Below, piece after piece: positions 1 through 64,000 of a DNA stretch of 64,000 nucleotides (position 1 is its first letter; every line of letters starts with the position of its first letter). The notes under the pieces were generated by a model, which saw only the letters and a program-made list of their open reading frames with translations, was not told the origin of the DNA and ran no database searches. The DNA comes from Bifidobacterium sp. ESL0690 (GTDB taxonomy: Bacteria; Actinomycetota; Actinomycetes; Actinomycetales; Bifidobacteriaceae). The DNA lies in assembly GCF_029392315.1 (NCBI RefSeq), contig NZ_CP113939.1:2418001-2482000 (forward strand), read 5' to 3'. The translations under genes and the position numbers were made by a program.

Positions 1-590
1 CTTTGTTGGTTCCGGACGCACCGGTCGTCACCTGGTGGCCGACCAATCCGCCGGCAAACCCGTCCCGCGACCCTCTGGGCGCCATGGCCGGAAGCCGTAT
101 TACAGATGCGCTCCGTTCCAAAGACCCGGATGCGACTTTTGCCAAGCTTCGCGCAAACTGGGAGCCTAAAGATGTCGACTTCTCATGGACTCGCCTGACC
201 ACGTGGCGTGCGATGTTGGCCACCACCATCGACCAGCCGCCGCACCTGCCGATCGAGTCCGTCAAAGTAATCGGCCAGCCTGATTATCTACCGTTGAAGC
301 TACTCGCGGCTTGGCTTGCGCTGAAGCTCAACGTGCCGGTTGAACTCGGTTATGTCACCGGCGCCGACGCGATAACCGGGGTCTACCTGAACCGTTCTGA
401 CGGTACCATTGCGTTGGAGCGGCCCGATTCGCAGGAAGCCGTCATCAGCCAGCCCGGCCAGACCCCGCAGAAGGTCGCCATGCCACTGCGCACGTTGGAG
501 GACTGTCTGAGCGAGGAATTGCGCCGCATTGATCCGGATGAGGTCTACGCCGACGTGATCCGCACGGGCTGGGATATGATCCAAAGCTGA
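1..590 (+). CDS. opcA: Glucose-6-phosphate dehydrogenase assembly protein OpcA, C-terminal part
   Basis: The reading frame is open from the window edge, so the N-terminal part lies outside. The visible 195 residues contain the typical OpcA stretch DAPVVTWWP followed by a DPLGAMAGSRITDA segment and end in RTGWDMIQS. In actinobacteria OpcA is an allosteric partner needed for activity of glucose-6-phosphate dehydrogenase (Zwf), whose gene normally lies just upstream. The 6-phosphogluconolactonase gene follows about 250 bases downstream on the same strand, which fits an oxidative pentose-phosphate cluster. The family call rests on recognised sequence; zwf itself is not visible here. Confidence 0.9.
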   Translation, partial: LLVPDAPVVTWWPTNPPANPSRDPLGAMAGSRITDALRSKDPDATFAKLRANWEPKDVDFSWTRLTTWRAMLATTIDQPPHLPIESVKVIGQPDYLPLKLLAAWLALKLNVPVELGYVTGADAITGVYLNRSDGTIALERPDSQEAVISQPGQTPQKVAMPLRTLEDCLSEELRRIDPDEVYADVIRTGWDMIQS

Positions 591-840
591 GCATTGGGGT
601 GTCGGCGCTGGGAGCTGAGCGTCTAACGCCGAGTTCTAACCGTCTAACGTAAAACAGTAAACGCAATAATCGGGATGCTATGAAACTTTCGTTTGAGGTT
701 TCAGGGCATTCTGATTTTTGCATATTTATGGTGCGGCAACGCGATCTTGGTAATTTCAAAAACTTATTCGATACCAATAAATATGGCCGTTGGGTTCATC
801 TAGACTGACAATATTCAATGTAATAAGGAGCACACTGCAC

Positions 841-1665
841 ATGGCCGATCGGAAACTGGAAGTATATAAGGACGCGGAAACCGTGGCTCGGGCGGCAGCA
901 CAACGCACGTTGCTCGCCATCTTGGACGGGCTGAGCGAGCAAGACAGCAGCGCTGGGGCGGAGACGAAACCGGTCCGCAGCCGCTACGACGTAGCACTGA
1001 CCGGCGGATCCGATATTCTCCGCGCACTGACTTACATGGCTTCAAACCCGCTGGTCGATGCCATCGATTTCAGCCGCGTTCACTTCTGGTGGGGCGACGA
1101 CCGTTTTGTCGCGGCGACTGACGAAGACCGCAGCTCGTGGCAGGCCCGCGAACGTTTCCTCAACAAGCTCGTCGCTGACGGGCGTCTGCCGGAAAGCAAC
1201 ATCCACGAGATGGCTGTGGACACGCGCACACCCGAAGAAGTCGCCGCTGCCAGTGATGCCCAAAACGACGAGCTGCTCGCCAAGGCCGCCGCAGATTATG
1301 AAAACGATCTCAGACGCGAACTCGGCGATGAGCCCGCGATGGATCTGCTGATTCTTGGCATGGGCCCCGATGGCCACTTTGCCTCGCTTTTCCCGGACCA
1401 CGACGGAATCAAGGTGACCGATCCGGCGCGCCTGGCCGTTGGCGTCTCGCACTCCCCCAAGATGCCGCCGCTGCGCATCTCGATGACCGCCCCGATGCTT
1501 GCCCGAACCCGCCGCACCTGGATGCTCACCTGCGGAGCCGGCAAGGCCGATGCCACCGCCCATGTCTTCGCTCAGGCCAGCAACCCGGCCTACCCGGCAA
1601 GCTTCGCCACCGGAACCGAGGAGTTCGTATGGTTCACGACGCCTGATGCGGTTGCAAAGTTGTAA
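841..1665 (+). CDS. pgl: 6-phosphogluconolactonase
   Basis: Hydrolyses 6-phosphogluconolactone to 6-phosphogluconate, the second step of the oxidative pentose-phosphate route. The 274-residue product has the NagB/DevB-type fold signatures: the ALTGGSDILRAL sugar-phosphate loop near residue 47, VHFWWGDDRFV, and LLILGMGPDGHFASLFP near residue 175. The ATG at 841 is chosen because AAGGAG sits at 825-830 at good spacing; an upstream in-frame extension to 790 has no such site. It lies between opcA and the convergent gnd, so three steps of one pathway are clustered. Confidence 0.95.
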   Translation: MADRKLEVYKDAETVARAAAQRTLLAILDGLSEQDSSAGAETKPVRSRYDVALTGGSDILRALTYMASNPLVDAIDFSRVHFWWGDDRFVAATDEDRSSWQARERFLNKLVADGRLPESNIHEMAVDTRTPEEVAAASDAQNDELLAKAAADYENDLRRELGDEPAMDLLILGMGPDGHFASLFPDHDGIKVTDPARLAVGVSHSPKMPPLRISMTAPMLARTRRTWMLTCGAGKADATAHVFAQASNPAYPASFATGTEEFVWFTTPDAVAKL

Positions 1666-1723
1666 ATCCGCAATACACTTACTTAGCTAGAAACAACGAT
1701 CAAAATCGTAAATTACACATTGA

Positions 1724-1917
1724 TGCTGGTAAACGTCATCTTATCAACACTAAGAAGCTGTTTACCAGCACTATCAATAGCTTCTCCCACGACCCAATGC
1801 AGGTAAACCGCACCTCACGGACTCTCAAAGTCCGTTTACCAGCACTACCAACAGCTTCCCGCAACCCAATGCAGGCAAACCGCACCTCACGGACTTTCAA
1901 AGTCCGTTTACCAGCAC
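1724..1917. repeat. Dyad array, TGCTGGTAAAC family, 3 units
   Basis: Three tandem units, each a TGCTGGTAAAC-like box and a GTTTACCAGCA box whose first bases are exactly 36 apart (1724/1760, 1798/1834, 1870/1906). Unit period is 74 and 72. The inner part of units 2 and 3 adds a GGACT/AGTCC stem. The array fills most of the convergent gap between pgl and gnd (1666-2081) and starts 58 bases after the pgl stop. The same family recurs at 21115, 34397 and 36637. Confidence 0.9.
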
Positions 1918-2081
1918 AAAAGAGTGCAACAGACGAACACCGGAGTTCGCAAATCAACATCCCGAAATAGAAAACCGTCTCCTGATGAATACCAAAGATT
2001 ATCAATATTCAACAGAAGACGGAATGAACCAAACTATAGCAGCTTAGCGCTTCAACCAGCTATAGCGATCAGATGTCCAAA

Positions 2082-3542
2082 TCAGTCGGACATCTTTTCT
2101 TCCGGGCGACCGGGCTCGGCCCACAGGGTGTGGAAGGCACCGGGCTCGTCGACGCGGCCGTAGGTGTGGGCACCGAAGAGATCGCGCTGAGCCTGAATGA
2201 TGGAGGCGGGCAGACGCTTGGAGCGCATGCCGTCGTAGTAGGAAAGCGAAGTCGAGAAGACCGGCGCGGGGATGCCGCAGGTCGCGGCCTTGGCCACCAC
2301 GCGACGCCAAGCGCTCTGCGCATTTTCGATAGCGCTCTTGAAGTACGGAGCAAAGAGCAGCGAAATATCTGCCTCGCCGGACTCGAAGGCATCGGAGACG
2401 ACGTTGAGGAACTGGGCGCGAATGATGCAGCCGCCGCGCCAGATGCGCGCAACCGCAGCCAGATCAATCTTCCAGTCGTACTGCTTGGCGCCGTCGTTGA
2501 TCTCGTTGAAGCCCTGTGCGTAGGCGACGATCTTGGAGGCATAGAGTGCCTGGCGGATGTCTTCGATGAAGGCCTTGCGTTCGTCGTCGTTCGCGAACGA
2601 AATCTTGCCGTCAGGGCCGGCCAAGTTCTGCTTGGCAGCGCCTTCGCGCAGCTCAACCTGATCGGAAAGGCCGCGTGCGAACACGCCTTCAGCGATAGCG
2701 GTGACCGGAGTGCCAAGCTCGAGGGCGGTCTGAACCGTCCAGGTGCCAGTGCCCTTCATGCCGGCCTGATCGACGATGATGTCAACCAGCGGCTTACCGG
2801 TCTTCTTGTCCTTCTGGTGCAGCAGATCGGCAGTAATCTCAATGAGGTAGGAGTTGAGCTCGGTCTTGTCCCAAGCCTCGAACACGTCGCCGATCTCGTC
2901 GGGGGTCATGCCCATGCCGCGACGCATGAGGTCGTAGCTTTCGGCGATAAGCTGCATGTCGGCGTACTCGATGCCGTTGTGGACCATCTTGACGAAGTGT
3001 CCGGCGCCGTTCTCACCGATGTGGGTGACGCAGGGCTCGCCTTCCGCCTTCGCGGCGATGGACTTGAGGATCGGGCCGAGGGTCTTCCAGGACTCATCGG
3101 TGCCGCCGGGCATCATGGACGGGCCGTTCAAGGCGCCCTCTTCGCCGCCGGAAACGCCGCAGCCGACGAAATGCAGGCCACGGGCGCGGATTTCCTTCTC
3201 GCGACGGATGGTGTCCTTGAAGTAGGAGTTGCCGCCGTCGACGATGATGTCGCCCGGATCCATGGCGTCAGCGAGCGCCTCGATCATCGCGTCGGTCGGC
3301 GCACCGGCCTTGACCATGATGATGGCCGTGCGCGGCTTGGTGAGCGACGCCACGAATTCGTCAATGGTCTTGGCGGGCACGAACTTGCCTTCGCTGCCGT
3401 GCTCTTCCATGAGCTTTTCGGTGCGCTCATAGTGACGATTGTAAAGCGCCACGGTGTTGCCGTGATGCGCAAGGTTCCTCGCGAGGTTCGACCCCATTGC
3501 CGCCAGACCGACGACTCCAATATTTGCAATAGCTTCCGTCAT
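2082..3542 (-). CDS. gnd: 6-phosphogluconate dehydrogenase (decarboxylating)
   Basis: Oxidises 6-phosphogluconate to ribulose-5-phosphate with NADP. The 486-residue product has the usual full length. Visible signatures are the N-terminal Rossmann motif GVVGLAAMGSNLARN, the substrate-binding segment FVGCGVSGGEEGALNGPSMMPGG and the FVKMVHNGIEYADMQL helix with the catalytic lysine. The start at 3542 is preferred over an upstream extension because AAAGG lies just ahead of it. Convergent with pgl; the gap holds a dyad array rather than an obvious simple terminator. Confidence 0.96.
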   Translation of the reverse strand: MTEAIANIGVVGLAAMGSNLARNLAHHGNTVALYNRHYERTEKLMEEHGSEGKFVPAKTIDEFVASLTKPRTAIIMVKAGAPTDAMIEALADAMDPGDIIVDGGNSYFKDTIRREKEIRARGLHFVGCGVSGGEEGALNGPSMMPGGTDESWKTLGPILKSIAAKAEGEPCVTHIGENGAGHFVKMVHNGIEYADMQLIAESYDLMRRGMGMTPDEIGDVFEAWDKTELNSYLIEITADLLHQKDKKTGKPLVDIIVDQAGMKGTGTWTVQTALELGTPVTAIAEGVFARGLSDQVELREGAAKQNLAGPDGKISFANDDERKAFIEDIRQALYASKIVAYAQGFNEINDGAKQYDWKIDLAAVARIWRGGCIIRAQFLNVVSDAFESGEADISLLFAPYFKSAIENAQSAWRRVVAKAATCGIPAPVFSTSLSYYDGMRSKRLPASIIQAQRDLFGAHTYGRVDEPGAFHTLWAEPGRPEEKMSD

Positions 3543-3808
3543 TGTTCGCCTTTCAACTTGACATTCCTTCGGCGAAAACGGTGCCGGCCTATCTTTCCGG
3601 TACCCCTTTATTCCGCCTAAGCTCTTAAGTATTCCGGAACTTTGCTGAAGCCCGAATACCTGCATTCCAAGTCTATATCTAACTGCACCTACTTGCGTTC
3701 AGAAAACGTGGAATGTCCCACATTGCCGGGATCAACGGTCTGCAAATTCCGGCAACTTAGCATAGCCTATTACCCATTATGTATTATCTATTGCGAAATA
3801 GATATTAT

Positions 3809-4708
3809 TTATTCCAAGAACAACGCACGCAACCCAGCGACTTCGTCTTCGCTCATGCCGTTTTGCAAGCAATATTGCTCGACCGAGCCGTACTCGTCCT
3901 TGATGCCGGCAAGCACGCCACGCATCAGTTCCGGCGGAGAGGCGAGCATCGCGGTCTGGGCGGCCGAAATCCGGCCGACACCTTTTTCGTCGTTCGTAAG
4001 ACCTTTCATCACGGTTTTTTTGAATGCGGCGCCGAGGTTCGCACCGGACTGGGCATAGCAGGAGACCACCATGTCGTCGCTCACCCCAAGCAGACTCATC
4101 AGGATGCCTGCGGTGATGCCGGTACGGTCTTTGCCGGCGGTGCAATGGATGAGCATCGGGTGGCCGTCGTCTTTCAAGAGTTTGCGCAGGATGAGCACAA
4201 TCTGCTCGGCCGAACCGAAAACGATATCGTGGTACATTTCGGCCATATCGATGCCCTTGGCCACTTTTTTCATGCCGCCCAGCACGCTCATACTGGTTTT
4301 GAGCAGCGGAACACGGTCGACGTGGATGTCATCGGGGAGCGTATACGGCCATTGCTTGATTTCAAGCGGGTCGCGCAGGTCCACTACCTCTTTGATATCG
4401 AGGCGTCGCAGGTCGTCGACGCCATGCTCGCCCAGGAAATTGAGGCCGGCGGCACGGAAGAACAGCCCGTCACGCAACTTGCGGCCATCCTGCGTCGGGT
4501 AGCCGCCGATGCCGCGGGAGTTGGGAACTCCGTCGATTTCGACGCCGGCTCCGTCGCCTTCGGGACGATAGTCGAGATAGCTGGTGTCGGCATTGTTGCT
4601 AACGTCAGTAATGTCGCTAACGTCAGTAATGTCGCCCGGCGTATCAGCGCCAGCGTCCTTGGAGACCGAATCGTTGTCGGACGTCGCTTGCGTTTGCGAG
4701 CTTGTCAT
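3809..4708 (-). CDS. Tyrosine/serine protein phosphatase family (Y_phosphatase3-like)
   Basis: A 299-residue protein with the P-loop phosphatase signature HCTAGKDRTG at residues 188-197, preceded by NSRGIGGYPTQDGR and VVDLRDPLE, which together match the cysteine-dependent tyrosine phosphatase family related to Mycobacterium PtpB and Listeria LipA. Such enzymes act on phosphoprotein or phosphoinositide substrates; the substrate here cannot be told. The first ~45 residues are acidic and low-complexity, including an 18-bp tandem duplication (4599-4632) that gives a repeated DITDVS. Start at 4708 has GAAGGA ahead; a longer frame to 4801 lacks a ribosome site. Confidence 0.85.
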   Translation of the reverse strand: MTSSQTQATSDNDSVSKDAGADTPGDITDVSDITDVSNNADTSYLDYRPEGDGAGVEIDGVPNSRGIGGYPTQDGRKLRDGLFFRAAGLNFLGEHGVDDLRRLDIKEVVDLRDPLEIKQWPYTLPDDIHVDRVPLLKTSMSVLGGMKKVAKGIDMAEMYHDIVFGSAEQIVLILRKLLKDDGHPMLIHCTAGKDRTGITAGILMSLLGVSDDMVVSCYAQSGANLGAAFKKTVMKGLTNDEKGVGRISAAQTAMLASPPELMRGVLAGIKDEYGSVEQYCLQNGMSEDEVAGLRALFLE

Positions 4709-4875
4709 AAAATCCTTCTTTCGCGGCCTTGCCTGCCTAATCGCGCAACTTTCTCGCGCGTGGATTGTTGATAAAGTCAATAACGCAATAAGTCTATCCA
4801 CAATCCTTAAACGCGACTGACAGTCGCCACAATATGAGCTGAATTGGTGTGCCGAGGCCTCTTTGCACTATATTT

Positions 4876-6207
4876 CTAAAACCCTTGAGGTTTCATGAAC
4901 ATCGTCATGTACCACGGCAAATCAATGACGACATCATTCTTTTTTTCGTGTTCTACATTGCTATTGCAAAGCACAAAACCGGAATCAAGCTTCCATTCTT
5001 TGACGGCCAACAATTTATCGAGTGCGGCATGAACAGCAAAATCTTTTCCTGATTTCGCTTCTACCGGCACGATGGCGCTGCCGCGCTGCATCAGAAAATC
5101 GACTTCGCCTATTTTCGCCTTATCGAAATAGAAAAGATCAAAACCTTGAGCCGTTAGCTCCTGAGCTACGAAATTCTCAAGTGAACTGCCCCAGTTAACA
5201 CCTACATTCCCCTGCATGATTTCCAATGCCGTCGACCCCGCACTGGCCGCACTCAGTAAGCCGACATCACAGAGAAACACCTTCATCAGACTATGCTTTT
5301 CGTTGAGTTTCAGCGGATAAACGGGTTCTGAGACGTTCCGGCACGGAAGGACGACACCGGCATCGGCCAACCACATGAAATCACTGGCGTATCTTTCCAT
5401 TCGGGCAGTTTTCGACAAATCAGCCAAGACAAAACGCTTGTTCTTCTTATTGAGTTGCGAAGGCACGGCATCGAAAATCGACTTGATATGCATACGGCCG
5501 ACGCTGGTATCAGCATATTTAGCGATATCCTGACGATACAGCGACAAGATATCACGTTGCACATTGCCTACTGCATTCAAATCATTTGTCTCCACAAACG
5601 CGGAAACCGCTGCAGGCATGCCACCGACAACCATATAGTACGAAAACAGCGACATCAGACGCTGATGGAAAACCTCTACTACCGGTCTCAATTCTTTGAA
5701 TGCGCCGCCAACCTCGTCAATGACCGACTGCTGGATGCCATTCGCCCAATAGAATTCCTGCAATGTCAACGGGTACATCGTCAAATGTTCTTCGTAACCA
5801 ACCGGATATGAAGGAACTTCCTTATATGAGACACCCAGCAACGAGCCCGATTCGATGTAGTCGAAACGCCCGTCGTCGACGAGGAATTTGATTGCGGTTC
5901 GCGCGCGCGGACACTCCTGAATTTCGTCTAGGAAAATCAACGTCTTTCCCGGGACGAAAGGCTTGTTGGAGTAGATCGAAAGATTGGCGATAAGGGTATC
6001 CGCATTGAGATCTCCCTCGAAAACCGTTTTGGCGCTTGGAGTCTCGATGAAATTGATTTCCAGGAAGACGTCATAATTCGATTTGGCGAATTGACGGACA
6101 AGGTACGTCTTGCCTACCTGTCGCGCTCCGTCAATAAGCAAAGCACGATGCTGCGGGTTATTGTGCCACGCCTTTAAACGCTTTTCAGCTAATCGTTGCA
6201 ATTTCAA
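4876..6207 (-). CDS. AAA+ ATPase with DUF4143 (PD-(D/E)XK-like) domain
   Basis: About 443 residues. It has Walker A GARQVGKT at residues 27-34, Walker B LIFLDEIQ, and a C-terminal DUF4143 region with GEVDFLMQ...VPVEAKSG, a PD-(D/E)XK-nuclease-like signature. The family is widespread and functionally undefined. No ATG fits: the frame could begin at a TTG at 6243, 6207 or 6201. The 6207 or 6201 start is preferred because an iteron copy at 6224-6234 would otherwise lie inside the gene and a GGTGG/AAGG purine stretch precedes these codons. The gene is headed by four 33-bp-spaced iterons. A second member of the family is at 43982. Confidence 0.85.
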   Translation of the reverse strand: MKLQRLAEKRLKAWHNNPQHRALLIDGARQVGKTYLVRQFAKSNYDVFLEINFIETPSAKTVFEGDLNADTLIANLSIYSNKPFVPGKTLIFLDEIQECPRARTAIKFLVDDGRFDYIESGSLLGVSYKEVPSYPVGYEEHLTMYPLTLQEFYWANGIQQSVIDEVGGAFKELRPVVEVFHQRLMSLFSYYMVVGGMPAAVSAFVETNDLNAVGNVQRDILSLYRQDIAKYADTSVGRMHIKSIFDAVPSQLNKKNKRFVLADLSKTARMERYASDFMWLADAGVVLPCRNVSEPVYPLKLNEKHSLMKVFLCDVGLLSAASAGSTALEIMQGNVGVNWGSSLENFVAQELTAQGFDLFYFDKAKIGEVDFLMQRGSAIVPVEAKSGKDFAVHAALDKLLAVKEWKLDSGFVLCNSNVEHEKKNDVVIDLPWYMTMFMKPQGF

Positions 6208-6223
6208 CCTTACACCACCATTC

Positions 6224-6333
6224 TGCGACGTTTTACATATCAATTTAGCATAGTTTTGCGACGTTTTTCATAAATATCAGATTGCGTTTTGCGACGTTTT
6301 CTACCTCTCGCAAACAGCAGTTTGCGACGTTTT
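6224..6333. repeat. Iterons TGCGACGTTTT, 4 copies at exact 33-bp period
   Basis: The 11-mer TGCGACGTTTT occurs at 6224, 6257, 6290 and 6323, a strict 33-bp spacing with flanking bases mostly divergent. It lies directly upstream of the minus-strand AAA+/DUF4143 gene, in its promoter or 5' leader. An extra partial TTGCGTTTT precedes the third copy. This looks like an array for a DNA-binding protein. Confidence 0.92.
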
Positions 6334-6437
6334 GCCAGCTTACTCCCTTTCGGAATTTTATAAAACGAGACTAGCTGTAGTCTTATGACATCTCCGCTGT
6401 TGCACATAGCGGAGATCATATACCCAGACAGGGGGCA

Positions 6438-6789
6438 ATGATGCCGGGTATCGGCATTTACGCTTTGCCATTCGTCGATACCGTTCTTGGGCAACAAAAC
6501 CCGTGAGGAGAACGCGAGCAGCAGATATCGCAACAACAAAGCCCGCAACAAACCCTACAACTTAATTCACAACCAATCGCGAAAATCCAGACTTCCATAC
6601 AACTCCGTTCCATCGGCGTAGACGCGCAGAGTTTCACCACTCTGGCCTACGGAAACGGTGCCATGGCCGAAGTCTTCAGCTCCATCATCGCCACCATACA
6701 GCCAGCATCGCCACAGCGATACCTTACGAATTCTTGGCGTCATGGACCGGATTCGCGCCGATTGGGGCCTACGCTATCCGTTCGAGTAA
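6438..6789 (+). pseudogene. Decayed coding sequence of unknown identity
   Basis: An ATG ATG at 6438-6443 follows AGGGGG at good spacing and opens a frame (MPGIGIYALPFVDTVLG...) that meets TGA at 6504 and then stays open for over 100 codons (SIQLRSIGVDAQSFTTLAYG). From about 6690 a neighbouring frame gives a plausible protein end, ILGVMDRIRADWGLRYPFE, with TAA at 6787. One stop plus one frameshift suggests a dead gene. The tail vaguely recalls the end of Y-family polymerases, but this is not enough for a name. It lies next to the shortened GH31 gene. Confidence 0.35.
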
Positions 6790-6835
6790 TCGGCCTGCGT
6801 GCAGCAGCCAATTCACCAATATAATCAACAAATAA

Positions 6836-6881
6836 AATAAGGGCTAAATAACGACAAAGCTACTCGTATTTAGCCCTTATT
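6836..6881. terminator. Bidirectional hairpin terminator
   Basis: A 15-base perfect inverted repeat, AATAAGGGCTAAATA at 6836-6850 and its complement at 6867-6881, about 45 bases past the stop of the minus-strand GH31 gene. A-rich and T-rich flanks would allow action in both directions. Confidence 0.7.
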
Positions 6882-6925
6882 CGATTGCACGGTACCTAAG
6901 CGGATCAGACAACCGGCATCATCAG

Positions 6926-8974
6926 TCAGACGTTCAAAGGATCGGCACCAGGCCGCACCAACAAAGGCAACGTATGGTAATCATATTGTTGCGTATACCA
7001 ACGGTTTGGCTCATACGATTCTTTCGTGAGAAGGTTGACCCAAGGCTTCCCCTGCATCTCACCTTTGGCGTCAGGAACGTAGAAGCGAACCACACCATCC
7101 TCCGAAAAGACGGGAGCCACGAGCAAATCGTCACCCAGCATGTATTGGGTGTCGATATCCTCACAGTTCGGGTCGTCCGGGAATTCCAGAACCATCGCGC
7201 GCATGACCGGCGTACCAAACCGATGTGCCTCTTGGCTCATCTTCATCAAATAAGGGCGCAAACTATCTTTGAGCTTGCTGAACTCACGCGTGACTTCAAC
7301 CGCTTCGGAGCCGTATCGCCACGGAACCTTGATATCCCCGGCCCCGTGGTAACGGGAGTGCGATGAGAGCAGTCCGAACTGTGTCCAGCGCATATAAAGA
7401 TCAGGCGTCGGAGGAACAGGGCTTTCCTCGAAACCGGCAATGTCATGGCTCCAATAGCCGAAACCACCCATTCCCAACGACAGGCCACCTCGCAACGAAT
7501 CGGCCATGGCCAAATAGGTCGGATTCGGGTCACCACCCCAATGAACAGGGTATTTCTGGCTGCCCACGGTAGCCGAACGGGCAAAGACGACCGCATTCTC
7601 CTCGCCTTTGACCTCCGCAGTGACCTCATAGACGGCTTGGTTATACAGCAGTGTGTAGTAGTTATGCATCAGCTTTGGGTCGGAGCCGTCATAATAACTG
7701 ACGTTTTCGGTGGGAATTCGTTCGCCGAAATCGGTCTTGAAGCAATCGATACCCTGCTCCAGCAAATGCCGCAACTTGGATTGGTACCATTTTTTGGCAT
7801 CCGGATTGGTGAAATCGACTATAGCCATCCCCGGCTGCCACATATCCCACTGCCAAGGCGAACCGTCGGCATCCTTGATGAAATAACCGTTCTTCGCGCC
7901 CTCGTCGAATATCGACGATTTCTGAGCTATATAGGGGTTCAGCCATAAGCAAGCCTTGACACCACGTTTATGAAGTTCGGACAGCATTTTTTCGGGGTCA
8001 GGGAATTTCGTTTCATCCCACTCGAAACTGCACCATTCCATTTCCTTCATCCAATGGCTGTCGATATGCACGACGCTTAGCGGAATATCATGCTTTGCCA
8101 TGTCGTCGACCATCTTGATGATGGTGTTCTGATCAAAATACGGGCTCATCGAAGTGGAGAGCCACAGTCCGAGACTCCACTCAGGAACCACAGGCGGCTT
8201 GCCGGTCAAATCCGTATAGTTGTTGATGATGTCTTTGAGATCCGTACCACCAATAACCGAATACGACATCTCCTGTTCAGGTACGGAGAATTGAACTCGG
8301 GAAACCTTTTCCGAGCCGATTTCGAAACTCACTCTTCCAGGTGTGTTCACGAACAAGCCATATTTCTTGTTGCTCAGATAGAAAGGTACGTTTTTATACG
8401 CTTGCTCGCTTTCGGCGCCTCCATCGAGGTTCCAGCTCTCCACGGTTTGGCCGTTTTTCACAAAATTGGTAAACCTCTCCCCCAGACCGTAAATCTTCTC
8501 GTTGACACCCAACTCAAGCTGTTCGACGATATTGGTTTGGCCTTGAGGATCCAGCACCACGGATTTGCCTCGCCAGCCCGAACGCGCAATCTGCTTGCCG
8601 TCGAACGTATAAAGAAAATCAATCAGCTCGCCCTTGGCAATATGCAATGCCAGCCTGCCGGACGTAAAAGTCCATTCCTTCTCGTTCTCATCGATTTGGA
8701 CCTGCGGATGGGTTTCATTCAACTCGTACTTGGGGCACCGGCTCCGGTCTTTTTTATAGTTGATGAGTCTCGTCGTGATGATGTTCGGACGGGGGCTGGT
8801 GACCTCGATGGTCAAAAGTCCAATATTGTATGTGTCCCCTACGGTATGGATATGTCTTCCAAGCGGGCAATAAAGCGTCAGCTTGTCCTCGGTAATGTCC
8901 GCCGTATACACATTCGCGGCATACCTCACGTCGTAACCCTTTTTGACCAGCCAGGCACCGTTTAAAAACTTCAT
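6926..8974 (-). CDS. GH31 alpha-xylosidase-like glycoside hydrolase (YicI type), shortened C-terminus
   Basis: A 682-residue cytosolic enzyme strongly resembling E. coli YicI: nucleophile Asp415 in KTDFGERIP, acid/base Asp482 in HWGGD, plus WQWDMWQPGMAI and GFGYWSHDIAGF. YicI releases alpha-xylose from isoprimeverose-type oligosaccharides. The substrate-pocket segment reads VVHIDSHW instead of YicI's VFHFDCFW, so specificity may differ. YicI is 772 residues; here the protein stops soon after LLVRPG, losing roughly 90 residues of the distal beta-sandwich. AAAGG lies 9 bases before the ATG. It is first downstream of the ABC importer genes on the same strand, 152 bases from the binding protein, and probably degrades the imported sugar. 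Confidence 0.88.
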   Translation of the reverse strand: MKFLNGAWLVKKGYDVRYAANVYTADITEDKLTLYCPLGRHIHTVGDTYNIGLLTIEVTSPRPNIITTRLINYKKDRSRCPKYELNETHPQVQIDENEKEWTFTSGRLALHIAKGELIDFLYTFDGKQIARSGWRGKSVVLDPQGQTNIVEQLELGVNEKIYGLGERFTNFVKNGQTVESWNLDGGAESEQAYKNVPFYLSNKKYGLFVNTPGRVSFEIGSEKVSRVQFSVPEQEMSYSVIGGTDLKDIINNYTDLTGKPPVVPEWSLGLWLSTSMSPYFDQNTIIKMVDDMAKHDIPLSVVHIDSHWMKEMEWCSFEWDETKFPDPEKMLSELHKRGVKACLWLNPYIAQKSSIFDEGAKNGYFIKDADGSPWQWDMWQPGMAIVDFTNPDAKKWYQSKLRHLLEQGIDCFKTDFGERIPTENVSYYDGSDPKLMHNYYTLLYNQAVYEVTAEVKGEENAVVFARSATVGSQKYPVHWGGDPNPTYLAMADSLRGGLSLGMGGFGYWSHDIAGFEESPVPPTPDLYMRWTQFGLLSSHSRYHGAGDIKVPWRYGSEAVEVTREFSKLKDSLRPYLMKMSQEAHRFGTPVMRAMVLEFPDDPNCEDIDTQYMLGDDLLVAPVFSEDGVVRFYVPDAKGEMQGKPWVNLLTKESYEPNRWYTQQYDYHTLPLLVRPGADPLNV

Positions 8975-9126
8975 GAATTTAACCTTTACAAAAATCGTAA
9001 TTTTTTACAGTACATATCGCCATACGAATTCCGATAGCCCGCAAATTCACGCAACAAACGAAAGCCCAGGCTCTTCGTGCAGACGCAAAAAGAGCCCAAG
9101 CATTTCAAAATCGGAAGACGTTATGG

Positions 9127-10371
9127 TTACTTGATACCGTTCTTCTGGAAATCTGCGTCGAGCGCATTGAGGTAGGCGTTGACATCGCCCTTCTCAAGGA
9201 ACTCCTGGCTCAACCCCTGCATATCGCTCGCACCGGTAAACATAACATCCGGGAAGATGCAGGTCTTGCCCTTATCGATGTAATCGGCCTTCATCGCCTT
9301 CAGCACGTCGGTATTCGCGGGGACATCAGAGCGAACGGAAAGCAGGTTCTGGTCATCCGTATATTCCTTCTGAATCTTTTTGGAGAGCAGGAATGTAAGG
9401 AACTTCTGAGCCGCCTTCTGGTGCTTGGAAGCAGAAGAAACACCAATCAATGCATCGGTACCGGAAATCAGAGGAGTCGTGTTGGGCTGATCACGGGTAG
9501 GCAGCACGAAGAATCCAAGATGAATGTTGGGATTGGCCTCAAGAATTGCCGGAATGGCCCAGATTCCCTGAATATACATGGCGGACTTGCCATTGGCGAA
9601 TTGCGAGTTGCCAGTATCATAATCCGTACCTGCAGGATCTTCCTGAGCGAAGGTCTTCAATTTGAGCATACGATCAGCAGAAAGCTTCCAACCGGGATTC
9701 TTGGCGAAGCTTGCCTTGCCTTTTTGCAGATTGTCCCAGAAATCCTTGCCCTGTTCCGGAGCAGCCACTGCCATAGCCATCTTATTGGCGGGATCGGCAT
9801 CCTTCCAAGTGAAGATGAAGGGCTGCTGACCTGCATCCTTGACTTTTTGGGCCGTCTGGACGAACTCATCCCATGTGGTGGGAGCCGTCAGACCGAGCTT
9901 GGTAAAGATATCCTTGTTGTACAGCACGCCTTCACCAATGATGGACCACGGCACAACATAGTTCTTCTTGGTCTGGCCGATCTTATGCAGGTAATCATAA
10001 TAGGACTTGTTCGCCACGGACTTGTAGGCCGTGGTTCCCGTCTGCTCGGTAAGAATGTTTGCCTTGACCAGATCGTTGTAATAGGTACCATCAGCAGTGA
10101 TGACATCGGGGACGTCGTTCTTGGCCATACGGGACTTCAACACGGTGATGGGGTTGGAAGCCGTTTGCTGTTCAACAGTGATATTCGGATTCTGAGCTTC
10201 GAATTCCTTAATCAGCTTGTTGGTGATTTTCACCGATTCAGGCTTCTTCTGGAAGAACTGGATGTGTTCCTTTCCATCTGCGGAATTGCCGCCGCAGCCA
10301 GCCATCATAGGAATTGCCATGGCAATGGAAGCCACGAGCGCAACGCACTTAATCGCCTTTTTCCTTAGCAT
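9127..10371 (-). CDS. ABC sugar importer, extracellular solute-binding lipoprotein (family 1)
   Basis: A 414-residue lipoprotein: signal MLRKKAIKCVALVASIAM followed by lipobox MAGC and a body typical of family 1 oligosaccharide-binding proteins (FIFTWKDADPANKMAMAVA, SAMYIQGIWAIPAI). It captures an oligosaccharide outside the cell for the two permeases encoded upstream at 10493-12194. AAAGGAG precedes the ATG at 10371. It is separated from the permeases by 121 bases carrying a LacI-type operator, so it may have its own promoter for higher expression. The ligand is inferred only from the neighbouring GH31 and GH2 genes. Confidence 0.92.
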   Translation of the reverse strand: MLRKKAIKCVALVASIAMAIPMMAGCGGNSADGKEHIQFFQKKPESVKITNKLIKEFEAQNPNITVEQQTASNPITVLKSRMAKNDVPDVITADGTYYNDLVKANILTEQTGTTAYKSVANKSYYDYLHKIGQTKKNYVVPWSIIGEGVLYNKDIFTKLGLTAPTTWDEFVQTAQKVKDAGQQPFIFTWKDADPANKMAMAVAAPEQGKDFWDNLQKGKASFAKNPGWKLSADRMLKLKTFAQEDPAGTDYDTGNSQFANGKSAMYIQGIWAIPAILEANPNIHLGFFVLPTRDQPNTTPLISGTDALIGVSSASKHQKAAQKFLTFLLSKKIQKEYTDDQNLLSVRSDVPANTDVLKAMKADYIDKGKTCIFPDVMFTGASDMQGLSQEFLEKGDVNAYLNALDADFQKNGIK

Positions 10372-10452
10372 TTCACTTCTCCTTTGGAGTTTGTTTCTAA
10401 CGGCAGCGAATGGCCCAATCGCTTCTCCGCTGCCGCTCATCAATTATTATAA

Positions 10453-10466
10453 TGCAATCGTTTGCA
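10453..10466. promoter_or_regulatory. LacI-family operator upstream of the binding-protein gene
   Basis: TGCAATCGTTTGCA, a near-perfect LacI/GalR palindrome with central CG, 82 bases upstream of the minus-strand lipoprotein start. Its likely reader is the LacI protein at 14855. Confidence 0.75.
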
Positions 10467-10492
10467 AAATCAAATTAAAGAGAATTAAAGAG

Positions 10493-11335
10493 TCACTCTT
10501 TTACAGATCCTGCAGCAACACCGTTGATAATCTGCTTTTGCGCGAACAGATACACGATAAGCATCGGAATCATAGCGAGCGTGTATGAAGCAAATGACAG
10601 ATTATAGTTGGTATTAAAGGCACTTTGGAACATGTACTGAGTGAGAGGAATAGTGTACTGATCCTGCTTCGATATCATCACCAAAGGCAGCATGAAATCA
10701 TTCCATACCCACAATGTTTGCAAAATGCCAACGGTTGCGTTAGCCGGTCCCAGCAACGGGAAAATGACCTTCCAGAACGTTTGCCAGGTATTGGCGCCAT
10801 CAAGCATCGCGGCTTCATCAAGACTTCTGGGAATCGTGTCCATATAGCCCACGTAGAACATGGTGTTGAACGGCAGGTTGTAAATGACGTAGATTGGTAT
10901 CAACCCGTAAAGATTGTCCAATCCCAGCATGCTCATCTCTTTGACCAGCGGCAGCATCAGAATCGAAAATGGGATGAACATCGCTGAAACGATATAGAAA
11001 TAGGCGATCTTGAAGCCTTTACGGTTCATGTTGCGGGCTATGGCGTATCCGATCATGGCATTCGTCAGCACACCGATGACCACCGAAACGATCGTCAGAA
11101 TCAGGCTGTTGCCCAAAGCCCTCCAGAAATTGGTCTCGACGATGGCTTCCGAGAAATTGCTCCATCGCCATTGCGTCGGCAACGCCCATAGGCTTTTCGC
11201 GCTCTGCTGGCGATCCTTCAAAGCGGTGGATAGCGTCAGATACATCGGAATCAGCACCGTCAGGGAGCAGAATATAAGGAATATGGTCAACAGCCAGTTG
11301 CTGCGCTTCCTGATAAGTTTGCTTGAGCTATCCAT
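10493..11335 (-). CDS. ABC sugar importer permease, MalG type
   Basis: A 280-residue inner-membrane protein with six predicted membrane spans and the cytoplasmic EAA loop (SLDEAAMLDGANTWQTFWKVIFPLLGP) that contacts the ATPase. The start at 11335 has a strong AAGGAGGAG site. It follows the MalF-type gene with only one base between stop and start, so the two are co-transcribed and probably translationally linked. No ATPase gene accompanies them; such importers commonly share a MsmK-like ATPase encoded elsewhere. Confidence 0.93.
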   Translation of the reverse strand: MDSSSKLIRKRSNWLLTIFLIFCSLTVLIPMYLTLSTALKDRQQSAKSLWALPTQWRWSNFSEAIVETNFWRALGNSLILTIVSVVIGVLTNAMIGYAIARNMNRKGFKIAYFYIVSAMFIPFSILMLPLVKEMSMLGLDNLYGLIPIYVIYNLPFNTMFYVGYMDTIPRSLDEAAMLDGANTWQTFWKVIFPLLGPANATVGILQTLWVWNDFMLPLVMISKQDQYTIPLTQYMFQSAFNTNYNLSFASYTLAMIPMLIVYLFAQKQIINGVAAGSVKE

Positions 11336-11336
11336 A

Positions 11337-12194
11337 TTACTTCTCCTCCTTGGAGCCAAACACACCCATTTGAATCAACGAAATCGCCAAAATCAGCAGG
11401 AAATAAACGACTGCATTGGCCGATTGATAGGCGAATTGACCGCCCTGGAACCCGTTGCGATAAATAAGGAACGAAATCGATTGCGTCGCGGTTCCAGGCC
11501 CGCCATTGGTAAGAGCCACAATCAAATCAAAGACCTGAAGCTGGGTTTTCAGCTGGAGAATCATATTCACCATGACAAACGGAGTCACCAGAGGCAGCGT
11601 AATCTTCCAGAATGTCTGGACCGTGTTCGCGCCATCCACTTTCGCCGCTTCATAGATATCGGTTGAAATGGACTCGATACCTGTCATATAAATGACCGTC
11701 GTCACCGCGCAAGCCTGCCAGACAGCGACAATCACGATAGCGACCCACGCCCATTGGCTGTTGCCCAAGATGCTTTTGGAGAGAAAATCGTTATGTAATC
11801 CTTTACCGACTGAGGTAACGACCTGCGAAAAGATAAAGTTGAAAACATAGCCGATGACGATGGTGGCGAGCACCGCCGGCAGGAAGAACACGCCTCTTAG
11901 GAAACTGCGGAACCGAATGTTCTGCGTCAGGCAGACCGCAAGCAAAAGGCTGATGACGTTGGTCAGAATCGAGGCCAACAACGCAAAACCGATAGTGAAT
12001 ATATAACTATGAATTACCGATGGGTCGGTAAACAGTTGGGCGTAATTCTTGAACCCTATGAAATTCCATCCCCCGTATCCCCTATAGTCGGTCAGACTGT
12101 AGAACATACCCATCAATGCGGGGACGGTCATAAAAACAAAAAGAAATATTACACCTGGCACGACCATCAAGGCATAACCAGTACGACGTCTCAT
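11337..12194 (-). CDS. ABC sugar importer permease, MalF type
   Basis: A 285-residue membrane protein with the EAA loop DIYEAAKVDGANTVQTFWKITLPLV. It is the first gene of the importer operon and diverges from the GH2 gene at 12583. The N-terminus starts within the first membrane span (RRRTGYALMVVPGVIFLFVF). GGAG precedes the ATG. It forms the translocation channel with the MalG-type partner encoded immediately downstream. Confidence 0.93.
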   Translation of the reverse strand: MRRRTGYALMVVPGVIFLFVFMTVPALMGMFYSLTDYRGYGGWNFIGFKNYAQLFTDPSVIHSYIFTIGFALLASILTNVISLLLAVCLTQNIRFRSFLRGVFFLPAVLATIVIGYVFNFIFSQVVTSVGKGLHNDFLSKSILGNSQWAWVAIVIVAVWQACAVTTVIYMTGIESISTDIYEAAKVDGANTVQTFWKITLPLVTPFVMVNMILQLKTQLQVFDLIVALTNGGPGTATQSISFLIYRNGFQGGQFAYQSANAVVYFLLILAISLIQMGVFGSKEEK

Positions 12195-12322
12195 ATCTCC
12201 ACTCCTTCATGGATTGTGGCTGTTTCAGACCAGCCACACAGTCAAATTCTCCGAGAGACAAAATGGACACGCTCCACATTCCGACGACAAATCCTGAATG
12301 CGTCAGATTGAGGAATATCCTA

Positions 12323-12337
12323 TTGCAAACGCTTACA
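12323..12337. promoter_or_regulatory. LacI-family operator, importer side of the divergent promoter region
   Basis: TTGCAAACGCTTACA, an imperfect LacI/GalR-type palindrome about 130 bases upstream of the MalF-type gene. The 388-base divergent region 12195-12582 otherwise is AT-rich and holds no gene. Confidence 0.65.
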
Positions 12338-12450
12338 TTTTATCACGGAAATAATCCACTCATATTTAATTCTCCTTAACTACAATGTTATAAAGAAAGC
12401 AATAAAACATTGTTATTTCAAAGCTTCGAAAATAACGTAACCATACTATA

Positions 12451-12464
12451 GCAACCGTTTGCAA
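12451..12464. promoter_or_regulatory. LacI-family operator, GH2 side of the divergent promoter region
   Basis: GCAACCGTTTGCAA, a LacI/GalR-type palindrome about 120 bases upstream of the GH2 start and 128 bases from the other operator in the same region. The pair could support looping between the two divergent promoters. Confidence 0.7.
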
Positions 12465-12582
12465 TAATCAACTCAATCTTTTATAATTTTCCCACGGAAC
12501 GATGTTTATCGAACTTTATATGTCAAACGCATCGCACCGAACAAACGAATCAAGGGGTCAATAAAGCAATGGGGTCACGCGA

Positions 12583-14700
12583 ATGAAACAAATTGACATC
12601 GATACCGGCTGGTCCGTTCTTCAGGACGTCCACGATGAGGGAGAATACCTGAAGTTGTATAACGATCCCGATCTCACGGATATCGGCCCTCAAATCTCGC
12701 AATGGGAACCGATCGAGGCCCTCAAACATCTTCAGCTGCTGTTTGCACAGCACCCTTACTGGGGCAGGGAATTACGCTATTTCAATGAAGCGCCCTGGTG
12801 GTACCGCAATATCATCACGCTCAACGAAGAGACAGACACCAACCGCTACACCCTTCGCTTCACCAATGTTGACTACTATGCAAAAGTCTGGTTCAACGGG
12901 AAACTGGTGGCCTGCCATGAAGGGTATTCCCTGCCTTTTGAATGCGACGTGACACCTTTTGTACACCACGGAGACAACACGCTCATCGTGAAAGTTTGGT
13001 CTCCTTGGGACCCGAGTGTCAGAGACAACGCGTCGCAGGAACGTACGCACCTCGTTGAACGCCAGCTCATCAAAGGCACCTACGAACACTCTGATGGACT
13101 GATAGCCCGAGACGTGAATCCGGTAGGAATATACGGAAACGTCTGCCTCATAAAGCAACAGGAATCATTCCTTACGGGTGAGACCAGAATCTCGACAACA
13201 CTGGATGGCAGTACAGGAAAAGTAACGTTAAAGGGACGGTTAATAGGCCCAGAAGCTTCCTTGACCCTATCCATCACAGCACCGGATGGCTCTTCAGTAA
13301 GAAAAGAGCAATACCAAGTCAATGGGGATTTCGAAATTTCCATGACATTGAACGATGCGCTGCCATGGTGGCCGTGGGACCAAGGCGAACAGAATCTCTA
13401 TACGCTTCGTCTGTCAATAGATGGCAATGAAAACCTGTGCCGAAAGATAGGCTTCAGAACGGTAGAGCTCATTCGTACCCATAATCAAACGCAATTCCGT
13501 ATCAATGGACTGCCGTTCTACGTACGAGGCACCTCTTATTTCCCCGACGTCTACTTGTCCGCCATGAACAAGGCAAGGTACGAACGCGACATCAAAGCGA
13601 TAAAAGCCGCAGGTTTCAACCTTATCCGCGTTCATGTCCATGTTGAAAATCCGGAATTCTATGACTTGTGCGACCGCGTGGGAATCGTCATCATCCAAGA
13701 TTCGGAATACAACTGGACACAACCAAAATCCGAAGACTGGGAACGTCGGTTCATCACAATTTTCCGCGATACCGTCGCCGTGCTCGACCGGCATCCCTCG
13801 ATTATCTGCTGGATCTGTCTCAATGAGCCGGGCTGCGACGACATGGTCCAAGGCACGCAGAGCTATGCCATGACGACAAGTCCCGGTCCACAAATCTACA
13901 AGGTCATCACCGAATTCGACAGGACAAGACCAGCAATCAAAGGCTCTTTCTGCTCAGATGACATTTATAGCGGCGACAGCCATAACTACTGCGGATCTCT
14001 CGAAGCTCCTGACAAGCCATACACCGATATCGACGGCACGAGAGAAAAATTGAACACGGAATTCGGCTTTGACGCTCCCGGGGCAGCGGCCAACTTGGAA
14101 TCCGTTGGTTTGCCGAGCAGGATAACTCAGGAATTGACGAAGCTGACTCCATCTCTGCAGCATTATCAATCCAGACTCACCAAGTATTACATCGAGCATT
14201 ATCGTTGCCAGAAAAACAGGCCGAATTGGGGCTATGTGCAGTTTATGTTCATCGATTTGTGCCCTCAAAGCTTCTACGGGCTGCTCGACTGGAAAGGGAC
14301 GCCGAAGCCCGCTTACAACGAACTAAAAGCCATAAACCAACCAATTGGGGTATTTTTCGAGCAGACAGCCCATTGCATCAAAAGTATCAAGGCGGTCAAC
14401 GATTCCAACCGCATTCTGGCCAACGTCGAAGTCTCGTGGAAGATTGTCGACCGGGATGCCGGAACGAAAGCCGAGAGCCACACAACCATAACTTTGGGTA
14501 ACGGCGACGTAACCGATGTATCAACTTTGGATATCACCGATAACGGCCATCGTTGGGACGCAGAACTGTGCTTGCAGGATCTCTCCGGAACCGTTATTGC
14601 CAAGAATACGTATACAGATATATTCAACCATCCTCAGCACCCGAAAGGCCATCCAAACCGGATCAGCCACGAATATGGAATCAGGTTGTATTCGATATGA
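12583..14700 (+). CDS. GH2-family beta-glycosidase
   Basis: A 705-residue intracellular enzyme with GH2 architecture: N-terminal jelly-roll (PYWGRELRYFNEAPWWYRN), immunoglobulin-like middle, TIM barrel with acid/base Glu in WICLNEPGCDD and nucleophile Glu in KLNTEFGF, then a C-terminal beta domain. GH2 includes beta-galactosidases, glucuronidases and mannosidases; the exact specificity cannot be decided. It diverges from the importer operon across two LacI operators and is followed by the lacI gene, so it belongs to the same regulon and probably removes a beta-linked sugar from the oligosaccharide on which the GH31 enzyme also acts. Confidence 0.87.
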   Translation: MKQIDIDTGWSVLQDVHDEGEYLKLYNDPDLTDIGPQISQWEPIEALKHLQLLFAQHPYWGRELRYFNEAPWWYRNIITLNEETDTNRYTLRFTNVDYYAKVWFNGKLVACHEGYSLPFECDVTPFVHHGDNTLIVKVWSPWDPSVRDNASQERTHLVERQLIKGTYEHSDGLIARDVNPVGIYGNVCLIKQQESFLTGETRISTTLDGSTGKVTLKGRLIGPEASLTLSITAPDGSSVRKEQYQVNGDFEISMTLNDALPWWPWDQGEQNLYTLRLSIDGNENLCRKIGFRTVELIRTHNQTQFRINGLPFYVRGTSYFPDVYLSAMNKARYERDIKAIKAAGFNLIRVHVHVENPEFYDLCDRVGIVIIQDSEYNWTQPKSEDWERRFITIFRDTVAVLDRHPSIICWICLNEPGCDDMVQGTQSYAMTTSPGPQIYKVITEFDRTRPAIKGSFCSDDIYSGDSHNYCGSLEAPDKPYTDIDGTREKLNTEFGFDAPGAAANLESVGLPSRITQELTKLTPSLQHYQSRLTKYYIEHYRCQKNRPNWGYVQFMFIDLCPQSFYGLLDWKGTPKPAYNELKAINQPIGVFFEQTAHCIKSIKAVNDSNRILANVEVSWKIVDRDAGTKAESHTTITLGNGDVTDVSTLDITDNGHRWDAELCLQDLSGTVIAKNTYTDIFNHPQHPKGHPNRISHEYGIRLYSI

Positions 14701-14811
14701 TGCGCGGCACGGCGCTGCACATAAGGGCATATTGACGCGCAAATAGTCGCTTTAATCAAAGGCAACGCTAAAATTAGCTTGAACAACCGATGAATTGCAG
14801 CGCTGATACTA

Positions 14812-14823
14812 TAAACGGTTGTA
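14812..14823. promoter_or_regulatory. Half-conserved LacI operator before lacI
   Basis: TAAACGGTTGTA, resembling the other three operators in its CGGTTG-containing half, 32 bases before the lacI start. It suggests autoregulation, but the match is imperfect. Confidence 0.5.
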
Positions 14824-14854
14824 ATAATAAGTGCCGGTACGCACGGAGGCGAAT

Positions 14855-15925
14855 ATGGAAGCAGATATACAAACCGTAGCCGACAAGGCAGGCGTCTCCA
14901 TTTCCACTGTCTCGCGAACATTTACCAGACCCGATCTCGTTTCAGCCAAAACCCGCAAAAAGGTCATGGAAATTGCCGAAAATCTCGACTTCAGCGTTTC
15001 CCGTTCGGCTGCGTCATTAAAAAGCGGGCAATCATTCCGAGTTGCGTTGCTGACCAATGACGGCATACCCACATGGTTCAATTCTCACATTTTCGCGGGG
15101 CTCGATTCGGTTCTGCACCCGGCCGGCTACGACATTTCCGTTTTCATACTTGCCAACATCAAAGAAAGGCAGGCGTTTTTCGAAAACCTTCCCGTTAGAC
15201 GCAATGTCGACGCCGTTGTGGTCAATTCATTCGATATTGATCCCTCCGAGGTCTCACGTTTGGGAAGCATGCACGTTCCGGTCATAGGAATCAGCGTACC
15301 TTCGAATAAAGGATTTGATGCCACGGTAAGCATCGATGATCGCAAAGCAATGCATATCGCCGTCAATCATCTGGTAGCCCTCGGCCACAAGGTTATCGGA
15401 TATGTTGGCGAAACGGCAAACGGCAGCCACATGCATTACAGCACCGATTCGCGTTTGCAAGGTTTCCAAGAGGCCTGCAAAGATCATCCAAGTGTAATAC
15501 CGCAAGTCATGCTATTCAATCACGACGAAAATCTTATCGATGCCGCAATCAACGGGATCCTTACCGCTGACCCTGCTCCCACCGCAGTATGCTTCGTTCG
15601 AGACGAAGTGGCTTTACCGGTACTGTATCGGATTCGACGATTTGGCAGAGAAATACCGCGAGATCTTTCGATAATCGGATTTGACGACGTGAATCTTTCG
15701 AAGCAAACCGGATTGACGACGCTGCATCAGGACCCATATCTCCTAGGCGCAACTGCGGCACGCAAGACCCTTGACGCGATGAATCACGAACAAGAGAAAC
15801 GCTCTGCACAACCGGGAAAAGATACGCCCAAAGGCGACCAACCCAGCGAAATTGACAACCCATATATCACTTTCCCGATCCAATTAATGCTACGCGACAC
15901 AACTGCGACGCCCAGAACACTCTAA
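14855..15925 (+). CDS. LacI-family transcriptional regulator
   Basis: A 356-residue repressor. The N-terminal helix-turn-helix TVADKAGVSISTVSRTF is followed by a periplasmic-binding-protein-like sensor domain ending in the usual SIIGFDDVNLSKQTGLTTLHQDP. The ATG at 14855 is chosen because CGGAGG lies ahead of it; a GTG at 14831 would add eight residues. Four LacI-type palindromes occur within the cluster, before the importer, the binding protein, the GH2 gene and its own gene, which makes it the probable local repressor. The inducer is presumably the transported oligosaccharide or its product. Confidence 0.93.
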   Translation: MEADIQTVADKAGVSISTVSRTFTRPDLVSAKTRKKVMEIAENLDFSVSRSAASLKSGQSFRVALLTNDGIPTWFNSHIFAGLDSVLHPAGYDISVFILANIKERQAFFENLPVRRNVDAVVVNSFDIDPSEVSRLGSMHVPVIGISVPSNKGFDATVSIDDRKAMHIAVNHLVALGHKVIGYVGETANGSHMHYSTDSRLQGFQEACKDHPSVIPQVMLFNHDENLIDAAINGILTADPAPTAVCFVRDEVALPVLYRIRRFGREIPRDLSIIGFDDVNLSKQTGLTTLHQDPYLLGATAARKTLDAMNHEQEKRSAQPGKDTPKGDQPSEIDNPYITFPIQLMLRDTTATPRTL

Positions 15926-16096
15926 ATCATTGGACGCGCCTATATCTGCTATATGCGATACACAGGCCATCTCGCGCAAGAGTCTATTATTGGATAATAA
16001 GGGACATGAAAAAAATTGAATGTTACGGTTTTATAAAATTCGAAAACGACAGCGTGCAACAACATTCCAATGGGAAACCTTCAACGAAAGGAAATC

Positions 16097-17869
16097 ATGA
16101 CCGCTAACAACTCGCGCGACGACTGGTGGAAGCAGGCCGTCGTCTATCAGGTCTATCCGCGCAGCTTCAAGGACGTCAACGGCGACGGACTCGGCGACAT
16201 CGCCGGCATCACCGAAAAGATGGATTATTTGAAGACTCTGGGCGTGGACGCGATCTGGCTTTCGCCGTTCTATCCTTCCGAACTTGCCGACGGCGGCTAC
16301 GACGTCATCGATTACCGCAATGTCGACCCGCGGCTGGGGACGATGGACGATTTCGACAACATGGTCGCCGCCGCGCACGGTTCCGGCCTCAAGGTCATCG
16401 TCGACATCGTGCCGAACCACACCTCCAACAAGCATCGTTTCTTCCAAGAAGCGCTCAAGGCCGGCCGCGGCTCGGCCGCCCGAGACCGTTACATCTTCCG
16501 CGAAGGACGCGGAAAGAACGGCGAGTTGCCGCCGAATGACTGGCAGTCGCTTTTTGGCGGCCCGGCCTGGGAACGCGTCGATGACGGCCAGTGGTATTTC
16601 CACATCTTCGCCGTCGAGCAGCCCGACGTCAACTGGAAGAACTCGGACATCCACGAAGAGTTCAAGAAGACCTTCCGCTTCTGGAGCGACCATGGCGTCG
16701 ACGGCTTCCGCATCGACGTGGCTCACGGTTTGGCCAAGGACTTCGATTCCAAGTCGATGGAGGAACTGGGCGCGGAATTCAGCGTACAGGACCAAGAGAG
16801 CCACGACGGCAGCAGCCCAATGTGGGATCGGCCGGAAGTCCACGACATTTACAAGGAATGGCGTCAGGTCTTCAACGAGTACAATCCGCCGCGTTTCGCC
16901 GTTGCGGAGGCTTGGGTGGTTCCCGAGCACCAGCATCTTTACGCTTCGACCGACGAGCTCGGGCAGGTCTTCAACTTTGAGTTCGCCAAGGCCGACTGGG
17001 ACGTCGACCAGATGCGCACGGCCATCACGGAAGGACTTGATTCCGCGGCCCGCACCAACGGTTCGACCTCCACTTGGGTGATGAGCAACCACGACATTCC
17101 GCGCAACGCCACGCGCTACGGGCTGCCGCAGGTCCCGTCGACCGACAAGCACCAAATCGCCAAGGACTGGCTGCTGCGCGACGGCAAGACTTACTTCGAA
17201 AACCGCACGCTCGGCACCCGTCGCGCACGCGCCGCTGCCCTGATGGAAATGAGTCTGCCAGGTTCCGTTTACATTTACCAGGGCGAGGAACTCGGGCTTT
17301 TCGAGGTGCCGGATATTCCTTGGGACCGTTTGGAAGACCCGAACGCGACAAATACCAAGCAAGCCGCCACCGACAAGGGGCGCGACGGTTGCCGCGTGCC
17401 GCTGCCGTGGGTTGCTGACGATGAACCCAAGCCGGCACAATGGGACAAGAACTTCGGCGAAGGCGCAACGTTCGGCTTCTCCCCTGCAACCAAAGCCGAC
17501 GGAACTCCCGCCGCGGCTCCGCATCTCCCGCAGCCCTTGTGGTTCAAGGATTTTGCAGCAGACAAAGAAGCCGCCGACCCGACCTCAATGCTCACGCTTT
17601 ATCACGCAGCGCTCAAGGATCGTGCCGAACTGCTGACCGCCACCGGCGACCACGTGAGCCTTGATTGGCTCGACATGGGCGATGACGTCATCGCCTACAC
17701 GCGCCCGGCGGTCTACCAGGGCTCACCGACCACGTTTGCGAGCATCACGAACTTCGGTGCGGCTCCCGTAGCCTTGCCGAAGGGCCGAATTCTGCTCACT
17801 TCCGCGGAACTTGCAGCCGACGGCGGCCTGCCGCAAGACGCAAGCGCCTGGCTTTTGCTCGATAAGTAA
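16097..17869 (+). CDS. GH13 alpha-glucosidase (oligo-1,6-glucosidase/AglA-like)
   Basis: A 590-residue cytosolic alpha-glucosidase. GH13 signatures are in order: VYQVYPRSFKDVNGDGLGDI, DIVPNHTS, GFRIDVAHGLAKD with the nucleophile Asp, VAEAWV with the acid/base Glu, and MSNHDIPRN with the transition-state Asp. These match bifidobacterial AglA/AglB enzymes that hydrolyse alpha-1,6 and alpha-1,4 glucosidic bonds of short sugars. AAAGGA precedes the ATG at 16097. It follows lacI by 171 bases and is closed by a strong terminator. No clear LacI operator was seen in front of it, so co-regulation is uncertain. Confidence 0.9.
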   Translation: MTANNSRDDWWKQAVVYQVYPRSFKDVNGDGLGDIAGITEKMDYLKTLGVDAIWLSPFYPSELADGGYDVIDYRNVDPRLGTMDDFDNMVAAAHGSGLKVIVDIVPNHTSNKHRFFQEALKAGRGSAARDRYIFREGRGKNGELPPNDWQSLFGGPAWERVDDGQWYFHIFAVEQPDVNWKNSDIHEEFKKTFRFWSDHGVDGFRIDVAHGLAKDFDSKSMEELGAEFSVQDQESHDGSSPMWDRPEVHDIYKEWRQVFNEYNPPRFAVAEAWVVPEHQHLYASTDELGQVFNFEFAKADWDVDQMRTAITEGLDSAARTNGSTSTWVMSNHDIPRNATRYGLPQVPSTDKHQIAKDWLLRDGKTYFENRTLGTRRARAAALMEMSLPGSVYIYQGEELGLFEVPDIPWDRLEDPNATNTKQAATDKGRDGCRVPLPWVADDEPKPAQWDKNFGEGATFGFSPATKADGTPAAAPHLPQPLWFKDFAADKEAADPTSMLTLYHAALKDRAELLTATGDHVSLDWLDMGDDVIAYTRPAVYQGSPTTFASITNFGAAPVALPKGRILLTSAELAADGGLPQDASAWLLLDK

Positions 17870-17900
17870 GCCGTAGCGACCGAAACAAGCAATAACGAAT

Positions 17901-17946
17901 AAGTGCTTGGAACCTTGCAATTTATAAGGTTCCAAGCACTTTTCGT
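17901..17946 (+). terminator. Rho-independent terminator after the GH13 gene
   Basis: A perfect 16-base stem (AAGTGCTTGGAACCTT and its complement) with a 10-base loop followed by TTCGTTTTT, starting 31 bases past the stop codon. Confidence 0.9.
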
Positions 17947-18012
17947 TTTTCGCTGCAACGAACGCAAGAATGTGTTGCGTCGCAATCGGTCACAAGTTCA
18001 CAGGTTCACGCT

Positions 18013-18711
18013 TCACACGTTCCAGCGGACGATGACCGGGTCGTTTTTGTAGTAACCAAGCACCGAATGGTGGGCAGTGTCGAAACGCAGGAGGCGGCCC
18101 GCATGCGGGTCGGCGTGTAACCATTGCGTGGTAAGGATTCGCAGGATATGCGCGTGCGCGACGAGCAAGACGTTGTGGCCGGCGAGAATCAGCGGCGTCA
18201 CCTGTTCGATGACGCGACGAGCGCGAACGGCGGTCGCCTCGACGGTTTCACCGGTACCACTGTGGACGTTCACTTTTTCGCTGCTGGGAAGCGTGCAGAC
18301 CCAGTCACCCTGCAGAGAAGACGGCAGCATTTCAGGGCCTTCGTCCCATACGCACCAATCGTGCCCCAGCGCCGCGCTGATCTCCTCACGCTTGCGGCCT
18401 TCAGCTGGGCCGTAATCCCATTCCATCAAATCATCCAGCGTTTCAAAATCGGAATATCCCGCCAATTGTGCGGTTTCGCTGGCACGATGCAGCGGACTGC
18501 AGAAAATGTGCCCGCGACCAAAACCGTCGGGAAACGCCTCGCGCAATCGTTTGCCGCCAGCCAACGCCTGTCGCCGTCCCTCCGCGTTCAACGGCACATC
18601 CGTCCAACCCGTATACCGTCCGATCAAACTCCACGCGGTTTGCCCGTGGCGCATCAATACCAAGTAACCGGGTTTCGAGGCTCCTTCGCCCGAAGTAAGA
18701 TAATTAGTCAT
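18013..18711 (-). CDS. Histidine phosphatase (phosphoglycerate mutase-like) family protein
   Basis: A 232-residue protein with the phosphohistidine motif LMRHGQTAWS near residue 20, the acidic catalytic segment MEWDYGPAEG and the second histidine in VAHAHILR. Members include acid phosphatases and cofactor-dependent mutases; the general phosphatase branch is more likely than glycolytic mutase, given the GRYTGWTDVPLN context. Transcribed towards the GH13 terminator and monocistronic as far as visible. Substrate unknown. Confidence 0.88.
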   Translation of the reverse strand: MTNYLTSGEGASKPGYLVLMRHGQTAWSLIGRYTGWTDVPLNAEGRRQALAGGKRLREAFPDGFGRGHIFCSPLHRASETAQLAGYSDFETLDDLMEWDYGPAEGRKREEISAALGHDWCVWDEGPEMLPSSLQGDWVCTLPSSEKVNVHSGTGETVEATAVRARRVIEQVTPLILAGHNVLLVAHAHILRILTTQWLHADPHAGRLLRFDTAHHSVLGYYKNDPVIVRWNV

Positions 18712-18895
18712 ACCGCCACTCTAACGCAGGCCCGGAAAAGGCGCAAAATCAATCAGCTATCGTCAAAGGATTCGGTGTCAGGGACAGTGCCGCGTCTATT
18801 ATGGAAAAATGCACGCAAGACACAGCAAAACCGCGATAAAGGAAGCCGGCAGGGAAAACGCACGTAATCCCGAAACGTCAGAATGGGATTCGTTC

Positions 18896-19537
18896 ATGCC
18901 GTCAAAGCCATCCAAACCTTCCGGACTTTCCGCGTCTTCGGTACCGCCCGTATCTTCCACGCTATCCAATCAGACCGAAGCCAGCTCCGTAATTGATTCC
19001 GCGCCAACCGGTGGTCTAGATAGCGGCCAATCCGGCAACAGCAATAATGCATCACGGTCTTCAGAGGCTCCGATTCCCGCATCCTCGCCATCCGCAACTT
19101 CCTCGTTCACGCTGCCCTCGTCTTCCTACCAGTCCGCGCCCGCATCCGCACCAACTTCATACGAATCTTCACCCTCGTCCTCATCGGCCGACCACATCGT
19201 CGAAACTCTCCATCGCGTCGACCAGAAAGTAGAAACCATGCGTCAACATCGCTTGCAAGACCCGGACACTCTGGGCGACAAAATCTTCAAAATCGTGCTG
19301 CCAACCGTTCTGGGAGCGTTGGCCGGCAAGGTATTCAAAACCGTTTGGGATAGCCAAGTCACCAACAGGCACGCTTCGGCCGGGAATGGGGCCGAAGAAG
19401 CCCAACAGCAAGGTTTCATCGCCAGCGTCATCTTCGCAGCGGCCTCGGCAGCGTTCGGCTCCATCATCTCCACGCTCGGTACGCGCGGTTCGAACGCGCT
19501 GGTCACCCGCCGGCAGAACCGACGCAGCAGGAAATAG
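18896..19537 (+). CDS. DUF4235-domain membrane protein with Ser/Pro-rich N-terminus
   Basis: About 213 residues. The first ~105 are Ser/Pro/Ala-rich and probably disordered. The rest matches DUF4235: GDKIFKIVLPTVLGALAGKVFKTVWD and a second hydrophobic helix FIASVIFAAASAAFGSIIS before a basic tail RRQNRRSRK. Function unknown; the helices suggest membrane association. The start is uncertain: an in-frame ATG at 18809 would add 29 residues, but GGGAT just ahead of 18896 favours the shorter form. Confidence 0.75.
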   Translation: MPSKPSKPSGLSASSVPPVSSTLSNQTEASSVIDSAPTGGLDSGQSGNSNNASRSSEAPIPASSPSATSSFTLPSSSYQSAPASAPTSYESSPSSSSADHIVETLHRVDQKVETMRQHRLQDPDTLGDKIFKIVLPTVLGALAGKVFKTVWDSQVTNRHASAGNGAEEAQQQGFIASVIFAAASAAFGSIISTLGTRGSNALVTRRQNRRSRK

Positions 19538-19616
19538 ATATCAATCTCACATTCGTCTCGTTACCCAGAGCGGAAAATCGTTGGCTTGTTTCGTGCCTAT
19601 CTGAAAGAATGGCGCT

Positions 19617-20408
19617 ATGACTGAATCTCAAAATAATCTTCGCACCAACGAAACCATCGAAACGCTGCTGAACCGCCGTTCGATCCGCAAATTCAAGCCT
19701 GACACCATCGACGAACAGACCGTCGCCACGCTGGAAACCGTGGCCCAGCACGCCGCCTCAAGCCAGTATTTGCAGGACTGGTCGGCCGTGCGCGTGGAAG
19801 ACCAAAGTCTCAAGGACGCCATCGCCGAAATCTGCAACCAGACCTACGTGGCTGAAGCGCCGCTGCTATACCTCTTCGTCGCCGACGAGCATCGCAACGC
19901 CGCCATCGCCAAGCGCAAGGGCGTCAACGTGCACTCCGACGAATTTACCTTGAACTCCAGCTACCGCTTCACCCAGGCGCAGAACGACGCCGTTCTCGCG
20001 CTGCATGCCATGGAAACGGCCGCGTATTCGCTGGACCTTGGCTGCGTGATCCTCGGTTCCGTTTTGAACAACCCGCGCAAGCTCATCGAACTGCTGCACC
20101 TGCCCGAATTTACCTACCCCGTGCTCGGCCTCGCCATCGGCAAACCCGACCAGTCGCCGGCGCTGAAGCCGCGCATGGAGCGCGACGACCAGTTCTTCGC
20201 CGACCGCTACCCTGCCGACGATGCTGAGCTGCTCCACGGACTCAAAGCTTTCGACGATACGGTCCACAAGTATTACGATCTGCGCAACACCTCGCGCCCG
20301 GTCGACGCTTTCAGTGACCAAATCGCCAACAATGCCGTCGACACCGGCGTCTTCAGCCGCTCCATCAAGCCGGTCGCCGAAGACCAAGGCTTCCGTTTCG
20401 ACCGCTGA
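19617..20408 (+). CDS. Nitroreductase-family NAD(P)H:FMN oxidoreductase
   Basis: A 263-residue flavoprotein with the FMN-phosphate motif LLNRRSIRKF near residue 20, AAQHAASSQYLQDW, and the segment DLGCVILGSVLNNPRK...VLGLAIGKPDQSP typical of NfsA/FRP-type enzymes. Such proteins reduce nitroaromatics, quinones or flavins with NAD(P)H. The physiological substrate is unknown. A dyad array begins 25 bases after its stop codon. Confidence 0.88.
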   Translation: MTESQNNLRTNETIETLLNRRSIRKFKPDTIDEQTVATLETVAQHAASSQYLQDWSAVRVEDQSLKDAIAEICNQTYVAEAPLLYLFVADEHRNAAIAKRKGVNVHSDEFTLNSSYRFTQAQNDAVLALHAMETAAYSLDLGCVILGSVLNNPRKLIELLHLPEFTYPVLGLAIGKPDQSPALKPRMERDDQFFADRYPADDAELLHGLKAFDDTVHKYYDLRNTSRPVDAFSDQIANNAVDTGVFSRSIKPVAEDQGFRFDR

Positions 20409-20432
20409 ACCTGCTGATTAAGTTACGCAGGG

Positions 20433-20724
20433 TGCACTTTCCTCACGCTAGCGTGTAAAAAGTGCACTTTGCGCAGCTTTACATGCACGTTTTACACGCT
20501 AACGTTTCAAACATGCACTTTGCTTCAGTCAACTCGCACTTTTGCCACGTCACCGTCAAGAAAGTGCACTTTGCCAAACCTGATCTGCATCTTTTTGACG
20601 CCACCGTATAAAACATGCACTTTGAGCAAGCCAACTTGCACGTTTCCCATGCCACCGTCAAAAACCTGCACTTTACACACCTTGAGTGCACTTTTCTCAC
20701 GCTGGCGTCAAAAAAGTGCACTTT
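20433..20724. repeat. Palindromic array, TGCACTTT family, 6 units at about 51-bp period
   Basis: Six tandem units. In each, a TGCACTTT-like box is followed exactly 30 bases later by a second box preceded by AAAG, and the interior carries a second dyad of the CACGC/GCGTG type, giving a ~36-bp palindrome. First boxes start at 20433, 20484, 20535, 20586, 20637 and 20687; second boxes at 20463, 20514, 20565, 20616, 20667 and 20717. Units are separated by about 15 variable bases. It fills the convergent gap between the nitroreductase gene and the 20757 gene. Confidence 0.92.
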
Positions 20725-20756
20725 GCTGAATCCAATTTGCTACGGATAAAGGGCGA

Positions 20757-21023
20757 TTACCTGCGACGCGGCTTGAAACCGCGCTTGCGAGAGTGAGGCC
20801 TTTTGCGTTGGGCAGCAGCCTGAGCACTCACGCCGCGCAGGAACTGTTCCTCTTTCGGATCGTGGTGGGTCAGATGCCAGCCACCGCAATATTCGCACCG
20901 ATACACCCACAACTCGGCACCGCGCTCGATGAAGGCTTGCCGGGCGGCGCGCTCGGCCTGAGCCTTGTCGTGGTAGATGATCTTGCGCGAGCTGGCGCAA
21001 CGTTTCGGGGTGAAGTAGTGCAC
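20757..21023 (-). CDS. Small putative zinc-ribbon protein
   Basis: An 88-residue basic protein with YRCEYCGGWHLTHH, a compact Cys/His group that could bind zinc, and an Arg/Lys-rich end (KRPHSRKRGFKPRRR) suited to nucleic-acid binding. The start is a GTG at 21023 with a weak GGGTAG ahead. I do not recognise a function. Its coding quality is supported by the conserved-looking metal motif and the position of dyad arrays on both sides, which avoid the frame. Confidence 0.65.
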   Translation of the reverse strand: MHYFTPKRCASSRKIIYHDKAQAERAARQAFIERGAELWVYRCEYCGGWHLTHHDPKEEQFLRGVSAQAAAQRKRPHSRKRGFKPRRR

Positions 21024-21114
21024 GCCACTACCCTAGCAACGCGGGATTACAGCGGGCTGAACAACGACGAAATTGCAATTACCAAGCAAGCAGACGCACA
21101 CGTTCACACTTTGC

Positions 21115-21386
21115 TGCTGGGAAACTGCATATAACCAACAACCAGATGCCGTTTACCAGCAGCAAAATGCAAAGCCTACGCATTAGTGCTGGAAAACCGC
21201 ACGTACACAGCAACCAGAGTCCGTTTACCAGCAGCACCACGACGAAATCGTTAATAGCACACAGTGGTGCGGGTAAACCTCATCCAACAACGAACCAACA
21301 TCCGTTTACCAGCACTAGCAGCGCGTATACATGCAAAAATGCGGGTAAACGGCACCTGAGTTGAAACCAGATGCCGTTTACCCGCA
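21115..21386. repeat. Dyad array, TGCTGGTAAAC family, 4 units
   Basis: Four units with box starts 21115/21151, 21187/21223, 21268/21304 and 21340/21376: the internal offset is 36 in every case, and unit spacings are 72, 81 and 72. The array ends 20 bases beyond the stop of the minus-strand aldo-keto reductase gene, so it would be in that transcript's 3' region. Confidence 0.9.
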
Positions 21387-21406
21387 TGAATAATCGATCG
21401 GCGATT

Positions 21407-22345
21407 TTACGGCAGATCGTTGCCGGCGGCGACGTAGAGGTCGTACCACTCCTGAGCGGTGATTTCGACATCCGCGCCAGCCATCATCTCCTTGAGACGG
21501 CTGGGGGTCATCGAACCCAACAGCACCTGCATCTTGGCTGGGTGCCGCAGAATCCAGGCCACGGCGATCGCGTTCTTAGCGACGCCATGAGCATCAGCAA
21601 CGCGCTGCAGCACCTCATTGAGCTCGGGGAACTTTGGGTTGTCGATAAAGACGCCCTCGAAGAAGCCAAACTGGAACGGGCTCCACGCCTGAATGGTCAT
21701 CTTCTTCAAGCGCGAGTAGCTGATCAGCCCGCCATCATGGTCGACGCTCGGCGCGTCCTGCATGTTGACGTGAATTTCCTGCTGCACCATGCCGGTGTGT
21801 CCAAGACCGAATTGCAGCTGGTTGACCTCGAGTTTCTGGTCGAGCGCACTCTGCAGCATCTCGACCTGCATTGGGTTAACGTTGCTCACGCCGAAATGAC
21901 GGACTTTGCCACTCGATTGCAGCTCGTTGAACGCTTCAGCCAGCCCATCGAGCTCGACGAGCGTATCGGGGCGATGCAGAAGCACGAAATCGACGTAATC
22001 GGTCTGCAGGTTCTCCAGTTCGCTGTCAAGCGCAGCAATGAGATGATCCTTGGAAAAATCGTAACGTGTGATTTCATCGTTCGCCGGATCGCGATAAATG
22101 CCAAACTTCGTCTGCACATAAATCTTGCTGCGGTCCACGCCGACGTCCTTGAGCGCCTGTCCGAGCCGCCTGCTGCTTTCGCCGGCCGTATAGCAGTCCG
22201 CGGTATCGAAGAAATTCACGCCGCCGTCCAGCACCGTGCTCACGATCTTGCGCGCTTCGTCGGCACTCTTGGCATTCATTCGCATTGCTCCGAGGGCCAC
22301 GCGCGAGGCTTTCACGCCGGACGTTCCGATTTCGCTGTATTTCAT
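21407..22345 (-). CDS. Aldo/keto reductase
   Basis: A 312-residue NAD(P)H-dependent oxidoreductase with the TIM-barrel catalytic set: Asp and Tyr in NFFDTADCYTAG, Lys in VQTKFGI, His in LLHRPDT, and a cofactor-binding end with VAWILRHPAKMQVLLGSMTPSRLKE. It resembles the YdhF/Tas-like group acting on small aldehydes or ketones. GGAAGG precedes the ATG. It stands alone between two intergenic stretches. Confidence 0.92.
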   Translation of the reverse strand: MKYSEIGTSGVKASRVALGAMRMNAKSADEARKIVSTVLDGGVNFFDTADCYTAGESSRRLGQALKDVGVDRSKIYVQTKFGIYRDPANDEITRYDFSKDHLIAALDSELENLQTDYVDFVLLHRPDTLVELDGLAEAFNELQSSGKVRHFGVSNVNPMQVEMLQSALDQKLEVNQLQFGLGHTGMVQQEIHVNMQDAPSVDHDGGLISYSRLKKMTIQAWSPFQFGFFEGVFIDNPKFPELNEVLQRVADAHGVAKNAIAVAWILRHPAKMQVLLGSMTPSRLKEMMAGADVEITAQEWYDLYVAAGNDLP

Positions 22346-23015
22346 TATTCACACCTTCCTTGGCAATGAGCCGATAATCCCAGTCTAGAGCGTGACGGCG
22401 AAATGCCGTGGCTTGATAGATACTCGTTCATTGCTGCAACTTGGAGTACTCCCCGACCGTTACGGCGGAATATTGGCGAGCAGTGAGCCAGACTTAGAAA
22501 AAGAGATGCCCGGCGGAGAGAAAGCCGCCGGGCGAGAGAAGAGAGAAGAAGGTTCAATTATGGGATTCAAAGAAGAATCTCGCCAGCGGTTTAACTGCTG
22601 ACATCTTTAATATAACAGCATCTTCCTTGGAGAAACGATATGTGATACTCAAAGAAGTCTGTGAAAATTGTAATTATCTTGTAAAGATAGGGCAAAATGT
22701 GTGACGGCAAACACATTTTCATGTCTAACGGTAAACAAATCAACCGTAAATAAACAACAAACAGGTCACAACTCCCCGTTTTCAGCGAAAACTTGTCCCC
22801 TTATCAAAGCTCAGCTCAAAGCACAAACTTGGCAGATACCGAGATCCATATAAGACGCCACAACTCGATGCGAAGCCACAACCAGATAAGACATCGCGAC
22901 TACTCCATACGAGAAAACACTTTGGCCCCACCGCAAAAGCTGCTGCGGCAGGGCTAAAGTACTGCAGAGATATATTCGCGATCCACTCGCCTAACTAGAC
23001 GGTATCGCTAAGATA
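22346..23015. other. 670-base intergenic stretch without a gene
   Basis: No convincing reading frame on either strand. It holds three hairpins: a 9-bp GC-rich one at 22508-22533 with a weak T-stretch on the minus strand, a 9-bp AAAATGTGT/ACACATTTT hairpin at 22694-22719, and the metG terminator at 22919-22960. The stretch between the hairpins could hold a small RNA, but nothing specific supports one. Confidence 0.4.
22919..22960 (-). terminator. Probable terminator of metG
   Basis: On the minus strand a long stem (ACTTTAGCCCTGCCGCA against TGCGGTGGGGCCAAAGT, with one mismatched pair) closes about 55 bases past the metG stop and is followed by GTTTTC. Confidence 0.7.
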
Positions 23016-24893
23016 TCACTTGCCCTTTTCTTCTTCGGCAAGCTTTTCCTTGGCCTCTTCCAGGCGCTTGGCTTCGGCCTCCTTGCGGGCCTCCAAGTCA
23101 GCCTCGAAACGAGTCAGCTCCTCGGTGATGGCCTCTTTTGGAATCTTCTGGAAGATGGGCGAAGGCTTGGGAACCGGGGTGCCGGCAATCAACGGCTCGC
23201 TCTGCCACGGGTGCACTGTGCGGCCGAGCTCGTAGTCGCCGGTGATGATCGGATACTTGAAGCCGGGCTTGTCAAGATCCTCGACCTCTTCGATATGCGG
23301 CAGCGGTGAGAACGTGCCGACGCCACCAAGCGCCTCCCAGACTTTCTGCGCGGACTGCGGCAGGAACGGGGCGAGCAGATGGTTCGCGTCAGAAACGGCC
23401 TGGGCACAGATATGCAGCACGGTGCCGAGACGCTTCGGGTCGTCCTTAATCTTCCACGGCTCGACCGCGGAGATGTACTTGTTGATGTCGCCGACGACCT
23501 TCATGGCATCGTTTAAGGCGTTCTTCTGATGATGGTGCTCGATGAGCCCGCCGACCGTGTCGAACGCTGTGGCCGTTTCTTCCAGAAGCGCACGGTCCTC
23601 TGCTGTCATGGAATCCTCGTCAAGCTCCGGAATCTCGCCGAAGTTCTTGTACATGAGGTTGGCAACGCGGTTGACGAGGTTGCCCCAGCTTGCAGCGAGT
23701 TCCTCGTTGTTGTGGCGCACGAACTCGGACCAAGTGAAGTCGGCATCGGAGGTCTCCGGGCCGGCCACGGAAATGTAGTACCGAACGGCGTCAACGGGAT
23801 AACGCGCCAGAATGTCCTTGACATAGATGACGATGCCACGCGAGGAGCTGAACTTCTTGCCTTCCATCGTCATGAACTCGCTGGCAACGACCTGCTCAGG
23901 CATGTTGAGCTTGCCGTAGTCTCCCGGCTCGCCACCCTTGGAACCCTCGCCGTTATAAGCGAGCATCTCAGAAGGCCAAATCTGGGAGTGGAAAGTGATG
24001 TTGTCTTTACCCATGAAGTAATAGGCCGGAGACTTCGGATCGTTCCACCAAGCGCGCCACGCATCCGGGTCACCCTTGCGGCGTGCCCACTCGATGGAGG
24101 CGGACAAATACCCGATCACCGCGTCGAACCAGACGTAAAGTTTCTTGTTGGGGTTGTCGATCCAGCCGTCAACCGGCACGGGGATGCCCCAGTCGATGTC
24201 GCGGGTGATGGCACGGGGCTTGACCTCTTTGAACAGTCCCAGCGAGAAGTTGATGACGTTGGTACGCCAGCCCTTGCGAGTCTTGAGCCACGCGAGGTTG
24301 GCCTCCGCGAGCGCCGGCAGGTCAAGGAAGAAGTGCTCGGTTTCCTTGAAGTCCGGGGTTTCGCCGTTGATCTTGGAGACGGGGTTGATCAGCTCGTCCG
24401 GGTCAAGCTCGTTGCCGCAGTTGTCGCACTGGTCACCGCGAGCGCCGTCCGCGCCGCAGATCGGGCAGGTGCCCTCGATATAGCGGTCGGGCAGGGTACG
24501 GCCGGTGGAAGGCGAAATCGCAACCTTCTGCGTACCTTTATATATATACCCGTTCTTCAGGCACTGCTTGAACATTTCCTGGACGACATGCTCGTGGTTG
24601 CCCGTCGTGGTACGGGTGAAAAGGTCGTAACTCAAGCCGAGGTCGCAGAGATCCTTGGCAATCACACGGTTATAGCGGTTGGCGAGCTCCTGCGGGCTCA
24701 CGCCTTCCTTGTCCGCCTCGACCAGAATCGGGGTGCCATGTTCGTCGGTGCCCGAAACCATCAGGACATCGTTGCCCTTCATACGTTCGTAGCGCGCGTA
24801 CACGTCGGACGGCACGCCGAAACCAGCCACGTGGCCGATATGGCGTGGGCCGTTCGCGTACGGCCATGCAACGTTCACCAAAATATGAGTCAT
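23016..24893 (-). CDS. metG: Methionyl-tRNA synthetase
   Basis: Charges tRNA-Met. The 625-residue protein has the class I HIGH variant [12 protein letters not shown] at the N-terminus, a zinc knuckle [18 protein letters not shown] and the KMSKS variant KKFSSSRG, plus an anticodon-binding helical domain. The end ([23 protein letters not shown]) is a charged coiled coil and there is no EMAP-type tRNA-binding domain. The start at 24893 encodes [15 protein letters not shown]; only a weak GGTAG precedes it. Monocistronic. Confidence 0.96.
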
Positions 24894-25096
24894 AACTACC
24901 GATTATTGGGCGCAGCGGGGACAGCACCGAACTTTGGAGGAAAGAGCACCGATGGAATTGAGACAATGAGCGGAACGAGGCCACTTGTTGACTGTGTCGT
25001 CCACATTTTTTGAAGCCAGGTCGCCAGTTATGCACATATCCACTTTTTGCAATTTTCGATTTGCAATACCTTGGTGACCTATCTATATTGCTGACC

Positions 25097-25990
25097 ATGA
25101 ACACTACAACCATCAATACAAAGCACATCAATCACTCCACTGCCAGCGAGACTGCAAGCCGAAGCGAGTACCCCGGCACCGGCCGACCTCCGCCACCAAA
25201 CGAGGCAAAACCAGCCACGCGCTCTGGCAACAGCAGCGGGCGCCCCGGCGTTCTGGGACGCAAACAACGCAATCGCAAACCGAAAGCCCTCAAAGACGAG
25301 GGCGGAGAAGGCATCCGCCGCGAAGAAGAACGTTTCGAAGAGAATGTCCCTGACCTCGCCGAACGCGGCATTTCGACAAATACCAGTACGGACTTTGGCA
25401 ACGTCAGCACAACCGTGATGCCAGCACCCGTAAACCGCACCATGCCGATGCTGATGAGCAACCGCGACCTGCCCGGACCGTTGAGCATGAACCGGCTCGA
25501 TGATTTCGGCGCGGTGCATCGTTTGGACGATATCAACGCCTATCTCGCCGAATACTCCGACACGCTTTTCGGCCGAGGCATCATCATGACCAAAGTCGTG
25601 CCAAGGCCTTCGATCGCCTGCGGACGCAGCGCACTATGGATATGGATGGGCGGCACCTTCCCCGATGCCATCGACATCATTTCGGCCTCGCACTTCCGCT
25701 CGATGACCTACGGGCGGCCGATCAAAACCTACGACCGCATCGTCCCTGAAGGGCAAATGAGCTCCATCGCCGGGCTAAAAGTGACCTCTCCGACCAGGAC
25801 AGCCTGCGACATCGCGCTGATGAGCTCCGCCATCATACCCGACAAACGACGTGCTGAATTGACCTGCGCAATCGTACAGGAATACCATATCGATCCAGCC
25901 GAATGCCTGGAGATACTCGAAAAGAACCATTTCTGGCCGAATGTGCCACAGGCTCGCCAGTTCTTCAAAGCCGTTCAGTATTGCTTCTAG
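25097..25990 (+). CDS. AbiEi-like C-terminal domain protein of unknown role
   Basis: A 297-residue protein. Residues 1-110 are disordered and basic (RKQRNRKPKALKDEGG). The rest resembles the C-terminal half of AbiEi-type or DUF559-linked proteins of actinobacteria: RSALWIWMGGTFPDAIDII, then GLKVTSPTRTACDIALM. In that family this part precedes a nuclease or nucleotidyl-transferase domain, which is absent here. It may therefore be an orphan domain or remnant. Start chosen at the ATG 25097; no clear ribosome site. Followed by a 61-bp-period dyad array. Confidence 0.6.
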   Translation: MNTTTINTKHINHSTASETASRSEYPGTGRPPPPNEAKPATRSGNSSGRPGVLGRKQRNRKPKALKDEGGEGIRREEERFEENVPDLAERGISTNTSTDFGNVSTTVMPAPVNRTMPMLMSNRDLPGPLSMNRLDDFGAVHRLDDINAYLAEYSDTLFGRGIIMTKVVPRPSIACGRSALWIWMGGTFPDAIDIISASHFRSMTYGRPIKTYDRIVPEGQMSSIAGLKVTSPTRTACDIALMSSAIIPDKRRAELTCAIVQEYHIDPAECLEILEKNHFWPNVPQARQFFKAVQYCF

Positions 25991-26029
25991 AACGTTAGGC
26001 AGACGGTACCACGAGGATATATATAACGG

Positions 26030-26257
26030 CCGGTTTCTTGCGTCCGGTTTGCGTTGTGCCAGAAACTGGCCACTGACAAGTCCTCAATGACCGGTTTCTA
26101 GCTTCCGCGTCGGCTTACGTAAGAAACTGGCCACTGGCGATCTCTAAAAGTCCGACCTCTAGCATCGTCTCGCGGATTTGCAAGAAAACAGTTACTGGTA
26201 AGCCCAAAATGGCCTGCTTCTGGCATGGGTTGATCAGGATTTCGAAAACCAGTCGCC
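26030..26257. repeat. Dyad array, CCGGTTTCT/AGAAACTGGCC family, 4 units at exact 61-bp period
   Basis: CCGGTTTCT-like boxes begin at 26030, 26091, 26152 and 26213; inverted AGAAACTGGCCAC-like boxes begin at 26061, 26122, 26183 and 26244. The offset is 31 in each unit and the period 61 throughout, while the boxes decay in units 3 and 4. It starts 40 bases after the stop at 25990. Sequence is unrelated to the other two dyad families. Confidence 0.9.
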
Positions 26258-26404
26258 AGACAATTTTTAATAAACGAAAATCGATAACGCAAAATTCGAC
26301 AATTAAGCCCACCAATAAAATTAAAACGGTAAGGGGTTATTATGGTGTAATTGCGCTAAGCCCATAAGACGAGCCATATTGCGCGTTGAAAGGACAAATT
26401 CGTC

Positions 26405-28225
26405 ATGTCATCACCAGCCAATCAGGGGCAGAACCGCGATTCTGAAGGCTCAGGACAAAACCAGCACGGCGTGCATCCGATTCAAACCGTCAAAAACGTA
26501 ATACATATCGGAGTGAGTTCGACACAAGCCGGTTCCGAGAAGGCCGGTTCGTCAACTGCGACCGAATCCGACGAACCGAAAATGCAGAAAATCCACGTCC
26601 GCCGCCAGTTCCTACGCACCAAAGACGTCACCGTCGTCGAGGAAAAGACGCTGAAGCAGGCCATCGCGGGCACCGTGGTTGGCAACTTCATGGAATGGTA
26701 CGATTTCGGCATTTACGGCTATCTCGCGGTGACGATGGCGAGCGTCTTCACCAGCGGACTGCCGAAAAGTATGAGCCTGATCGTGATGCTGCTCGGCTTT
26801 GCCGTGAGCTTCTTGGTCCGACCTTTAGGCGGCATCGTTCTGGGCCCGCTCGGAGACCGCGTCGGCCGGCAGAAGGTGCTGTTCCTGACGATGGGCATGA
26901 TGGTGGTCTCCACCGCGCTTATCGGCATTCTGCCCACCAGCAAGCAAATCGGCGTATGGGCCATCGTCCCGCTTTACGCACTGCAGATGGTGCAGGGCTT
27001 CTCGACCGGCGGCGAATACTCCGGCGCGACCACCTACATTTCCGAGTTCTCGCCAGACCGCAAGCGCGGTTTCTACAGCGCCTGGCTTGACATGGGCTCT
27101 TACATCGGCTCGGCGTTCGGCGCCGCGATGGTAGCTGCCACAACGCTTATCGCCGAACACGGCTGGGGCGCGAACGCGATGGTCAACGGCGGCTGGCGCA
27201 TTCCCTACTTGCTGACCATTCCGCTGGGCATCCTCGCGATGGCGCTGCGTACGCATATTCCCGAAACTCCGCAGTTCGCCGCACACCAGCAACGTCAAGA
27301 GGAAGAGCAGGAGCATTGGTCGCACGAGGCGCGCGAAGCCGCATGGCGTCAGGAATCGCCTTGGGACCGCCCCGGTACGATGCTCTACGTCATCAAGCGC
27401 CACTGGCGCCGCCTGCTGATCGCCGTAGCCATCGTCGCAGCCACCAACACCGCCGGCTACGTGCTCACCAGCTACATGCCGACCTATCTGCGTGAGGAAG
27501 TCGGCACCACCCCGACGATGGCCGCCGCCGCAACGGTGCCGGTGCTCATCATCATGGCACTGTGCCTGCCGCTCATCGGCCATCTTTCCGACATCATCGG
27601 ACGCAAGCCGATCTACGGAATCGCAGTGGTTTCGACGTTCGTGTTGGTCTATCCTGCTTTCCAGCTGCTGCACCACGGCACGTTCTGGTCGATCCAGGGC
27701 GCGCTGGCCATGCTCGCAGTGCCTGTAGCTTTCTATGCCGGTGTTTCGGCGAGTACGCTGCCAGCCCTCTTCCCCACCGAGTCGCGCTTCTCCGGCATGG
27801 GACTTTCCTATAACTTCGCGGTCTCCCTGTTCGGTGGCACCACGCCGCTGGTCTCGCAGGCACTGATCACCTTCACCGGCAACCACGACGCCCCCGGCTT
27901 CTATATCATGTTCTTCGCGATTTTCAGCGGCATCGCCGCCATCGTGATGCGCGAATCTTCCAAGTCGCCGCTGCCCGGCTCCATGCCGACGGTGGGCAGC
28001 GAAGAGGAAGCACGCGAACTCGTGCTGACCCAGGAGCAGAACCCGAACCTCGACACCAGCACGATGCCGATGCCGATGATCACGGTGGAAATTCCGGTGG
28101 GCCAGACGCTCCCCCAACGTCCGGAAAACATCAAGCCGGTCGTACACAAAGATCCCAAGCCGGATTCTCGGGATACCGGATCCAAGCCGAATAAACCCGA
28201 TGGCGGACAATCCAACAAGAAATGA
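26405..28225 (+). CDS. MFS transporter, metabolite:H+ symporter (MHS/ProP-like)
   Basis: A 606-residue, 12-span major-facilitator protein. Typical MHS signatures are GNFMEWYDFGIYGYLA at the first span, RPLGGIVLGPLGDRVGRQ in loop 2-3 and QGFSTGGEYSGATTYI. MHS members carry proline, betaine, citrate, ketoglutarate or shikimate with protons; the substrate here is unknown. It is longer than the usual ~450 residues because of a hydrophilic N-terminal ~85 residues and a Pro-rich C-terminal ~95 residues, both probably cytoplasmic. AAAGGA precedes the ATG, and a strong hairpin follows the stop. Confidence 0.9.
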   Translation: MSSPANQGQNRDSEGSGQNQHGVHPIQTVKNVIHIGVSSTQAGSEKAGSSTATESDEPKMQKIHVRRQFLRTKDVTVVEEKTLKQAIAGTVVGNFMEWYDFGIYGYLAVTMASVFTSGLPKSMSLIVMLLGFAVSFLVRPLGGIVLGPLGDRVGRQKVLFLTMGMMVVSTALIGILPTSKQIGVWAIVPLYALQMVQGFSTGGEYSGATTYISEFSPDRKRGFYSAWLDMGSYIGSAFGAAMVAATTLIAEHGWGANAMVNGGWRIPYLLTIPLGILAMALRTHIPETPQFAAHQQRQEEEQEHWSHEAREAAWRQESPWDRPGTMLYVIKRHWRRLLIAVAIVAATNTAGYVLTSYMPTYLREEVGTTPTMAAAATVPVLIIMALCLPLIGHLSDIIGRKPIYGIAVVSTFVLVYPAFQLLHHGTFWSIQGALAMLAVPVAFYAGVSASTLPALFPTESRFSGMGLSYNFAVSLFGGTTPLVSQALITFTGNHDAPGFYIMFFAIFSGIAAIVMRESSKSPLPGSMPTVGSEEEARELVLTQEQNPNLDTSTMPMPMITVEIPVGQTLPQRPENIKPVVHKDPKPDSRDTGSKPNKPDGGQSNKK

Positions 28226-28272
28226 AATAAGGGATTATTGCAGAGCCATTAATCCATCAATACATCGATACG

Positions 28273-28313
28273 AAAAGCCGTTCACTGCGATAAGTACGTA
28301 GTGAACGGCTTTT
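28273..28313. terminator. Rho-independent terminator after the MHS gene
   Basis: Stem AAAAGCCGTTCACT with its complement ending in GGCTTTT, symmetrical enough to act in both directions. It is nearly the same hairpin as the one at 32363-32406, on the other side of the BspA-like gene. Confidence 0.85.
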
Positions 28314-28355
28314 GACGTCCGAACCGTTCAGGCTTCAATCCCAGACCCAAACCAA

Positions 28356-28485
28356 CAACGTGGAGAACCCGGTTGTCGCAGGGTCAGCGCCGAAGCAAGC
28401 GATCCTTATTCAGCGACGCCGTCGTAGGCGCCACGCCTCGGCGATGTCGCCGTGGTTCGCGGGATTATGCCCTATCATTGCTCGG
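28356..28485 (-). pseudogene. Decayed 3' end of an ABC exporter gene
   Basis: This stretch aligns with the 3' end of the intact minus-strand ABC exporter gene at 32507: CAACGTGGAGAAC (28356 and 32516) and GATGTCGCCGTGGTTC (28443 and 32597) are identical, spaced 87 and 81 bases, with recognisable similarity between (GTGGGTGCCGCG against GTAGGCGCCACG). Frame is broken. A near-copy of the same terminator lies just beyond each. So about 200 bases flank the BspA-like gene as a degenerate direct repeat. Confidence 0.6.
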
Positions 28486-28496
28486 CATAAACCCAA

Positions 28497-31400
28497 TCAC
28501 CGATCGCACACCTCGCTACGGTGCTGGGCATACACCATCTTTTCCCGGCGAATATAGACAGCCGCAGCAAGCACCAGCGCCAAAACCAGGAAAATCCACC
28601 AGGGGAACGCCGGACGATTCAGGGCAGATGAGGCCGGTAACGCCTCTTCTCCGCCGCAGACATCATTGCCAGCCAGGTTGACATTGCCGGAAGCCTGCAT
28701 GATGAATGCTGCGGTATTGGCACGCTTGTCGCCCGACACACAAGGGTTGTGGCGCCGAGGCGCAGCCTGATTACGCTGCTGCGGGACGACCGGAGCGGCG
28801 CCCCGAGAAGCGGTTTGCGGCGTAGCTGCCCGCGATGCAACACGAGGAACCGTGACGATAGTCGGCGCGTTGGTTCTGAACACAGGAACGGGCACAGGCA
28901 CGGCCTGCGTCGGCACAGCCGATGACGTCGACTTGGCATTATTGTTGGCAATTACGCTCTGGCGGCCCTTGGAAGGAGCCTTGGACTTTGCAGGGGTCTT
29001 CGAAGTCGTCGGCTTTGTCGAACCTGCAGGCTGGGTAGGCTCGGCAGGCTGAGTCGGCTCAGCTGGCTCACCGGGCTGCCCAGGCTGTGTAGACGGCAAC
29101 GGAGCTACCGGGGAAGGCTGTTGCGGAATAGACGGGCCGGTGATAGGCGTGATATGACCGGGCCGAGCCGTCCAAATGCCGTAGAGCTTGACCTTCGTAT
29201 GGTCAGAAGTCAGATTGACCGTATCTCCGGCCTGATAGGTATGACCATCCTTGTCGGTCCAGCCATGGAACACATGGCCGTTGCTGTCATCGTGGTCGAC
29301 CGTGTATTCGCTGGGAATAGTCAACGCATAGGTCATGTCTGCCACCTTGTTAGGGCCGCTGGTCACTGTCGGGAATGTCTTGGAGAGAGTTCCACCGGAA
29401 AGGTTGGTGTCGAACTCAAGCGAATAGATATACTGCTTCTTGGCCCTGACCCGCTTCCACTGAGCGTAGATGGTAGTGTTCGGATTGGTTTCGCTAGACT
29501 CTGCGTTTCCGGTAACTTTATCGTTGCCTTCTTCGTCATAGGTCCATCCGGTGAACTCGAAGTCCGAAGTCACATCGGCGCCAGTGCCATCATGAAGCGT
29601 GAATATCGTATTCAAATTGGCCGGAATCGCCCAACCAATTGCAGGGGACGCAGAGACAAAGAACGAAGGATTGCCAGTATACGTTTCATCTTGTTTGACG
29701 GTAATCCCCGCTTCCGGAGCATGAGCAGCCATGGACAGCTTGTAACGCGTGGACCACTGTGTATAAAGCGTCAATGTCGGCTTGCCACTGCTCAACGTGA
29801 CGGGATCGCCGATATGGTAATTGATACCGGTTCCGTCAGATTCCGTCGACCAGCAAACGAACTGGTGGAGACCACTGGTGTCGGTGTAGACGTCGTCGTT
29901 GCTGAGCGTGAACGTGTGGCTGGTATCGGTCGTCGTGCTGCTGAGCGTGATGGTGTCACCATCGATGACGGCTCCCGGTTTCCCGTTCTTTTCCATCGTC
30001 AGTTTGTACTGCACCTGCACCTGCTTGCGCTGCCACTGAGCCGTCAGGTGATTGACACCGGCCTTGAGCGCCAGGGAAACGCCGGTGGCGCCGGCCTGAT
30101 AGACCATACCGTCGTCGGTCTTCCAACCGGTAAAGTCGTACTGCTCTGCAGTCGGGGCACCTTCAGGGAAATCGAAAGTCAAATCCTTGGTGCCGGTTTT
30201 ACCGTAATAGACCGAATCCGCGGGGTTGGGCATGCCACTGACCGACCCACTGGGCAGACTACCCGTGTCATAACGCAGGGTATAGGAACGCTCCCACTGG
30301 TATTCACCCGCGAACGGCTGGCTGCCTTGCGTACGCGCCGCAAACTGCGCGGAAGCATCGGAATTGGTACGCTCGCCATGCCAATGCGCGTTTCCAGCCG
30401 CGTCATGCGTGAGAATCCACTGGCCGCTGTATCCCAATTCCGGGTCGCTCGGCGGCTGGCCGGTAGCCTCATAAGTACTGAAGAAATTCGCATCGATGAC
30501 GGTATCCGGGCCAAGTATCAGATCACGGATTCCGTGGGTACGCCAAACATCTTGGTTGGAATAGTTGCAAGGCGTATCGAACATACCCTCGCCATCCGTC
30601 AGCGAGCGCGTGTTCCATTGGGAAAGATCGAGCTTGGTCAGATTGGTCGATTCAAACATGTACGATGCGCTGGTCAACGCCGAAGAAATGTGCCAGTTGG
30701 CGATTTCGGCTCCCCAGGCGGGCTCCTGTTGCACCGACCTGCCGGCATGTGCGAACATATCGCCCGCGTTGCGCAAGTGAGAGACATCCCAACCTCCGAT
30801 TCCGGGGATGGAAGTCAGATTCCAGTCTTCCATGAACATCTGCTGCATCGTGACGACATGGCTGGGGTTCCAACCTCGCACGTCCACACTCTTCAACGCA
30901 TTATCGGCTTCGAACAGGGAATCCATTCCATGACCCCCGACGGAATCCACATGGGAAACGTCCCAGCCGTGCAAATCAAGCGACTGCAGAGAATCCATAT
31001 ACGAGAAGACGTCTTGCATATCGTTGACATGGGAGACATCCCAGCCTGACAGATTGCCGACGCCGGTCAAAGAGCGGGCGCCCATAAACATGCTGTCCAT
31101 ACGGCTCAGATTGCTGGTTTTCCATCTCGAAAGATCAAGACTTTGAAGACTTTTAGCATATGCGAACATATGCTCCATGTTCCCGACTTGGGAAACGTTC
31201 CAATTGCCGATGTCACCGACCGCGGTAAGTGCCGAATCCACATAGAACATGTAATACATTGAACGCACATGGGACGTATCCCACTTGTGCAAATCAAGCG
31301 ACTGCAGGTGAGTGGCGCCATCGAACATGCCGCTCATGCCGGTGACCTGGGCAGTATCGACATCGCCGATACCCACGATCTCCGTGAGCAGATTCTGGCT

Positions 31401-32030
31401 GGGACTGAAATTATCCAACTTGTCATAACCGAAAAGATACGAACTATCCGCAGGCAAATGGGTATCGGCGGGATCGTCGAACACCACCTTGCTGACGTTG
31501 GTCAGCACTTCAGACATCAGTCGATAGCCATCATGATCGACATGGTAGTTGGCTTCCAGCGTACCGGCACCTACGTGAAGCGTGTAGGTGGAATCGGAAT
31601 TGACCTCGCAGGTATAGCTGGCCGTGCCCCACGTACCGCCCGGGCACGTGGCCTGCGGACCGATCACTGGTTGCTGGCTGATCGTGGGCTGCTGACGTTG
31701 CACCGGGCCGTTTGCCTGGGCCGCGGGAGCAGCGTCCCTCTTGACCTCGGCATTTGCGGAATCGCTTGGCTTGGCAGCACCCGCATCGCCTTTCTTATCG
31801 TTGGCTTGGCTTAGCTTTCCGGTGGACTGTTGCTGCGCGTCATTGGACGAACCGCTATCGCCGGGCCGCTGCCCATTCTGCCCTTGGGCGGCATTCGTAC
31901 TCTGCACGCTGGTCTGCTCACCGTCAGCCGAGCTGCTACCCGTCGACTGCGCCAACGCAGTGACGGCGGTGCTCAGCATCATTGCCGCAGCAGCCAGAAC
32001 GCCGACAAGTTTCGTGCTCCTTCTACTCAT
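28497..32030 (-). CDS. BspA-family (DUF285) surface protein with InlB-type repeats
   Basis: A 1177-residue secreted, membrane-anchored protein. In order: signal peptide (MSRRSTKLVGVLAAAAMML...ALA), low-complexity Q/S/N region, about ten DUF285 repeats of the form LQSLDLHKWDTSHVRSM, then Listeria-Bacteroides (InlB B-type) beta-grasp repeats with YAQW or TAQW ends, a Pro/Thr-rich wall-spanning stretch (EPTQPAEPTQPAGS), and a final membrane helix WWIFLVLALVLAAAVYI with a basic tail. LPASS lies ahead of the helix where LPXTG would be expected. BspA-type proteins bind host or bacterial partners. The start at 32030 has AAGAAGG upstream. Confidence 0.9.
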   Translation of the reverse strand: MSRRSTKLVGVLAAAAMMLSTAVTALAQSTGSSSADGEQTSVQSTNAAQGQNGQRPGDSGSSNDAQQQSTGKLSQANDKKGDAGAAKPSDSANAEVKRDAAPAAQANGPVQRQQPTISQQPVIGPQATCPGGTWGTASYTCEVNSDSTYTLHVGAGTLEANYHVDHDGYRLMSEVLTNVSKVVFDDPADTHLPADSSYLFGYDKLDNFSPSQNLLTEIVGIGDVDTAQVTGMSGMFDGATHLQSLDLHKWDTSHVRSMYYMFYVDSALTAVGDIGNWNVSQVGNMEHMFAYAKSLQSLDLSRWKTSNLSRMDSMFMGARSLTGVGNLSGWDVSHVNDMQDVFSYMDSLQSLDLHGWDVSHVDSVGGHGMDSLFEADNALKSVDVRGWNPSHVVTMQQMFMEDWNLTSIPGIGGWDVSHLRNAGDMFAHAGRSVQQEPAWGAEIANWHISSALTSASYMFESTNLTKLDLSQWNTRSLTDGEGMFDTPCNYSNQDVWRTHGIRDLILGPDTVIDANFFSTYEATGQPPSDPELGYSGQWILTHDAAGNAHWHGERTNSDASAQFAARTQGSQPFAGEYQWERSYTLRYDTGSLPSGSVSGMPNPADSVYYGKTGTKDLTFDFPEGAPTAEQYDFTGWKTDDGMVYQAGATGVSLALKAGVNHLTAQWQRKQVQVQYKLTMEKNGKPGAVIDGDTITLSSTTTDTSHTFTLSNDDVYTDTSGLHQFVCWSTESDGTGINYHIGDPVTLSSGKPTLTLYTQWSTRYKLSMAAHAPEAGITVKQDETYTGNPSFFVSASPAIGWAIPANLNTIFTLHDGTGADVTSDFEFTGWTYDEEGNDKVTGNAESSETNPNTTIYAQWKRVRAKKQYIYSLEFDTNLSGGTLSKTFPTVTSGPNKVADMTYALTIPSEYTVDHDDSNGHVFHGWTDKDGHTYQAGDTVNLTSDHTKVKLYGIWTARPGHITPITGPSIPQQPSPVAPLPSTQPGQPGEPAEPTQPAEPTQPAGSTKPTTSKTPAKSKAPSKGRQSVIANNNAKSTSSAVPTQAVPVPVPVFRTNAPTIVTVPRVASRAATPQTASRGAAPVVPQQRNQAAPRRHNPCVSGDKRANTAAFIMQASGNVNLAGNDVCGGEEALPASSALNRPAFPWWIFLVLALVLAAAVYIRREKMVYAQHRSEVCDR

Positions 32031-32506
32031 CTCTCGATACCTTCTTAGTGAGATACGCTGCATCTCTTCGTTTAACGTTTATCGTAATGCAGATTAGAGA
32101 CAATGCAATATAATGCCTAATAAATCAGTTGATTTTTCTCTGAACGTATGAAAACAATAATCTTGTCGACATTCTTGCCAGCCAAAACTACACATATCTA
32201 TAATATTTATCTAATACAATCAGGCCGGCCTCGCCTTCTTGATCAGCTTTCGGCGCGGATTTTTGCCAAATTTGCCACTTAACCGAACATCCACCTCAAC
32301 AATGCGGTAGGTTCGGCGACAAGTTAACAGTATTATTTAAAACGATAAACGTTTACGGAATAAAGAAGCCGTTCACTGCGCGTTACCACGCAATGAACGG
32401 CTTCTTGTTATGTAAAATGCCTTGGCCTCAAACCGAACCGAATGGCAAGCAGCTTGGGCGGGTCGATGCGCACTTATTGATTGATAAAACCATCGGCTGC
32501 GGGCGC
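32031..32506. other. Intergenic stretch upstream of the surface-protein gene
   Basis: 476 bases between the BspA-like start and the ABC exporter stop. It is AT-rich next to the surface gene, as expected for its promoter. Apart from the hairpin at 32363-32406 and a CGATAAACGTTTA stretch at about 32343 I see no clear feature. Confidence 0.4.
32363..32406. terminator. Terminator of the ABC exporter operon
   Basis: Stem AAGAAGCCGTTCA with its complement TGAACGGCTTCTT, with additional pairing inside, about 100 bases past the stop at 32507. Nearly the same hairpin as at 28273. Confidence 0.75.
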
Positions 32507-34342
32507 TTATGCGACCAACGTGGAGAACTGGCTGTTGTAGAGGTCGGCGTAGAAGCCGCCTTTCTTCAGCAGCTCGTCGTGGGTGCCGCGTTCGACGATG
32601 TCGCCGTGGTTCATCACCAGGATCATGTCCGCATCCTTGATGGTCGAGAGACGGTGCGCGATCACGAAGCTCGTGCGGCCAACCGTCAGGTCATCCATCG
32701 CCTTCTGGATCAGCTCCTCGGTACGGGTATCGACCGACGACGTGGCCTCGTCCAAGATCAGAATCGGCGCATCCTGCACCATCGCGCGGGCGATCGTCAG
32801 CAACTGGCGCTGGCCCTGCGAAAGCGAGGAATTGTCGTCGAGCACGGTGTCGTAGCCCTGCGGCAGCGAGCGCACGTAATGGTCAAGACCGACGGCTTTG
32901 CATGCGTCCTCGATCTGCTGGTCGGTGACACCCTTCTTGCTATACGCGACGTTCTCCTTGACCGTTCCGCGGAAGACCCATGTGTCCTGCAGAACCATAG
33001 AGAATTGGTCGTGTACGTTGGCGCGTGGGACCGTCGAGGTATCGATGCCGTCGATGTACATGGCGCCGCCGTCAATATCGTAGAAGCGCATCAAGAGGTT
33101 GACCATAGTGGACTTGCCGGCACCGGTCGGGCCGACGATGGCGACCTTCTGGCCGGCCTTCACACTCGCCGAGAAGTCGTGAATGATCGGCTTGCCTGGC
33201 TCATAGCCGAAGCTGACGTCCTTGAACTCGACGTCGCCACGCACGCGAACGGGCTTGCCGGTCTTCGGGTCGCGGCCGAGCAGCGCGGGCTTCTTGCTCT
33301 CGTCGCTCATCTCGGGCTCCTCGAGGAAGCCGAAGACGCGCTCGGACGCTGCGGCGCAACGCTGGAGGTTCTGGAAGGCCTGGGCGAACTGTGAAAGCGG
33401 CTGGGTGAAGAGGCGGACGTACATCATGAAGGCCACGATGACGCCGAACTCGATCTGCCCGTTGATGGCGAGCGCGCCGCCGACGATGCAGACCGCGACG
33501 AAGCTCAGGTTGCCGATCATGTTCATCATCGGGCCCATCAGGCCGGAGAGGAACTGGCTCTTCCACGCGGAATCGTAGAGGTCGTTGTTGTACTTCTCGA
33601 AGCGACGGATGGAGTCGGCTTCGCCGTTGTAGGCCTTGACGACGATATGGCCGGAGTACATCTCTTCGACGTGGCCGTTGACGTCGCCGAGCGCGATCTG
33701 CTGGCGGGCGAAGTATTTCTGCGAATAGTGCATGATGAGCAGCATGACCACGACGCCCAAAACCGAGACCGCAATCGCGCAAAGCGTCATGATGACGTTG
33801 TTGTAGAACATCATGATCAGCGAGCCGACGAACAGCGTGATCGACGTAATGAGCATGCCCAGCGACTGGCCCAGGGTCTGGCCGATGGCGTCGACGTCGT
33901 TGGTGATGCGCGAAAGCACGTCGCCGTAGCTGGTGTGGTCGAAGTATTTGAGCGGCAGCTTGTTGATCTTGTCGGAGATCGACTTGCGCAGGCTTTGGGC
34001 GATGCGCTGGGTGACGGTGGCCATCATCCAGTGCTGCGCGTAGCCGAGGATGGCATAGCCGGCATAGAGACCGACCAGCAGCCATGCGATTCGCGTGACC
34101 TCGCCCATATCGACCGCGCCCATCACGGGCTTGCCGTGCACCAGGGCGGGCAGGCCCTTGGCGATGGCGTTGGTCATGTTCTTCAGTTGATCCGGCCCGA
34201 TGATCTGGCAGATGGTGCCGGCCGCGCCCAAAACGAGCGCGATGATGATGACGGGCAGGTATTTGCGGCAGTAACGCACGAGTTTGAGCATCACTCCGCC
34301 GAAATCAGCCGGCTTCTCGACCGGTCCCCTCATTCTTGGCAT
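32507..34342 (-). CDS. Heterodimeric ABC exporter subunit, consensus ATPase site
   Basis: A 611-residue fused membrane-ATPase exporter half. Six N-terminal spans are followed by Walker A GPTGAGKST, signature LSQGQRQLL, Walker B ILILDEATSSVD with the catalytic Glu, and H-loop His in FVIAHRLST. LSQGQ plus an intact Glu is the pattern of the TM288/LmrD-type partner. It lies downstream of the degenerate-site partner (34580) in the same orientation, with a dyad array between them. AGGAAAG precedes the start. Probable function is drug or peptide efflux under the upstream MarR regulator; the cargo is unknown. Confidence 0.93.
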   Translation of the reverse strand: MPRMRGPVEKPADFGGVMLKLVRYCRKYLPVIIIALVLGAAGTICQIIGPDQLKNMTNAIAKGLPALVHGKPVMGAVDMGEVTRIAWLLVGLYAGYAILGYAQHWMMATVTQRIAQSLRKSISDKINKLPLKYFDHTSYGDVLSRITNDVDAIGQTLGQSLGMLITSITLFVGSLIMMFYNNVIMTLCAIAVSVLGVVVMLLIMHYSQKYFARQQIALGDVNGHVEEMYSGHIVVKAYNGEADSIRRFEKYNNDLYDSAWKSQFLSGLMGPMMNMIGNLSFVAVCIVGGALAINGQIEFGVIVAFMMYVRLFTQPLSQFAQAFQNLQRCAAASERVFGFLEEPEMSDESKKPALLGRDPKTGKPVRVRGDVEFKDVSFGYEPGKPIIHDFSASVKAGQKVAIVGPTGAGKSTMVNLLMRFYDIDGGAMYIDGIDTSTVPRANVHDQFSMVLQDTWVFRGTVKENVAYSKKGVTDQQIEDACKAVGLDHYVRSLPQGYDTVLDDNSSLSQGQRQLLTIARAMVQDAPILILDEATSSVDTRTEELIQKAMDDLTVGRTSFVIAHRLSTIKDADMILVMNHGDIVERGTHDELLKKGGFYADLYNSQFSTLVA

Positions 34343-34396
34343 TTTGGCTACTTTCCTATTGACGTTTTACTTTTATTTCAGTTGCGATTTCATTAG

Positions 34397-34567
34397 TGCT
34401 GGGAAACGGACTCTAAGCGTGGGCTAAAGTCCGTTTACCAGCACAGCGTTGGCAGTGTTGCATGGAAACGGACTCTAAGCCCGAGCTAGGAGCCGTTTAC
34501 CAGCAGCATCCACACAATCCTGCGGGAAAACGGACTCTGAGCATGCGCCAGATGCCGTTCCCAAGCA
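34397..34567. repeat. Dyad array, TGCTGGTAAAC family, 3 units inside the ABC operon
   Basis: Opening boxes (TGCTGGGAAAC-like) at 34397, 34459 and 34521 with period 62; closing GTTTACCAGCA-like boxes at 34433, 34494 and 34557. In the first unit the stem extends to about 15 pairs including GGACT/AGTCC. The array starts about a dozen bases past the stop of the 34580 gene and would lie in the intercistronic mRNA. Confidence 0.9.
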
Positions 34568-34579
34568 GTAGACGCGAGA

Positions 34580-36439
34580 TTATGCGGCCAGCTCGTCGGG
34601 ACTCAGCTGGGACTCGGCGATCTCCTTGTAGACCTTGCAGGTCTTGAGCAGTTCCTTGTGCGTTCCTTCGCCCACGACCTTGCCGTCGTCAAGCACGACG
34701 ATGGTGTCGGCGTCCATGATCGTGCCGACGCGCTGGGCGACGATGAGCTTGGTGGACTCGGCGGCGTCTTTCTTGAGGGCGTCGCGCACCGCACGGTCGG
34801 TCTTGAAATCGAGCGCGCTGAACGAGTCATCGAAGACCATGATTTCGGGGTGACGGTAGACGGCGCGGGCGATGGAAAGCCGCTGCTTCTGACCGCCGGA
34901 GACGTTGGAGCCGCTTTGCGCGATGGGCGCCTCGTACTCGCCGTCCATGCGCTCCACGAACTCGTCGGCCTGCGCGACCTCGCTGGATTCGCGGACATTG
35001 GCCATTTGTTCGGGCGTTAGTTCGTCGCGCTTGTCTTCGCCTGCAATCAGCTCCAATTCGCGCTTGCGCCCCTTGGCCGTGGAAGTGTCGGCGACCTCGA
35101 CGGTCTCGGCGTCGCCGGGCCGGTCGCCATAGCTCACGTTGGAAGCCACGGTGCCCTTGAACATCACCGACTGCTGCGGCACGTAACCGATCTTGTCGCG
35201 CAAATCCTTGATGTCGTAGTCCTTGACATTGACGCCGTCGACGAGCACTTCACCCTCGGTCGCGTCGTAGAAGCGCGGCACCAGGTTCACCAGCGAGGAT
35301 TTGCCGGAACCGGTGGCGCCGATAAACGCGACGGTCTGGCCCTTCTTGGCGGTAAAGTTGATGTCTTTGAGCATCGCCTCGCGGGTGTCGGGGTAGGCAA
35401 AGCTGACGTTCTTGAACTCGACGGTTCCGGTCTCGCCGGGCTTGCCTTCTTTGAGCGTTCCGGACTTCACGCTCGGCTCGGTGTCGAGCACTTCCAGCAC
35501 ACGCTGGGCGGAAACGTCGGCACGCGGCCAGAGCACGAAGACCATGCTCAGCAGGAGGAAGGCCATGATGACCTGCATCGCGTAGCTGGAAAAGACGACC
35601 ATGTTCGAGAAATCGGTAAGCTTGGTGGCCGGCAGCGCCGCGTCCTTGATGAGGTAGGCACCAATCCAGTAGATCGCCAGGCCGAGGCCGTTCATCACAC
35701 TGGACATGACGGGGTTCATCGCGGCCATCGCGCGGGTGGTGAAGAGCTGGGTATTGGTCAAATCGTCGTTGACACGCGCGAACTTGTTTTCCTGATAATC
35801 CTCGGCGTTATAGGCGCGGACGACGCGCAGGCCGGTCAGGTTCTCGCGGGCGACAGCGTTTATGTTGTCGGTCAGGCGCTGCATCGAACGGAACTTCGGC
35901 ATCACCATGATCATGATGATAATGACGAAAACCAGCATGATCGCGGTGGCGATGGCCGTGGCGACCGTCCATTCGAAGCCCTTGCCGGCAATCTTGAAAA
36001 TGGCCCAGACGGCCATGATCGGCGCGCGGAAGACGAGCAGCAGGCCCATGGTGATGAACATCTGGATCTGCGTGATGTCGTTGGTGGAGCGGGTGATGAG
36101 CGAGGCTGTGGAAAACTTGCTCATTTCGGCAGGCCCGAAGGATTCCACCTTGCGAAACTCAAGCGAGCGCAGACGCTGGCTGAACGAAGCGCCGACGCGG
36201 GCCATGAAATAGCCGACGACGATGGCGCAAATCACCGAGCCCAGAGAGACGAGCAGCATCTTGCCGCCCTCTTTCCAGATGTCGATCATCTTGCTGCCCG
36301 GCGTCTCGACCAGCGCCGTGACTTTGGACATGTAGTCCGGCAGCTTCAGGTCGAAAAAGACCTGCCCTGCGATGAACGCAAGGCTCAGCAGCAGCTGCCC
36401 GATCTCCGTTTTGGAGAGATATTTGCTGATGCGAAGCAT
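34580..36439 (-). CDS. Heterodimeric ABC exporter subunit, degenerate ATPase site
   Basis: A 619-residue exporter half with six membrane spans and an ATPase domain: Walker A GATGSGKSS and canonical signature VSGGQKQRL, but Walker B ends IMVFDDSFSALD (Asp for the catalytic Glu) and the H-loop reads IVAQRVGT (Gln for His). This is the degenerate partner of a TM287/288- or LmrCD-type pair. An insertion of about 45 charged residues (TSTAKGRKRELELIAGEDKR) lies between the Q-loop and the signature. GGAAGGGG precedes the ATG. Second gene of the MarR-ABC-ABC operon. Confidence 0.93.
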   Translation of the reverse strand: MLRISKYLSKTEIGQLLLSLAFIAGQVFFDLKLPDYMSKVTALVETPGSKMIDIWKEGGKMLLVSLGSVICAIVVGYFMARVGASFSQRLRSLEFRKVESFGPAEMSKFSTASLITRSTNDITQIQMFITMGLLLVFRAPIMAVWAIFKIAGKGFEWTVATAIATAIMLVFVIIIMIMVMPKFRSMQRLTDNINAVARENLTGLRVVRAYNAEDYQENKFARVNDDLTNTQLFTTRAMAAMNPVMSSVMNGLGLAIYWIGAYLIKDAALPATKLTDFSNMVVFSSYAMQVIMAFLLLSMVFVLWPRADVSAQRVLEVLDTEPSVKSGTLKEGKPGETGTVEFKNVSFAYPDTREAMLKDINFTAKKGQTVAFIGATGSGKSSLVNLVPRFYDATEGEVLVDGVNVKDYDIKDLRDKIGYVPQQSVMFKGTVASNVSYGDRPGDAETVEVADTSTAKGRKRELELIAGEDKRDELTPEQMANVRESSEVAQADEFVERMDGEYEAPIAQSGSNVSGGQKQRLSIARAVYRHPEIMVFDDSFSALDFKTDRAVRDALKKDAAESTKLIVAQRVGTIMDADTIVVLDDGKVVGEGTHKELLKTCKVYKEIAESQLSPDELAA

Positions 36440-36636
36440 GAATCCCCTTCCGTATTGGTTTTGGCCTCGGAGTCGTAATTACCGAGCACCCATAATGATT
36501 AACGATGTTAAATATTTTCTTGACTTGAAGTACAATACTCGCGACTTCTGGATGATGCCTGCTTTTCACCCAACGCGTAGGAATCTGCAGAATGAACACG
36601 TGGCCGCAAATGCCGATTACCGAAAACCGTACTTAC

Positions 36637-36755
36637 TGCCGGGAAACGGACTCTTACCAACCACCAGATGCCGTTTACCAGCACCAACAGTCCCATCCAA
36701 CACATTCATACCGGTAAACGGCTTCCTCTTGACCACCAGATGCCGTTTACCAGCA
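36637..36755. repeat. Dyad array, TGCTGGTAAAC family, 2 units
   Basis: Boxes at 36637/36673 and 36709/36745: offset 36, period 72. It lies about 40 bases past the stop of the minus-strand MarR gene. The rest of the gap 36440-36795 is AT-rich and holds no gene. Confidence 0.88.
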
Positions 36756-36795
36756 TCACCGCACTGGAATCCGTCGGCAAGGCCGGAGCCGGGCA

Positions 36796-37329
36796 TCACC
36801 CGTTAGTCTGCGTGGAAGCAGCCTCAGCCTTCTCGTCGCTTTGCTCGCGTTTGGCGGCGAACGCTGCGTTGACCTCTTCGGCCGTAGGCCTTGGAGCGCC
36901 AGGCTTGCACACCGACATATAGGTCATGAATTCCTGGGCGAGATCGACGAACTCACGGGTGCGGCGCTCCCCCATCTGCGAGAAAATCCAACGGACAACG
37001 GAATCGATGTCATCGCGGTCGCGCTCAGCCTGTTCAGTGCCTTTCGGCGTTAGGGAAACAAGGATATTGCGCCGGTCGTGATCGTCGATTTCTCGCGTGA
37101 CATAGCCCTTTTTCTCCATCGTGCCGAGCAACGCGGAAATCCTGCCGGAGCTGGCATGCAACGCTTCGGCAAGACGTGAAGGGGTCTGGGTGCCATGCTT
37201 AAGCAGATGCCGCAGCACAAACGGCTCGCCCTTGCCTGCGCCCTCGACCTGGTGCCACATGGCCGATTTGTTGCCATGTACGGTATCGCGCAGCGTTTGC
37301 AGCGCTTCCTGTTCGAATCCCATGACCAT
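36796..37329 (-). CDS. MarR-family transcriptional regulator
   Basis: A 177-residue winged-helix regulator with the MarR core: QTPSRLAEALHASSGRISALLGTMEKKGYVTREIDDHDRRNILVSLT, including the recognition helix and the DxRR wing. It heads the ABC exporter operon, and MarR proteins in this position usually repress the exporter until a ligand is bound. The start could be 37329 or the second ATG at 37323. About 20 acidic residues follow the domain at the C-terminus. Confidence 0.9.
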   Translation of the reverse strand: MVMGFEQEALQTLRDTVHGNKSAMWHQVEGAGKGEPFVLRHLLKHGTQTPSRLAEALHASSGRISALLGTMEKKGYVTREIDDHDRRNILVSLTPKGTEQAERDRDDIDSVVRWIFSQMGERRTREFVDLAQEFMTYMSVCKPGAPRPTAEEVNAAFAAKREQSDEKAEAASTQTNG

Positions 37330-37550
37330 TCCGTTTCTAGAAGATTATTGCGTACATAATGCTAACACCATTAAATAGCTAACACTATCAGTATTTTACC
37401 AAATGTGAAGAGTATCATACTTTACATCAGCCAAGGAACCGGTTCTCTGCAGTGCCTGCTTGCCGTTTCTCAACCGCAACACCATACGCACACTGACAGA
37501 ACCCGCTTCCCGACAAACCCCGATTCGCCGGAGAGACACCCCAAAAGGCA

Positions 37551-37585
37551 ATAAAAAACCACCCGCCGCATCAAGCGACGAGTGG
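37551..37585 (-). terminator. Terminator of the small RHH-like gene
   Basis: On the minus strand CCACTCGTCGC and GCGGCGGGTGG form the stem, followed by TTTTTTATT, about 50 bases past the stop at 37637. Confidence 0.85.
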
Positions 37586-37636
37586 CAGCGCCCGCGCAAA
37601 TCAAGCGCAAACGCGGAAAGTTTTAGAAAATTTCAA

Positions 37637-37840
37637 TCAGGCCTTGGCGACCGGACGAAGATCAGCGTGATGACGCTTCAGATACTCGCCAACCGCCTCG
37701 CGAATGAGTGCAGAAGGACGAACCTCTTCGTCCGCTGCGCCCGAAAGAACCCAATCAGCCAGCTCCGACGTCGCACGAACGCACCAAGTGCGCTCCTGAA
37801 GCTGACGAACTCCATGCTGTGCCTTAACTGCCTTAGCCAT
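37637..37840 (-). CDS. Small ribbon-helix-helix-like protein
   Basis: A 67-residue basic protein. The central part VRPSALIREAVGEYLKRHH resembles the second half of CopG/RHH antitoxins and DNA-binding proteins. An excellent AGGAGG-type site (CGGAGGTAGGAA) precedes the ATG and a clear terminator follows, so it is an expressed single gene. No toxin partner is adjacent. A perfect 20-bp palindrome lies about 110 bases upstream and might be its own operator. Confidence 0.75.
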   Translation of the reverse strand: MAKAVKAQHGVRQLQERTWCVRATSELADWVLSGAADEEVRPSALIREAVGEYLKRHHADLRPVAKA

Positions 37841-37952
37841 TTCCTACCTCCGTTTGTTCGTGAAAATCTGCGTTACAGATAGTTTTATTGTATCACTTTC
37901 CCGGCAAACGGGAACAGTTTTAGGCCCAATCGAGGGCCAGCTAGCGTTGCAC

Positions 37953-37972
37953 ATATTACATTAATGTAATAT
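37953..37972. promoter_or_regulatory. Perfect 20-bp palindrome, operator candidate
   Basis: ATATTACATTAATGTAATAT is fully self-complementary. It sits in the 395-base gap between the RHH-like gene start and the end of the amino-acid permease gene, about 113 bases upstream of the former. No other feature was recognised in that gap. Confidence 0.6.
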
Positions 37973-38235
37973 ACTCGGATTCCAATACAATTTTAGGTAA
38001 TACGGCGTTTCATTTTTCCGATTCAAACCCCACGTTTCACAACGATTTTTACAATTAGGTTCCAATAATAACTATCGGAAAAAGTATTTTTTGCGATACT
38101 TTCGCGAACCGAAAAATCATTAAAAACCTTTTAAAAATTTTTCTCGCTCACAGCGAAACCCGCCTGAGAGAGGGTGCGTCGAGGCAATCAAACGTTCCAA
38201 TCGAAGGTTTTTTAACGGCAACGGTTATGGTTCTT

Positions 38236-39774
38236 TCAAACCAAAAGCTCGGCTTCTTTCCCGCGGTAACGAATCAGGCTATAGCCACCGAACAGCACCA
38301 GCCAGACCAGCCCGGCAATGGCCGAGCCTCGCGTATCCGAGGAAAGGAAAAGCGTCACATAAATGAACACGAAGAAGATTATCGTCAGCGTGTTCGTGAA
38401 CTTGTAGGCCGGCATCACGAAACCGTCAGCCATGAAATCGGCGGACTGGCGATAGCGCTGGTGGGCGATCATCGTCAGGACGTAGACGAAGATGATCACG
38501 GCGCTGGAGGCCGAGGAGAAGAGCACGAAGACGTTGGAGACCTTCGGAATCGCGTTGATGATCGGCGAGAGGAGAATGAAGCAGGCGGAGACCACGATGG
38601 CACGCGCCGGTACCTTGCGCTTGGAGACGACACCGAGTTTGCGCAGCGTGGGCGAAGTGGAGACCTCGGCCAGCTGGAAGAGATGACGGCCTGCGGAATA
38701 GAGCAAGGAGTTGAGCGCCGAGGACGCGGCGGTGATCACGACGAAGAAGACCAGCGCGGAAGCCCAGTTGAGACCCGCGTACTGGAAGACCATGATGAAC
38801 GGGGAAGCGAAGGAACCGTCCTTGTTCGGCTTGAACGTGCGCCACGGCACGATGAGCATGATGGCGACAAGCGCGCCTACGTAGAAGATCAGGATTCGCA
38901 TGATGATCTCGTTAATGGCTTTCGGCAACACCTTGCGCGGGTTCTTGGTCTCGGAGACGGTGACGCCGACGAACTCGATCATCTCGTAGGCGAAGAAGAC
39001 CATCTGGAAGCTCATCAGAAGCGCCAGCCAGCCGTTCGGGGCCAGCGAAAGGCCCTTAAAGATGTTGTCGAAACCGGCGTGACCAGCGGGGCTGACGTGG
39101 TCGAGACCGTGAATATGGACGGCGGGATAGTGATATCCGATAATAACCATCACGATTGCCGTAACGATCAGGCCGACGATCAGGGTGATCTTGATCATCG
39201 AGAACCAGAATTCGGTTTCACCGAACGCTTTGACGGCGATGAGGTTGATAATCGCGAGCACCGCAAGGAAACAGACCTCGATGAGCGGCTGCCATTTTTG
39301 CAGGTTGAAGCCGAACGTGTCGAAGAAGGTGACGAAATATGTGCCAACCGCAGTGAGTTCCGAGAGGCCCATAAGGATAAGGACGATCCAGTAGGTCCAG
39401 CCCGCGAAATGGCCCCAGCCGGAGCCGAGGTAGCGGCCGATGAAGTTGATGAACGTGTGCTGGTTCGGGTCGTAGTACATCAGTTCGCCGATGGCGCGCA
39501 TCAGAAGGAACATCATCACGCCAACGAGGATATAGACCAGGATGATGCTGGGGCCCGTCAGCGCAATCGACTTGCCGGAGCCGAGGAAAAGGCCGGTGCC
39601 GATGGTGCCGCCGATGGCGATGAACTGGACATGCCGGTTGCTCAGGCCGCGCTCGAGCTTATTGGTCGTTTCGCCGGCGCTGCCACCGCGGATGTTTGCC
39701 GAGGTATCGGTTGCAGCTTTGGCGTTGGTTTCGGCATTGGTTCTGGCATTCCTGCTTTCATCCATTTGTGTCAT
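38236..39774 (-). CDS. Amino-acid permease, APC superfamily (AAT type)
   Basis: A 512-residue, 12-span secondary transporter. After ~40 Ala/Thr/Asn-rich residues comes the AAT-family opening GLSNRHVQFIAIGGTIGTGLFLGSG, followed by FGETEFWFSMIKI and EMIEFVGVTVSETKNP, all typical of proton-coupled amino-acid uptake. Specificity cannot be read from the sequence. GGGAAG precedes the ATG. It diverges from a second permease gene (40491), with a small membrane-protein frame in between. Confidence 0.92.
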   Translation of the reverse strand: MTQMDESRNARTNAETNAKAATDTSANIRGGSAGETTNKLERGLSNRHVQFIAIGGTIGTGLFLGSGKSIALTGPSIILVYILVGVMMFLLMRAIGELMYYDPNQHTFINFIGRYLGSGWGHFAGWTYWIVLILMGLSELTAVGTYFVTFFDTFGFNLQKWQPLIEVCFLAVLAIINLIAVKAFGETEFWFSMIKITLIVGLIVTAIVMVIIGYHYPAVHIHGLDHVSPAGHAGFDNIFKGLSLAPNGWLALLMSFQMVFFAYEMIEFVGVTVSETKNPRKVLPKAINEIIMRILIFYVGALVAIMLIVPWRTFKPNKDGSFASPFIMVFQYAGLNWASALVFFVVITAASSALNSLLYSAGRHLFQLAEVSTSPTLRKLGVVSKRKVPARAIVVSACFILLSPIINAIPKVSNVFVLFSSASSAVIIFVYVLTMIAHQRYRQSADFMADGFVMPAYKFTNTLTIIFFVFIYVTLFLSSDTRGSAIAGLVWLVLFGGYSLIRYRGKEAELLV

Positions 39775-40154
39775 AATCTTCCCTTCGCTTCTTGCTGCTT
39801 ATGCGCGCAATAGTGAATAGAGTACGCCGCGAGAGATGACATCAAGGTTTCGAAGCCCGGTTTTGCGGGGTTTATCACCGGCAAAATGACGATATATGAT
39901 AAAAAATGACAAAATTAATTGGACGCTTTCACATAAGCAACACGCAATTTCAGGGGTTATCGCTCCCTTTTAGCCGAAATGCAAAAGTTTCGGGCCGCGT
40001 CTCATAACGTGGACTATCTCGACGCATAAATGAGAGTTTGTATCACAAAAAGCAAAACTGGCTTGAAACAGGTGGGACGCAGGAACACATTAATACGTAA
40101 CGCAAAACCAGAACGACGCCACGAATCACCGGAAAGCTTCACCGCATCCTGAAC
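39775..40154. other. Intergenic stretch upstream of the AAT permease
   Basis: 380 bases with AT-rich segments near 39890-39930 that probably contain the minus-strand promoter. No repeats, hairpins or reading frames convinced me. Confidence 0.35.
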
Positions 40155-40487
40155 CTATCCGCACAAATATCCGTTTGCACCCTTACACTTTCGAAATGTT
40201 GGGGGAATTTTCAAGCGAGCCGCAAATTCCGACCGCCAGTCACGGCCAAAACGGCCCATGAGTTTTATTTCCATCGCAAACATCGCGCCGAAGGACGCGA
40301 TATGTAATACACGAGCAGGGAATCCCGTGAAAGAGGAGCGCCACATGACCAGCGAGTCGGGCACAGCAAGAAGTAACGCTACGAGCAGTAGAGGCGGCAA
40401 CGGTTTGAGTATAAGGTATATGCCCAACGCAAGCCACCACCACGCCCCTTTGACGATGACGACATTCCTACTCGCGATGGCGGCCAA
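40155..40487 (-). CDS. Possible small membrane protein or remnant
   Basis: A frame of about 110 codons from a TTG, divergent from and almost abutting the lysP-like start at 40491. It encodes a long hydrophobic segment (GAWWWLALGIYLILKPLPPL, LLVALLLAVP) and a basic end. The composition looks like a real membrane protein, but there is no ATG/GTG, no clear ribosome site, and the frame continues open upstream into the antisense of lysP. It may be a degraded gene. Low confidence. Confidence 0.3.
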   Translation of the reverse strand: MAAIASRNVVIVKGAWWWLALGIYLILKPLPPLLLVALLLAVPDSLVMWRSSFTGFPARVLHIASFGAMFAMEIKLMGRFGRDWRSEFAARLKIPPTFRKCKGANGYLCG

Positions 40488-40490
40488 AGC

Positions 40491-42029
40491 ATGAGCAGCA
40501 ACAACGCAAACGCCGCTTCCGGCAACAATACGCAAGCTGGCAAACCACAAAATCAAGGCGGCAACCGAGTTGTCCGCAAGCTCAAAACCCGCCATATCTC
40601 GATGATTGCGCTCGGCGGGTGCATCGGCACCGGCCTCTTTATGACCTCCGGCGGCACCATCGCACAGGCCGGACCTGGCGGCGGACTCGTGGCCTACGCG
40701 GCCATGGGCATCATGGTCTACTTCCTGATGACCAGCCTCGGCGAGCTCGCCACGAACATGCCGGTCTCCGGCTCGTTCTCGGTGTATAGCTCGAAATACG
40801 TCGACCCCGCGCTGGGGTTTGCGATGGGCTGGGACTACTGGCTCAACTGGGCGATTTCCGGCGCCACCGACATCTCGACCGCCGCGCTTTTGATGCAATA
40901 TTGGTTCCCGAAATCACCGGGTTGGGTATGGAGCCTGACCATGCTCGTGATCATCTTCTGTCTCAACGCCTTCGTGGTCTCCGCGTTCGGCGAGACCGAA
41001 TTCTGGTTGGCGCTGATCAAAGTGGTCACCATCATCATCTTCATCGTGGTGGGTCTGATGATGATCTGCGGCATCATGTTCCAACCGGCCGTCGGATTCA
41101 AGAACTTCACCTATAAAGGAGGGCCGTTCATCGGCGGCCTGCCCGCCATCATGGGCGTCTTCCTCATCGCCGGCTACTCGTTCCAAGGCACGGAAGTCGT
41201 AGGCGTTACTGCCGGGGAATCCGAGAACCCAAGCCAGGCGGTGCCGAAGGCCATCAACAACGTCTTCTGGCGTATCGTGCTGTTCTATCTGCTTTCGATT
41301 TTCGTGATTGCGGCAATCATTCCGTATACCGACAAGAACCTCCTCGGCGCTTCCGACACCAACATCGCGATGTCGCCGTTCACCATCGTCTTCGAAAAGG
41401 CCGGCTTGGCGGGTGCGGCAAGCATCATGAACGCCGTGGTGCTGACCTCGATTTTGTCAGCCGTCAACACGGGAGCCTACGCCTCAAGCCGCATGCTCTA
41501 CGGCATGGCGAAAGACGGTTACGCGCCGAAATTCCTCGGCACCACCACCAAGCGCGGGGTGCCGCTGGCGGCATTGATTACCACGCTCTGCATCGAGGCG
41601 CTGGCGTTCTCGTCGAGCATTTTCGGACCAAAGTTCTATATGTGGCTCGTTACCGCAACCGGCCTGACCGGCTTCATCTCGTGGATGGGCATCGCGCTAA
41701 GCCACTTTCGCTTCCGCCGCGCATTCAAGCTGCAGGGCCACAAGCTCTCCGAGTTGAAGTACCACGCGAAACTCTTCCCGCTCGGCCCGATTCTCGCCAT
41801 CGTAATCTGCCTCGTCGTGATCTGCGGCCAGGATCTCCCCGCCTTCGCTTCCGGCAATGTGGGCGAGCTGCTGATGACCTATTTCAGCGTCATTCTCGTC
41901 GCCATCCTCTACTTCGGCTTCAAGTTCACGCACCACACCCACATCGTCAAGCTCAAGGATATGGACGTCTCCTCCGCCCGCCCCGAAGTGCTGAAAGAGA
42001 AGCGCGAAAAGAGTGCGGCAAACTCCTAG
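40491..42029 (+). CDS. Amino-acid permease, APC superfamily (LysP-like)
   Basis: A 512-residue, 12-span permease closest in pattern to lysine-specific LysP: LKTRHISMIALGGCIGTGLFMTSGG, SAFGETEFWLALIKVVTIIIF, and SFQGTEVVGVTAGESENPSQ, with YASSRMLYGMAKDGYAPKFL near span 8. Uptake of lysine or another basic amino acid is likely but not proven. The N-terminal 25 residues are Asn/Gln-rich. Only a weak purine stretch precedes the ATG. A strong terminator follows. Confidence 0.88.
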   Translation: MSSNNANAASGNNTQAGKPQNQGGNRVVRKLKTRHISMIALGGCIGTGLFMTSGGTIAQAGPGGGLVAYAAMGIMVYFLMTSLGELATNMPVSGSFSVYSSKYVDPALGFAMGWDYWLNWAISGATDISTAALLMQYWFPKSPGWVWSLTMLVIIFCLNAFVVSAFGETEFWLALIKVVTIIIFIVVGLMMICGIMFQPAVGFKNFTYKGGPFIGGLPAIMGVFLIAGYSFQGTEVVGVTAGESENPSQAVPKAINNVFWRIVLFYLLSIFVIAAIIPYTDKNLLGASDTNIAMSPFTIVFEKAGLAGAASIMNAVVLTSILSAVNTGAYASSRMLYGMAKDGYAPKFLGTTTKRGVPLAALITTLCIEALAFSSSIFGPKFYMWLVTATGLTGFISWMGIALSHFRFRRAFKLQGHKLSELKYHAKLFPLGPILAIVICLVVICGQDLPAFASGNVGELLMTYFSVILVAILYFGFKFTHHTHIVKLKDMDVSSARPEVLKEKREKSAANS

Positions 42030-42038
42030 AAACAACAA

Positions 42039-42080
42039 AAATCTGCTCCCAAAGATATTCAAACCTTTGGGAGCAGATTT
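42039..42080. terminator. Terminator between lysP-like and DUF5067 genes
   Basis: Perfect 15-base stem AATCTGCTCCCAAAG with its complement, loop of 10, then TTC. It lies in the convergent gap and could serve both genes. Confidence 0.88.
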
Positions 42081-42117
42081 TCAATCACGGTTTTCTATTA
42101 CAAAAGCCGTTGTTCCA

Positions 42118-43575
42118 TCACTTAATGTTGATGGTTTGCGTAACGTATGTCTCCTCTTTGAAATTAATCCCGGACTCGAGCACCACATTCACAGGCGTTG
42201 AGCCGTCGACGAGTTTGTAGGCAACAGTGACTTTCGAACTGGCGTTGGGCGCTACATCAGCGTCGTAGCTATCGAAGCTGTATCCCTCAGTGTTGTCCGG
42301 AAGATAGTCCTTTGCGAGATTGACGCCGTTCTGGGAAACCCTATCGTCAACAGCCTTCAGGAAAGAAGTCTTCTCCTTGCCCGTATTCTTATATTGATAG
42401 GTAATGATTAGCGTCCAGTTCCCCTCATGATCCTTCGGGCCCCGCTTGGCGGAGGCGATTTTCACTTCGGTATCCGTGAAACTTCCGCTGCCTTTCAGCA
42501 CCTTCTTTTCCGGGTTCTTGTAGTCTTCCTGCTCTTTCTTCTGCTGATCGTCGCCACGCGGAGTGGCCGAGATGGCGGAAGAATCAGAGAAACTCGTCGT
42601 TCCATTGCCGTTGAATGCGTCCATGATGGTATTGAAAGAGGCGATGAACACAATAACCGAAAGGACGGCGGCAATGATGCCGGTAGCAAGACCGCCGATT
42701 GACAGACCCTTGCCAGGAAGCCTTCCGGCGTTGATCTTGCGCATGGACATGAAGCCGGTCACGATGGCCGCGATGCCACAGGCGATGCCGACGACGGGAA
42801 TCCAGAAGAGAACGATGGCGACGATGCCCAGGATCAGCGAGACGATGGCCATACGCGGACGCTGCGGCGCCTGTCCGAACGGCTGCTGCGGCGACATGCC
42901 TGCCGGCGGCTGAGACGACGTGCCCATTGGAGGTTGGGATGACGTGCCCATCGGGGGCGCAGAGACAGGAGTGGTCGGCGGCTGAGACGACACCTCCACT
43001 GGCTGCTGATACATGGGCCCCATCGGCTGCTGCGCCGGCATGCCGGCTGTTTGCTGCGGTGCCGAATTTACCGGCTGCTGCCACGAGCCCTGCAAATGCT
43101 GAGGGGCCGTGCCCGACTGCTGCCACGACGGAGTCTCAGATTGCTGCGATTGTCCGGGATTGAACGGCTGCTGCGACGCCGAACCGTTCGACTGTTCTGA
43201 AGCCGAATCTACCTGCTGCCACGCCGAACCCGACGATTGCTGCGACGCCTCGGAATCCGCCGACTGCGGTACTTGCGTCGGGTTTGCGTTCTGCTGTTGT
43301 GATTCTGGCTCCGACGAGCGCTGCAGTGCAGAATCCGACTGCTGAAGTACCGAATTTACTGGCTGCTGCCACGGCATGCGCTGCGCTTGCTGCGGGGCCG
43401 CGAAATTCGCCGGCTGCTGCGCTTGCGTCGGGTTTGCATTCTGCTGCGTCGGGTTGGCCTGCTGCTGCGGCGCGGAATCCGCCGACTGCTGCCACGGATA
43501 TACCGGCTGGCCGTTGTATGGCGTATTGGGTTGCGGCGACGTGCCGCCACCATATGGGTTATTATCTTCCTGCAT
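42118..43575 (-). CDS. DUF4190/DUF5067 membrane protein with Gln/Pro-rich N-terminus
   Basis: A 485-residue protein. Residues 1-230 are a low-complexity tract rich in QQP/SQQ repeats ending in MGTSSQPPMGTSSQPP duplications. A DUF4190 two-span region follows (MAIVSLILGIVAIVLFWIPV, then GGLATGIIAAVLSVIVFIAS). The exported C-terminal domain matches DUF5067 (NWTLIITYQYKNTGKEKTSF, DADVAPNASSKVTVAYKL). Such proteins are common at the surface of bifidobacteria and have no known function. AAGGA lies 10 bases before the ATG at 43575. Confidence 0.8.
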   Translation of the reverse strand: MQEDNNPYGGGTSPQPNTPYNGQPVYPWQQSADSAPQQQANPTQQNANPTQAQQPANFAAPQQAQRMPWQQPVNSVLQQSDSALQRSSEPESQQQNANPTQVPQSADSEASQQSSGSAWQQVDSASEQSNGSASQQPFNPGQSQQSETPSWQQSGTAPQHLQGSWQQPVNSAPQQTAGMPAQQPMGPMYQQPVEVSSQPPTTPVSAPPMGTSSQPPMGTSSQPPAGMSPQQPFGQAPQRPRMAIVSLILGIVAIVLFWIPVVGIACGIAAIVTGFMSMRKINAGRLPGKGLSIGGLATGIIAAVLSVIVFIASFNTIMDAFNGNGTTSFSDSSAISATPRGDDQQKKEQEDYKNPEKKVLKGSGSFTDTEVKIASAKRGPKDHEGNWTLIITYQYKNTGKEKTSFLKAVDDRVSQNGVNLAKDYLPDNTEGYSFDSYDADVAPNASSKVTVAYKLVDGSTPVNVVLESGINFKEETYVTQTINIK

Positions 43576-43789
43576 TGTTTTTATATCCTTCCAACAATCT
43601 TCCCGGCAGCGGGCCATCCACTCCCTTTATTGATAATAGACAATCTTAGTCACAATATAACTTCTTTCGAGCCCCCAGCAGTATAAACGACACTGTTTCT
43701 GCGAATCTGATCGCAACCCGCCGCCGGCGCAAACTCGCGCACCAACCTCATCCATTACGCCCCCAAAGCACCTGCGAGAATCCAAAATC

Positions 43790-43967
43790 CTGTCAGCAGG
43801 CTGACAATTTCCGAACTTTCCCACAAAAGTTGTCAACAGACTGACAGAACTTTCGATTTTCTATCAATCTTGTCAATAGACTGACAGGTTTATACCTAAA
43901 CTAAAAGTTGTGTCAATAGACTGACAGAACTTTTAATTTCATGCTAAAGTTGTCAACAGACTGACAG
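43790..43967. repeat. Iterons TTGTCAAYAGACTGACAG, 5 copies at exact 40-bp period
   Basis: 18-bp boxes start at 43790, 43830, 43870, 43910 and 43950. Each contains the inverted repeat TGTCA-N6-TGACA. The first copy is diverged. Downstream flanks alternate between GAACTTT and GGTTT. The last copy ends 14 bases before the ATG of the AAA+/DUF4143 gene. The rest of the gap 43576-43981 has no gene. Confidence 0.95.
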
Positions 43968-43981
43968 GTTTGGAGCTGAAA

Positions 43982-45175
43982 ATGATTGATCGTCCTTATT
44001 ATTTGGATTGGCTGGAACGCTGGCGCGATAAGGAACCCATCAAAGTCGTGACGGGAATGCGGCGCAGCGGCAAGTCGAAGATACTCGAAATCTTCCGCGG
44101 CCGCCTCGCCAAAGAAGGCGTCAATCCCAAAAACATCATCGCCATCAACTTCGAAAGTCTCGATGAGAGCTACCCAACTGAAGCCAAGCCGCTTTACGAC
44201 TACATTGTCAAGCGTCTGCAACACGGTCAGAACTATATCTTTTTGGATGAAATCCAGCACGTCGAGCACTTCGAGAAAGCCGTGGACGCACTGTATATCC
44301 GCAACGATACCGACATCTACATCACCGGATCGAACGCGAAGCTGCTTTCCAGCGAACTTGCGACACTGCTGACCGGCCGTTACGTCGAACTCAACATGTT
44401 CCCACTTTCGTTCGCTGAGTACCGAACGACTCGGCCACAATCCGAAACCACCGACCAATCGTTCGAACGTTACCTCACCTACGGCGGCCTGCCATACACC
44501 ACCTATCTCGACGACGAACAAAGCATTGCCGATTACCTTAGCGGCGTGTTCAACACCATTCTCGTTAAAGACATCGCGGTGCGACACCCGAAAATCGACA
44601 TGCCTGCTTTCAACGAAGTAGCCGCATTCCTGGCCGACAACGTTGGCAATATCACCTCAGTCAAAGGCATCGCGGACACGATGAAACAGGAGCATAAGGG
44701 CATCTCCCCCAACACCGTCCGCGAATATATAGCAGCGCTTTGCGAAAATTATCTACTCTTCAGGGCCGAGCGATACGACATCAAGGGCAAAGCCTATATG
44801 AAAACACTTGAGAAATACTACCTGGGCGACCCCGGGTTCAGGTTCTGGTTCCTCGGCAAATCCGGCGGCGACACCTGCCATCGCATCGAAAACGTGGTTT
44901 ACCTTGAACTTTTGCGGCGCTTTCGCACCGTTTCCATCGGAAAAATCGGCACCAAGGAAATTGATTTTTGCGCCACCGATGCCGACGGGGTTCATTATTT
45001 CCAGGTTTCGCAGACCGTGTTGGACAGCGCGACTCTCAGCCGCGAACTCGCACCGCTGAAAAACATCGACGACAACCATCCCAAAACTCTGCTGACTCTG
45101 GACCGCATCGGCAACGGCGACCACGACGGCATCAAGCAGGAGAATCTGCTCGACTGGCTGCTCGACAATCAATAA
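43982..45175 (+). CDS. AAA+ ATPase with DUF4143 (PD-(D/E)XK-like) domain
   Basis: A 397-residue protein: Walker A GMRRSGKS, Walker B YIFLDEIQHVEHFE, sensor region ITGSNAKLLSSELATLLTGR, and a C-terminal DUF4143 part with TKEIDFCATDADGVHYFQVSQ. It belongs to the same broad family as the 4876 gene but is clearly divergent from it. The ATG at 43982 has GGAG six bases ahead; a TTG at 43970 is less likely. Five 40-bp-spaced iterons end 14 bases upstream. Function is undefined; the arrangement suggests DNA binding or autoregulation at the iterons. Confidence 0.88.
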   Translation: MIDRPYYLDWLERWRDKEPIKVVTGMRRSGKSKILEIFRGRLAKEGVNPKNIIAINFESLDESYPTEAKPLYDYIVKRLQHGQNYIFLDEIQHVEHFEKAVDALYIRNDTDIYITGSNAKLLSSELATLLTGRYVELNMFPLSFAEYRTTRPQSETTDQSFERYLTYGGLPYTTYLDDEQSIADYLSGVFNTILVKDIAVRHPKIDMPAFNEVAAFLADNVGNITSVKGIADTMKQEHKGISPNTVREYIAALCENYLLFRAERYDIKGKAYMKTLEKYYLGDPGFRFWFLGKSGGDTCHRIENVVYLELLRRFRTVSIGKIGTKEIDFCATDADGVHYFQVSQTVLDSATLSRELAPLKNIDDNHPKTLLTLDRIGNGDHDGIKQENLLDWLLDNQ

Positions 45176-45241
45176 CATCGCTTTTCGTTGCAAATTCCGA
45201 AAGTCGCGGATTAACGCACAATCGGCGCGACCGCTGGGAAC

Positions 45242-45658
45242 CTACGCCGTCACAGAAGCCGAATCCACAGCAGGAACCGCGGCGGCGGGCTTGTCGGCAT
45301 CAGACTGCTTTTGCTCGTAAGTCGCGGAAACCGTTTGCGGATCTTCCGTCACGATAGTCGTGGTGTTGAACGCCTTGAACGTGGCGAAGCAGGCGAGCGC
45401 GACCCAAACGAAGACGAACGCCAAGACCGCGATGCGCTTCCATGAACCGAGCCGGGAAAGAATGCCCTGCTTGTTGGAGGAATTCTTAGAAGTGTCGACG
45501 AACTTGTAGCTGCTTGCGAAGTCCTTGTGCTTGCGCGCGAAGATGCCGCGCTTGGCCGGGCGGCTGCCGCCCTTGCTTGCAGAATCGCGCTTGCCCGCAA
45601 AATCACCTTGCTGACTGAAGACGTTACCCTGCTTGCTGAAATCGTTACGTGTGGTCAT
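45242..45658 (-). CDS. Small single-span membrane protein of unknown function
   Basis: A 138-residue protein: basic, Gln/Ser/Lys-rich N-terminal 70 residues (SKQGNVFSQQGDFAGK), one membrane helix (RIAVLAFVFVWVALACFATF) and an exported Ala/Pro/Val-rich tail. The basic N-terminus should be cytoplasmic. AAGGATAAC precedes the ATG. Convergent with the AAA+ gene. I do not recognise a family. Confidence 0.65.
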   Translation of the reverse strand: MTTRNDFSKQGNVFSQQGDFAGKRDSASKGGSRPAKRGIFARKHKDFASSYKFVDTSKNSSNKQGILSRLGSWKRIAVLAFVFVWVALACFATFKAFNTTTIVTEDPQTVSATYEQKQSDADKPAAAVPAVDSASVTA

Positions 45659-46227
45659 GGCTGTTATCCTTAGAACATTGCGCGTTGCCTCTTGTCGGCA
45701 CTCGTAGTGCCTTCTCGCGCTGGTACAAATTGCTTTCTTTTTTGTAATGTCTAAGTAGCGTATCGCAATTCCGTCTTCACGTTTTGCCTAGTATTGCGCG
45801 AGATGACGCCTGTTTTCACGCATAAGGTTTGATGCGAATCCGCCCCGCCGCGACCTTTCGCCATACAGCAGAACGTTTCAGCATTACATCAAGGCAATAA
45901 TTACGTTTTAACCGTTTTTATTCGTTGTGAAGTACGTCACACCATTATGTCGTCATACAATGCAATGCAGGTATCACGCAACGAAACTGCCTAGTTATTG
46001 GGCAGCTGTTTGACAGCCCGCCAGAGGCCTATTCCGGCCTATCAACAATCAGCTACAGCCATCAGTGGTCTATTCAACAATCGGCAACGGCTCATCAGCA
46101 GCTATCAACAAGCACTCTGAACTTATCCACGCATCAAAAAAGCTGCCATCGGGCAGAAACCCGATGACAACCCTTGCTGAATTTGCAGCCCAACAAACGA
46201 AATATCAGTTTGCCGGCGCAAGAAAAC
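45659..46227. other. Intergenic stretch with one terminator
   Basis: 569 bases. The left part is the presumed promoter region of the small membrane protein. Loose repetition of TATCAACAA and CAGC words occurs at about 46035-46115, too irregular to call a repeat. The terminator at 46135 belongs to the YheO-like gene. No gene was seen. Confidence 0.35.
46135..46173 (-). terminator. Terminator of the YheO-like regulator gene
   Basis: On the minus strand CATCGGG and CCCGATG form the core stem, followed by TTTTTTGATGC. It is nearly identical to the terminator at 50106. Confidence 0.85.
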
Positions 46228-46998
46228 TCATTGCTGATCGTCGATCATATGCAGATAGCGGTACGTCGTCGATACCGAGATGCCCAGCTGCTTGGCGACT
46301 TTGGCGACCGAACCCTTGAAATTAAAATAGCCCTGGTCGTTCAACTGCGAGATCACGGCAAGGCGCTGGTCCAAGCCGAAGGATTCGACGCCCGTGCCGG
46401 CCTTGGCGCTGGCATCGGCAATCACTTCAGTGGCGACGTCTTCAATCGAGGTGATGAGATTTTCTTCCTCGTGCGACTGAGGCGTCTCGTCTTGGGCCGC
46501 AAATGAATAGGACGCGCCCACTTCCTCCAGCGCTCGTTCCAGTCTGAGGAAAGGAGTCTGATCGGTGTTGATGCATAAAGCGCCGATAATCCGCTTCTTC
46601 CGCCGAATCAGGTACGTGGACGATATCAAAGCGTTTTTGCTCAGCGCCGTTCTTCCTTGGTAGCCGACGACATAATCCTTGCCCTTCGAATTGCTTTCCT
46701 GCAACAGCTTGAGCATGAAATCGGTAGCAGGCGCCCCCACTTGACGGCCGGAAACCTGATTGTTGGCAATCGCGATAACGGATTTGTCGGCCTTGGAAGC
46801 ATCGTGAAGCACTACCTCGCTTCTTGGCCCGAGCACTTTGCCGAGGAATTCGACCAGCGGAACGAATTGCTGGAGCAATTGCGTATCAAGTTTTTCCTCT
46901 TCCGCATTGCGAGCGCGAGAAAATCGTTTTGTTGCCATACCCCCATCATATTCGTAACCATGGTATGCATCTGATTCCAAAGGATTCTGCTCATCCAT
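46228..46998 (-). CDS. YheO-like (PAS plus HTH) transcriptional regulator of the D-serine locus
   Basis: A 256-residue regulator. The N-terminal part (LVEFLGKVLGPRSEVVLHDASK) matches the YheO-like PAS domain and the C-terminal GSVAKVAKQLGISVSTTYRYLH is a helix-turn-helix of the HTH_22 type. Family members such as DauR control D-amino-acid metabolism, which fits the D-serine dehydratase gene directly upstream in the same direction. TAGGAGGAAG precedes the ATG at 46998, fixing the start against a longer frame to 47085. Confidence 0.88.
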   Translation of the reverse strand: MDEQNPLESDAYHGYEYDGGMATKRFSRARNAEEEKLDTQLLQQFVPLVEFLGKVLGPRSEVVLHDASKADKSVIAIANNQVSGRQVGAPATDFMLKLLQESNSKGKDYVVGYQGRTALSKNALISSTYLIRRKKRIIGALCINTDQTPFLRLERALEEVGASYSFAAQDETPQSHEEENLITSIEDVATEVIADASAKAGTGVESFGLDQRLAVISQLNDQGYFNFKGSVAKVAKQLGISVSTTYRYLHMIDDQQ

Positions 46999-47120
46999 CG
47001 GACTTCCTCCTATACAGCAGCCGTATCCCGTTTCCGCAAAAGGGATATAAAAATCGTCAGGCGCGGCACGGCAAACGCCACACACACGCCTGACGAAAAC
47101 ATCACTTCAAAATCCCGGCT

Positions 47121-48470
47121 TTACAGTAGGCCATTCCCCTTTTCGATGTACGATGCCATCTCGTCGCGAGGAACCATCGAGCCGCCCGTGCACCACGAAA
47201 CGTGGGTGGCGTGCGCCATCTTGGTGTCGTCAAGGCCCATGCGGTCGCGATATTCCTTGCCGGCAAGCACGCGCCATGGGCCCACGAAGCCAGCGGCCGC
47301 CGAGGGCTCGATATCGATATCGCACGCATTGTGAAGCTGGGCTTCGATGCGGTAGAGTTCGTCATCGTCGATGGTCAGGAATCCGTCGATAAGATGCTCC
47401 ATGGCCTTGCAGACGAACTGCGAGGGACGGCCGCAAGCCAGTCCGTCGGCCGCCGTGACGTTGTCGATGCCGAAGTCCTGCACGCAGACGTTGTTGTATT
47501 CCTTGGTATAGGTGCCGATGAGCATTGACGGGCAATGCGTCGGTTCCGCAAGGATGCAATGGACGTTGTCGCCGAACACCGTCTTCATGCCGAACGCGAC
47601 ACCGCCCGGGCTGCCGCCGACGCCGCAGGGCAGATAGACGAACAGCGGGTTATCCTCATCGACTTCGACGCCGCAAGCCTGCAGTTGACCGGCGAGACGG
47701 CGGCCCGCCACCGCATAGCCGAGGAAGAGCGTGGAGGAATTCTCGTCGTCGATGAAGTAAGCCATCGGATCGGCTTCGGCTTCTTTTCTGCCAGCCGCCA
47801 CAGCCACCGAATAATCCTGCTCATACTCGAAGACGTGCACGCCGTTGGCGCGAAGCTTGTCCTTCTTCCATTGGCGGGCGTCCGCCGACATGTGCACGCT
47901 GGCATCGAAACCAAGCGCCGCGCTCATGATGCCGATGGACAGGCCGAGATTGCCCGTCGAGCCTACGGCGATCTTGTATTGGCCGAAGAACTTGCGCATT
48001 TCGGGAGTTCCCAGCTTGCGATAATCGTCATCATAAGTGAGGAGCCCAGCTTCCATGGCCAAATCCTCGGCGTGCTTCAGCACCTCGTAGATGCCGCCAC
48101 GAGCCTTGATCGAACCGCTGATGGGAAGCTCGCTATCCAGCTTGGCCCACAATTGACCCGGCAGTTCCTGCCCATAACGCTTCGAAAGGGCATGACGCTG
48201 ATCGGGAACGGCGACGAGCGGGGATTCGATGATTCCTTCCGTCGGCTTGGTGGACGGGAACAGCTCTTCGATCAACGGCGCGAAACGCTTGAGCCTCTCC
48301 GCGGCGTCATCGACGTCCTTGACGCTCAGCCCGACCTGCTTCATGCCTTGCTCGGTGGGCTGGAGACGGTCGTTGAACCACGTCGTCTCCTCTTCCTTCA
48401 TCAGCGTATCGATCAGCGGAAATTCGTCAACCCACTGGCTGATCGGCTTTCCCAATACTTCATTTGTCAT
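47121..48470 (-). CDS. dsdA: D-serine ammonia-lyase (D-serine dehydratase)
   Basis: A pyridoxal-phosphate enzyme that turns D-serine into pyruvate and ammonia. The 449-residue protein has the usual DsdA length, the PLP lysine in [11 protein letters not shown], the phosphate-binding loop GSTGNLGLS and the characteristic [21 protein letters not shown] lies ahead of the ATG. It is transcribed between a GntP-type permease (upstream) and a YheO-like regulator (downstream), forming a D-serine uptake and detoxification locus. Confidence 0.95.
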
Positions 48471-48575
48471 TTCGACTCCTTGTTTTTCTTGCCTTCCGTC
48501 GCGTATGAATCGATACGAAACGGATTAATTAACGCGGATATATAGATATATATATAGGTATGTTGCGTTGCGCGC

Positions 48576-49922
48576 TCAGACGAACAGGCTCAGCAGCAGG
48601 GTCATGCACAGCGCCACGACGGATGTGATGGTGGTGCCTACGGTCAGTGTCTTATAGGCCTGCGGAACCGTGATATGCAGATATTCCTTGACCATCCAGA
48701 ACAGCGAATCCGTAACGTGGGTGAGGCCGATGGCACCGGCTCCGATGGCGAGCGCCATAATCGCCGGGGACAATCCCGGTGTTGCGGTCAGCATCGGCAG
48801 GACGATTCCGGCAGCGCTCATCATCGCGACCGTGGCGGAACCGACGGCGAAATGCAGGATCAGCGCGATGAGCCAGGCCAGGATAATCGGGCTGACGGGC
48901 AGGCCGGAAAGAACCTTCGCGAGGCTCGGGGCCACGCCGGAAGCGGTAAGGACCGCGTTGAACGCACCGCCGGCGCCGATGATCAGCAGAATGCCGCCGA
49001 TGGGGCCGAACGAGCTGTCCGTAAGGGTCTGCAGCTTTTCGATATTCATGCCGCGGTGAAGGCCGAGCGAGAAATAGGCGAACAGCAGCGAAAGCATCAA
49101 CGCCGTGATCGGGTTGCCGATGACGTTGATCCACTTCATGGCCAGCATGTCCGCAGGAAGCACACGCTCGCAGATCGTGCGCGCCACCATGATGAGAAGC
49201 GGCAGAAGAATGGTGAAAAGCGTAATGCCGAAGCCGGGAAGATCCTTCTCGTCCTTCTCCACGAAATTGGCGGACGGATCCTCTTCGAGGTTCTCGTTCG
49301 GGTCATCCTTCTCGGGAATCGCGAAATGCGCGAAAAGAACGGCTCCGACCAAAACCGACGGGATGGCAACGCAGAGGCCGAGCAAAATGACAGTGCCGAT
49401 ATCGGCGTGCAAGGTGCCGGCGATGGCCGTTGCAGCGGGGTGCGGAGGCAGAATGCAATGGACCACCATCAGCGAAGTGGCCAGCGGGATGCCGACCTTC
49501 AGACGGGAAATCTTCGCTTCCTTGGCCACCACAAACACCAGCGGGACCAAAAGCACGAAACCTACCTCAACGAATACCGGAATGCCGCAAATCAATCCCA
49601 GCAAAGCCATGATGATGGTGGCGTGCTTCTTACCGAAAACCCGCAGCATCGTCGACGCGAGGCGCTGGGCCCCGCCCGAGACTTCAAGCAGCTTGCCTAG
49701 AACGGCGCCGAAGCCGATAATCAGCGTAAGGAACCCCAGAGTATCCCCCACACCGTTTTGAATCGTATCGGTAATCTTGCCCAATGGCACTTTCGTCACA
49801 AACGCCACGAAGAATGCGGCAATCAGCAAAGCCAGAGACGGATGCATCTTGACTTTGACGATCAGCAGCACTATCACGGCGATGGCGATAAGCAGAACAA
49901 CCAATAATGGACCTGTGCTCAT
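48576..49922 (-). CDS. GntP-family permease, probable D-serine transporter (DsdX-like)
   Basis: A 448-residue, 12-span transporter with GntP-family signatures: GDTLGFLTLIIGFGAVLGKLLE, VHCILPPHPAATAIAG and GSATVAMMSAAGIVLPM. GntP members carry gluconate or related acids; DsdX is the D-serine branch. Assignment to D-serine here rests on its position 105 bases upstream of dsdA on the same strand. AAAGGAG precedes the start. It is the first gene of the presumed operon. Confidence 0.87.
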   Translation of the reverse strand: MSTGPLLVVLLIAIAVIVLLIVKVKMHPSLALLIAAFFVAFVTKVPLGKITDTIQNGVGDTLGFLTLIIGFGAVLGKLLEVSGGAQRLASTMLRVFGKKHATIIMALLGLICGIPVFVEVGFVLLVPLVFVVAKEAKISRLKVGIPLATSLMVVHCILPPHPAATAIAGTLHADIGTVILLGLCVAIPSVLVGAVLFAHFAIPEKDDPNENLEEDPSANFVEKDEKDLPGFGITLFTILLPLLIMVARTICERVLPADMLAMKWINVIGNPITALMLSLLFAYFSLGLHRGMNIEKLQTLTDSSFGPIGGILLIIGAGGAFNAVLTASGVAPSLAKVLSGLPVSPIILAWLIALILHFAVGSATVAMMSAAGIVLPMLTATPGLSPAIMALAIGAGAIGLTHVTDSLFWMVKEYLHITVPQAYKTLTVGTTITSVVALCMTLLLSLFV

Positions 49923-50105
49923 CTCAACTCCTTTGTAGTGAAACAGTTCCTAGTAAAAATATATTATCACTGGTAAGAAATTATTTCTACTTTATTGGTG
50001 TTTCTCTTAAAATTTACTGAAAACCTCTATCTTCAAAATAATAAGCCGTTGAAATATCGCGATTATTACAACGCAAACGTCAGCTCACGCCGTGACGTAT
50101 GCATC

Positions 50106-50142
50106 AAAAAAGGTTGCCACCGGGCGAAACCCGATGACAACC
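50106..50142 (-). terminator. Terminator of ilvC
   Basis: On the minus strand GGTTG...CGGG pairs with CCCG...CAACC and is followed by TTTTTTGATGC. It shares almost its entire sequence with the terminator at 46135. The rest of 49923-50237 is the presumed gntP promoter region. Confidence 0.87.
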
Positions 50143-50237
50143 CTTACGAAACTCTCGAACCTGACGAGCGAAACCGCTCAATCAGTCGAAACGAGTAACT
50201 TCAACTCAGCAGCTCAAAACGAGCAACCGCAGCAAGC

Positions 50238-51293
<1,056 letters not shown>

Positions 51294-51662
51294 AATATGC
51301 ACTCCTTGCATAATTTATTATTATTTGCACGACTAAGCACTCTGCCTGCCGTGCGTAGAAATTGGCTCTTGATCGATAGGGATTTTGTCCCGTTGTCCGT
51401 TCATTGTAACGCCGGTCACAATGCAAATCGTGCCGCCGTCCAATTATCGAACAGGTAATAAATATATTTGAGACGAAATCAATCTCGAATCAATAACCAT
51501 TTTCAAATCTTTATATTACTTTTTAATTATTAATATTCAGTTATAAAAACCTTTGCGGCAAATGACAATCGAACGTTCAACCGCTTATTTAGCCGCCTAT
51601 ATATATAAGGACTGCCGCCGAAGGGCCTGCACAACGAACCGCACAGCGGCAGCCCGGCACAA
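51294..51662. other. Intergenic stretch upstream of ilvC
   Basis: 369 bases, strongly AT-rich between 51460 and 51560. It must hold the ilvC promoter. I found no peptide leader or attenuator here, unlike at the neighbouring MHS gene. A GC-rich inverted repeat (ACTGCCGC at 51611 and GCGGCAGC at 51646) just past the MHS stop may end that transcript. Confidence 0.4.
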
Positions 51663-53051
51663 TCACGCGGTGAAGTCGGTGTCTTTGGTTTCCTTGCAGG
51701 TGAGCAGGGCGACCAAGCAGCACAGCGCCATCACAGCCATGTAAAGGCCGACGGAACGCACGCCCCAGTGGGAGGAAAGCCAGGTGGCGACGGTCGGGAC
51801 GAAGGCCGCACCGACGATGGCGGCGAGGTTATAGCCCAGGCCAGAGCCGGAGTAACGGACGTTGGCGCTGAAGAGCTCGGGCAGGATTGCGCCGACAGGG
51901 CCGAACGCGATGCCCATCAGGGCGAAGCCGACGCACAGGAAGACCATGATCTCCACGAAGTTGCGGTGACCCATCAAGAGGTACGGGAAGACGAAGGAGA
52001 AGACGACCAGCGCGACCGCCGAGAACATCAGCACGCGGCGACGACCGAGTTTGTCGGCGTAGACGCAGGAGAGCACGATGAACAGGGCGAAGACGCAGAT
52101 GCCGGCCATGAGCATCAGCAGGTACTCGCGATTGGTGAAGCCGAGTCCGCCGCCGCCTTCGCGCTTGGTCTTGGTGCCCCAAGCGAGCGACCAGGTGGCC
52201 AGCGTGTAGAAGAGCGTGTAGGTGACCGCGACGATGAACGTGGCCTGCAGGACCTGACGCCAGCTGGTGCGGAAGACTTCCTTCAGCGGCGACTTGACAG
52301 TCTTCTTCTGCTCCTGAGCGAGGCGGAAGATCGGGGTCTCCTCCATGTGGACGCGAACGACGAGGCCGACCACGACAAGCACGATGGAGAGCAGGAACGG
52401 CACGCGCCAGCCCCAGGAGAGCATCTGCGCCGGGGTGCAGAAGGACTCAAGCACGAAGTAGGTACCGTTGGAGAGGAAGAAGCCGATCGGCGCGCCGAGC
52501 TCCGGGAAGGAACCGTAGAGCGCGCGCTTGTTGGCCGGGGCGTTTTCGGTGGCGACCAGAGCCGCGCCGGACCATTCCCCGCCCAGGCCGATGCCCTGAA
52601 TGAAGCGGCAAAGGCAGAGCACGACGACCGCGAGCAGGCCCCACTGGCTATACGTCGGCAGGCAGCCGATGAGGAAGGTGGAGAGACCCATGGTCATCAG
52701 GCTGACGACCAGCGTGGTCTTGCGGCCCATCTTGTCGCCGTAGTGGCCGAAGATCAGCGAGCCGAGCGGGCGGGCGATGAACGCAATGGCGAAGGTCAGA
52801 AGGCTGACCAGAAGCGCTACGGTCGGGTTGGTCTTGTCCGAGAAGAAAATCTTCGGGAAATAATTGGCCGAGGCGGTGCCGTAGGCGTAGAAATCGTAAA
52901 ATTCAATGGCCGTACCGACCATCGAGGCGGCGATGACGGTGCCGACCGAATCGTGCGCCATCTCCTGAAGTTTTGCCTTGCGTGCGGCGACCCCAACGTT
53001 GCCGCTGCCACTGCCACTGCCGTTTCCAGTCGCTGTGTCGACTGATGTCAT
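51663..53051 (-). CDS. MFS transporter, metabolite:H+ symporter (MHS) family
   Basis: A 462-residue, 12-span protein. The MHS opening TAIEFYDFYAYGTASANYFP, RPLGSLIFGHYGDKMGRKT and FIQGIGLGGEWSGAALVATE place it near ShiA/YhjE-type carriers of organic acids or shikimate-like compounds. A short Gly/Ser linker precedes the first span. GGAGGAGAACATC gives a strong start. Expression is probably controlled by the peptide-coding attenuator at 53326-53527, and a GTTCGTGCACGAAC palindrome lies between that and the gene. Confidence 0.9.
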   Translation of the reverse strand: MTSVDTATGNGSGSGSGNVGVAARKAKLQEMAHDSVGTVIAASMVGTAIEFYDFYAYGTASANYFPKIFFSDKTNPTVALLVSLLTFAIAFIARPLGSLIFGHYGDKMGRKTTLVVSLMTMGLSTFLIGCLPTYSQWGLLAVVVLCLCRFIQGIGLGGEWSGAALVATENAPANKRALYGSFPELGAPIGFFLSNGTYFVLESFCTPAQMLSWGWRVPFLLSIVLVVVGLVVRVHMEETPIFRLAQEQKKTVKSPLKEVFRTSWRQVLQATFIVAVTYTLFYTLATWSLAWGTKTKREGGGGLGFTNREYLLMLMAGICVFALFIVLSCVYADKLGRRRVLMFSAVALVVFSFVFPYLLMGHRNFVEIMVFLCVGFALMGIAFGPVGAILPELFSANVRYSGSGLGYNLAAIVGAAFVPTVATWLSSHWGVRSVGLYMAVMALCCLVALLTCKETKDTDFTA

Positions 53052-53268
53052 GATGTTCTCCTCCGGTACGTTTGTCTTTTCCGCACCGATTACTGCTTCA
53101 TTCGTTCTCTCGTCGCTCGTTGCCGCCCTTGCCGCCCGCGGCCTGCGTTGCGTCTTGCTTCCTGCGCTTCGCGGGCGGCCGACCTGAAATCCTTGCGGAA
53201 TGCGATGGATTCCGGCCGACTAGTCGGTTTTGAGTTTTGCATTGTTGAGTTATCGAGTTTTCAGTTGT

Positions 53269-53282
53269 GTTCGTGCACGAAC
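53269..53282. promoter_or_regulatory. Perfect palindrome GTTCGTGCACGAAC
   Basis: A 14-base perfect dyad in the 270-base leader between the attenuator terminator and the MHS start. It may be an operator or an RNA hairpin; no partner is known. Confidence 0.45.
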
Positions 53283-53325
53283 TTGCGGCATTACCACGGT
53301 GACCTTTTGGGACGTAATAACAAAA

Positions 53326-53353
53326 TGAGCCCTGCGCTTGAATGCAGGGCTCA
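53326..53353 (-). terminator. Attenuator terminator hairpin upstream of the MHS gene
   Basis: On the minus strand TGAGCCCTGC and GCAGGGCTCA form a perfect 10-base stem followed by TTTTGTTATT. It lies before, not after, the gene it would control. Its 5' arm can alternatively pair with GGCAGGGC at 53416-53423, which itself pairs with GCCCCGCC at 53430-53443: the classical mutually exclusive arrangement. Confidence 0.8.
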
Positions 53354-53455
53354 GAAAGCTATACGCTAGATATTGTTCATATCATTTTTCGTTCGACTGA
53401 ACGATTTGCTTGCTTGCCCTGCCTTCATTGGCGGGGCTCAAGCTGAATGCGAAAA

Positions 53456-53527
53456 TCAGGCCGCCAACGAAGACGGGCTAATAATTCGTGCAGACTGCGC
53501 GTTAAAACTCATCAATCCGTTCTTCAT
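53456..53527 (-). CDS. Leader peptide of the MHS attenuator (23 residues)
   Basis: A short frame with an excellent AAAGGAGG site: MKNGLMSFNAQSARIISPSS and three further residues, then TGA. The stop lies 13 bases before the first arm of the hairpin series, so a ribosome at the stop would mask that arm. It has no run of one codon; ARIISPSS is the most noticeable part. Translation-coupled control of the downstream transporter is the inferred role, and which signal it senses is unknown. Confidence 0.7.
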   Translation of the reverse strand: MKNGLMSFNAQSARIISPSSLAA

Positions 53528-53622
53528 GGCGTCCTCCTTTCAACATTTACCAAGTTCTTTCGGGTTCGTGACCCGTTTAGTGGATTACCATAGGCGAGTC
53601 CGAGTGCGACCACCGCCACAAC

Positions 53623-53637
53623 GTCCACTATATGGAC
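53623..53637. promoter_or_regulatory. Operator-like inverted repeat upstream of the leader peptide
   Basis: GTCCACTATATGGAC, arms GTCCA and TGGAC around a 5-base centre, about 95 bases upstream of the leader peptide start on the minus strand, where a repressor site would be expected. Confidence 0.5.
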
Positions 53638-53756
53638 AACATTACGTAACGAAAAGCACGGGAAACAGACATGCGCTATATCAATACCCTCTCATTCCCA
53701 TCATCGACTCGGATACGCTGTTATTATTAAATTAGTATAATTACAGTTACTTTTAA

Positions 53757-54071
53757 AAGGAAACGCCCGAATATGGCGAACGCACACTAGGCGGAAAATT
53801 CCTAGGCCGAGCTATCGCTGTCTACAATGTCTACGACATTATCCACAGAGGTCATGAGGGCTACAAGACCGGTGGCATTTCAGGAGCGTTACAGGCCGGA
53901 GGCAAACGTGCTGCAAAGGACCTCGTTGTCACTGTCGTCGGCGATGGCGGTGCCGCTGCAGGAGCTATACTCGGCTCATTCGCAGGTCCGGGAGGGATTG
54001 CCGTTGGAACAGTCATTGTTGGCATGCTAGGACAGATGGAAGCCGACAGTTGGTTCCCAGAGGATTGGTGA
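53757..54071 (+). pseudogene. 5'-truncated tail of a secreted (polymorphic) toxin-like protein
   Basis: An open frame of 104 codons follows a TAA at 53754 and has no usable start codon in its first 90 codons. It encodes a coherent protein end: YNVYDIIHRGHEGYKTGG, then a long Gly/Ala-rich hydrophobic stretch (GDGGAAAGAILGSFAGPGG) and GMLGQMEADSWFPEDW. This resembles the C-terminal glycine-zipper-like part of large secreted effectors. The membrane-protein gene follows after 4 bases, as an immunity gene would. The missing start suggests truncation of a larger gene. Confidence 0.55.
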
Positions 54072-54075
54072 TCTT

Positions 54076-54882
54076 ATGGAACAGCAATACATGAATGGAC
54101 AGATCGCCCAGCCATTCGTCAAACTTGCCTCTGACGAGCAGCACTATGACTTCATACTCACGGTACCAGTCATGGAAGAATTCGTCGATGCCGCCAATGC
54201 TTATGGCCGCAAATTCCAGTTGTTCAGCATCTCATTTTTCGTGATTTGCTCCGTCGGAGACATCATCACCATCCTAGACGGCGTGATATACCAGCAAAAA
54301 CATCCCATCTTCTTTGGCGCTGTCACATTTATCCTTTTATCGGCTTTCCTGATTATTTTTTTCTCGCGCGGAATCAGGCATATGGCAATGATGTTTGGCT
54401 TGTACAGGCAATGGCACACTTGGTTCCCGGCGGTTACATCCAACGCAATGTTGCACCGCTTGCAGTGGCGCAGAGTGACGGGCGCGCAGCTTTACGGGCC
54501 CGGCTGGGAGACACCATGCCGGCTCACCGCCTCCAACAGAGGATTGGAACTAATTCGATGGGTATCCGGCAAGACATACACCGTCAGCGTGCCATGGGAA
54601 GAGGTTGAATGCGTGCGCCGCACACCACACGCCATCGTCATCGGCCCCTCCGCCGCACGCAAGATTAACACCACGATATTCAATGGCAGGGGCTACCGGT
54701 TCGGCGACGTGAACGGCTGCGTGCTCGTCGACACCCGCGCACTGCCCGACCCCGACGCATTCGCCGACTGGTGCCGCTCTCGCATGCTCAACGCCCACCA
54801 GCGCACCCTAAACTTCGCTTCCAACTCCAGTAAGGGCCGCCGCCTCCGCTTCCGACGCTGGTTCCACGGCGACGACCTATAG
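54076..54882 (+). CDS. Two-span membrane protein with YcxB-like domain, possible immunity partner
   Basis: A 268-residue protein. Two adjacent membrane helices (FSISFFVICSVGDIITILDG and IFFGAVTFILLSAFLIIFFS) are followed by a cytosolic part with CRLTASNRGLELIRWVSGKT...SVPWEEVECVRRTPHAIVI, the pattern of the YcxB-like (PH-related) domain. YcxB-like proteins are often found beside toxins. GGTGAT before the ATG and a 4-base gap to the preceding frame suggest translational coupling. Function as immunity protein is inference. Confidence 0.65.
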   Translation: MEQQYMNGQIAQPFVKLASDEQHYDFILTVPVMEEFVDAANAYGRKFQLFSISFFVICSVGDIITILDGVIYQQKHPIFFGAVTFILLSAFLIIFFSRGIRHMAMMFGLYRQWHTWFPAVTSNAMLHRLQWRRVTGAQLYGPGWETPCRLTASNRGLELIRWVSGKTYTVSVPWEEVECVRRTPHAIVIGPSAARKINTTIFNGRGYRFGDVNGCVLVDTRALPDPDAFADWCRSRMLNAHQRTLNFASNSSKGRRLRFRRWFHGDDL

Positions 54883-55060
54883 GCAATGCCCTACAACCGA
54901 AGCTGTGCGCGATAGCAGAATTCACGTCGAACCCGGCAGAAACACTCACGCTGGCAACGATTGGATGAACGACGATTGGATTGACAGCAGAAAGATAACG
55001 GGCAACCGACCTCTGCAACGGTCAGCCAGCATTCCCCGGAGACATAGTCCGCCTTCGGCT

Positions 55061-56848
55061 TCAGCTTTTACCAAGCAGGAAACGACGGACCTTGCCGGTG
55101 CTTGTGCGCGGCAGGGAATCGACACGGTAGAAACGCTTCGGGACTTTGTAATGCGCCAGGTTGCTTCGGCCGAACTCGCGCCACTGAGCAGCGAGGGAGG
55201 CCGCGACCTCCGCATTGGAACCTTTACTGCCGCCATTTTTCTCGGCTTCAGCCTTGCAAATCACGTAGGCCACTGGAACTTCGCCCCACTTTTCGTCGGG
55301 TTCGGCGGTGACGGCAATCTCGTCGATGCCGGGGCAATCGGCGTAGACGCGCTCGACCTCCTCAGGGAAGACGTGCTCGCCGCCAGAAATCATCATGTTG
55401 TCGAGCCGGCCGTCGACGTATAGGTAGCCGTCGTCATCGATATGGCCGACGTCGCCGGTGCAGTACCAGCCATCGGCGGTTTTCTTGGCCTCAAAAACGC
55501 CGGGACAATTGAGGTAACCAGGCGTGAGTGCATCGGTTTTAATCAGGATTTCGCCGGTTTTCTCCGCGAGTTTCAGCGACGTGGTGAAGTACGGCTTGCC
55601 GCTTGCCAACAGCTTGCGAGCACCATCGCCAGTGCCGGTGCCGACGATCTGCGAGCAGGTTTCGGTCATTCCGTACGAGCGCACGACGACCATGCCAAGC
55701 GCGTGGCAACGTTTCAGCAGTTTGAGGTCGGACTTTTCGCCACCAAGAATGAAGCCCTTGAACGCCGGCGAATAGCCGAAATTGGCAGGCAGCGGCATGG
55801 GCCCGTCATTGTCACCAGGCAAACCGGACAGACCGGAATCGGAAGCGGCCGCCGAGCCCGTAGACGCCGTGACGCGCTTCTCGTGTTCGGGCACCAGTTC
55901 TATGAGCATCGTCGGCACGACAGAGACCCATGTCACCGGCTCGTTGGTGAGAATCCGTTCCATTTCAGGAGCGTCGAAATGATCCATCAGGCGCACGGTG
56001 ACGCCGAAAATGAGGCCGCGCAAAACGATTGAATAGCCGCTGATATGGAAAATCGGAACCGCGCAAAGCCATTCGTCAGTAGGGCTCGTGCCGAGGTTCA
56101 GCGCCACGCTCGTCGCCGAGGTGAAGTGGTTACGCACCGTCTGCTGGATGCCTTTTGGCTCACCAGTGGAGCCGGAGGTGAACATGATGCTCACCACCTG
56201 GTCGTCGTCGAATTCGCGCGGAATCGGCGGAGCCGAAACTATGGGATCCACGTCGTTATCACCGACGGAATTCTTCGCGGTGGGTTCCGCCAACGCGGAT
56301 GGAGAAGAACAATAGACCAAAGCGGGATTGCCGGAGGTCTTTTGTACATCACCCGAAACCTTGCCGGTGCCGCCAAGCTTGAAATCATGGGCCTTTGCGA
56401 ATATCTCATCGAATCCAACAATGCGAACCTTCGCATTCGCTGGACTTTCAAGGTTTTCAGCACTCTTGCTTGCGGCAACATCTTTCTCAACCGCGCTGGT
56501 AGCCGACGACTCACCCAGCAAATCGTTCGGCAGGCTGTCATCCTTGAGGCAGCAGGCCACGCCGGCATCGCGCATCTGCTCCGCGAGTTCGGAATTGGTC
56601 AGGCGCTTGTTGAGCCACACCACCGTCTTGCCGTATAGCAGCAGCGTCACAGCCAACAGATAGCCGCGGACGTTATTGTTGGAAACCATCGCGACGTTTT
56701 GCGTTTTGAACGCGCCGAATTGGTCGAGCACCGCGCCCAGCCTCTGGGCCTCGTCGAACACGTCACCGAACGTATAGCGCGTCTCGCCGTCGAAAACCGC
56801 CGTACGTTCCGGCGTGAGCATCGCGCGTTTCAGCACCCAATTATCCAT
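55061..56848 (-). CDS. menE: o-Succinylbenzoate-CoA ligase (MenE), acyl-adenylate family
   Basis: Activates o-succinylbenzoate with ATP and CoA. Adenylate-forming signatures: IMFTSGSTGEPKGIQQT (P-loop), YGMTETCSQI, DGWYCTGDVGHIDDDGYLYV and the final lysine in RTSTGKVRRFLLGKS. At 595 residues it is longer than usual (~450-500) because of a ~100-residue Ala/Ser/Glu-rich insertion before the P-loop. The MenE call depends mostly on the adjacent menB, 96 bases upstream on the same strand. GGGGGA precedes the ATG. Confidence 0.85.
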   Translation of the reverse strand: MDNWVLKRAMLTPERTAVFDGETRYTFGDVFDEAQRLGAVLDQFGAFKTQNVAMVSNNNVRGYLLAVTLLLYGKTVVWLNKRLTNSELAEQMRDAGVACCLKDDSLPNDLLGESSATSAVEKDVAASKSAENLESPANAKVRIVGFDEIFAKAHDFKLGGTGKVSGDVQKTSGNPALVYCSSPSALAEPTAKNSVGDNDVDPIVSAPPIPREFDDDQVVSIMFTSGSTGEPKGIQQTVRNHFTSATSVALNLGTSPTDEWLCAVPIFHISGYSIVLRGLIFGVTVRLMDHFDAPEMERILTNEPVTWVSVVPTMLIELVPEHEKRVTASTGSAAASDSGLSGLPGDNDGPMPLPANFGYSPAFKGFILGGEKSDLKLLKRCHALGMVVVRSYGMTETCSQIVGTGTGDGARKLLASGKPYFTTSLKLAEKTGEILIKTDALTPGYLNCPGVFEAKKTADGWYCTGDVGHIDDDGYLYVDGRLDNMMISGGEHVFPEEVERVYADCPGIDEIAVTAEPDEKWGEVPVAYVICKAEAEKNGGSKGSNAEVAASLAAQWREFGRSNLAHYKVPKRFYRVDSLPRTSTGKVRRFLLGKS

Positions 56849-56944
56849 AACAGATTTCCCCCTAATCCGTTGCGACTATGCCCAGTCAAGCAACCGTTAC
56901 GCGCACGCGAGTGCAGGCCCCGCGATATGCGCAACGGCCTCCGA

Positions 56945-57769
56945 TCACGGGAATTTCGGGAACTGGTCGAAGTTGGGCTTGCGCTTCTGGTTGAACGCGT
57001 CGCGGCCTTCCTTCGCCTCGTCGGTGGTGTAGAAGAGCATCGTCGCGTCGCCGCCGAACTGCTGCAGGCCGGCGAGCCCGTCGGTCGCCGCGTTCATGGA
57101 GGCCTTGATGAAGCGCAGGGCCATGGGCGACTTGGTCAGCAGCTCGTCGCACCACTTGAGCGTTTCCTCTTCGATGTCCGCGAGCGGCACGACCTTGTTG
57201 ATCCAGCCCATCTGCAGCGCTTCTTCGGCCGTATAGAAGTGGCCCAGGAACCAGACTTCCTTCGCGCGTTTCTGGCCGATGACATCGGCGAGCAGGCCCG
57301 AGCCGTAGCCCGCGTCGAAGCTGCCGACCTTGGGACCAGTCTGACCGAACTTCGCGTTGTCGGCCGCGATCGTCAAATCGCAGACCAGCTGCAGCACGTT
57401 GCCGCCGCCCACGGACCAGCCCTTGACCATCGCGATGACGGGCTTGGGGATGATGCGAATGAGATGCTGCAGGTCGAGCACGTTCAGGCGCGCGACGTGG
57501 TCGCTGCCGACATATCCGCCGTTACCACGCACACCCTGGTCGCCGCCGGACGAGAAGGCGAGATCGCCCGCTCCGGTGAAGATGATGACGCCGATCGTCG
57601 CGTCGTCACGACAGATGGTGAAGGCGTCGAGCAGCTCCTCGATGGTTTTCGGAGTGAAAGCGTTTCGCTTCTCCGGTCGATTGATGGTAATTTTAGCTAT
57701 ATGGTCGAGGCGGTCGAACAGTATTTCGTCATACGTTTTGACAGTCTCAAAATCGTGACTTGTCGCCAT
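56945..57769 (-). CDS. menB: 1,4-dihydroxy-2-naphthoyl-CoA synthase
   Basis: Closes the second ring of the naphthoquinone nucleus from o-succinylbenzoyl-CoA. The 274-residue crotonase-fold enzyme has unmistakable MenB segments: [35 protein letters not shown] and [17 protein letters not shown]. First gene of a menB-menE operon, divergent from the thioesterase gene at 57820 with only 50 bases between starts, so the promoters overlap. GGAG precedes the ATG. Confidence 0.95.
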
Positions 57770-57819
57770 GTTGGCTCCTTAGCGTCATGTCCCCTATTAC
57801 GAATGCGAGGTTCGATATT

Positions 57820-58185
57820 ATGTCACTTGCGAATTATCTGGGCATCAAACAACAGGAAATCTCGCGGTCAAAGGTCATCTTAACATTGCCGGTTACAGAA
57901 AACGTTCTACAGCCTTTCGGCATTCTGCACGGCGGAGTGAACGCGGTTTTGGCCGAGGAAGCCGCGAGTTTGGGCGCTATGGCGCGGCTTGACGCCACCC
58001 ATATCGCCGTCGGCGTGGACATCAGCACGCATCATTTCCGCCCAGTGACTTCCGGCACATTGACCGCCACCGCAACTCCGGAAAACGTCGGTAAAACATT
58101 GCAAACTTGGCGCGTAGAGGTGCGCATGGGCAGCAAGCTCACCAGTATTTCAACAGTCACATTAGCTGTCCGCGAACGCCAGTGA
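57820..58185 (+). CDS. Hotdog-fold thioesterase, probable DHNA-CoA hydrolase (MenI-like)
   Basis: A 121-residue PaaI/YbdB-type hotdog thioesterase: FGILHGGVNAVLAEEAASLGAM with the catalytic region, then VGVDISTHHFRPVTSGTLTA. In this position it would release 1,4-dihydroxy-2-naphthoate from its CoA ester, the step after MenB. The start at 57820 has GAGG ahead; earlier in-frame ATGs at 57787 and 57760 would overlap the menB promoter. Assignment to DHNA-CoA rests on gene context. Confidence 0.8.
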   Translation: MSLANYLGIKQQEISRSKVILTLPVTENVLQPFGILHGGVNAVLAEEAASLGAMARLDATHIAVGVDISTHHFRPVTSGTLTATATPENVGKTLQTWRVEVRMGSKLTSISTVTLAVRERQ

Positions 58186-58211
58186 TTTTCTGCAGATCTC
58201 GCGTGCCAGAT

Positions 58212-58500
58212 TCTGCGAGCGCCTCCCTACTGCCATAAAAGTGCAAGTTAGCGCCTGCAAAGTGCACCATTCAGACGCTACTATCGAAAACGCGCGTTTT
58301 ACCACCTCAAAACGCACTTTTCCGACGTCACTGACATTAAAGTGCAAGCCGGTACCCGCAAAGGTGCATTCTTCTGACCCTATCGTCCAAAAAGTGCACT
58401 CTGACACTTCCAAAACGCACCTTTTGGACACTAGTGTCTGAATAGTGCAAATTGGCACTGCCGAAGTGCACTATTCTGACATTACCGGCGAAAATCGAAA
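58212..58500. repeat. Palindromic array, TGCACTTT family, about 5 units at 51-bp period
   Basis: Boxes related to TGCACTTT start at 58263, 58313, 58365, 58416 and 58467, each followed 30 bases later by its partner (58293, 58343, 58395, 58446; the last is decayed). A diverged unit precedes them with its second box at 58242. The geometry is that of the 20433 array, with lower box conservation. It fills the convergent gap between the thioesterase gene and the 58506 gene. Confidence 0.85.
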
Positions 58501-58505
58501 CCTAA

Positions 58506-58814
58506 TCAGGCGACCTGCAGGCGGCCCTTGCCGTAATGCCGACGAGCCGCTTCCGCGGTGATACCCAGAGCTCGGCCAATGGTGTTCCACGACTGGCCAC
58601 GGTTTCGGCTTTGCTGAACAGTATGGTCGATGTCACGTTCGACGGCATGACGCTGATAATTGAGCCGTCTCAATTCACGCGAAGGGTCCCAACGCGAGTC
58701 CATCGTGGGGTCTCCCGGCGCGGGAGAAACACGCGCATCCATCTCATCATTGATTTCCTCGCCATAAGCAGCCAATTCGCGCTGCTCTTCTTTTGACAAA
58801 TCGGAAAACTTCAT
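58506..58814 (-). CDS. HTH protein, antitoxin-like partner
   Basis: A 102-residue acidic/basic protein whose end, GQSWNTIGRALGITAEAARR, is a helix-turn-helix of the type seen in actinobacterial antitoxins. The N-terminal half is rich in charged residues (LSKEEQRELAAYGEEINDEM). Its ATG overlaps the stop codon of the 58811 gene (ATGA), so the two are translationally coupled. Family function is inferred from this arrangement. Confidence 0.7.
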   Translation of the reverse strand: MKFSDLSKEEQRELAAYGEEINDEMDARVSPAPGDPTMDSRWDPSRELRRLNYQRHAVERDIDHTVQQSRNRGQSWNTIGRALGITAEAARRHYGKGRLQVA

Positions 58815-59086
58815 CGCAACCCCTCCTTCTTAAGGTAGCTTTCACGCGCTTTCATCGCATGCACAATCAATTCCTGAGTATACCCAGCTCTTGCTGCCGT
58901 ACCGATTTCATACCACACTGCTCCGGAAACTCCCGGCCCCACATACATATACGTAGGCGGGTCTCTGTCGTAGTTGACGTCCACCGGTCCCCTCGCCTGT
59001 CGATATGCATGCAAAATGTCATTTTCTGACACCCCATGCTTAAAAGCTGACGGAAGAATCAACGGTTCTTCTTCCTCAAATCCCAT
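58811..59086 (-). CDS. Toxin-like partner of a toxin-antitoxin-type pair
   Basis: A 91-residue protein. FKHGVSENDILHAYRQA, then YMYVGPGVSGAVWYEIG and LIVHAMKARESYL follow the order of small actinobacterial toxin-like proteins (DUF4258/RelE-like fold) that precede an HTH antitoxin gene. The start may instead be an ATG at 59107, seven codons earlier; neither has a strong ribosome site. It is the first gene of a two-gene operon with the HTH protein. Confidence 0.65.
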   Translation of the reverse strand: MGFEEEEPLILPSAFKHGVSENDILHAYRQARGPVDVNYDRDPPTYMYVGPGVSGAVWYEIGTAARAGYTQELIVHAMKARESYLKKEGLR

Positions 59087-59149
59087 ATGAACAGTATATC
59101 CCAACATAAGTTGCCGTCAAATATTGCCAATGTATATGCCGTTTTCTAG

Positions 59150-59224
59150 TTATCTCCAAAAAGTGCAGAAATTTACATTTTTTTGGAGATAAAAATGTAT
59201 TTTCTTACACTTTTTTGGAGTTAC
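59150..59224. repeat. Short repeat TTACAYTTTTTTGGAG, 2 direct and 1 inverted copy
   Basis: TTACATTTTTTTGGAGATAA at 59173 and TTACACTTTTTTGGAGTTAC at 59205 are 32 bases apart; an inverted TTATCTCCAAAAAGTG starts at 59150. The style matches the iterons before the AAA+/DUF4143 genes, but no such gene follows. The stretch 59225-59600 shows only AT-rich DNA and the presumed promoter of the DASS gene. Confidence 0.7.
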
Positions 59225-59600
59225 GCCATTTTGACGCAACAACTTCGCCCTTTACGACTTATCCCAAAAGCAACTACACCGCGAATGCGTCGGAAACTCC
59301 ACACTGTCACATTTCTTTATCAGCGAAGACGAAATCGGGGATTTTTGCTAGTTTTTTTAGCGAATAATACAACAGAAGATGGCGAAAAAATTCGTTTCTT
59401 CGACACGATAGATAAAAACAGTAGGTTCTGGAAATTCTTTTAGACAGAACGCATTCAGTCATCCAATGCAATACAAAATCCCAACATGTACGGTGGGAAA
59501 GACCGTGGATTTCGTGCGCTTCATGGCGCGAGCGGAAGGTGGCGGAAAGCTTTAAAGAGAACGATAAAACCATGAGTTGAAAGGACCGTGAGCAGCCATT

Positions 59601-61031
59601 ATGTCTTCGGTACTCACCAAGAAGAAAATTCCCCTAGCCCTCTTCCTTCTATGCTGCATCGGCCTCATTTTCATGTGGTTCACGCCCGCGCCCGCGCACG
59701 TGCAGACCACGGGCTGGCACAGCTTCGCGATCGTGCTCTTCTTCCTCGCCGGGTGCGTCTTCAACGTGGCCCCGCTTTCCATACTTTCGCTGACGATGAT
59801 GACGCTTCTGGGAGTCACCTTCACGATGCCGGCAGCGACGCTGATCTCATTCTTCGGCTCCGCCCCGGTCTGGCTCGTGCTTTTCGCGTTCTTCATGGCC
59901 ATCGGCTTCCGTAAGACGAACCTCGGCGCGCGCATGGCCTACTGGCTGATCGCCCACTTCGGCCGCAGCCCGCTGGCCCTGGCCTACGTCATGGCCGTCT
60001 GCGATTTGGTCTTGGCTCCGGTCATTCCGAACACCAATGCACGCGGCGCCGGCATCCTCTTCCCCATCAACCAGTCGCTGGTCGAGGCGCTTAACGAGCC
60101 GAAGGACCCGAGCAAACGTTCCGTCAGCTCGTTCCTCACGTTGGCTACGTTCCATCTCAACCTGATTATCGGCGGGCTTTTCCTGACCTCGATGGCCACG
60201 AACCCGCTGGTCGCCAGCATGGCCGCCAGCACCTTCGGCATCAAGATCTCGTGGTTCCAGTGGTTCGCGTACGCCAGCGTCCCGACGCTGCTCGCCGCAG
60301 TAATCGTGCCAATCGTCATCCTGGCCATCCATCACCCGCAAGGCCAAAGCGCCGACCTCACCATCGTGCACAAGACCGCACAGGCCGAGCTCAAGAAGAT
60401 GCCGAAGATGGCATTGAACGAGTACCTGATGATCGCCGTCTTCGTGCTCGTCGTCGTACTTTGGGGCACCTCGACCATCACCAAGCTTGACAACACGCTG
60501 ATCGCCATGCTCGGCCTCACCGCCCTGTTGATTTTGAAAATCATCGATCTCGACGACGTCTTCGCCGAAAAGCAAGGCTGGAACATTTTGCTTTGGCTGG
60601 CCCCGCTGATCGGCGTGACCGAATACCTCAACAAAACCGGCGTGGTCGGCTGGATCAAGCGAGTGCTCACTTCCAGCGTCGCCGGCATCCCCGCATGGCT
60701 CGCCATCACGGTCATCGTGCTGCTCTATCTCTACGTACATTATCTGCTGACCAGCGTGCTCGTTCACGTGCAGACGTTCTTCATCCCGTTTGCGGTCATC
60801 CTAGTTTCGCTTGGCGTGCCACCGATCGTGGCGACCATGCTGCTGGGACTCTTGACCTGCATCTCGCCGGGCATGACGCATTACGGCACCGGCACCGCAT
60901 CAATCTATTACTCAACCGGTTACGTCAGCCAGAAAGAATGGTGGAAGGTCGGCTTCATCGTCAGCCTCGTCAACCTCATTATTTACGCCGGAGTGGGCAC
61001 GCTCTGGTGGAAGCTGATCGGCCTATGGTAA
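59601..61031 (+). CDS. DASS-family anion:Na+ symporter
   Basis: A 476-residue transporter with about 12 spans. DASS (SLC13-like) features: GFRKTNLGARMAYWLIAHFG, LVLAPVIPNTNARGAGILFP in the first half with the S-N-T-type substrate loop, and a mirrored LTCISPGMTHYGTGTASIYY in the second. Family members carry di- or tricarboxylates, and the citrate/succinate-antiport branch is likely; substrate unproven. AAAGGA lies rather far (15 bases) ahead of the ATG. Monocistronic and followed by a terminator. Confidence 0.88.
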   Translation: MSSVLTKKKIPLALFLLCCIGLIFMWFTPAPAHVQTTGWHSFAIVLFFLAGCVFNVAPLSILSLTMMTLLGVTFTMPAATLISFFGSAPVWLVLFAFFMAIGFRKTNLGARMAYWLIAHFGRSPLALAYVMAVCDLVLAPVIPNTNARGAGILFPINQSLVEALNEPKDPSKRSVSSFLTLATFHLNLIIGGLFLTSMATNPLVASMAASTFGIKISWFQWFAYASVPTLLAAVIVPIVILAIHHPQGQSADLTIVHKTAQAELKKMPKMALNEYLMIAVFVLVVVLWGTSTITKLDNTLIAMLGLTALLILKIIDLDDVFAEKQGWNILLWLAPLIGVTEYLNKTGVVGWIKRVLTSSVAGIPAWLAITVIVLLYLYVHYLLTSVLVHVQTFFIPFAVILVSLGVPPIVATMLLGLLTCISPGMTHYGTGTASIYYSTGYVSQKEWWKVGFIVSLVNLIIYAGVGTLWWKLIGLW

Positions 61032-61049
61032 ATCGTCAACACGCATTAC

Positions 61050-61106
61050 AAAGCCCATTGCGAACCTCCGTTCTCAAAAGCAGGACGGGGGCTTCGTGGG
61101 CTTTTT
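61050..61106 (+). terminator. Terminator of the DASS gene
   Basis: AAAGCCCA and TGGGCTTT form the outer stem, with an imperfect inner CCTCCGT/ACGGGGG stem, followed by a T-stretch, 18 bases past the stop. Confidence 0.75.
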
Positions 61107-61143
61107 ATGCGTTACTCCAGGCGTGTCAGCTAGGTGATTCCCT

Positions 61144-64000
61144 ATGAAAAAGCCTTCGTTCGTAACTGCGCTGCGCATCATTGCGACAGCGGTATGCGCA
61201 GCCGTAGCTTCCTGCGCGGTTTTTGCAAGCGCCGATAGCGGAACCGACGGCACAACATTTACCAACGACTCAAACATTGCGTCAGCGACGGCACAAACCA
61301 ACTTCTACAACTCCGGAAACAACAACCTCACAAACCCCGTAAAAACCTCAAGCCAAATCGGGCCACAAGAGGAAACATCCCAACCGCAGGTAGGGCCTCA
61401 AGCCACTTGCAGGGCGACAAACTGGGCCAACTGGGGTACGCCATACAGCGGGGCCACAGGCGTAAGCGGCCAGGACAGCAGCACCGTCCAATGGCAAATC
61501 ACAAGCGATTGCGTATTGCACCTCACCGGCGGCACAAGCCCTGACATCTCGAACAGACAAGGCAACATTCCTTGGAATTCACGGCGCGGCAGCATTGTCG
61601 GGGTCAAAGTTGAAGGTAACCTCACCTTGTTCAAAAGCGATATCGACCTGAATCCCATGTTCACCAATATGTACAACCTCACCAGCGTCGACACCACGGG
61701 CGGCTCGCTGCATCTGGCCGAATCCGCAGCGGCCGGACTGTTCGACAGCTGCACCTCGCTTACCACCATCAACGGAATCACCAGCTGGGACACCAGCCAG
61801 ACCACGGGCATGGCCAGCATGTTCTACTTCTGCACCGGGCTGAGCCAACTGGACCTTTCCGGCTTCAACACCGCGAACGTGGAAGACATGTCCAACATGT
61901 TCGACGCCGACAATGCCCTCACTTCAATCAAATTCTCGAGCAATTTCAAGACGGGCAACGTCACCAGCATGTCAGACATGTTCAATGGCTGCTCGCTTTT
62001 GCCCTCGCTCGACCTGTCCAAATTCGACACCCGCGCCGTAAAGAGCATGGCCCACATGTTCGCCGGCTGTTCCTCGCTTACCGACCTCAACCTCTCCAAT
62101 TTCGACACCGGCAACGTCAACAACATGAACGCCATGTTCCAAAGCTGCAACAAACTCGCTTCGTTGGATCTTTCAAGTTTCGTCACCACCAAAGTCACCG
62201 ACATGAGTTACATGTTCAATGACTGCTCTTCCCTCACCTCGTGGGTCCAGCCCAACTTCGCCACCTCCCTCGTGACCGATATGGCCTATATGTTCGACGG
62301 ATGCACCAACCTCACAACCCTTGACATTTCAAGCTTCGATACCACCAAGGCCATGTCTTCGATGACCCAGCTTCTGCCGAACGGATTGCGCCGCCTGAAG
62401 CTGGGAACGAACACACAACTGAGCAACACCGCGTTTTCGAACGTCGACAGCACCATCAACTGGGAGGAAATGTCAAGCCTCGACAACAACGCAACCCATA
62501 TCGGTTCTGTTGGCAATCTGAGCGCTCTGCAGACGCGTGCGGCTTCCAGCAACCCCGCTGGTTCGTATTGGGACTCACGCCTCACGCCGACCGGCGTGCA
62601 GCTCGCGATCAACGCGAACGGCGGCGTCACGAACTTCACCCCCGTCTCCTACGACACCACCACCGCGGCGGCGACCATCACCGTGCCGCAGGGCAACGTG
62701 CTCACCGCCAACATGTCCCAATACGTCTTCACCGGCTGGAACAGTTGCGCAAGCCCAGTCTCTTCGACAAGCTGCAAACCCTACCAGCCTGGCGACACCA
62801 TCGCCGTGGCCCAAGGCGATTCCAACCCCGTCAGAACCCTCACGCTTTACGCCCAGTGGGCCAAGGTTCCATGGCCCGTAATCGACAACAACACGCCAAT
62901 GGTTCACGCTCCCCTCGGTGCGAGCCCGACCGCGGACATCACCGTAACGAACACCCCGAACACGAACTCATTTGTCGCCAGTGCGATGGCAAGCAGCGTC
63001 ACCACCATCACCACGCCTCTGGGCTTTCATGCAACGGAAAACGGCATCGGCACATTCACCGAATCGGGCGTCCCGATAGCCCAAGTCCAACCGGTAATGG
63101 GCCGCTCCTACACCATCAACGTGCTGACCACCATGACCGACCCGCTCACCGGCAACACCGTAACAGCCAGACCGGTGTCGAAAAACGGCATGATTCCGTA
63201 TTACAATATCACTTTCGACGCCAATGGCGGCACAGGCGCCCCCACCGACATGTCCGGCTTCGCCGACGTGGACAATCACTACCGCACTACGGCTCCGATC
63301 CCCGCGGACGTCATCCCCACCAAAGGCGAGCACGATATGTTCGCCGGCTGGTCCACCAGTCCGACGGCCACGCAACCGGACTACGCCTATAACCCCGGCA
63401 CTTACGCACCGACCTTCTGGCAGTACGACAGCTCGCACCAATCAGCCAAAACCCAGACGCTCTACGCCGTGTGGCACGAGGCGAAAGCCCCCGTCATCAG
63501 CGAAGTGCACCGCGACCCTACGAGCCACCACGTCATCGCCACCGGCACCGCCCAGCCATGGAATGCTATCGGCTCGCCCACCGTCACCGGACACGCGAAC
63601 ACGGGGTTGCAAGTCAATATGGCGACGCTCGCCGCGGACGGGACACTTTCCATTGCCGGCATCGCTTCCGGCATCAAAACCTCAGTCGGCGGACATGTGG
63701 TCACCGTACGTATACGCGCCTGCTCCGCCAACATACCCGGCCAAAACGGCACGGCACCCCCCGCAAAAATCGGCTGGAGCAACGATAACAACGACATTCC
63801 CGCAGGCTGCACCCAGGTCTTTGGGCCGCCGTCCTCCTTTATTCAGGTTCCCATGTATCCTATCTGGCTTGGCGGCCTCAATAATGAATGGTCGGCCAGC
63901 CTCAACGTCACCGGCAAACCGTACATCTGGGTTTACGCGCAAACGCAAGACGGCCCTATCGACGGGCCGCTCATGATCACCCCGATCGTCCAAGGTTCCG
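61144..64000 (+). CDS. BspA-family (DUF285) surface protein, 3' end beyond the window
   Basis: An open frame of 952 codons runs to the window edge. It starts with a signal peptide (MKKPSFVTALRIIATAV...), followed by about ten DUF285 repeats (NVEDMSNMFDADNALTS, LDLSKFDTRAVKSMAHMF), then InlB-type repeats with YAQW and a GWSTSPTATQPDYAYNPGTY unit, and further Ig-like segments. AGGTGA precedes the ATG. It shares a GPQATC motif after the signal region and overall layout with the 28497 protein, so the two are paralogues. Anchor region not visible. Confidence 0.88.
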   Translation, partial: MKKPSFVTALRIIATAVCAAVASCAVFASADSGTDGTTFTNDSNIASATAQTNFYNSGNNNLTNPVKTSSQIGPQEETSQPQVGPQATCRATNWANWGTPYSGATGVSGQDSSTVQWQITSDCVLHLTGGTSPDISNRQGNIPWNSRRGSIVGVKVEGNLTLFKSDIDLNPMFTNMYNLTSVDTTGGSLHLAESAAAGLFDSCTSLTTINGITSWDTSQTTGMASMFYFCTGLSQLDLSGFNTANVEDMSNMFDADNALTSIKFSSNFKTGNVTSMSDMFNGCSLLPSLDLSKFDTRAVKSMAHMFAGCSSLTDLNLSNFDTGNVNNMNAMFQSCNKLASLDLSSFVTTKVTDMSYMFNDCSSLTSWVQPNFATSLVTDMAYMFDGCTNLTTLDISSFDTTKAMSSMTQLLPNGLRRLKLGTNTQLSNTAFSNVDSTINWEEMSSLDNNATHIGSVGNLSALQTRAASSNPAGSYWDSRLTPTGVQLAINANGGVTNFTPVSYDTTTAAATITVPQGNVLTANMSQYVFTGWNSCASPVSSTSCKPYQPGDTIAVAQGDSNPVRTLTLYAQWAKVPWPVIDNNTPMVHAPLGASPTADITVTNTPNTNSFVASAMASSVTTITTPLGFHATENGIGTFTESGVPIAQVQPVMGRSYTINVLTTMTDPLTGNTVTARPVSKNGMIPYYNITFDANGGTGAPTDMSGFADVDNHYRTTAPIPADVIPTKGEHDMFAGWSTSPTATQPDYAYNPGTYAPTFWQYDSSHQSAKTQTLYAVWHEAKAPVISEVHRDPTSHHVIATGTAQPWNAIGSPTVTGHANTGLQVNMATLAADGTLSIAGIASGIKTSVGGHVVTVRIRACSANIPGQNGTAPPAKIGWSNDNNDIPAGCTQVFGPPSSFIQVPMYPIWLGGLNNEWSASLNVTGKPYIWVYAQTQDGPIDGPLMITPIVQGS

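Follow-up and report, generated by a model that had tools for sequence, protein, structure and literature searches.

Private, evenly spaced repeat arrays ahead of DUF4143 ATPase genes in Bifidobacterium as candidate self-operators

Each of the nine DUF4143 genes found in the genome of Bifidobacterium sp. ESL0690 (9/9) is preceded by an array of repeats with its own motif, and the pitch of such arrays follows the clade of the protein. The best explanation, with a probability of about 0.65, is that the arrays are self-operators that are bound by the product of the gene they precede, probably for autoregulation, and are not plasmid iterons. DUF4143 is a very common bacterial family without settled function, often listed as a candidate for virus defence, and the private arrays offer a direct route to studying what the family does. 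No publication describing these arrays was found in a literature search.

Two DUF4143 genes and their arrays

The window (the whole stretch of 64,000 nucleotides that was analysed, from contig NZ_CP113939.1) contains the DUF4143 genes designated A and B (Table 1), whose products have 26% sequence identity over 112 residues and are thus divergent members of the family. The sequence-only reading of this DNA, which had described periodic, gene-specific repeats near the start of both genes, proved accurate, with pitches of exactly 33 bp and 40 bp and with 14 bases between the last core and the start codon in each case. Gene A has the length of database record P0121 and is also present, with its array, in the nearest relative examined.

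Table 1. Positions in the window of genes A and B, their domains and the copies of their arrays
Feature	Position	Strand	Basis or remark
Gene A, AAA_14 + DUF4143 ATPase, clade II, 33-bp class	4876..6207	-	TTG start, 443 aa
Gene A, DUF4143 domain, ExK-type motif (EVDF...VEAKSG)	5047..5532	-	domain search and translation
Gene A, AAA_14 domain	5752..6150	-	domain search
Array A, copy nearest the start, TCTGCGACGTTTT	6222..6234		motif match
Array A, copy	6255..6267		motif match
Array A, copy	6288..6300		motif match
Array A, copy most distant from the start	6321..6333		motif match
Array B, copy 1, diverged, TGTCAGCAGGCTGACAA	43791..43807		motif match
Array B, copy 2, TGTCA-N6-TGACA inverted repeat	43831..43847		motif match
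Array B, copy 3	43871..43887		motif match
Array B, copy 4	43911..43927		motif match
Array B, copy 5, 14 bases ahead of the start codon	43951..43967		motif match
Gene B, AAA_14 + DUF4143 ATPase, clade III, 40-bp class	43982..45175	+	ATG start
Gene B, AAA_14 domain	44033..44422	+	domain search
Gene B, DUF4143 domain, ExK lysine replaced (QVS)	44567..45007	+	domain search

Array A consists of four copies of TTTGCGACGTTTT at three successive intervals of 33 bp. These are the only sites in the window that match the motif with zero or one mismatch, and tolerance of two mismatches raises the number of matches to eight, versus 2.4 expected. Throughout the 2.64-Mb genome, the motif with at most one mismatch occurs four times in its own array and three times elsewhere; with at most two mismatches there are 28 hits versus 34 for a control pattern, so isolated A sites are not distinctive. 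Array B consists of five copies at a pitch of exactly 40 bp, four of which are TGTCAAYAGACTGACAG while the first has three mismatches, and its motif has five matches in the window versus 0.18 expected. With at most one mismatch, TGTCARYAGACTGACA is found in the genome at array B only (5/5), and with two mismatches at three further sites, compared to two for a control pattern. A regulon was considered and rejected for motif B, which is confined to its own array within one mismatch; motif A is no more frequent elsewhere than background. A CRISPR-like array was likewise rejected: spacers could not be accommodated at a 23-bp pitch, the copies are imperfect, and their place before the start is fixed. 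A scan for sigma70-like promoters, bearing on whether the repeats overlap a promoter, scored no better than shuffled sequences (8.77 versus 8.58).

Distribution of the arrays and their relation to protein clade

The nine units are scattered over one chromosome (the 2.64-Mb contig). In a sample of Bifidobacterium (118 loci examined out of 396 matches, 114 of them usable), at least three evenly spaced copies precede the gene at 102/114 DUF4143 loci and are missing at 12/114, and the shuffled control yields arrays in 0/114. The same minimum of three copies is reported by the even-spacing detector for 5/245 upstream regions of the ESL0690 genome (ATG/GTG frames of 200 aa or longer in the window plus 400 kb), two of which belong to gene B and its divergent neighbour, and the others amount to 3/243; another ATPase family, PF01637, has arrays at 3/30 loci. 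The recurrent module proposed in the sequence-only reading is strongly supported by the presence of arrays at all nine genes of this genome, and arrays are not equally common ahead of unrelated genes. The expectation that most DUF4143 genes have arrays holds for the genus sample but fails among the relatives of gene B, of which 11/30 have at least three evenly spaced copies and 19/30 do not. Among other actinobacteria, such copies are present at 4/23 DUF4143 loci and absent from 19/23.

Array pitch (23, 33 or 40 bp) follows protein clade with three changes on the tree of 115 labelled loci, which bears out the idea that array type predicts protein subgroup; the addition of "no array" as a fourth label gives 25 changes, versus an average of 83 in shuffles. 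Such subfamily-specific pitch suggests that the repeats before a gene are read by the product of that gene. Outside the genus, clade II has arrays of 32-33 bp at 6/12 plasmid-borne loci from four phyla, and for clade I an inverted repeat close to the start reaches significance at 6/12 loci in other phyla. The 40-bp pitch is kept in 9/14 rows of gene B and its relatives (63-100% identity) as the repeat sequence shifts. The median distance from the end of the core to the chosen start is 37 bases over the 115 loci.

The gene can be predicted from the DNA of the array alone. A pattern defined on DNA only, applied to 84,980 species genomes, located at least 119 arrays, and a DUF4143-type frame lies no more than 1.8 kb downstream of 85/119 among the matches listed. 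Of the 112 listed arrays with enough DNA, 81 have a DUF4143 frame downstream, always on the same strand, and 31 have none; the signature locates family members or their remains.

Proposed mechanism and candidate recognition elements

Under the self-operator explanation, each DUF4143 ATPase would be a sequence-specific DNA-binding protein with its main genomic site in the array at the 5' end of its own gene. Its subunits may be arranged head to tail on the array, with dimers as the alternative for the 40-bp class, and the mode of oligomerization of each subfamily would set the pitch at 23, 33 or 40 bp. Since the array is directly ahead of the gene, the first effect of binding is probably autorepression, which would make each unit a self-contained, self-limiting cassette. 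With diverged specificity, the many paralogues that share a cell would not silence one another, and a plausible purpose is to keep a candidate defence effector (PDC-S01, discussed below) low and poised.

The array sequence is predicted to be read by an HTH-like stretch together with a loop in the nuclease fold of DUF4143. In clade I, residue 315 (L001 numbering), which follows RD in the [FY]RDxX..E[VI]D loop, correlates with the array motif (r 0.419; permutation 99% maximum 0.249), and the relation holds partly out of sample, with 0/5 by the strict pattern outside the genus. Among segments of 24 residues, the HTH-like stretch 201-224 tracks the motif best (r 0.281; permutation 95% maximum 0.167). 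The coevolution signal moves and weakens upon dereplication in the 23-bp class; in the 33-bp class, where the recognizing element could not be mapped, it is dispersed over many columns. There are only four phylogenetically independent pairs (p 0.125). For most of the genus members examined, the array provides experimenters with a defined candidate ligand for the protein and a regulatory readout, and about a hundred natural protein-site pairs (the 115 labelled loci) are usable for decoding specificity.

Candidate role in defence and repeats in viral contigs

Both proteins match the PADLOC model PDC-S01 over nearly their full length: gene B at 2.3e-148 (residues 1-395 of 397) and gene A at 3.8e-170 (residues 2-439 of 442, the query for PADLOC and several other comparisons having begun at 6204 with the first codon omitted). 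PDC-S01, a single-gene phage defence candidate, is described in the available portion of its source as a fusion of an ATPase with a PD-(D/E)-X-K superfamily member and as the fourth commonest defence over all prokaryotes, though unvalidated; the same portion terms PDCs in general unvalidated and many of them not associated with defence islands (PMC12988326). The available portions of that source and of PMC13356809 contain nothing on upstream arrays for PDC-S01. A role in defence is suggested by the PDC-S01 match and by this literature. None of the four neighbouring genes examined beside A and B is defence-like; they encode a GH31 protein, a DUF5067 protein, a PAS/HTH protein and a protein with no family assignment. 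In searches for relatives of solved structure, a single-sequence query gave a weak match of protein A to Cas4 (E 0.068) and none for protein B, and a profile query gave matches at E 0.6-0.65 only.

The foremost rival explanation, although unlikely, is that the array serves as a bait or standard: the protein would assemble on its own array, find the repeats of invaders by the same specificity, and attack them with its nuclease domain. Besides the PDC-S01 match, this would fit the distribution of a crude acid...ExK pattern, which is present at 47/60 loci of the 23-bp class and 36/42 of the 33-bp class, but the 40-bp class has no ExK lysine by the same pattern (0/13 loci with it). In viral contigs, clade II-type pairs of GAAAAGTGT at 32-34 bp are over-represented (52 records in 35 clusters, versus 6, 10 and 7 unclustered records for the controls), but clade I-type pairs are not enriched (17 versus 24 for the control), the array B-type pair has no occurrence (0), and such sites would be expected to disappear from phage genomes. 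Pairs of GCAGAAAAGTGT occur in phages. Nearly all of the viral GAAAAGTGT pairs are without a DUF4143 gene nearby, and among the top 14 groups listed no frame is shared by more than four of the viral loci with pairs, relatives from the same cluster aside. A broader proposal, itself doubtful, is that the DUF4143/PDC-S01 proteins are a large, self-addressed class within the AAA+ proteins, each forming a filament of fixed pitch on its own array, which would be read partly by the nuclease-fold domain itself; the same address would recognize matching repeats of invaders, and the counterparts, as targets or decoys, would be those phage genomes that contain 33-bp pairs.

Other explanations

Binding of the arrays by some other widespread regulator of DUF4143 genes, rather than by the DUF4143 protein, would also fit, given that binding by the gene's own product is so far inferred. 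It is quite unlikely: a single genome with nine differing motifs would call for many regulators, pitch goes with the DUF4143 clade and is met again in other phyla, and the array motif varies with residues of the DUF4143 protein.

The sequence-only reading had also compared the arrays with plasmid partition or replication iterons, and in that case the array would be a replication or centromere-like partition site, the ATPase a Rep- or Par-like protein, and the units relics of plasmids. Direct repeats at about two to four helical turns do adjoin an AAA+ gene, and plasmid-borne homologues exist (60 records for protein A, 392 for the clade I protein). However, neither window protein has a Rep or Par domain (only AAA_14, DUF4143 and weak AAA hits were found), nine units with differing motifs are dispersed over one chromosome, gene B has the same upstream neighbour in 8/8 close species, and 6/12 clade I loci elsewhere have an inverted repeat close to the start, so that this comparison was not sustained and the iteron explanation is very improbable. 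Among the options offered by that reading, a self-recognizing module is the best remaining.

Functionless tandem duplication in slippage-prone leader DNA, already disfavoured, is the least credible explanation of all, for although copy number varies among gene B orthologues (5, 4, 3), neighbouring copies retain pitch and core (cores 87-89% identical, partly by construction) with the remainder of the unit diverged (41-56%), pitch is clade-specific, and arrays are rare or absent in the shuffles, upstream regions and PF01637 loci described above.

Comparison with known systems

Repeated sites at two to three helical turns, often adjoining the gene of the protein that binds them, are known from plasmid iterons with Rep, archaeal Orc1/Cdc6 with ORB repeats, and NrdR box pairs; Rep and Orc1/Cdc6 are initiators and NrdR is a nucleotide-sensing repressor, and the DUF4143 proteins differ from all of these in domain content and context. 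RptR is a 9-kDa repressor that, according to the available portion of its description, binds three 9-bp direct repeats in its own promoter and represses that promoter and a defence island (PMC12255303). As with RptR, the repeats here are directly upstream of the gene's own start (14 bases in A and B); unlike RptR, the DUF4143 product belongs to the AAA+ proteins, has a length of about 400-450 aa and carries a nuclease-like domain, and the repeats are at 23, 33 or 40 bp and differ among paralogues. IniR differs from the proteins described here in activating another operon and in combining a MalT-like domain with a distinct DNA-binding domain at the C terminus, and the available portion of its description mentions neither a private array nor a nuclease fold; what it has in common with them is an SSO1545-like AAA+ domain, and it binds DNA at a promoter (PMC5760070).

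Arrays upstream of DUF4143 genes

Genes A and B, the two DUF4143 ATPase genes of the window, encode proteins with 26% identity over 112 residues, and each is preceded by evenly spaced repeats of its own: four copies of TTTGCGACGTTTT at a pitch of exactly 33 bp (array A), and five copies at a pitch of exactly 40 bp (array B), of which four contain TGTCAAYAGACTGACAG, the inverted repeat TGTCA-N6-TGACA. The start codon lies 14 bases beyond the array end in both genes. The sequence-only reading, that two divergent members of the family have gene-specific periodic repeats ending shortly before the start, is thus borne out. The module of array and DUF4143 gene is real, specific to the family within the comparisons made here, and old enough for several phyla to have it; no description of such arrays was found in literature searches, for which subscription papers and preprints were mostly beyond reach. 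The nearest relative looked at (L455, compared with window 4194-6741) has both gene A and the array, and the downstream side of gene A has about 8.6 kb of DNA that does not match the window.

Coordinates and repeat spacing of the features discussed
Feature	Location	Strand	Content or spacing
Gene A (L004)	window 4876-6207	minus	AAA_14 and DUF4143 domains; 33 bp
Gene B (L009)	window 43982-45175	plus	AAA_14 and DUF4143 domains; 40 bp
L001			23 bp; 11 copies of one 12-mer
L002, L003			33 bp
L005			34 bp
L006			23/46 bp
L007			32 bp
L008			40 bp
Gene upstream of gene B	window 40491-42029		
72-bp tandem repeat	window 1760-1917		2.2 copies, 90% matches
ATCAACAATCAG-like words	window 46041-46115		three at ~32 bp, past the 3' end of a PAS/HTH gene
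~25.5/51-bp repeat	window 20431-20740; L070 6140-6360; L066 15533-15740; L525 upstream		
GCAGAAAAGTGT pairs	viral contigs L339, L344, L345, L350, L351, L355, L359, L373, L342 group		exactly 33 bp apart

A profile search with PF13635 found nine DUF4143 genes (L001 to L009) on the 2.64 Mb chromosome, and all nine have a direct-repeat array directly upstream. The core sequences differ among all nine arrays, with similarity flagged only between L002 and L007 (10 matching positions). With at most one mismatch, motif B, the core of array B, is confined to that array within the genome, motif A has three extra one-mismatch matches against a high background, and the nine 14-mer cores have no match outside the arrays in 464 kb of own sequence, beyond which seven of the nine arrays lie. 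Two of the extra motif A copies (G000:C1:220712 and 1995417) lie near L001 and L008, at distances of about 2.4 and 3.6 kb from their DUF4143 domains, a closeness that may be due to chance. A second dispersed repeat of ~25.5/51 bp consists of AAAGTGCACTTT in alternation with words like ACGCTAGCGT; this genome has it at several sites between unrelated genes, and a relative shares it by a single similar word at 51 bp.

Survey of the genus and controls

DUF4143 was found in 94 of 112 genus genomes searched, one of which has at least 29 matches. A list of 396 PF13635 matches across 61 genus genomes, together with the own-genome genes, supplied the 118 loci examined (38 from both sources, 80 more from the list), of which L027, L028, L036 and L124 were dropped for want of a Walker-type frame; because loci were picked mainly by score order, and passed over in some cases for a short frame or a position at a contig end, weak-scoring members (clade III, the subgroup of gene B) are under-represented. 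The array detector, requiring at least three copies of a 12-mer with at most two mismatches, evenly spaced with a period of 18-60 bp, found arrays at 102 of the 114 usable loci and at none of 114 dinucleotide shuffles (one per locus). Among upstream regions of the own genome, arrays were called in 5/245 (shuffles 1/245), which becomes 3/243 because two of the five belong to gene B and its divergent neighbor; in the same genomes, the ATPase family PF01637 has arrays at 3 of its 30 best-scoring loci, with periods of 26, 36 and 51 bp. In these comparisons, arrays do not occur equally before unrelated genes. The expectation that most DUF4143 genes have arrays holds for the genus sample but not for 30 gene B relatives, gene B included, of which just 11 have at least three copies because the B-like paralogue group L180-L194 mostly lacks them, a count against generality; nor does it hold for other actinobacteria, in which 4 of 23 usable loci have arrays (27 loci, L053, L054, L055 and L058 dropped). 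At some of the remaining actinobacterial loci a pair of copies at 23 or 33 bp is seen, a weak sign because shuffles often yield two. The highest copy number per region here is that of a clade I array upstream of L457, with 14 copies at 23 bp.

Spacing as a character of protein clades

When spacing labels of 23, 33 and 40 bp (clades I, II and III) are placed on a FastTree tree of 166 proteins, for which the tool gave a long-branch warning, the 115 loci with a label require three changes; counting "none" as a further label raises the number to 25, versus 83 in shuffles. Spacing is a clade character of DUF4143 proteins, and array type predicts protein subgroup, as had been proposed for testing. 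Consecutive spacings are exactly 23 bp in 195/230 cases of the 23-bp class, 32 or 33 bp in 97/103 of the 33-bp class, and exactly 40 bp in 25/34 of the 40-bp class; the detector's tolerance of ±1 within an array partly builds in this constancy, but not the class value. Adjacent cores are 87-89% identical (partly by construction) versus 41-56% for the remainder of the unit, and therefore the pitch outlasted the spacer sequence.

Recurrence beyond the genus

Of 116 tblastn hits listed among plasmid and phage records, 24 were taken for taxonomic spread. Six of 12 clade II loci have at least three copies at 32-33 bp (Collinsella, Segatella hominis, Prevotella, Agathobacter, Vibrio and Glaesserella; three copies were also reached in 1/20 shuffles for Agathobacter and Glaesserella), with GAAAAGTGT as the core in four of the six; one more was called at 42 bp, and the other five gave no call, three of them having two copies by eye. 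Arrays precede 2 of 12 clade I loci (Ruminococcus, 23 bp; Rhizobium, 22 bp), and near the start of six of the 12 lies an inverted repeat equalled by no more than 3/60 shuffles.

In the reverse direction, a search for three copies of GAAAAGTGT at 32-34 bp in genome_contigs (one genome per species, 84,980 species) returned at least 118 stretches with at least 119 arrays. Among the 112 listed arrays with at least 400 bp downstream, 81 have a same-strand DUF4143-type frame no more than 1.8 kb downstream (80 by the 33-bp-class profile, one by the 40-bp-class profile); with four more (33-bp class) among seven arrays with shorter downstream DNA, the total is a raw count of 85/119 listed. The 31 of 112 without a downstream frame include four (L251, L265, L291, L297) in which codons resembling the usual gene start are followed by an interruption (by eye), L316 with a divergent clade II frame upstream, and L282 and L321 with a clade I-type frame upstream; in the remainder, the 2.5 kb inspected shows no clear DUF4143 frame. 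L231, L253 and L296 (Collinsella aerofaciens by title) are, like L321, 33-bp arrays lacking a downstream frame, and some such arrays keep a few leftover DUF4143 codons. PF01637-like ATPase frames are close to L224, L271, L273 and L280 (by eye).

Fifty-two viral records (35 clusters, 28 with exactly 33 bp) contain two copies of GAAAAGTGT spaced 32-34 bp apart, versus 6 and 10 records when the spacing is changed and 7 when the word is reversed (controls unclustered). A DUF4143 gene is near the pair in one of the 52, and PF13635 was found in none of 50 whole records searched, often fragments, from which L380 (which has PF13635) and L388 were excluded. The word GCAGAAAAGTGT is present in 18 of 26 viral records searched, exactly twice and 33 bp apart in 16 and once in two; in the contigs tabulated above, the surroundings of the pairs are unrelated phage sequences, both coding and intergenic, that lack DUF4143, and L339 and L350 have one copy altered. 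In L339 and L355 the pair is followed by a frame resembling a cytosine methyltransferase (by eye). Clade I-type pairs are not enriched in viral contigs (17 versus 24 in the control), and B-type pairs number zero.

Putative self-operator and protein residues

The most economical explanation is that the array is a putative self-operator read by the product of its own gene, likely for autorepression. A defence role is inherited from annotation. TT_P0211 of T. thermophilus (AAA 14, DUF4143) is reported as 6.6-fold up in cells with plasmid, an increase restricted to those that have Argonaute.

For the 58 loci (1053 pairs) of the 23-bp class, after removal of overall identity, motif similarity is best predicted by residues 201-224 in the frame of L001 (r 0.281; permutation 95% maximum 0.167), a helix-turn-helix-like stretch by eye, and the best single residue is 315 (r 0.419; permutation 99% maximum 0.249), in the loop preceding the DUF4143 E[VI]D acid. 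At least two copies of TATG[CT][AT]AAT, a motif defined after looking, accompany N315 in 15/17 loci versus 0/41 with other residues, the independent pairs being four, nearly all in one direction (p 0.125); the link of S315 with TTATGG is looser (9/14 versus 1/44). Among new loci (14 fetched, L464 dropped, plus 12 from plasmids and phages), the strict pattern accompanies N315 in 7/10 versus 0/3 others within the genus and 0/5 versus 0/7 outside it, where a relaxed pattern, settled on once part of these upstream regions had been viewed, gives 4/5 versus 0/7; by either pattern the overall result is 12/15 versus 0/10. Dereplication at 70% (26 loci) moves the best window to 171-194 with a weaker signal, and for the 33-bp class values above the permutation limit are spread over many columns. 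The association is a lead, not a map of the DNA-reading part.

History of gene B

Among gene B and its closest relatives (L166-L179, 14 rows, 63-100% identity, L166 being gene B), nine have at least three copies at 39-40 bp, two have two copies at 40 bp, and three (72-73% identity) have neither three copies nor a 40-bp pair. The palindromic core varies by species (by eye), from that of gene B to GTCA-N6-TGAC with other flanks (L171, L172) and TCCA-N6-TGGAC (L179). Relatives with identity of 83% or more keep the gene upstream of gene B in 8/8 cases; among more distant ones it is present in 0/5 within the stretch taken. The ExK pattern is absent in 13/13 members of the 40-bp class; gene B and its relatives in clade III have Q-V-S where the DUF4143 nuclease fold otherwise carries the ExK motif, which suggests a catalytically dead subfamily.
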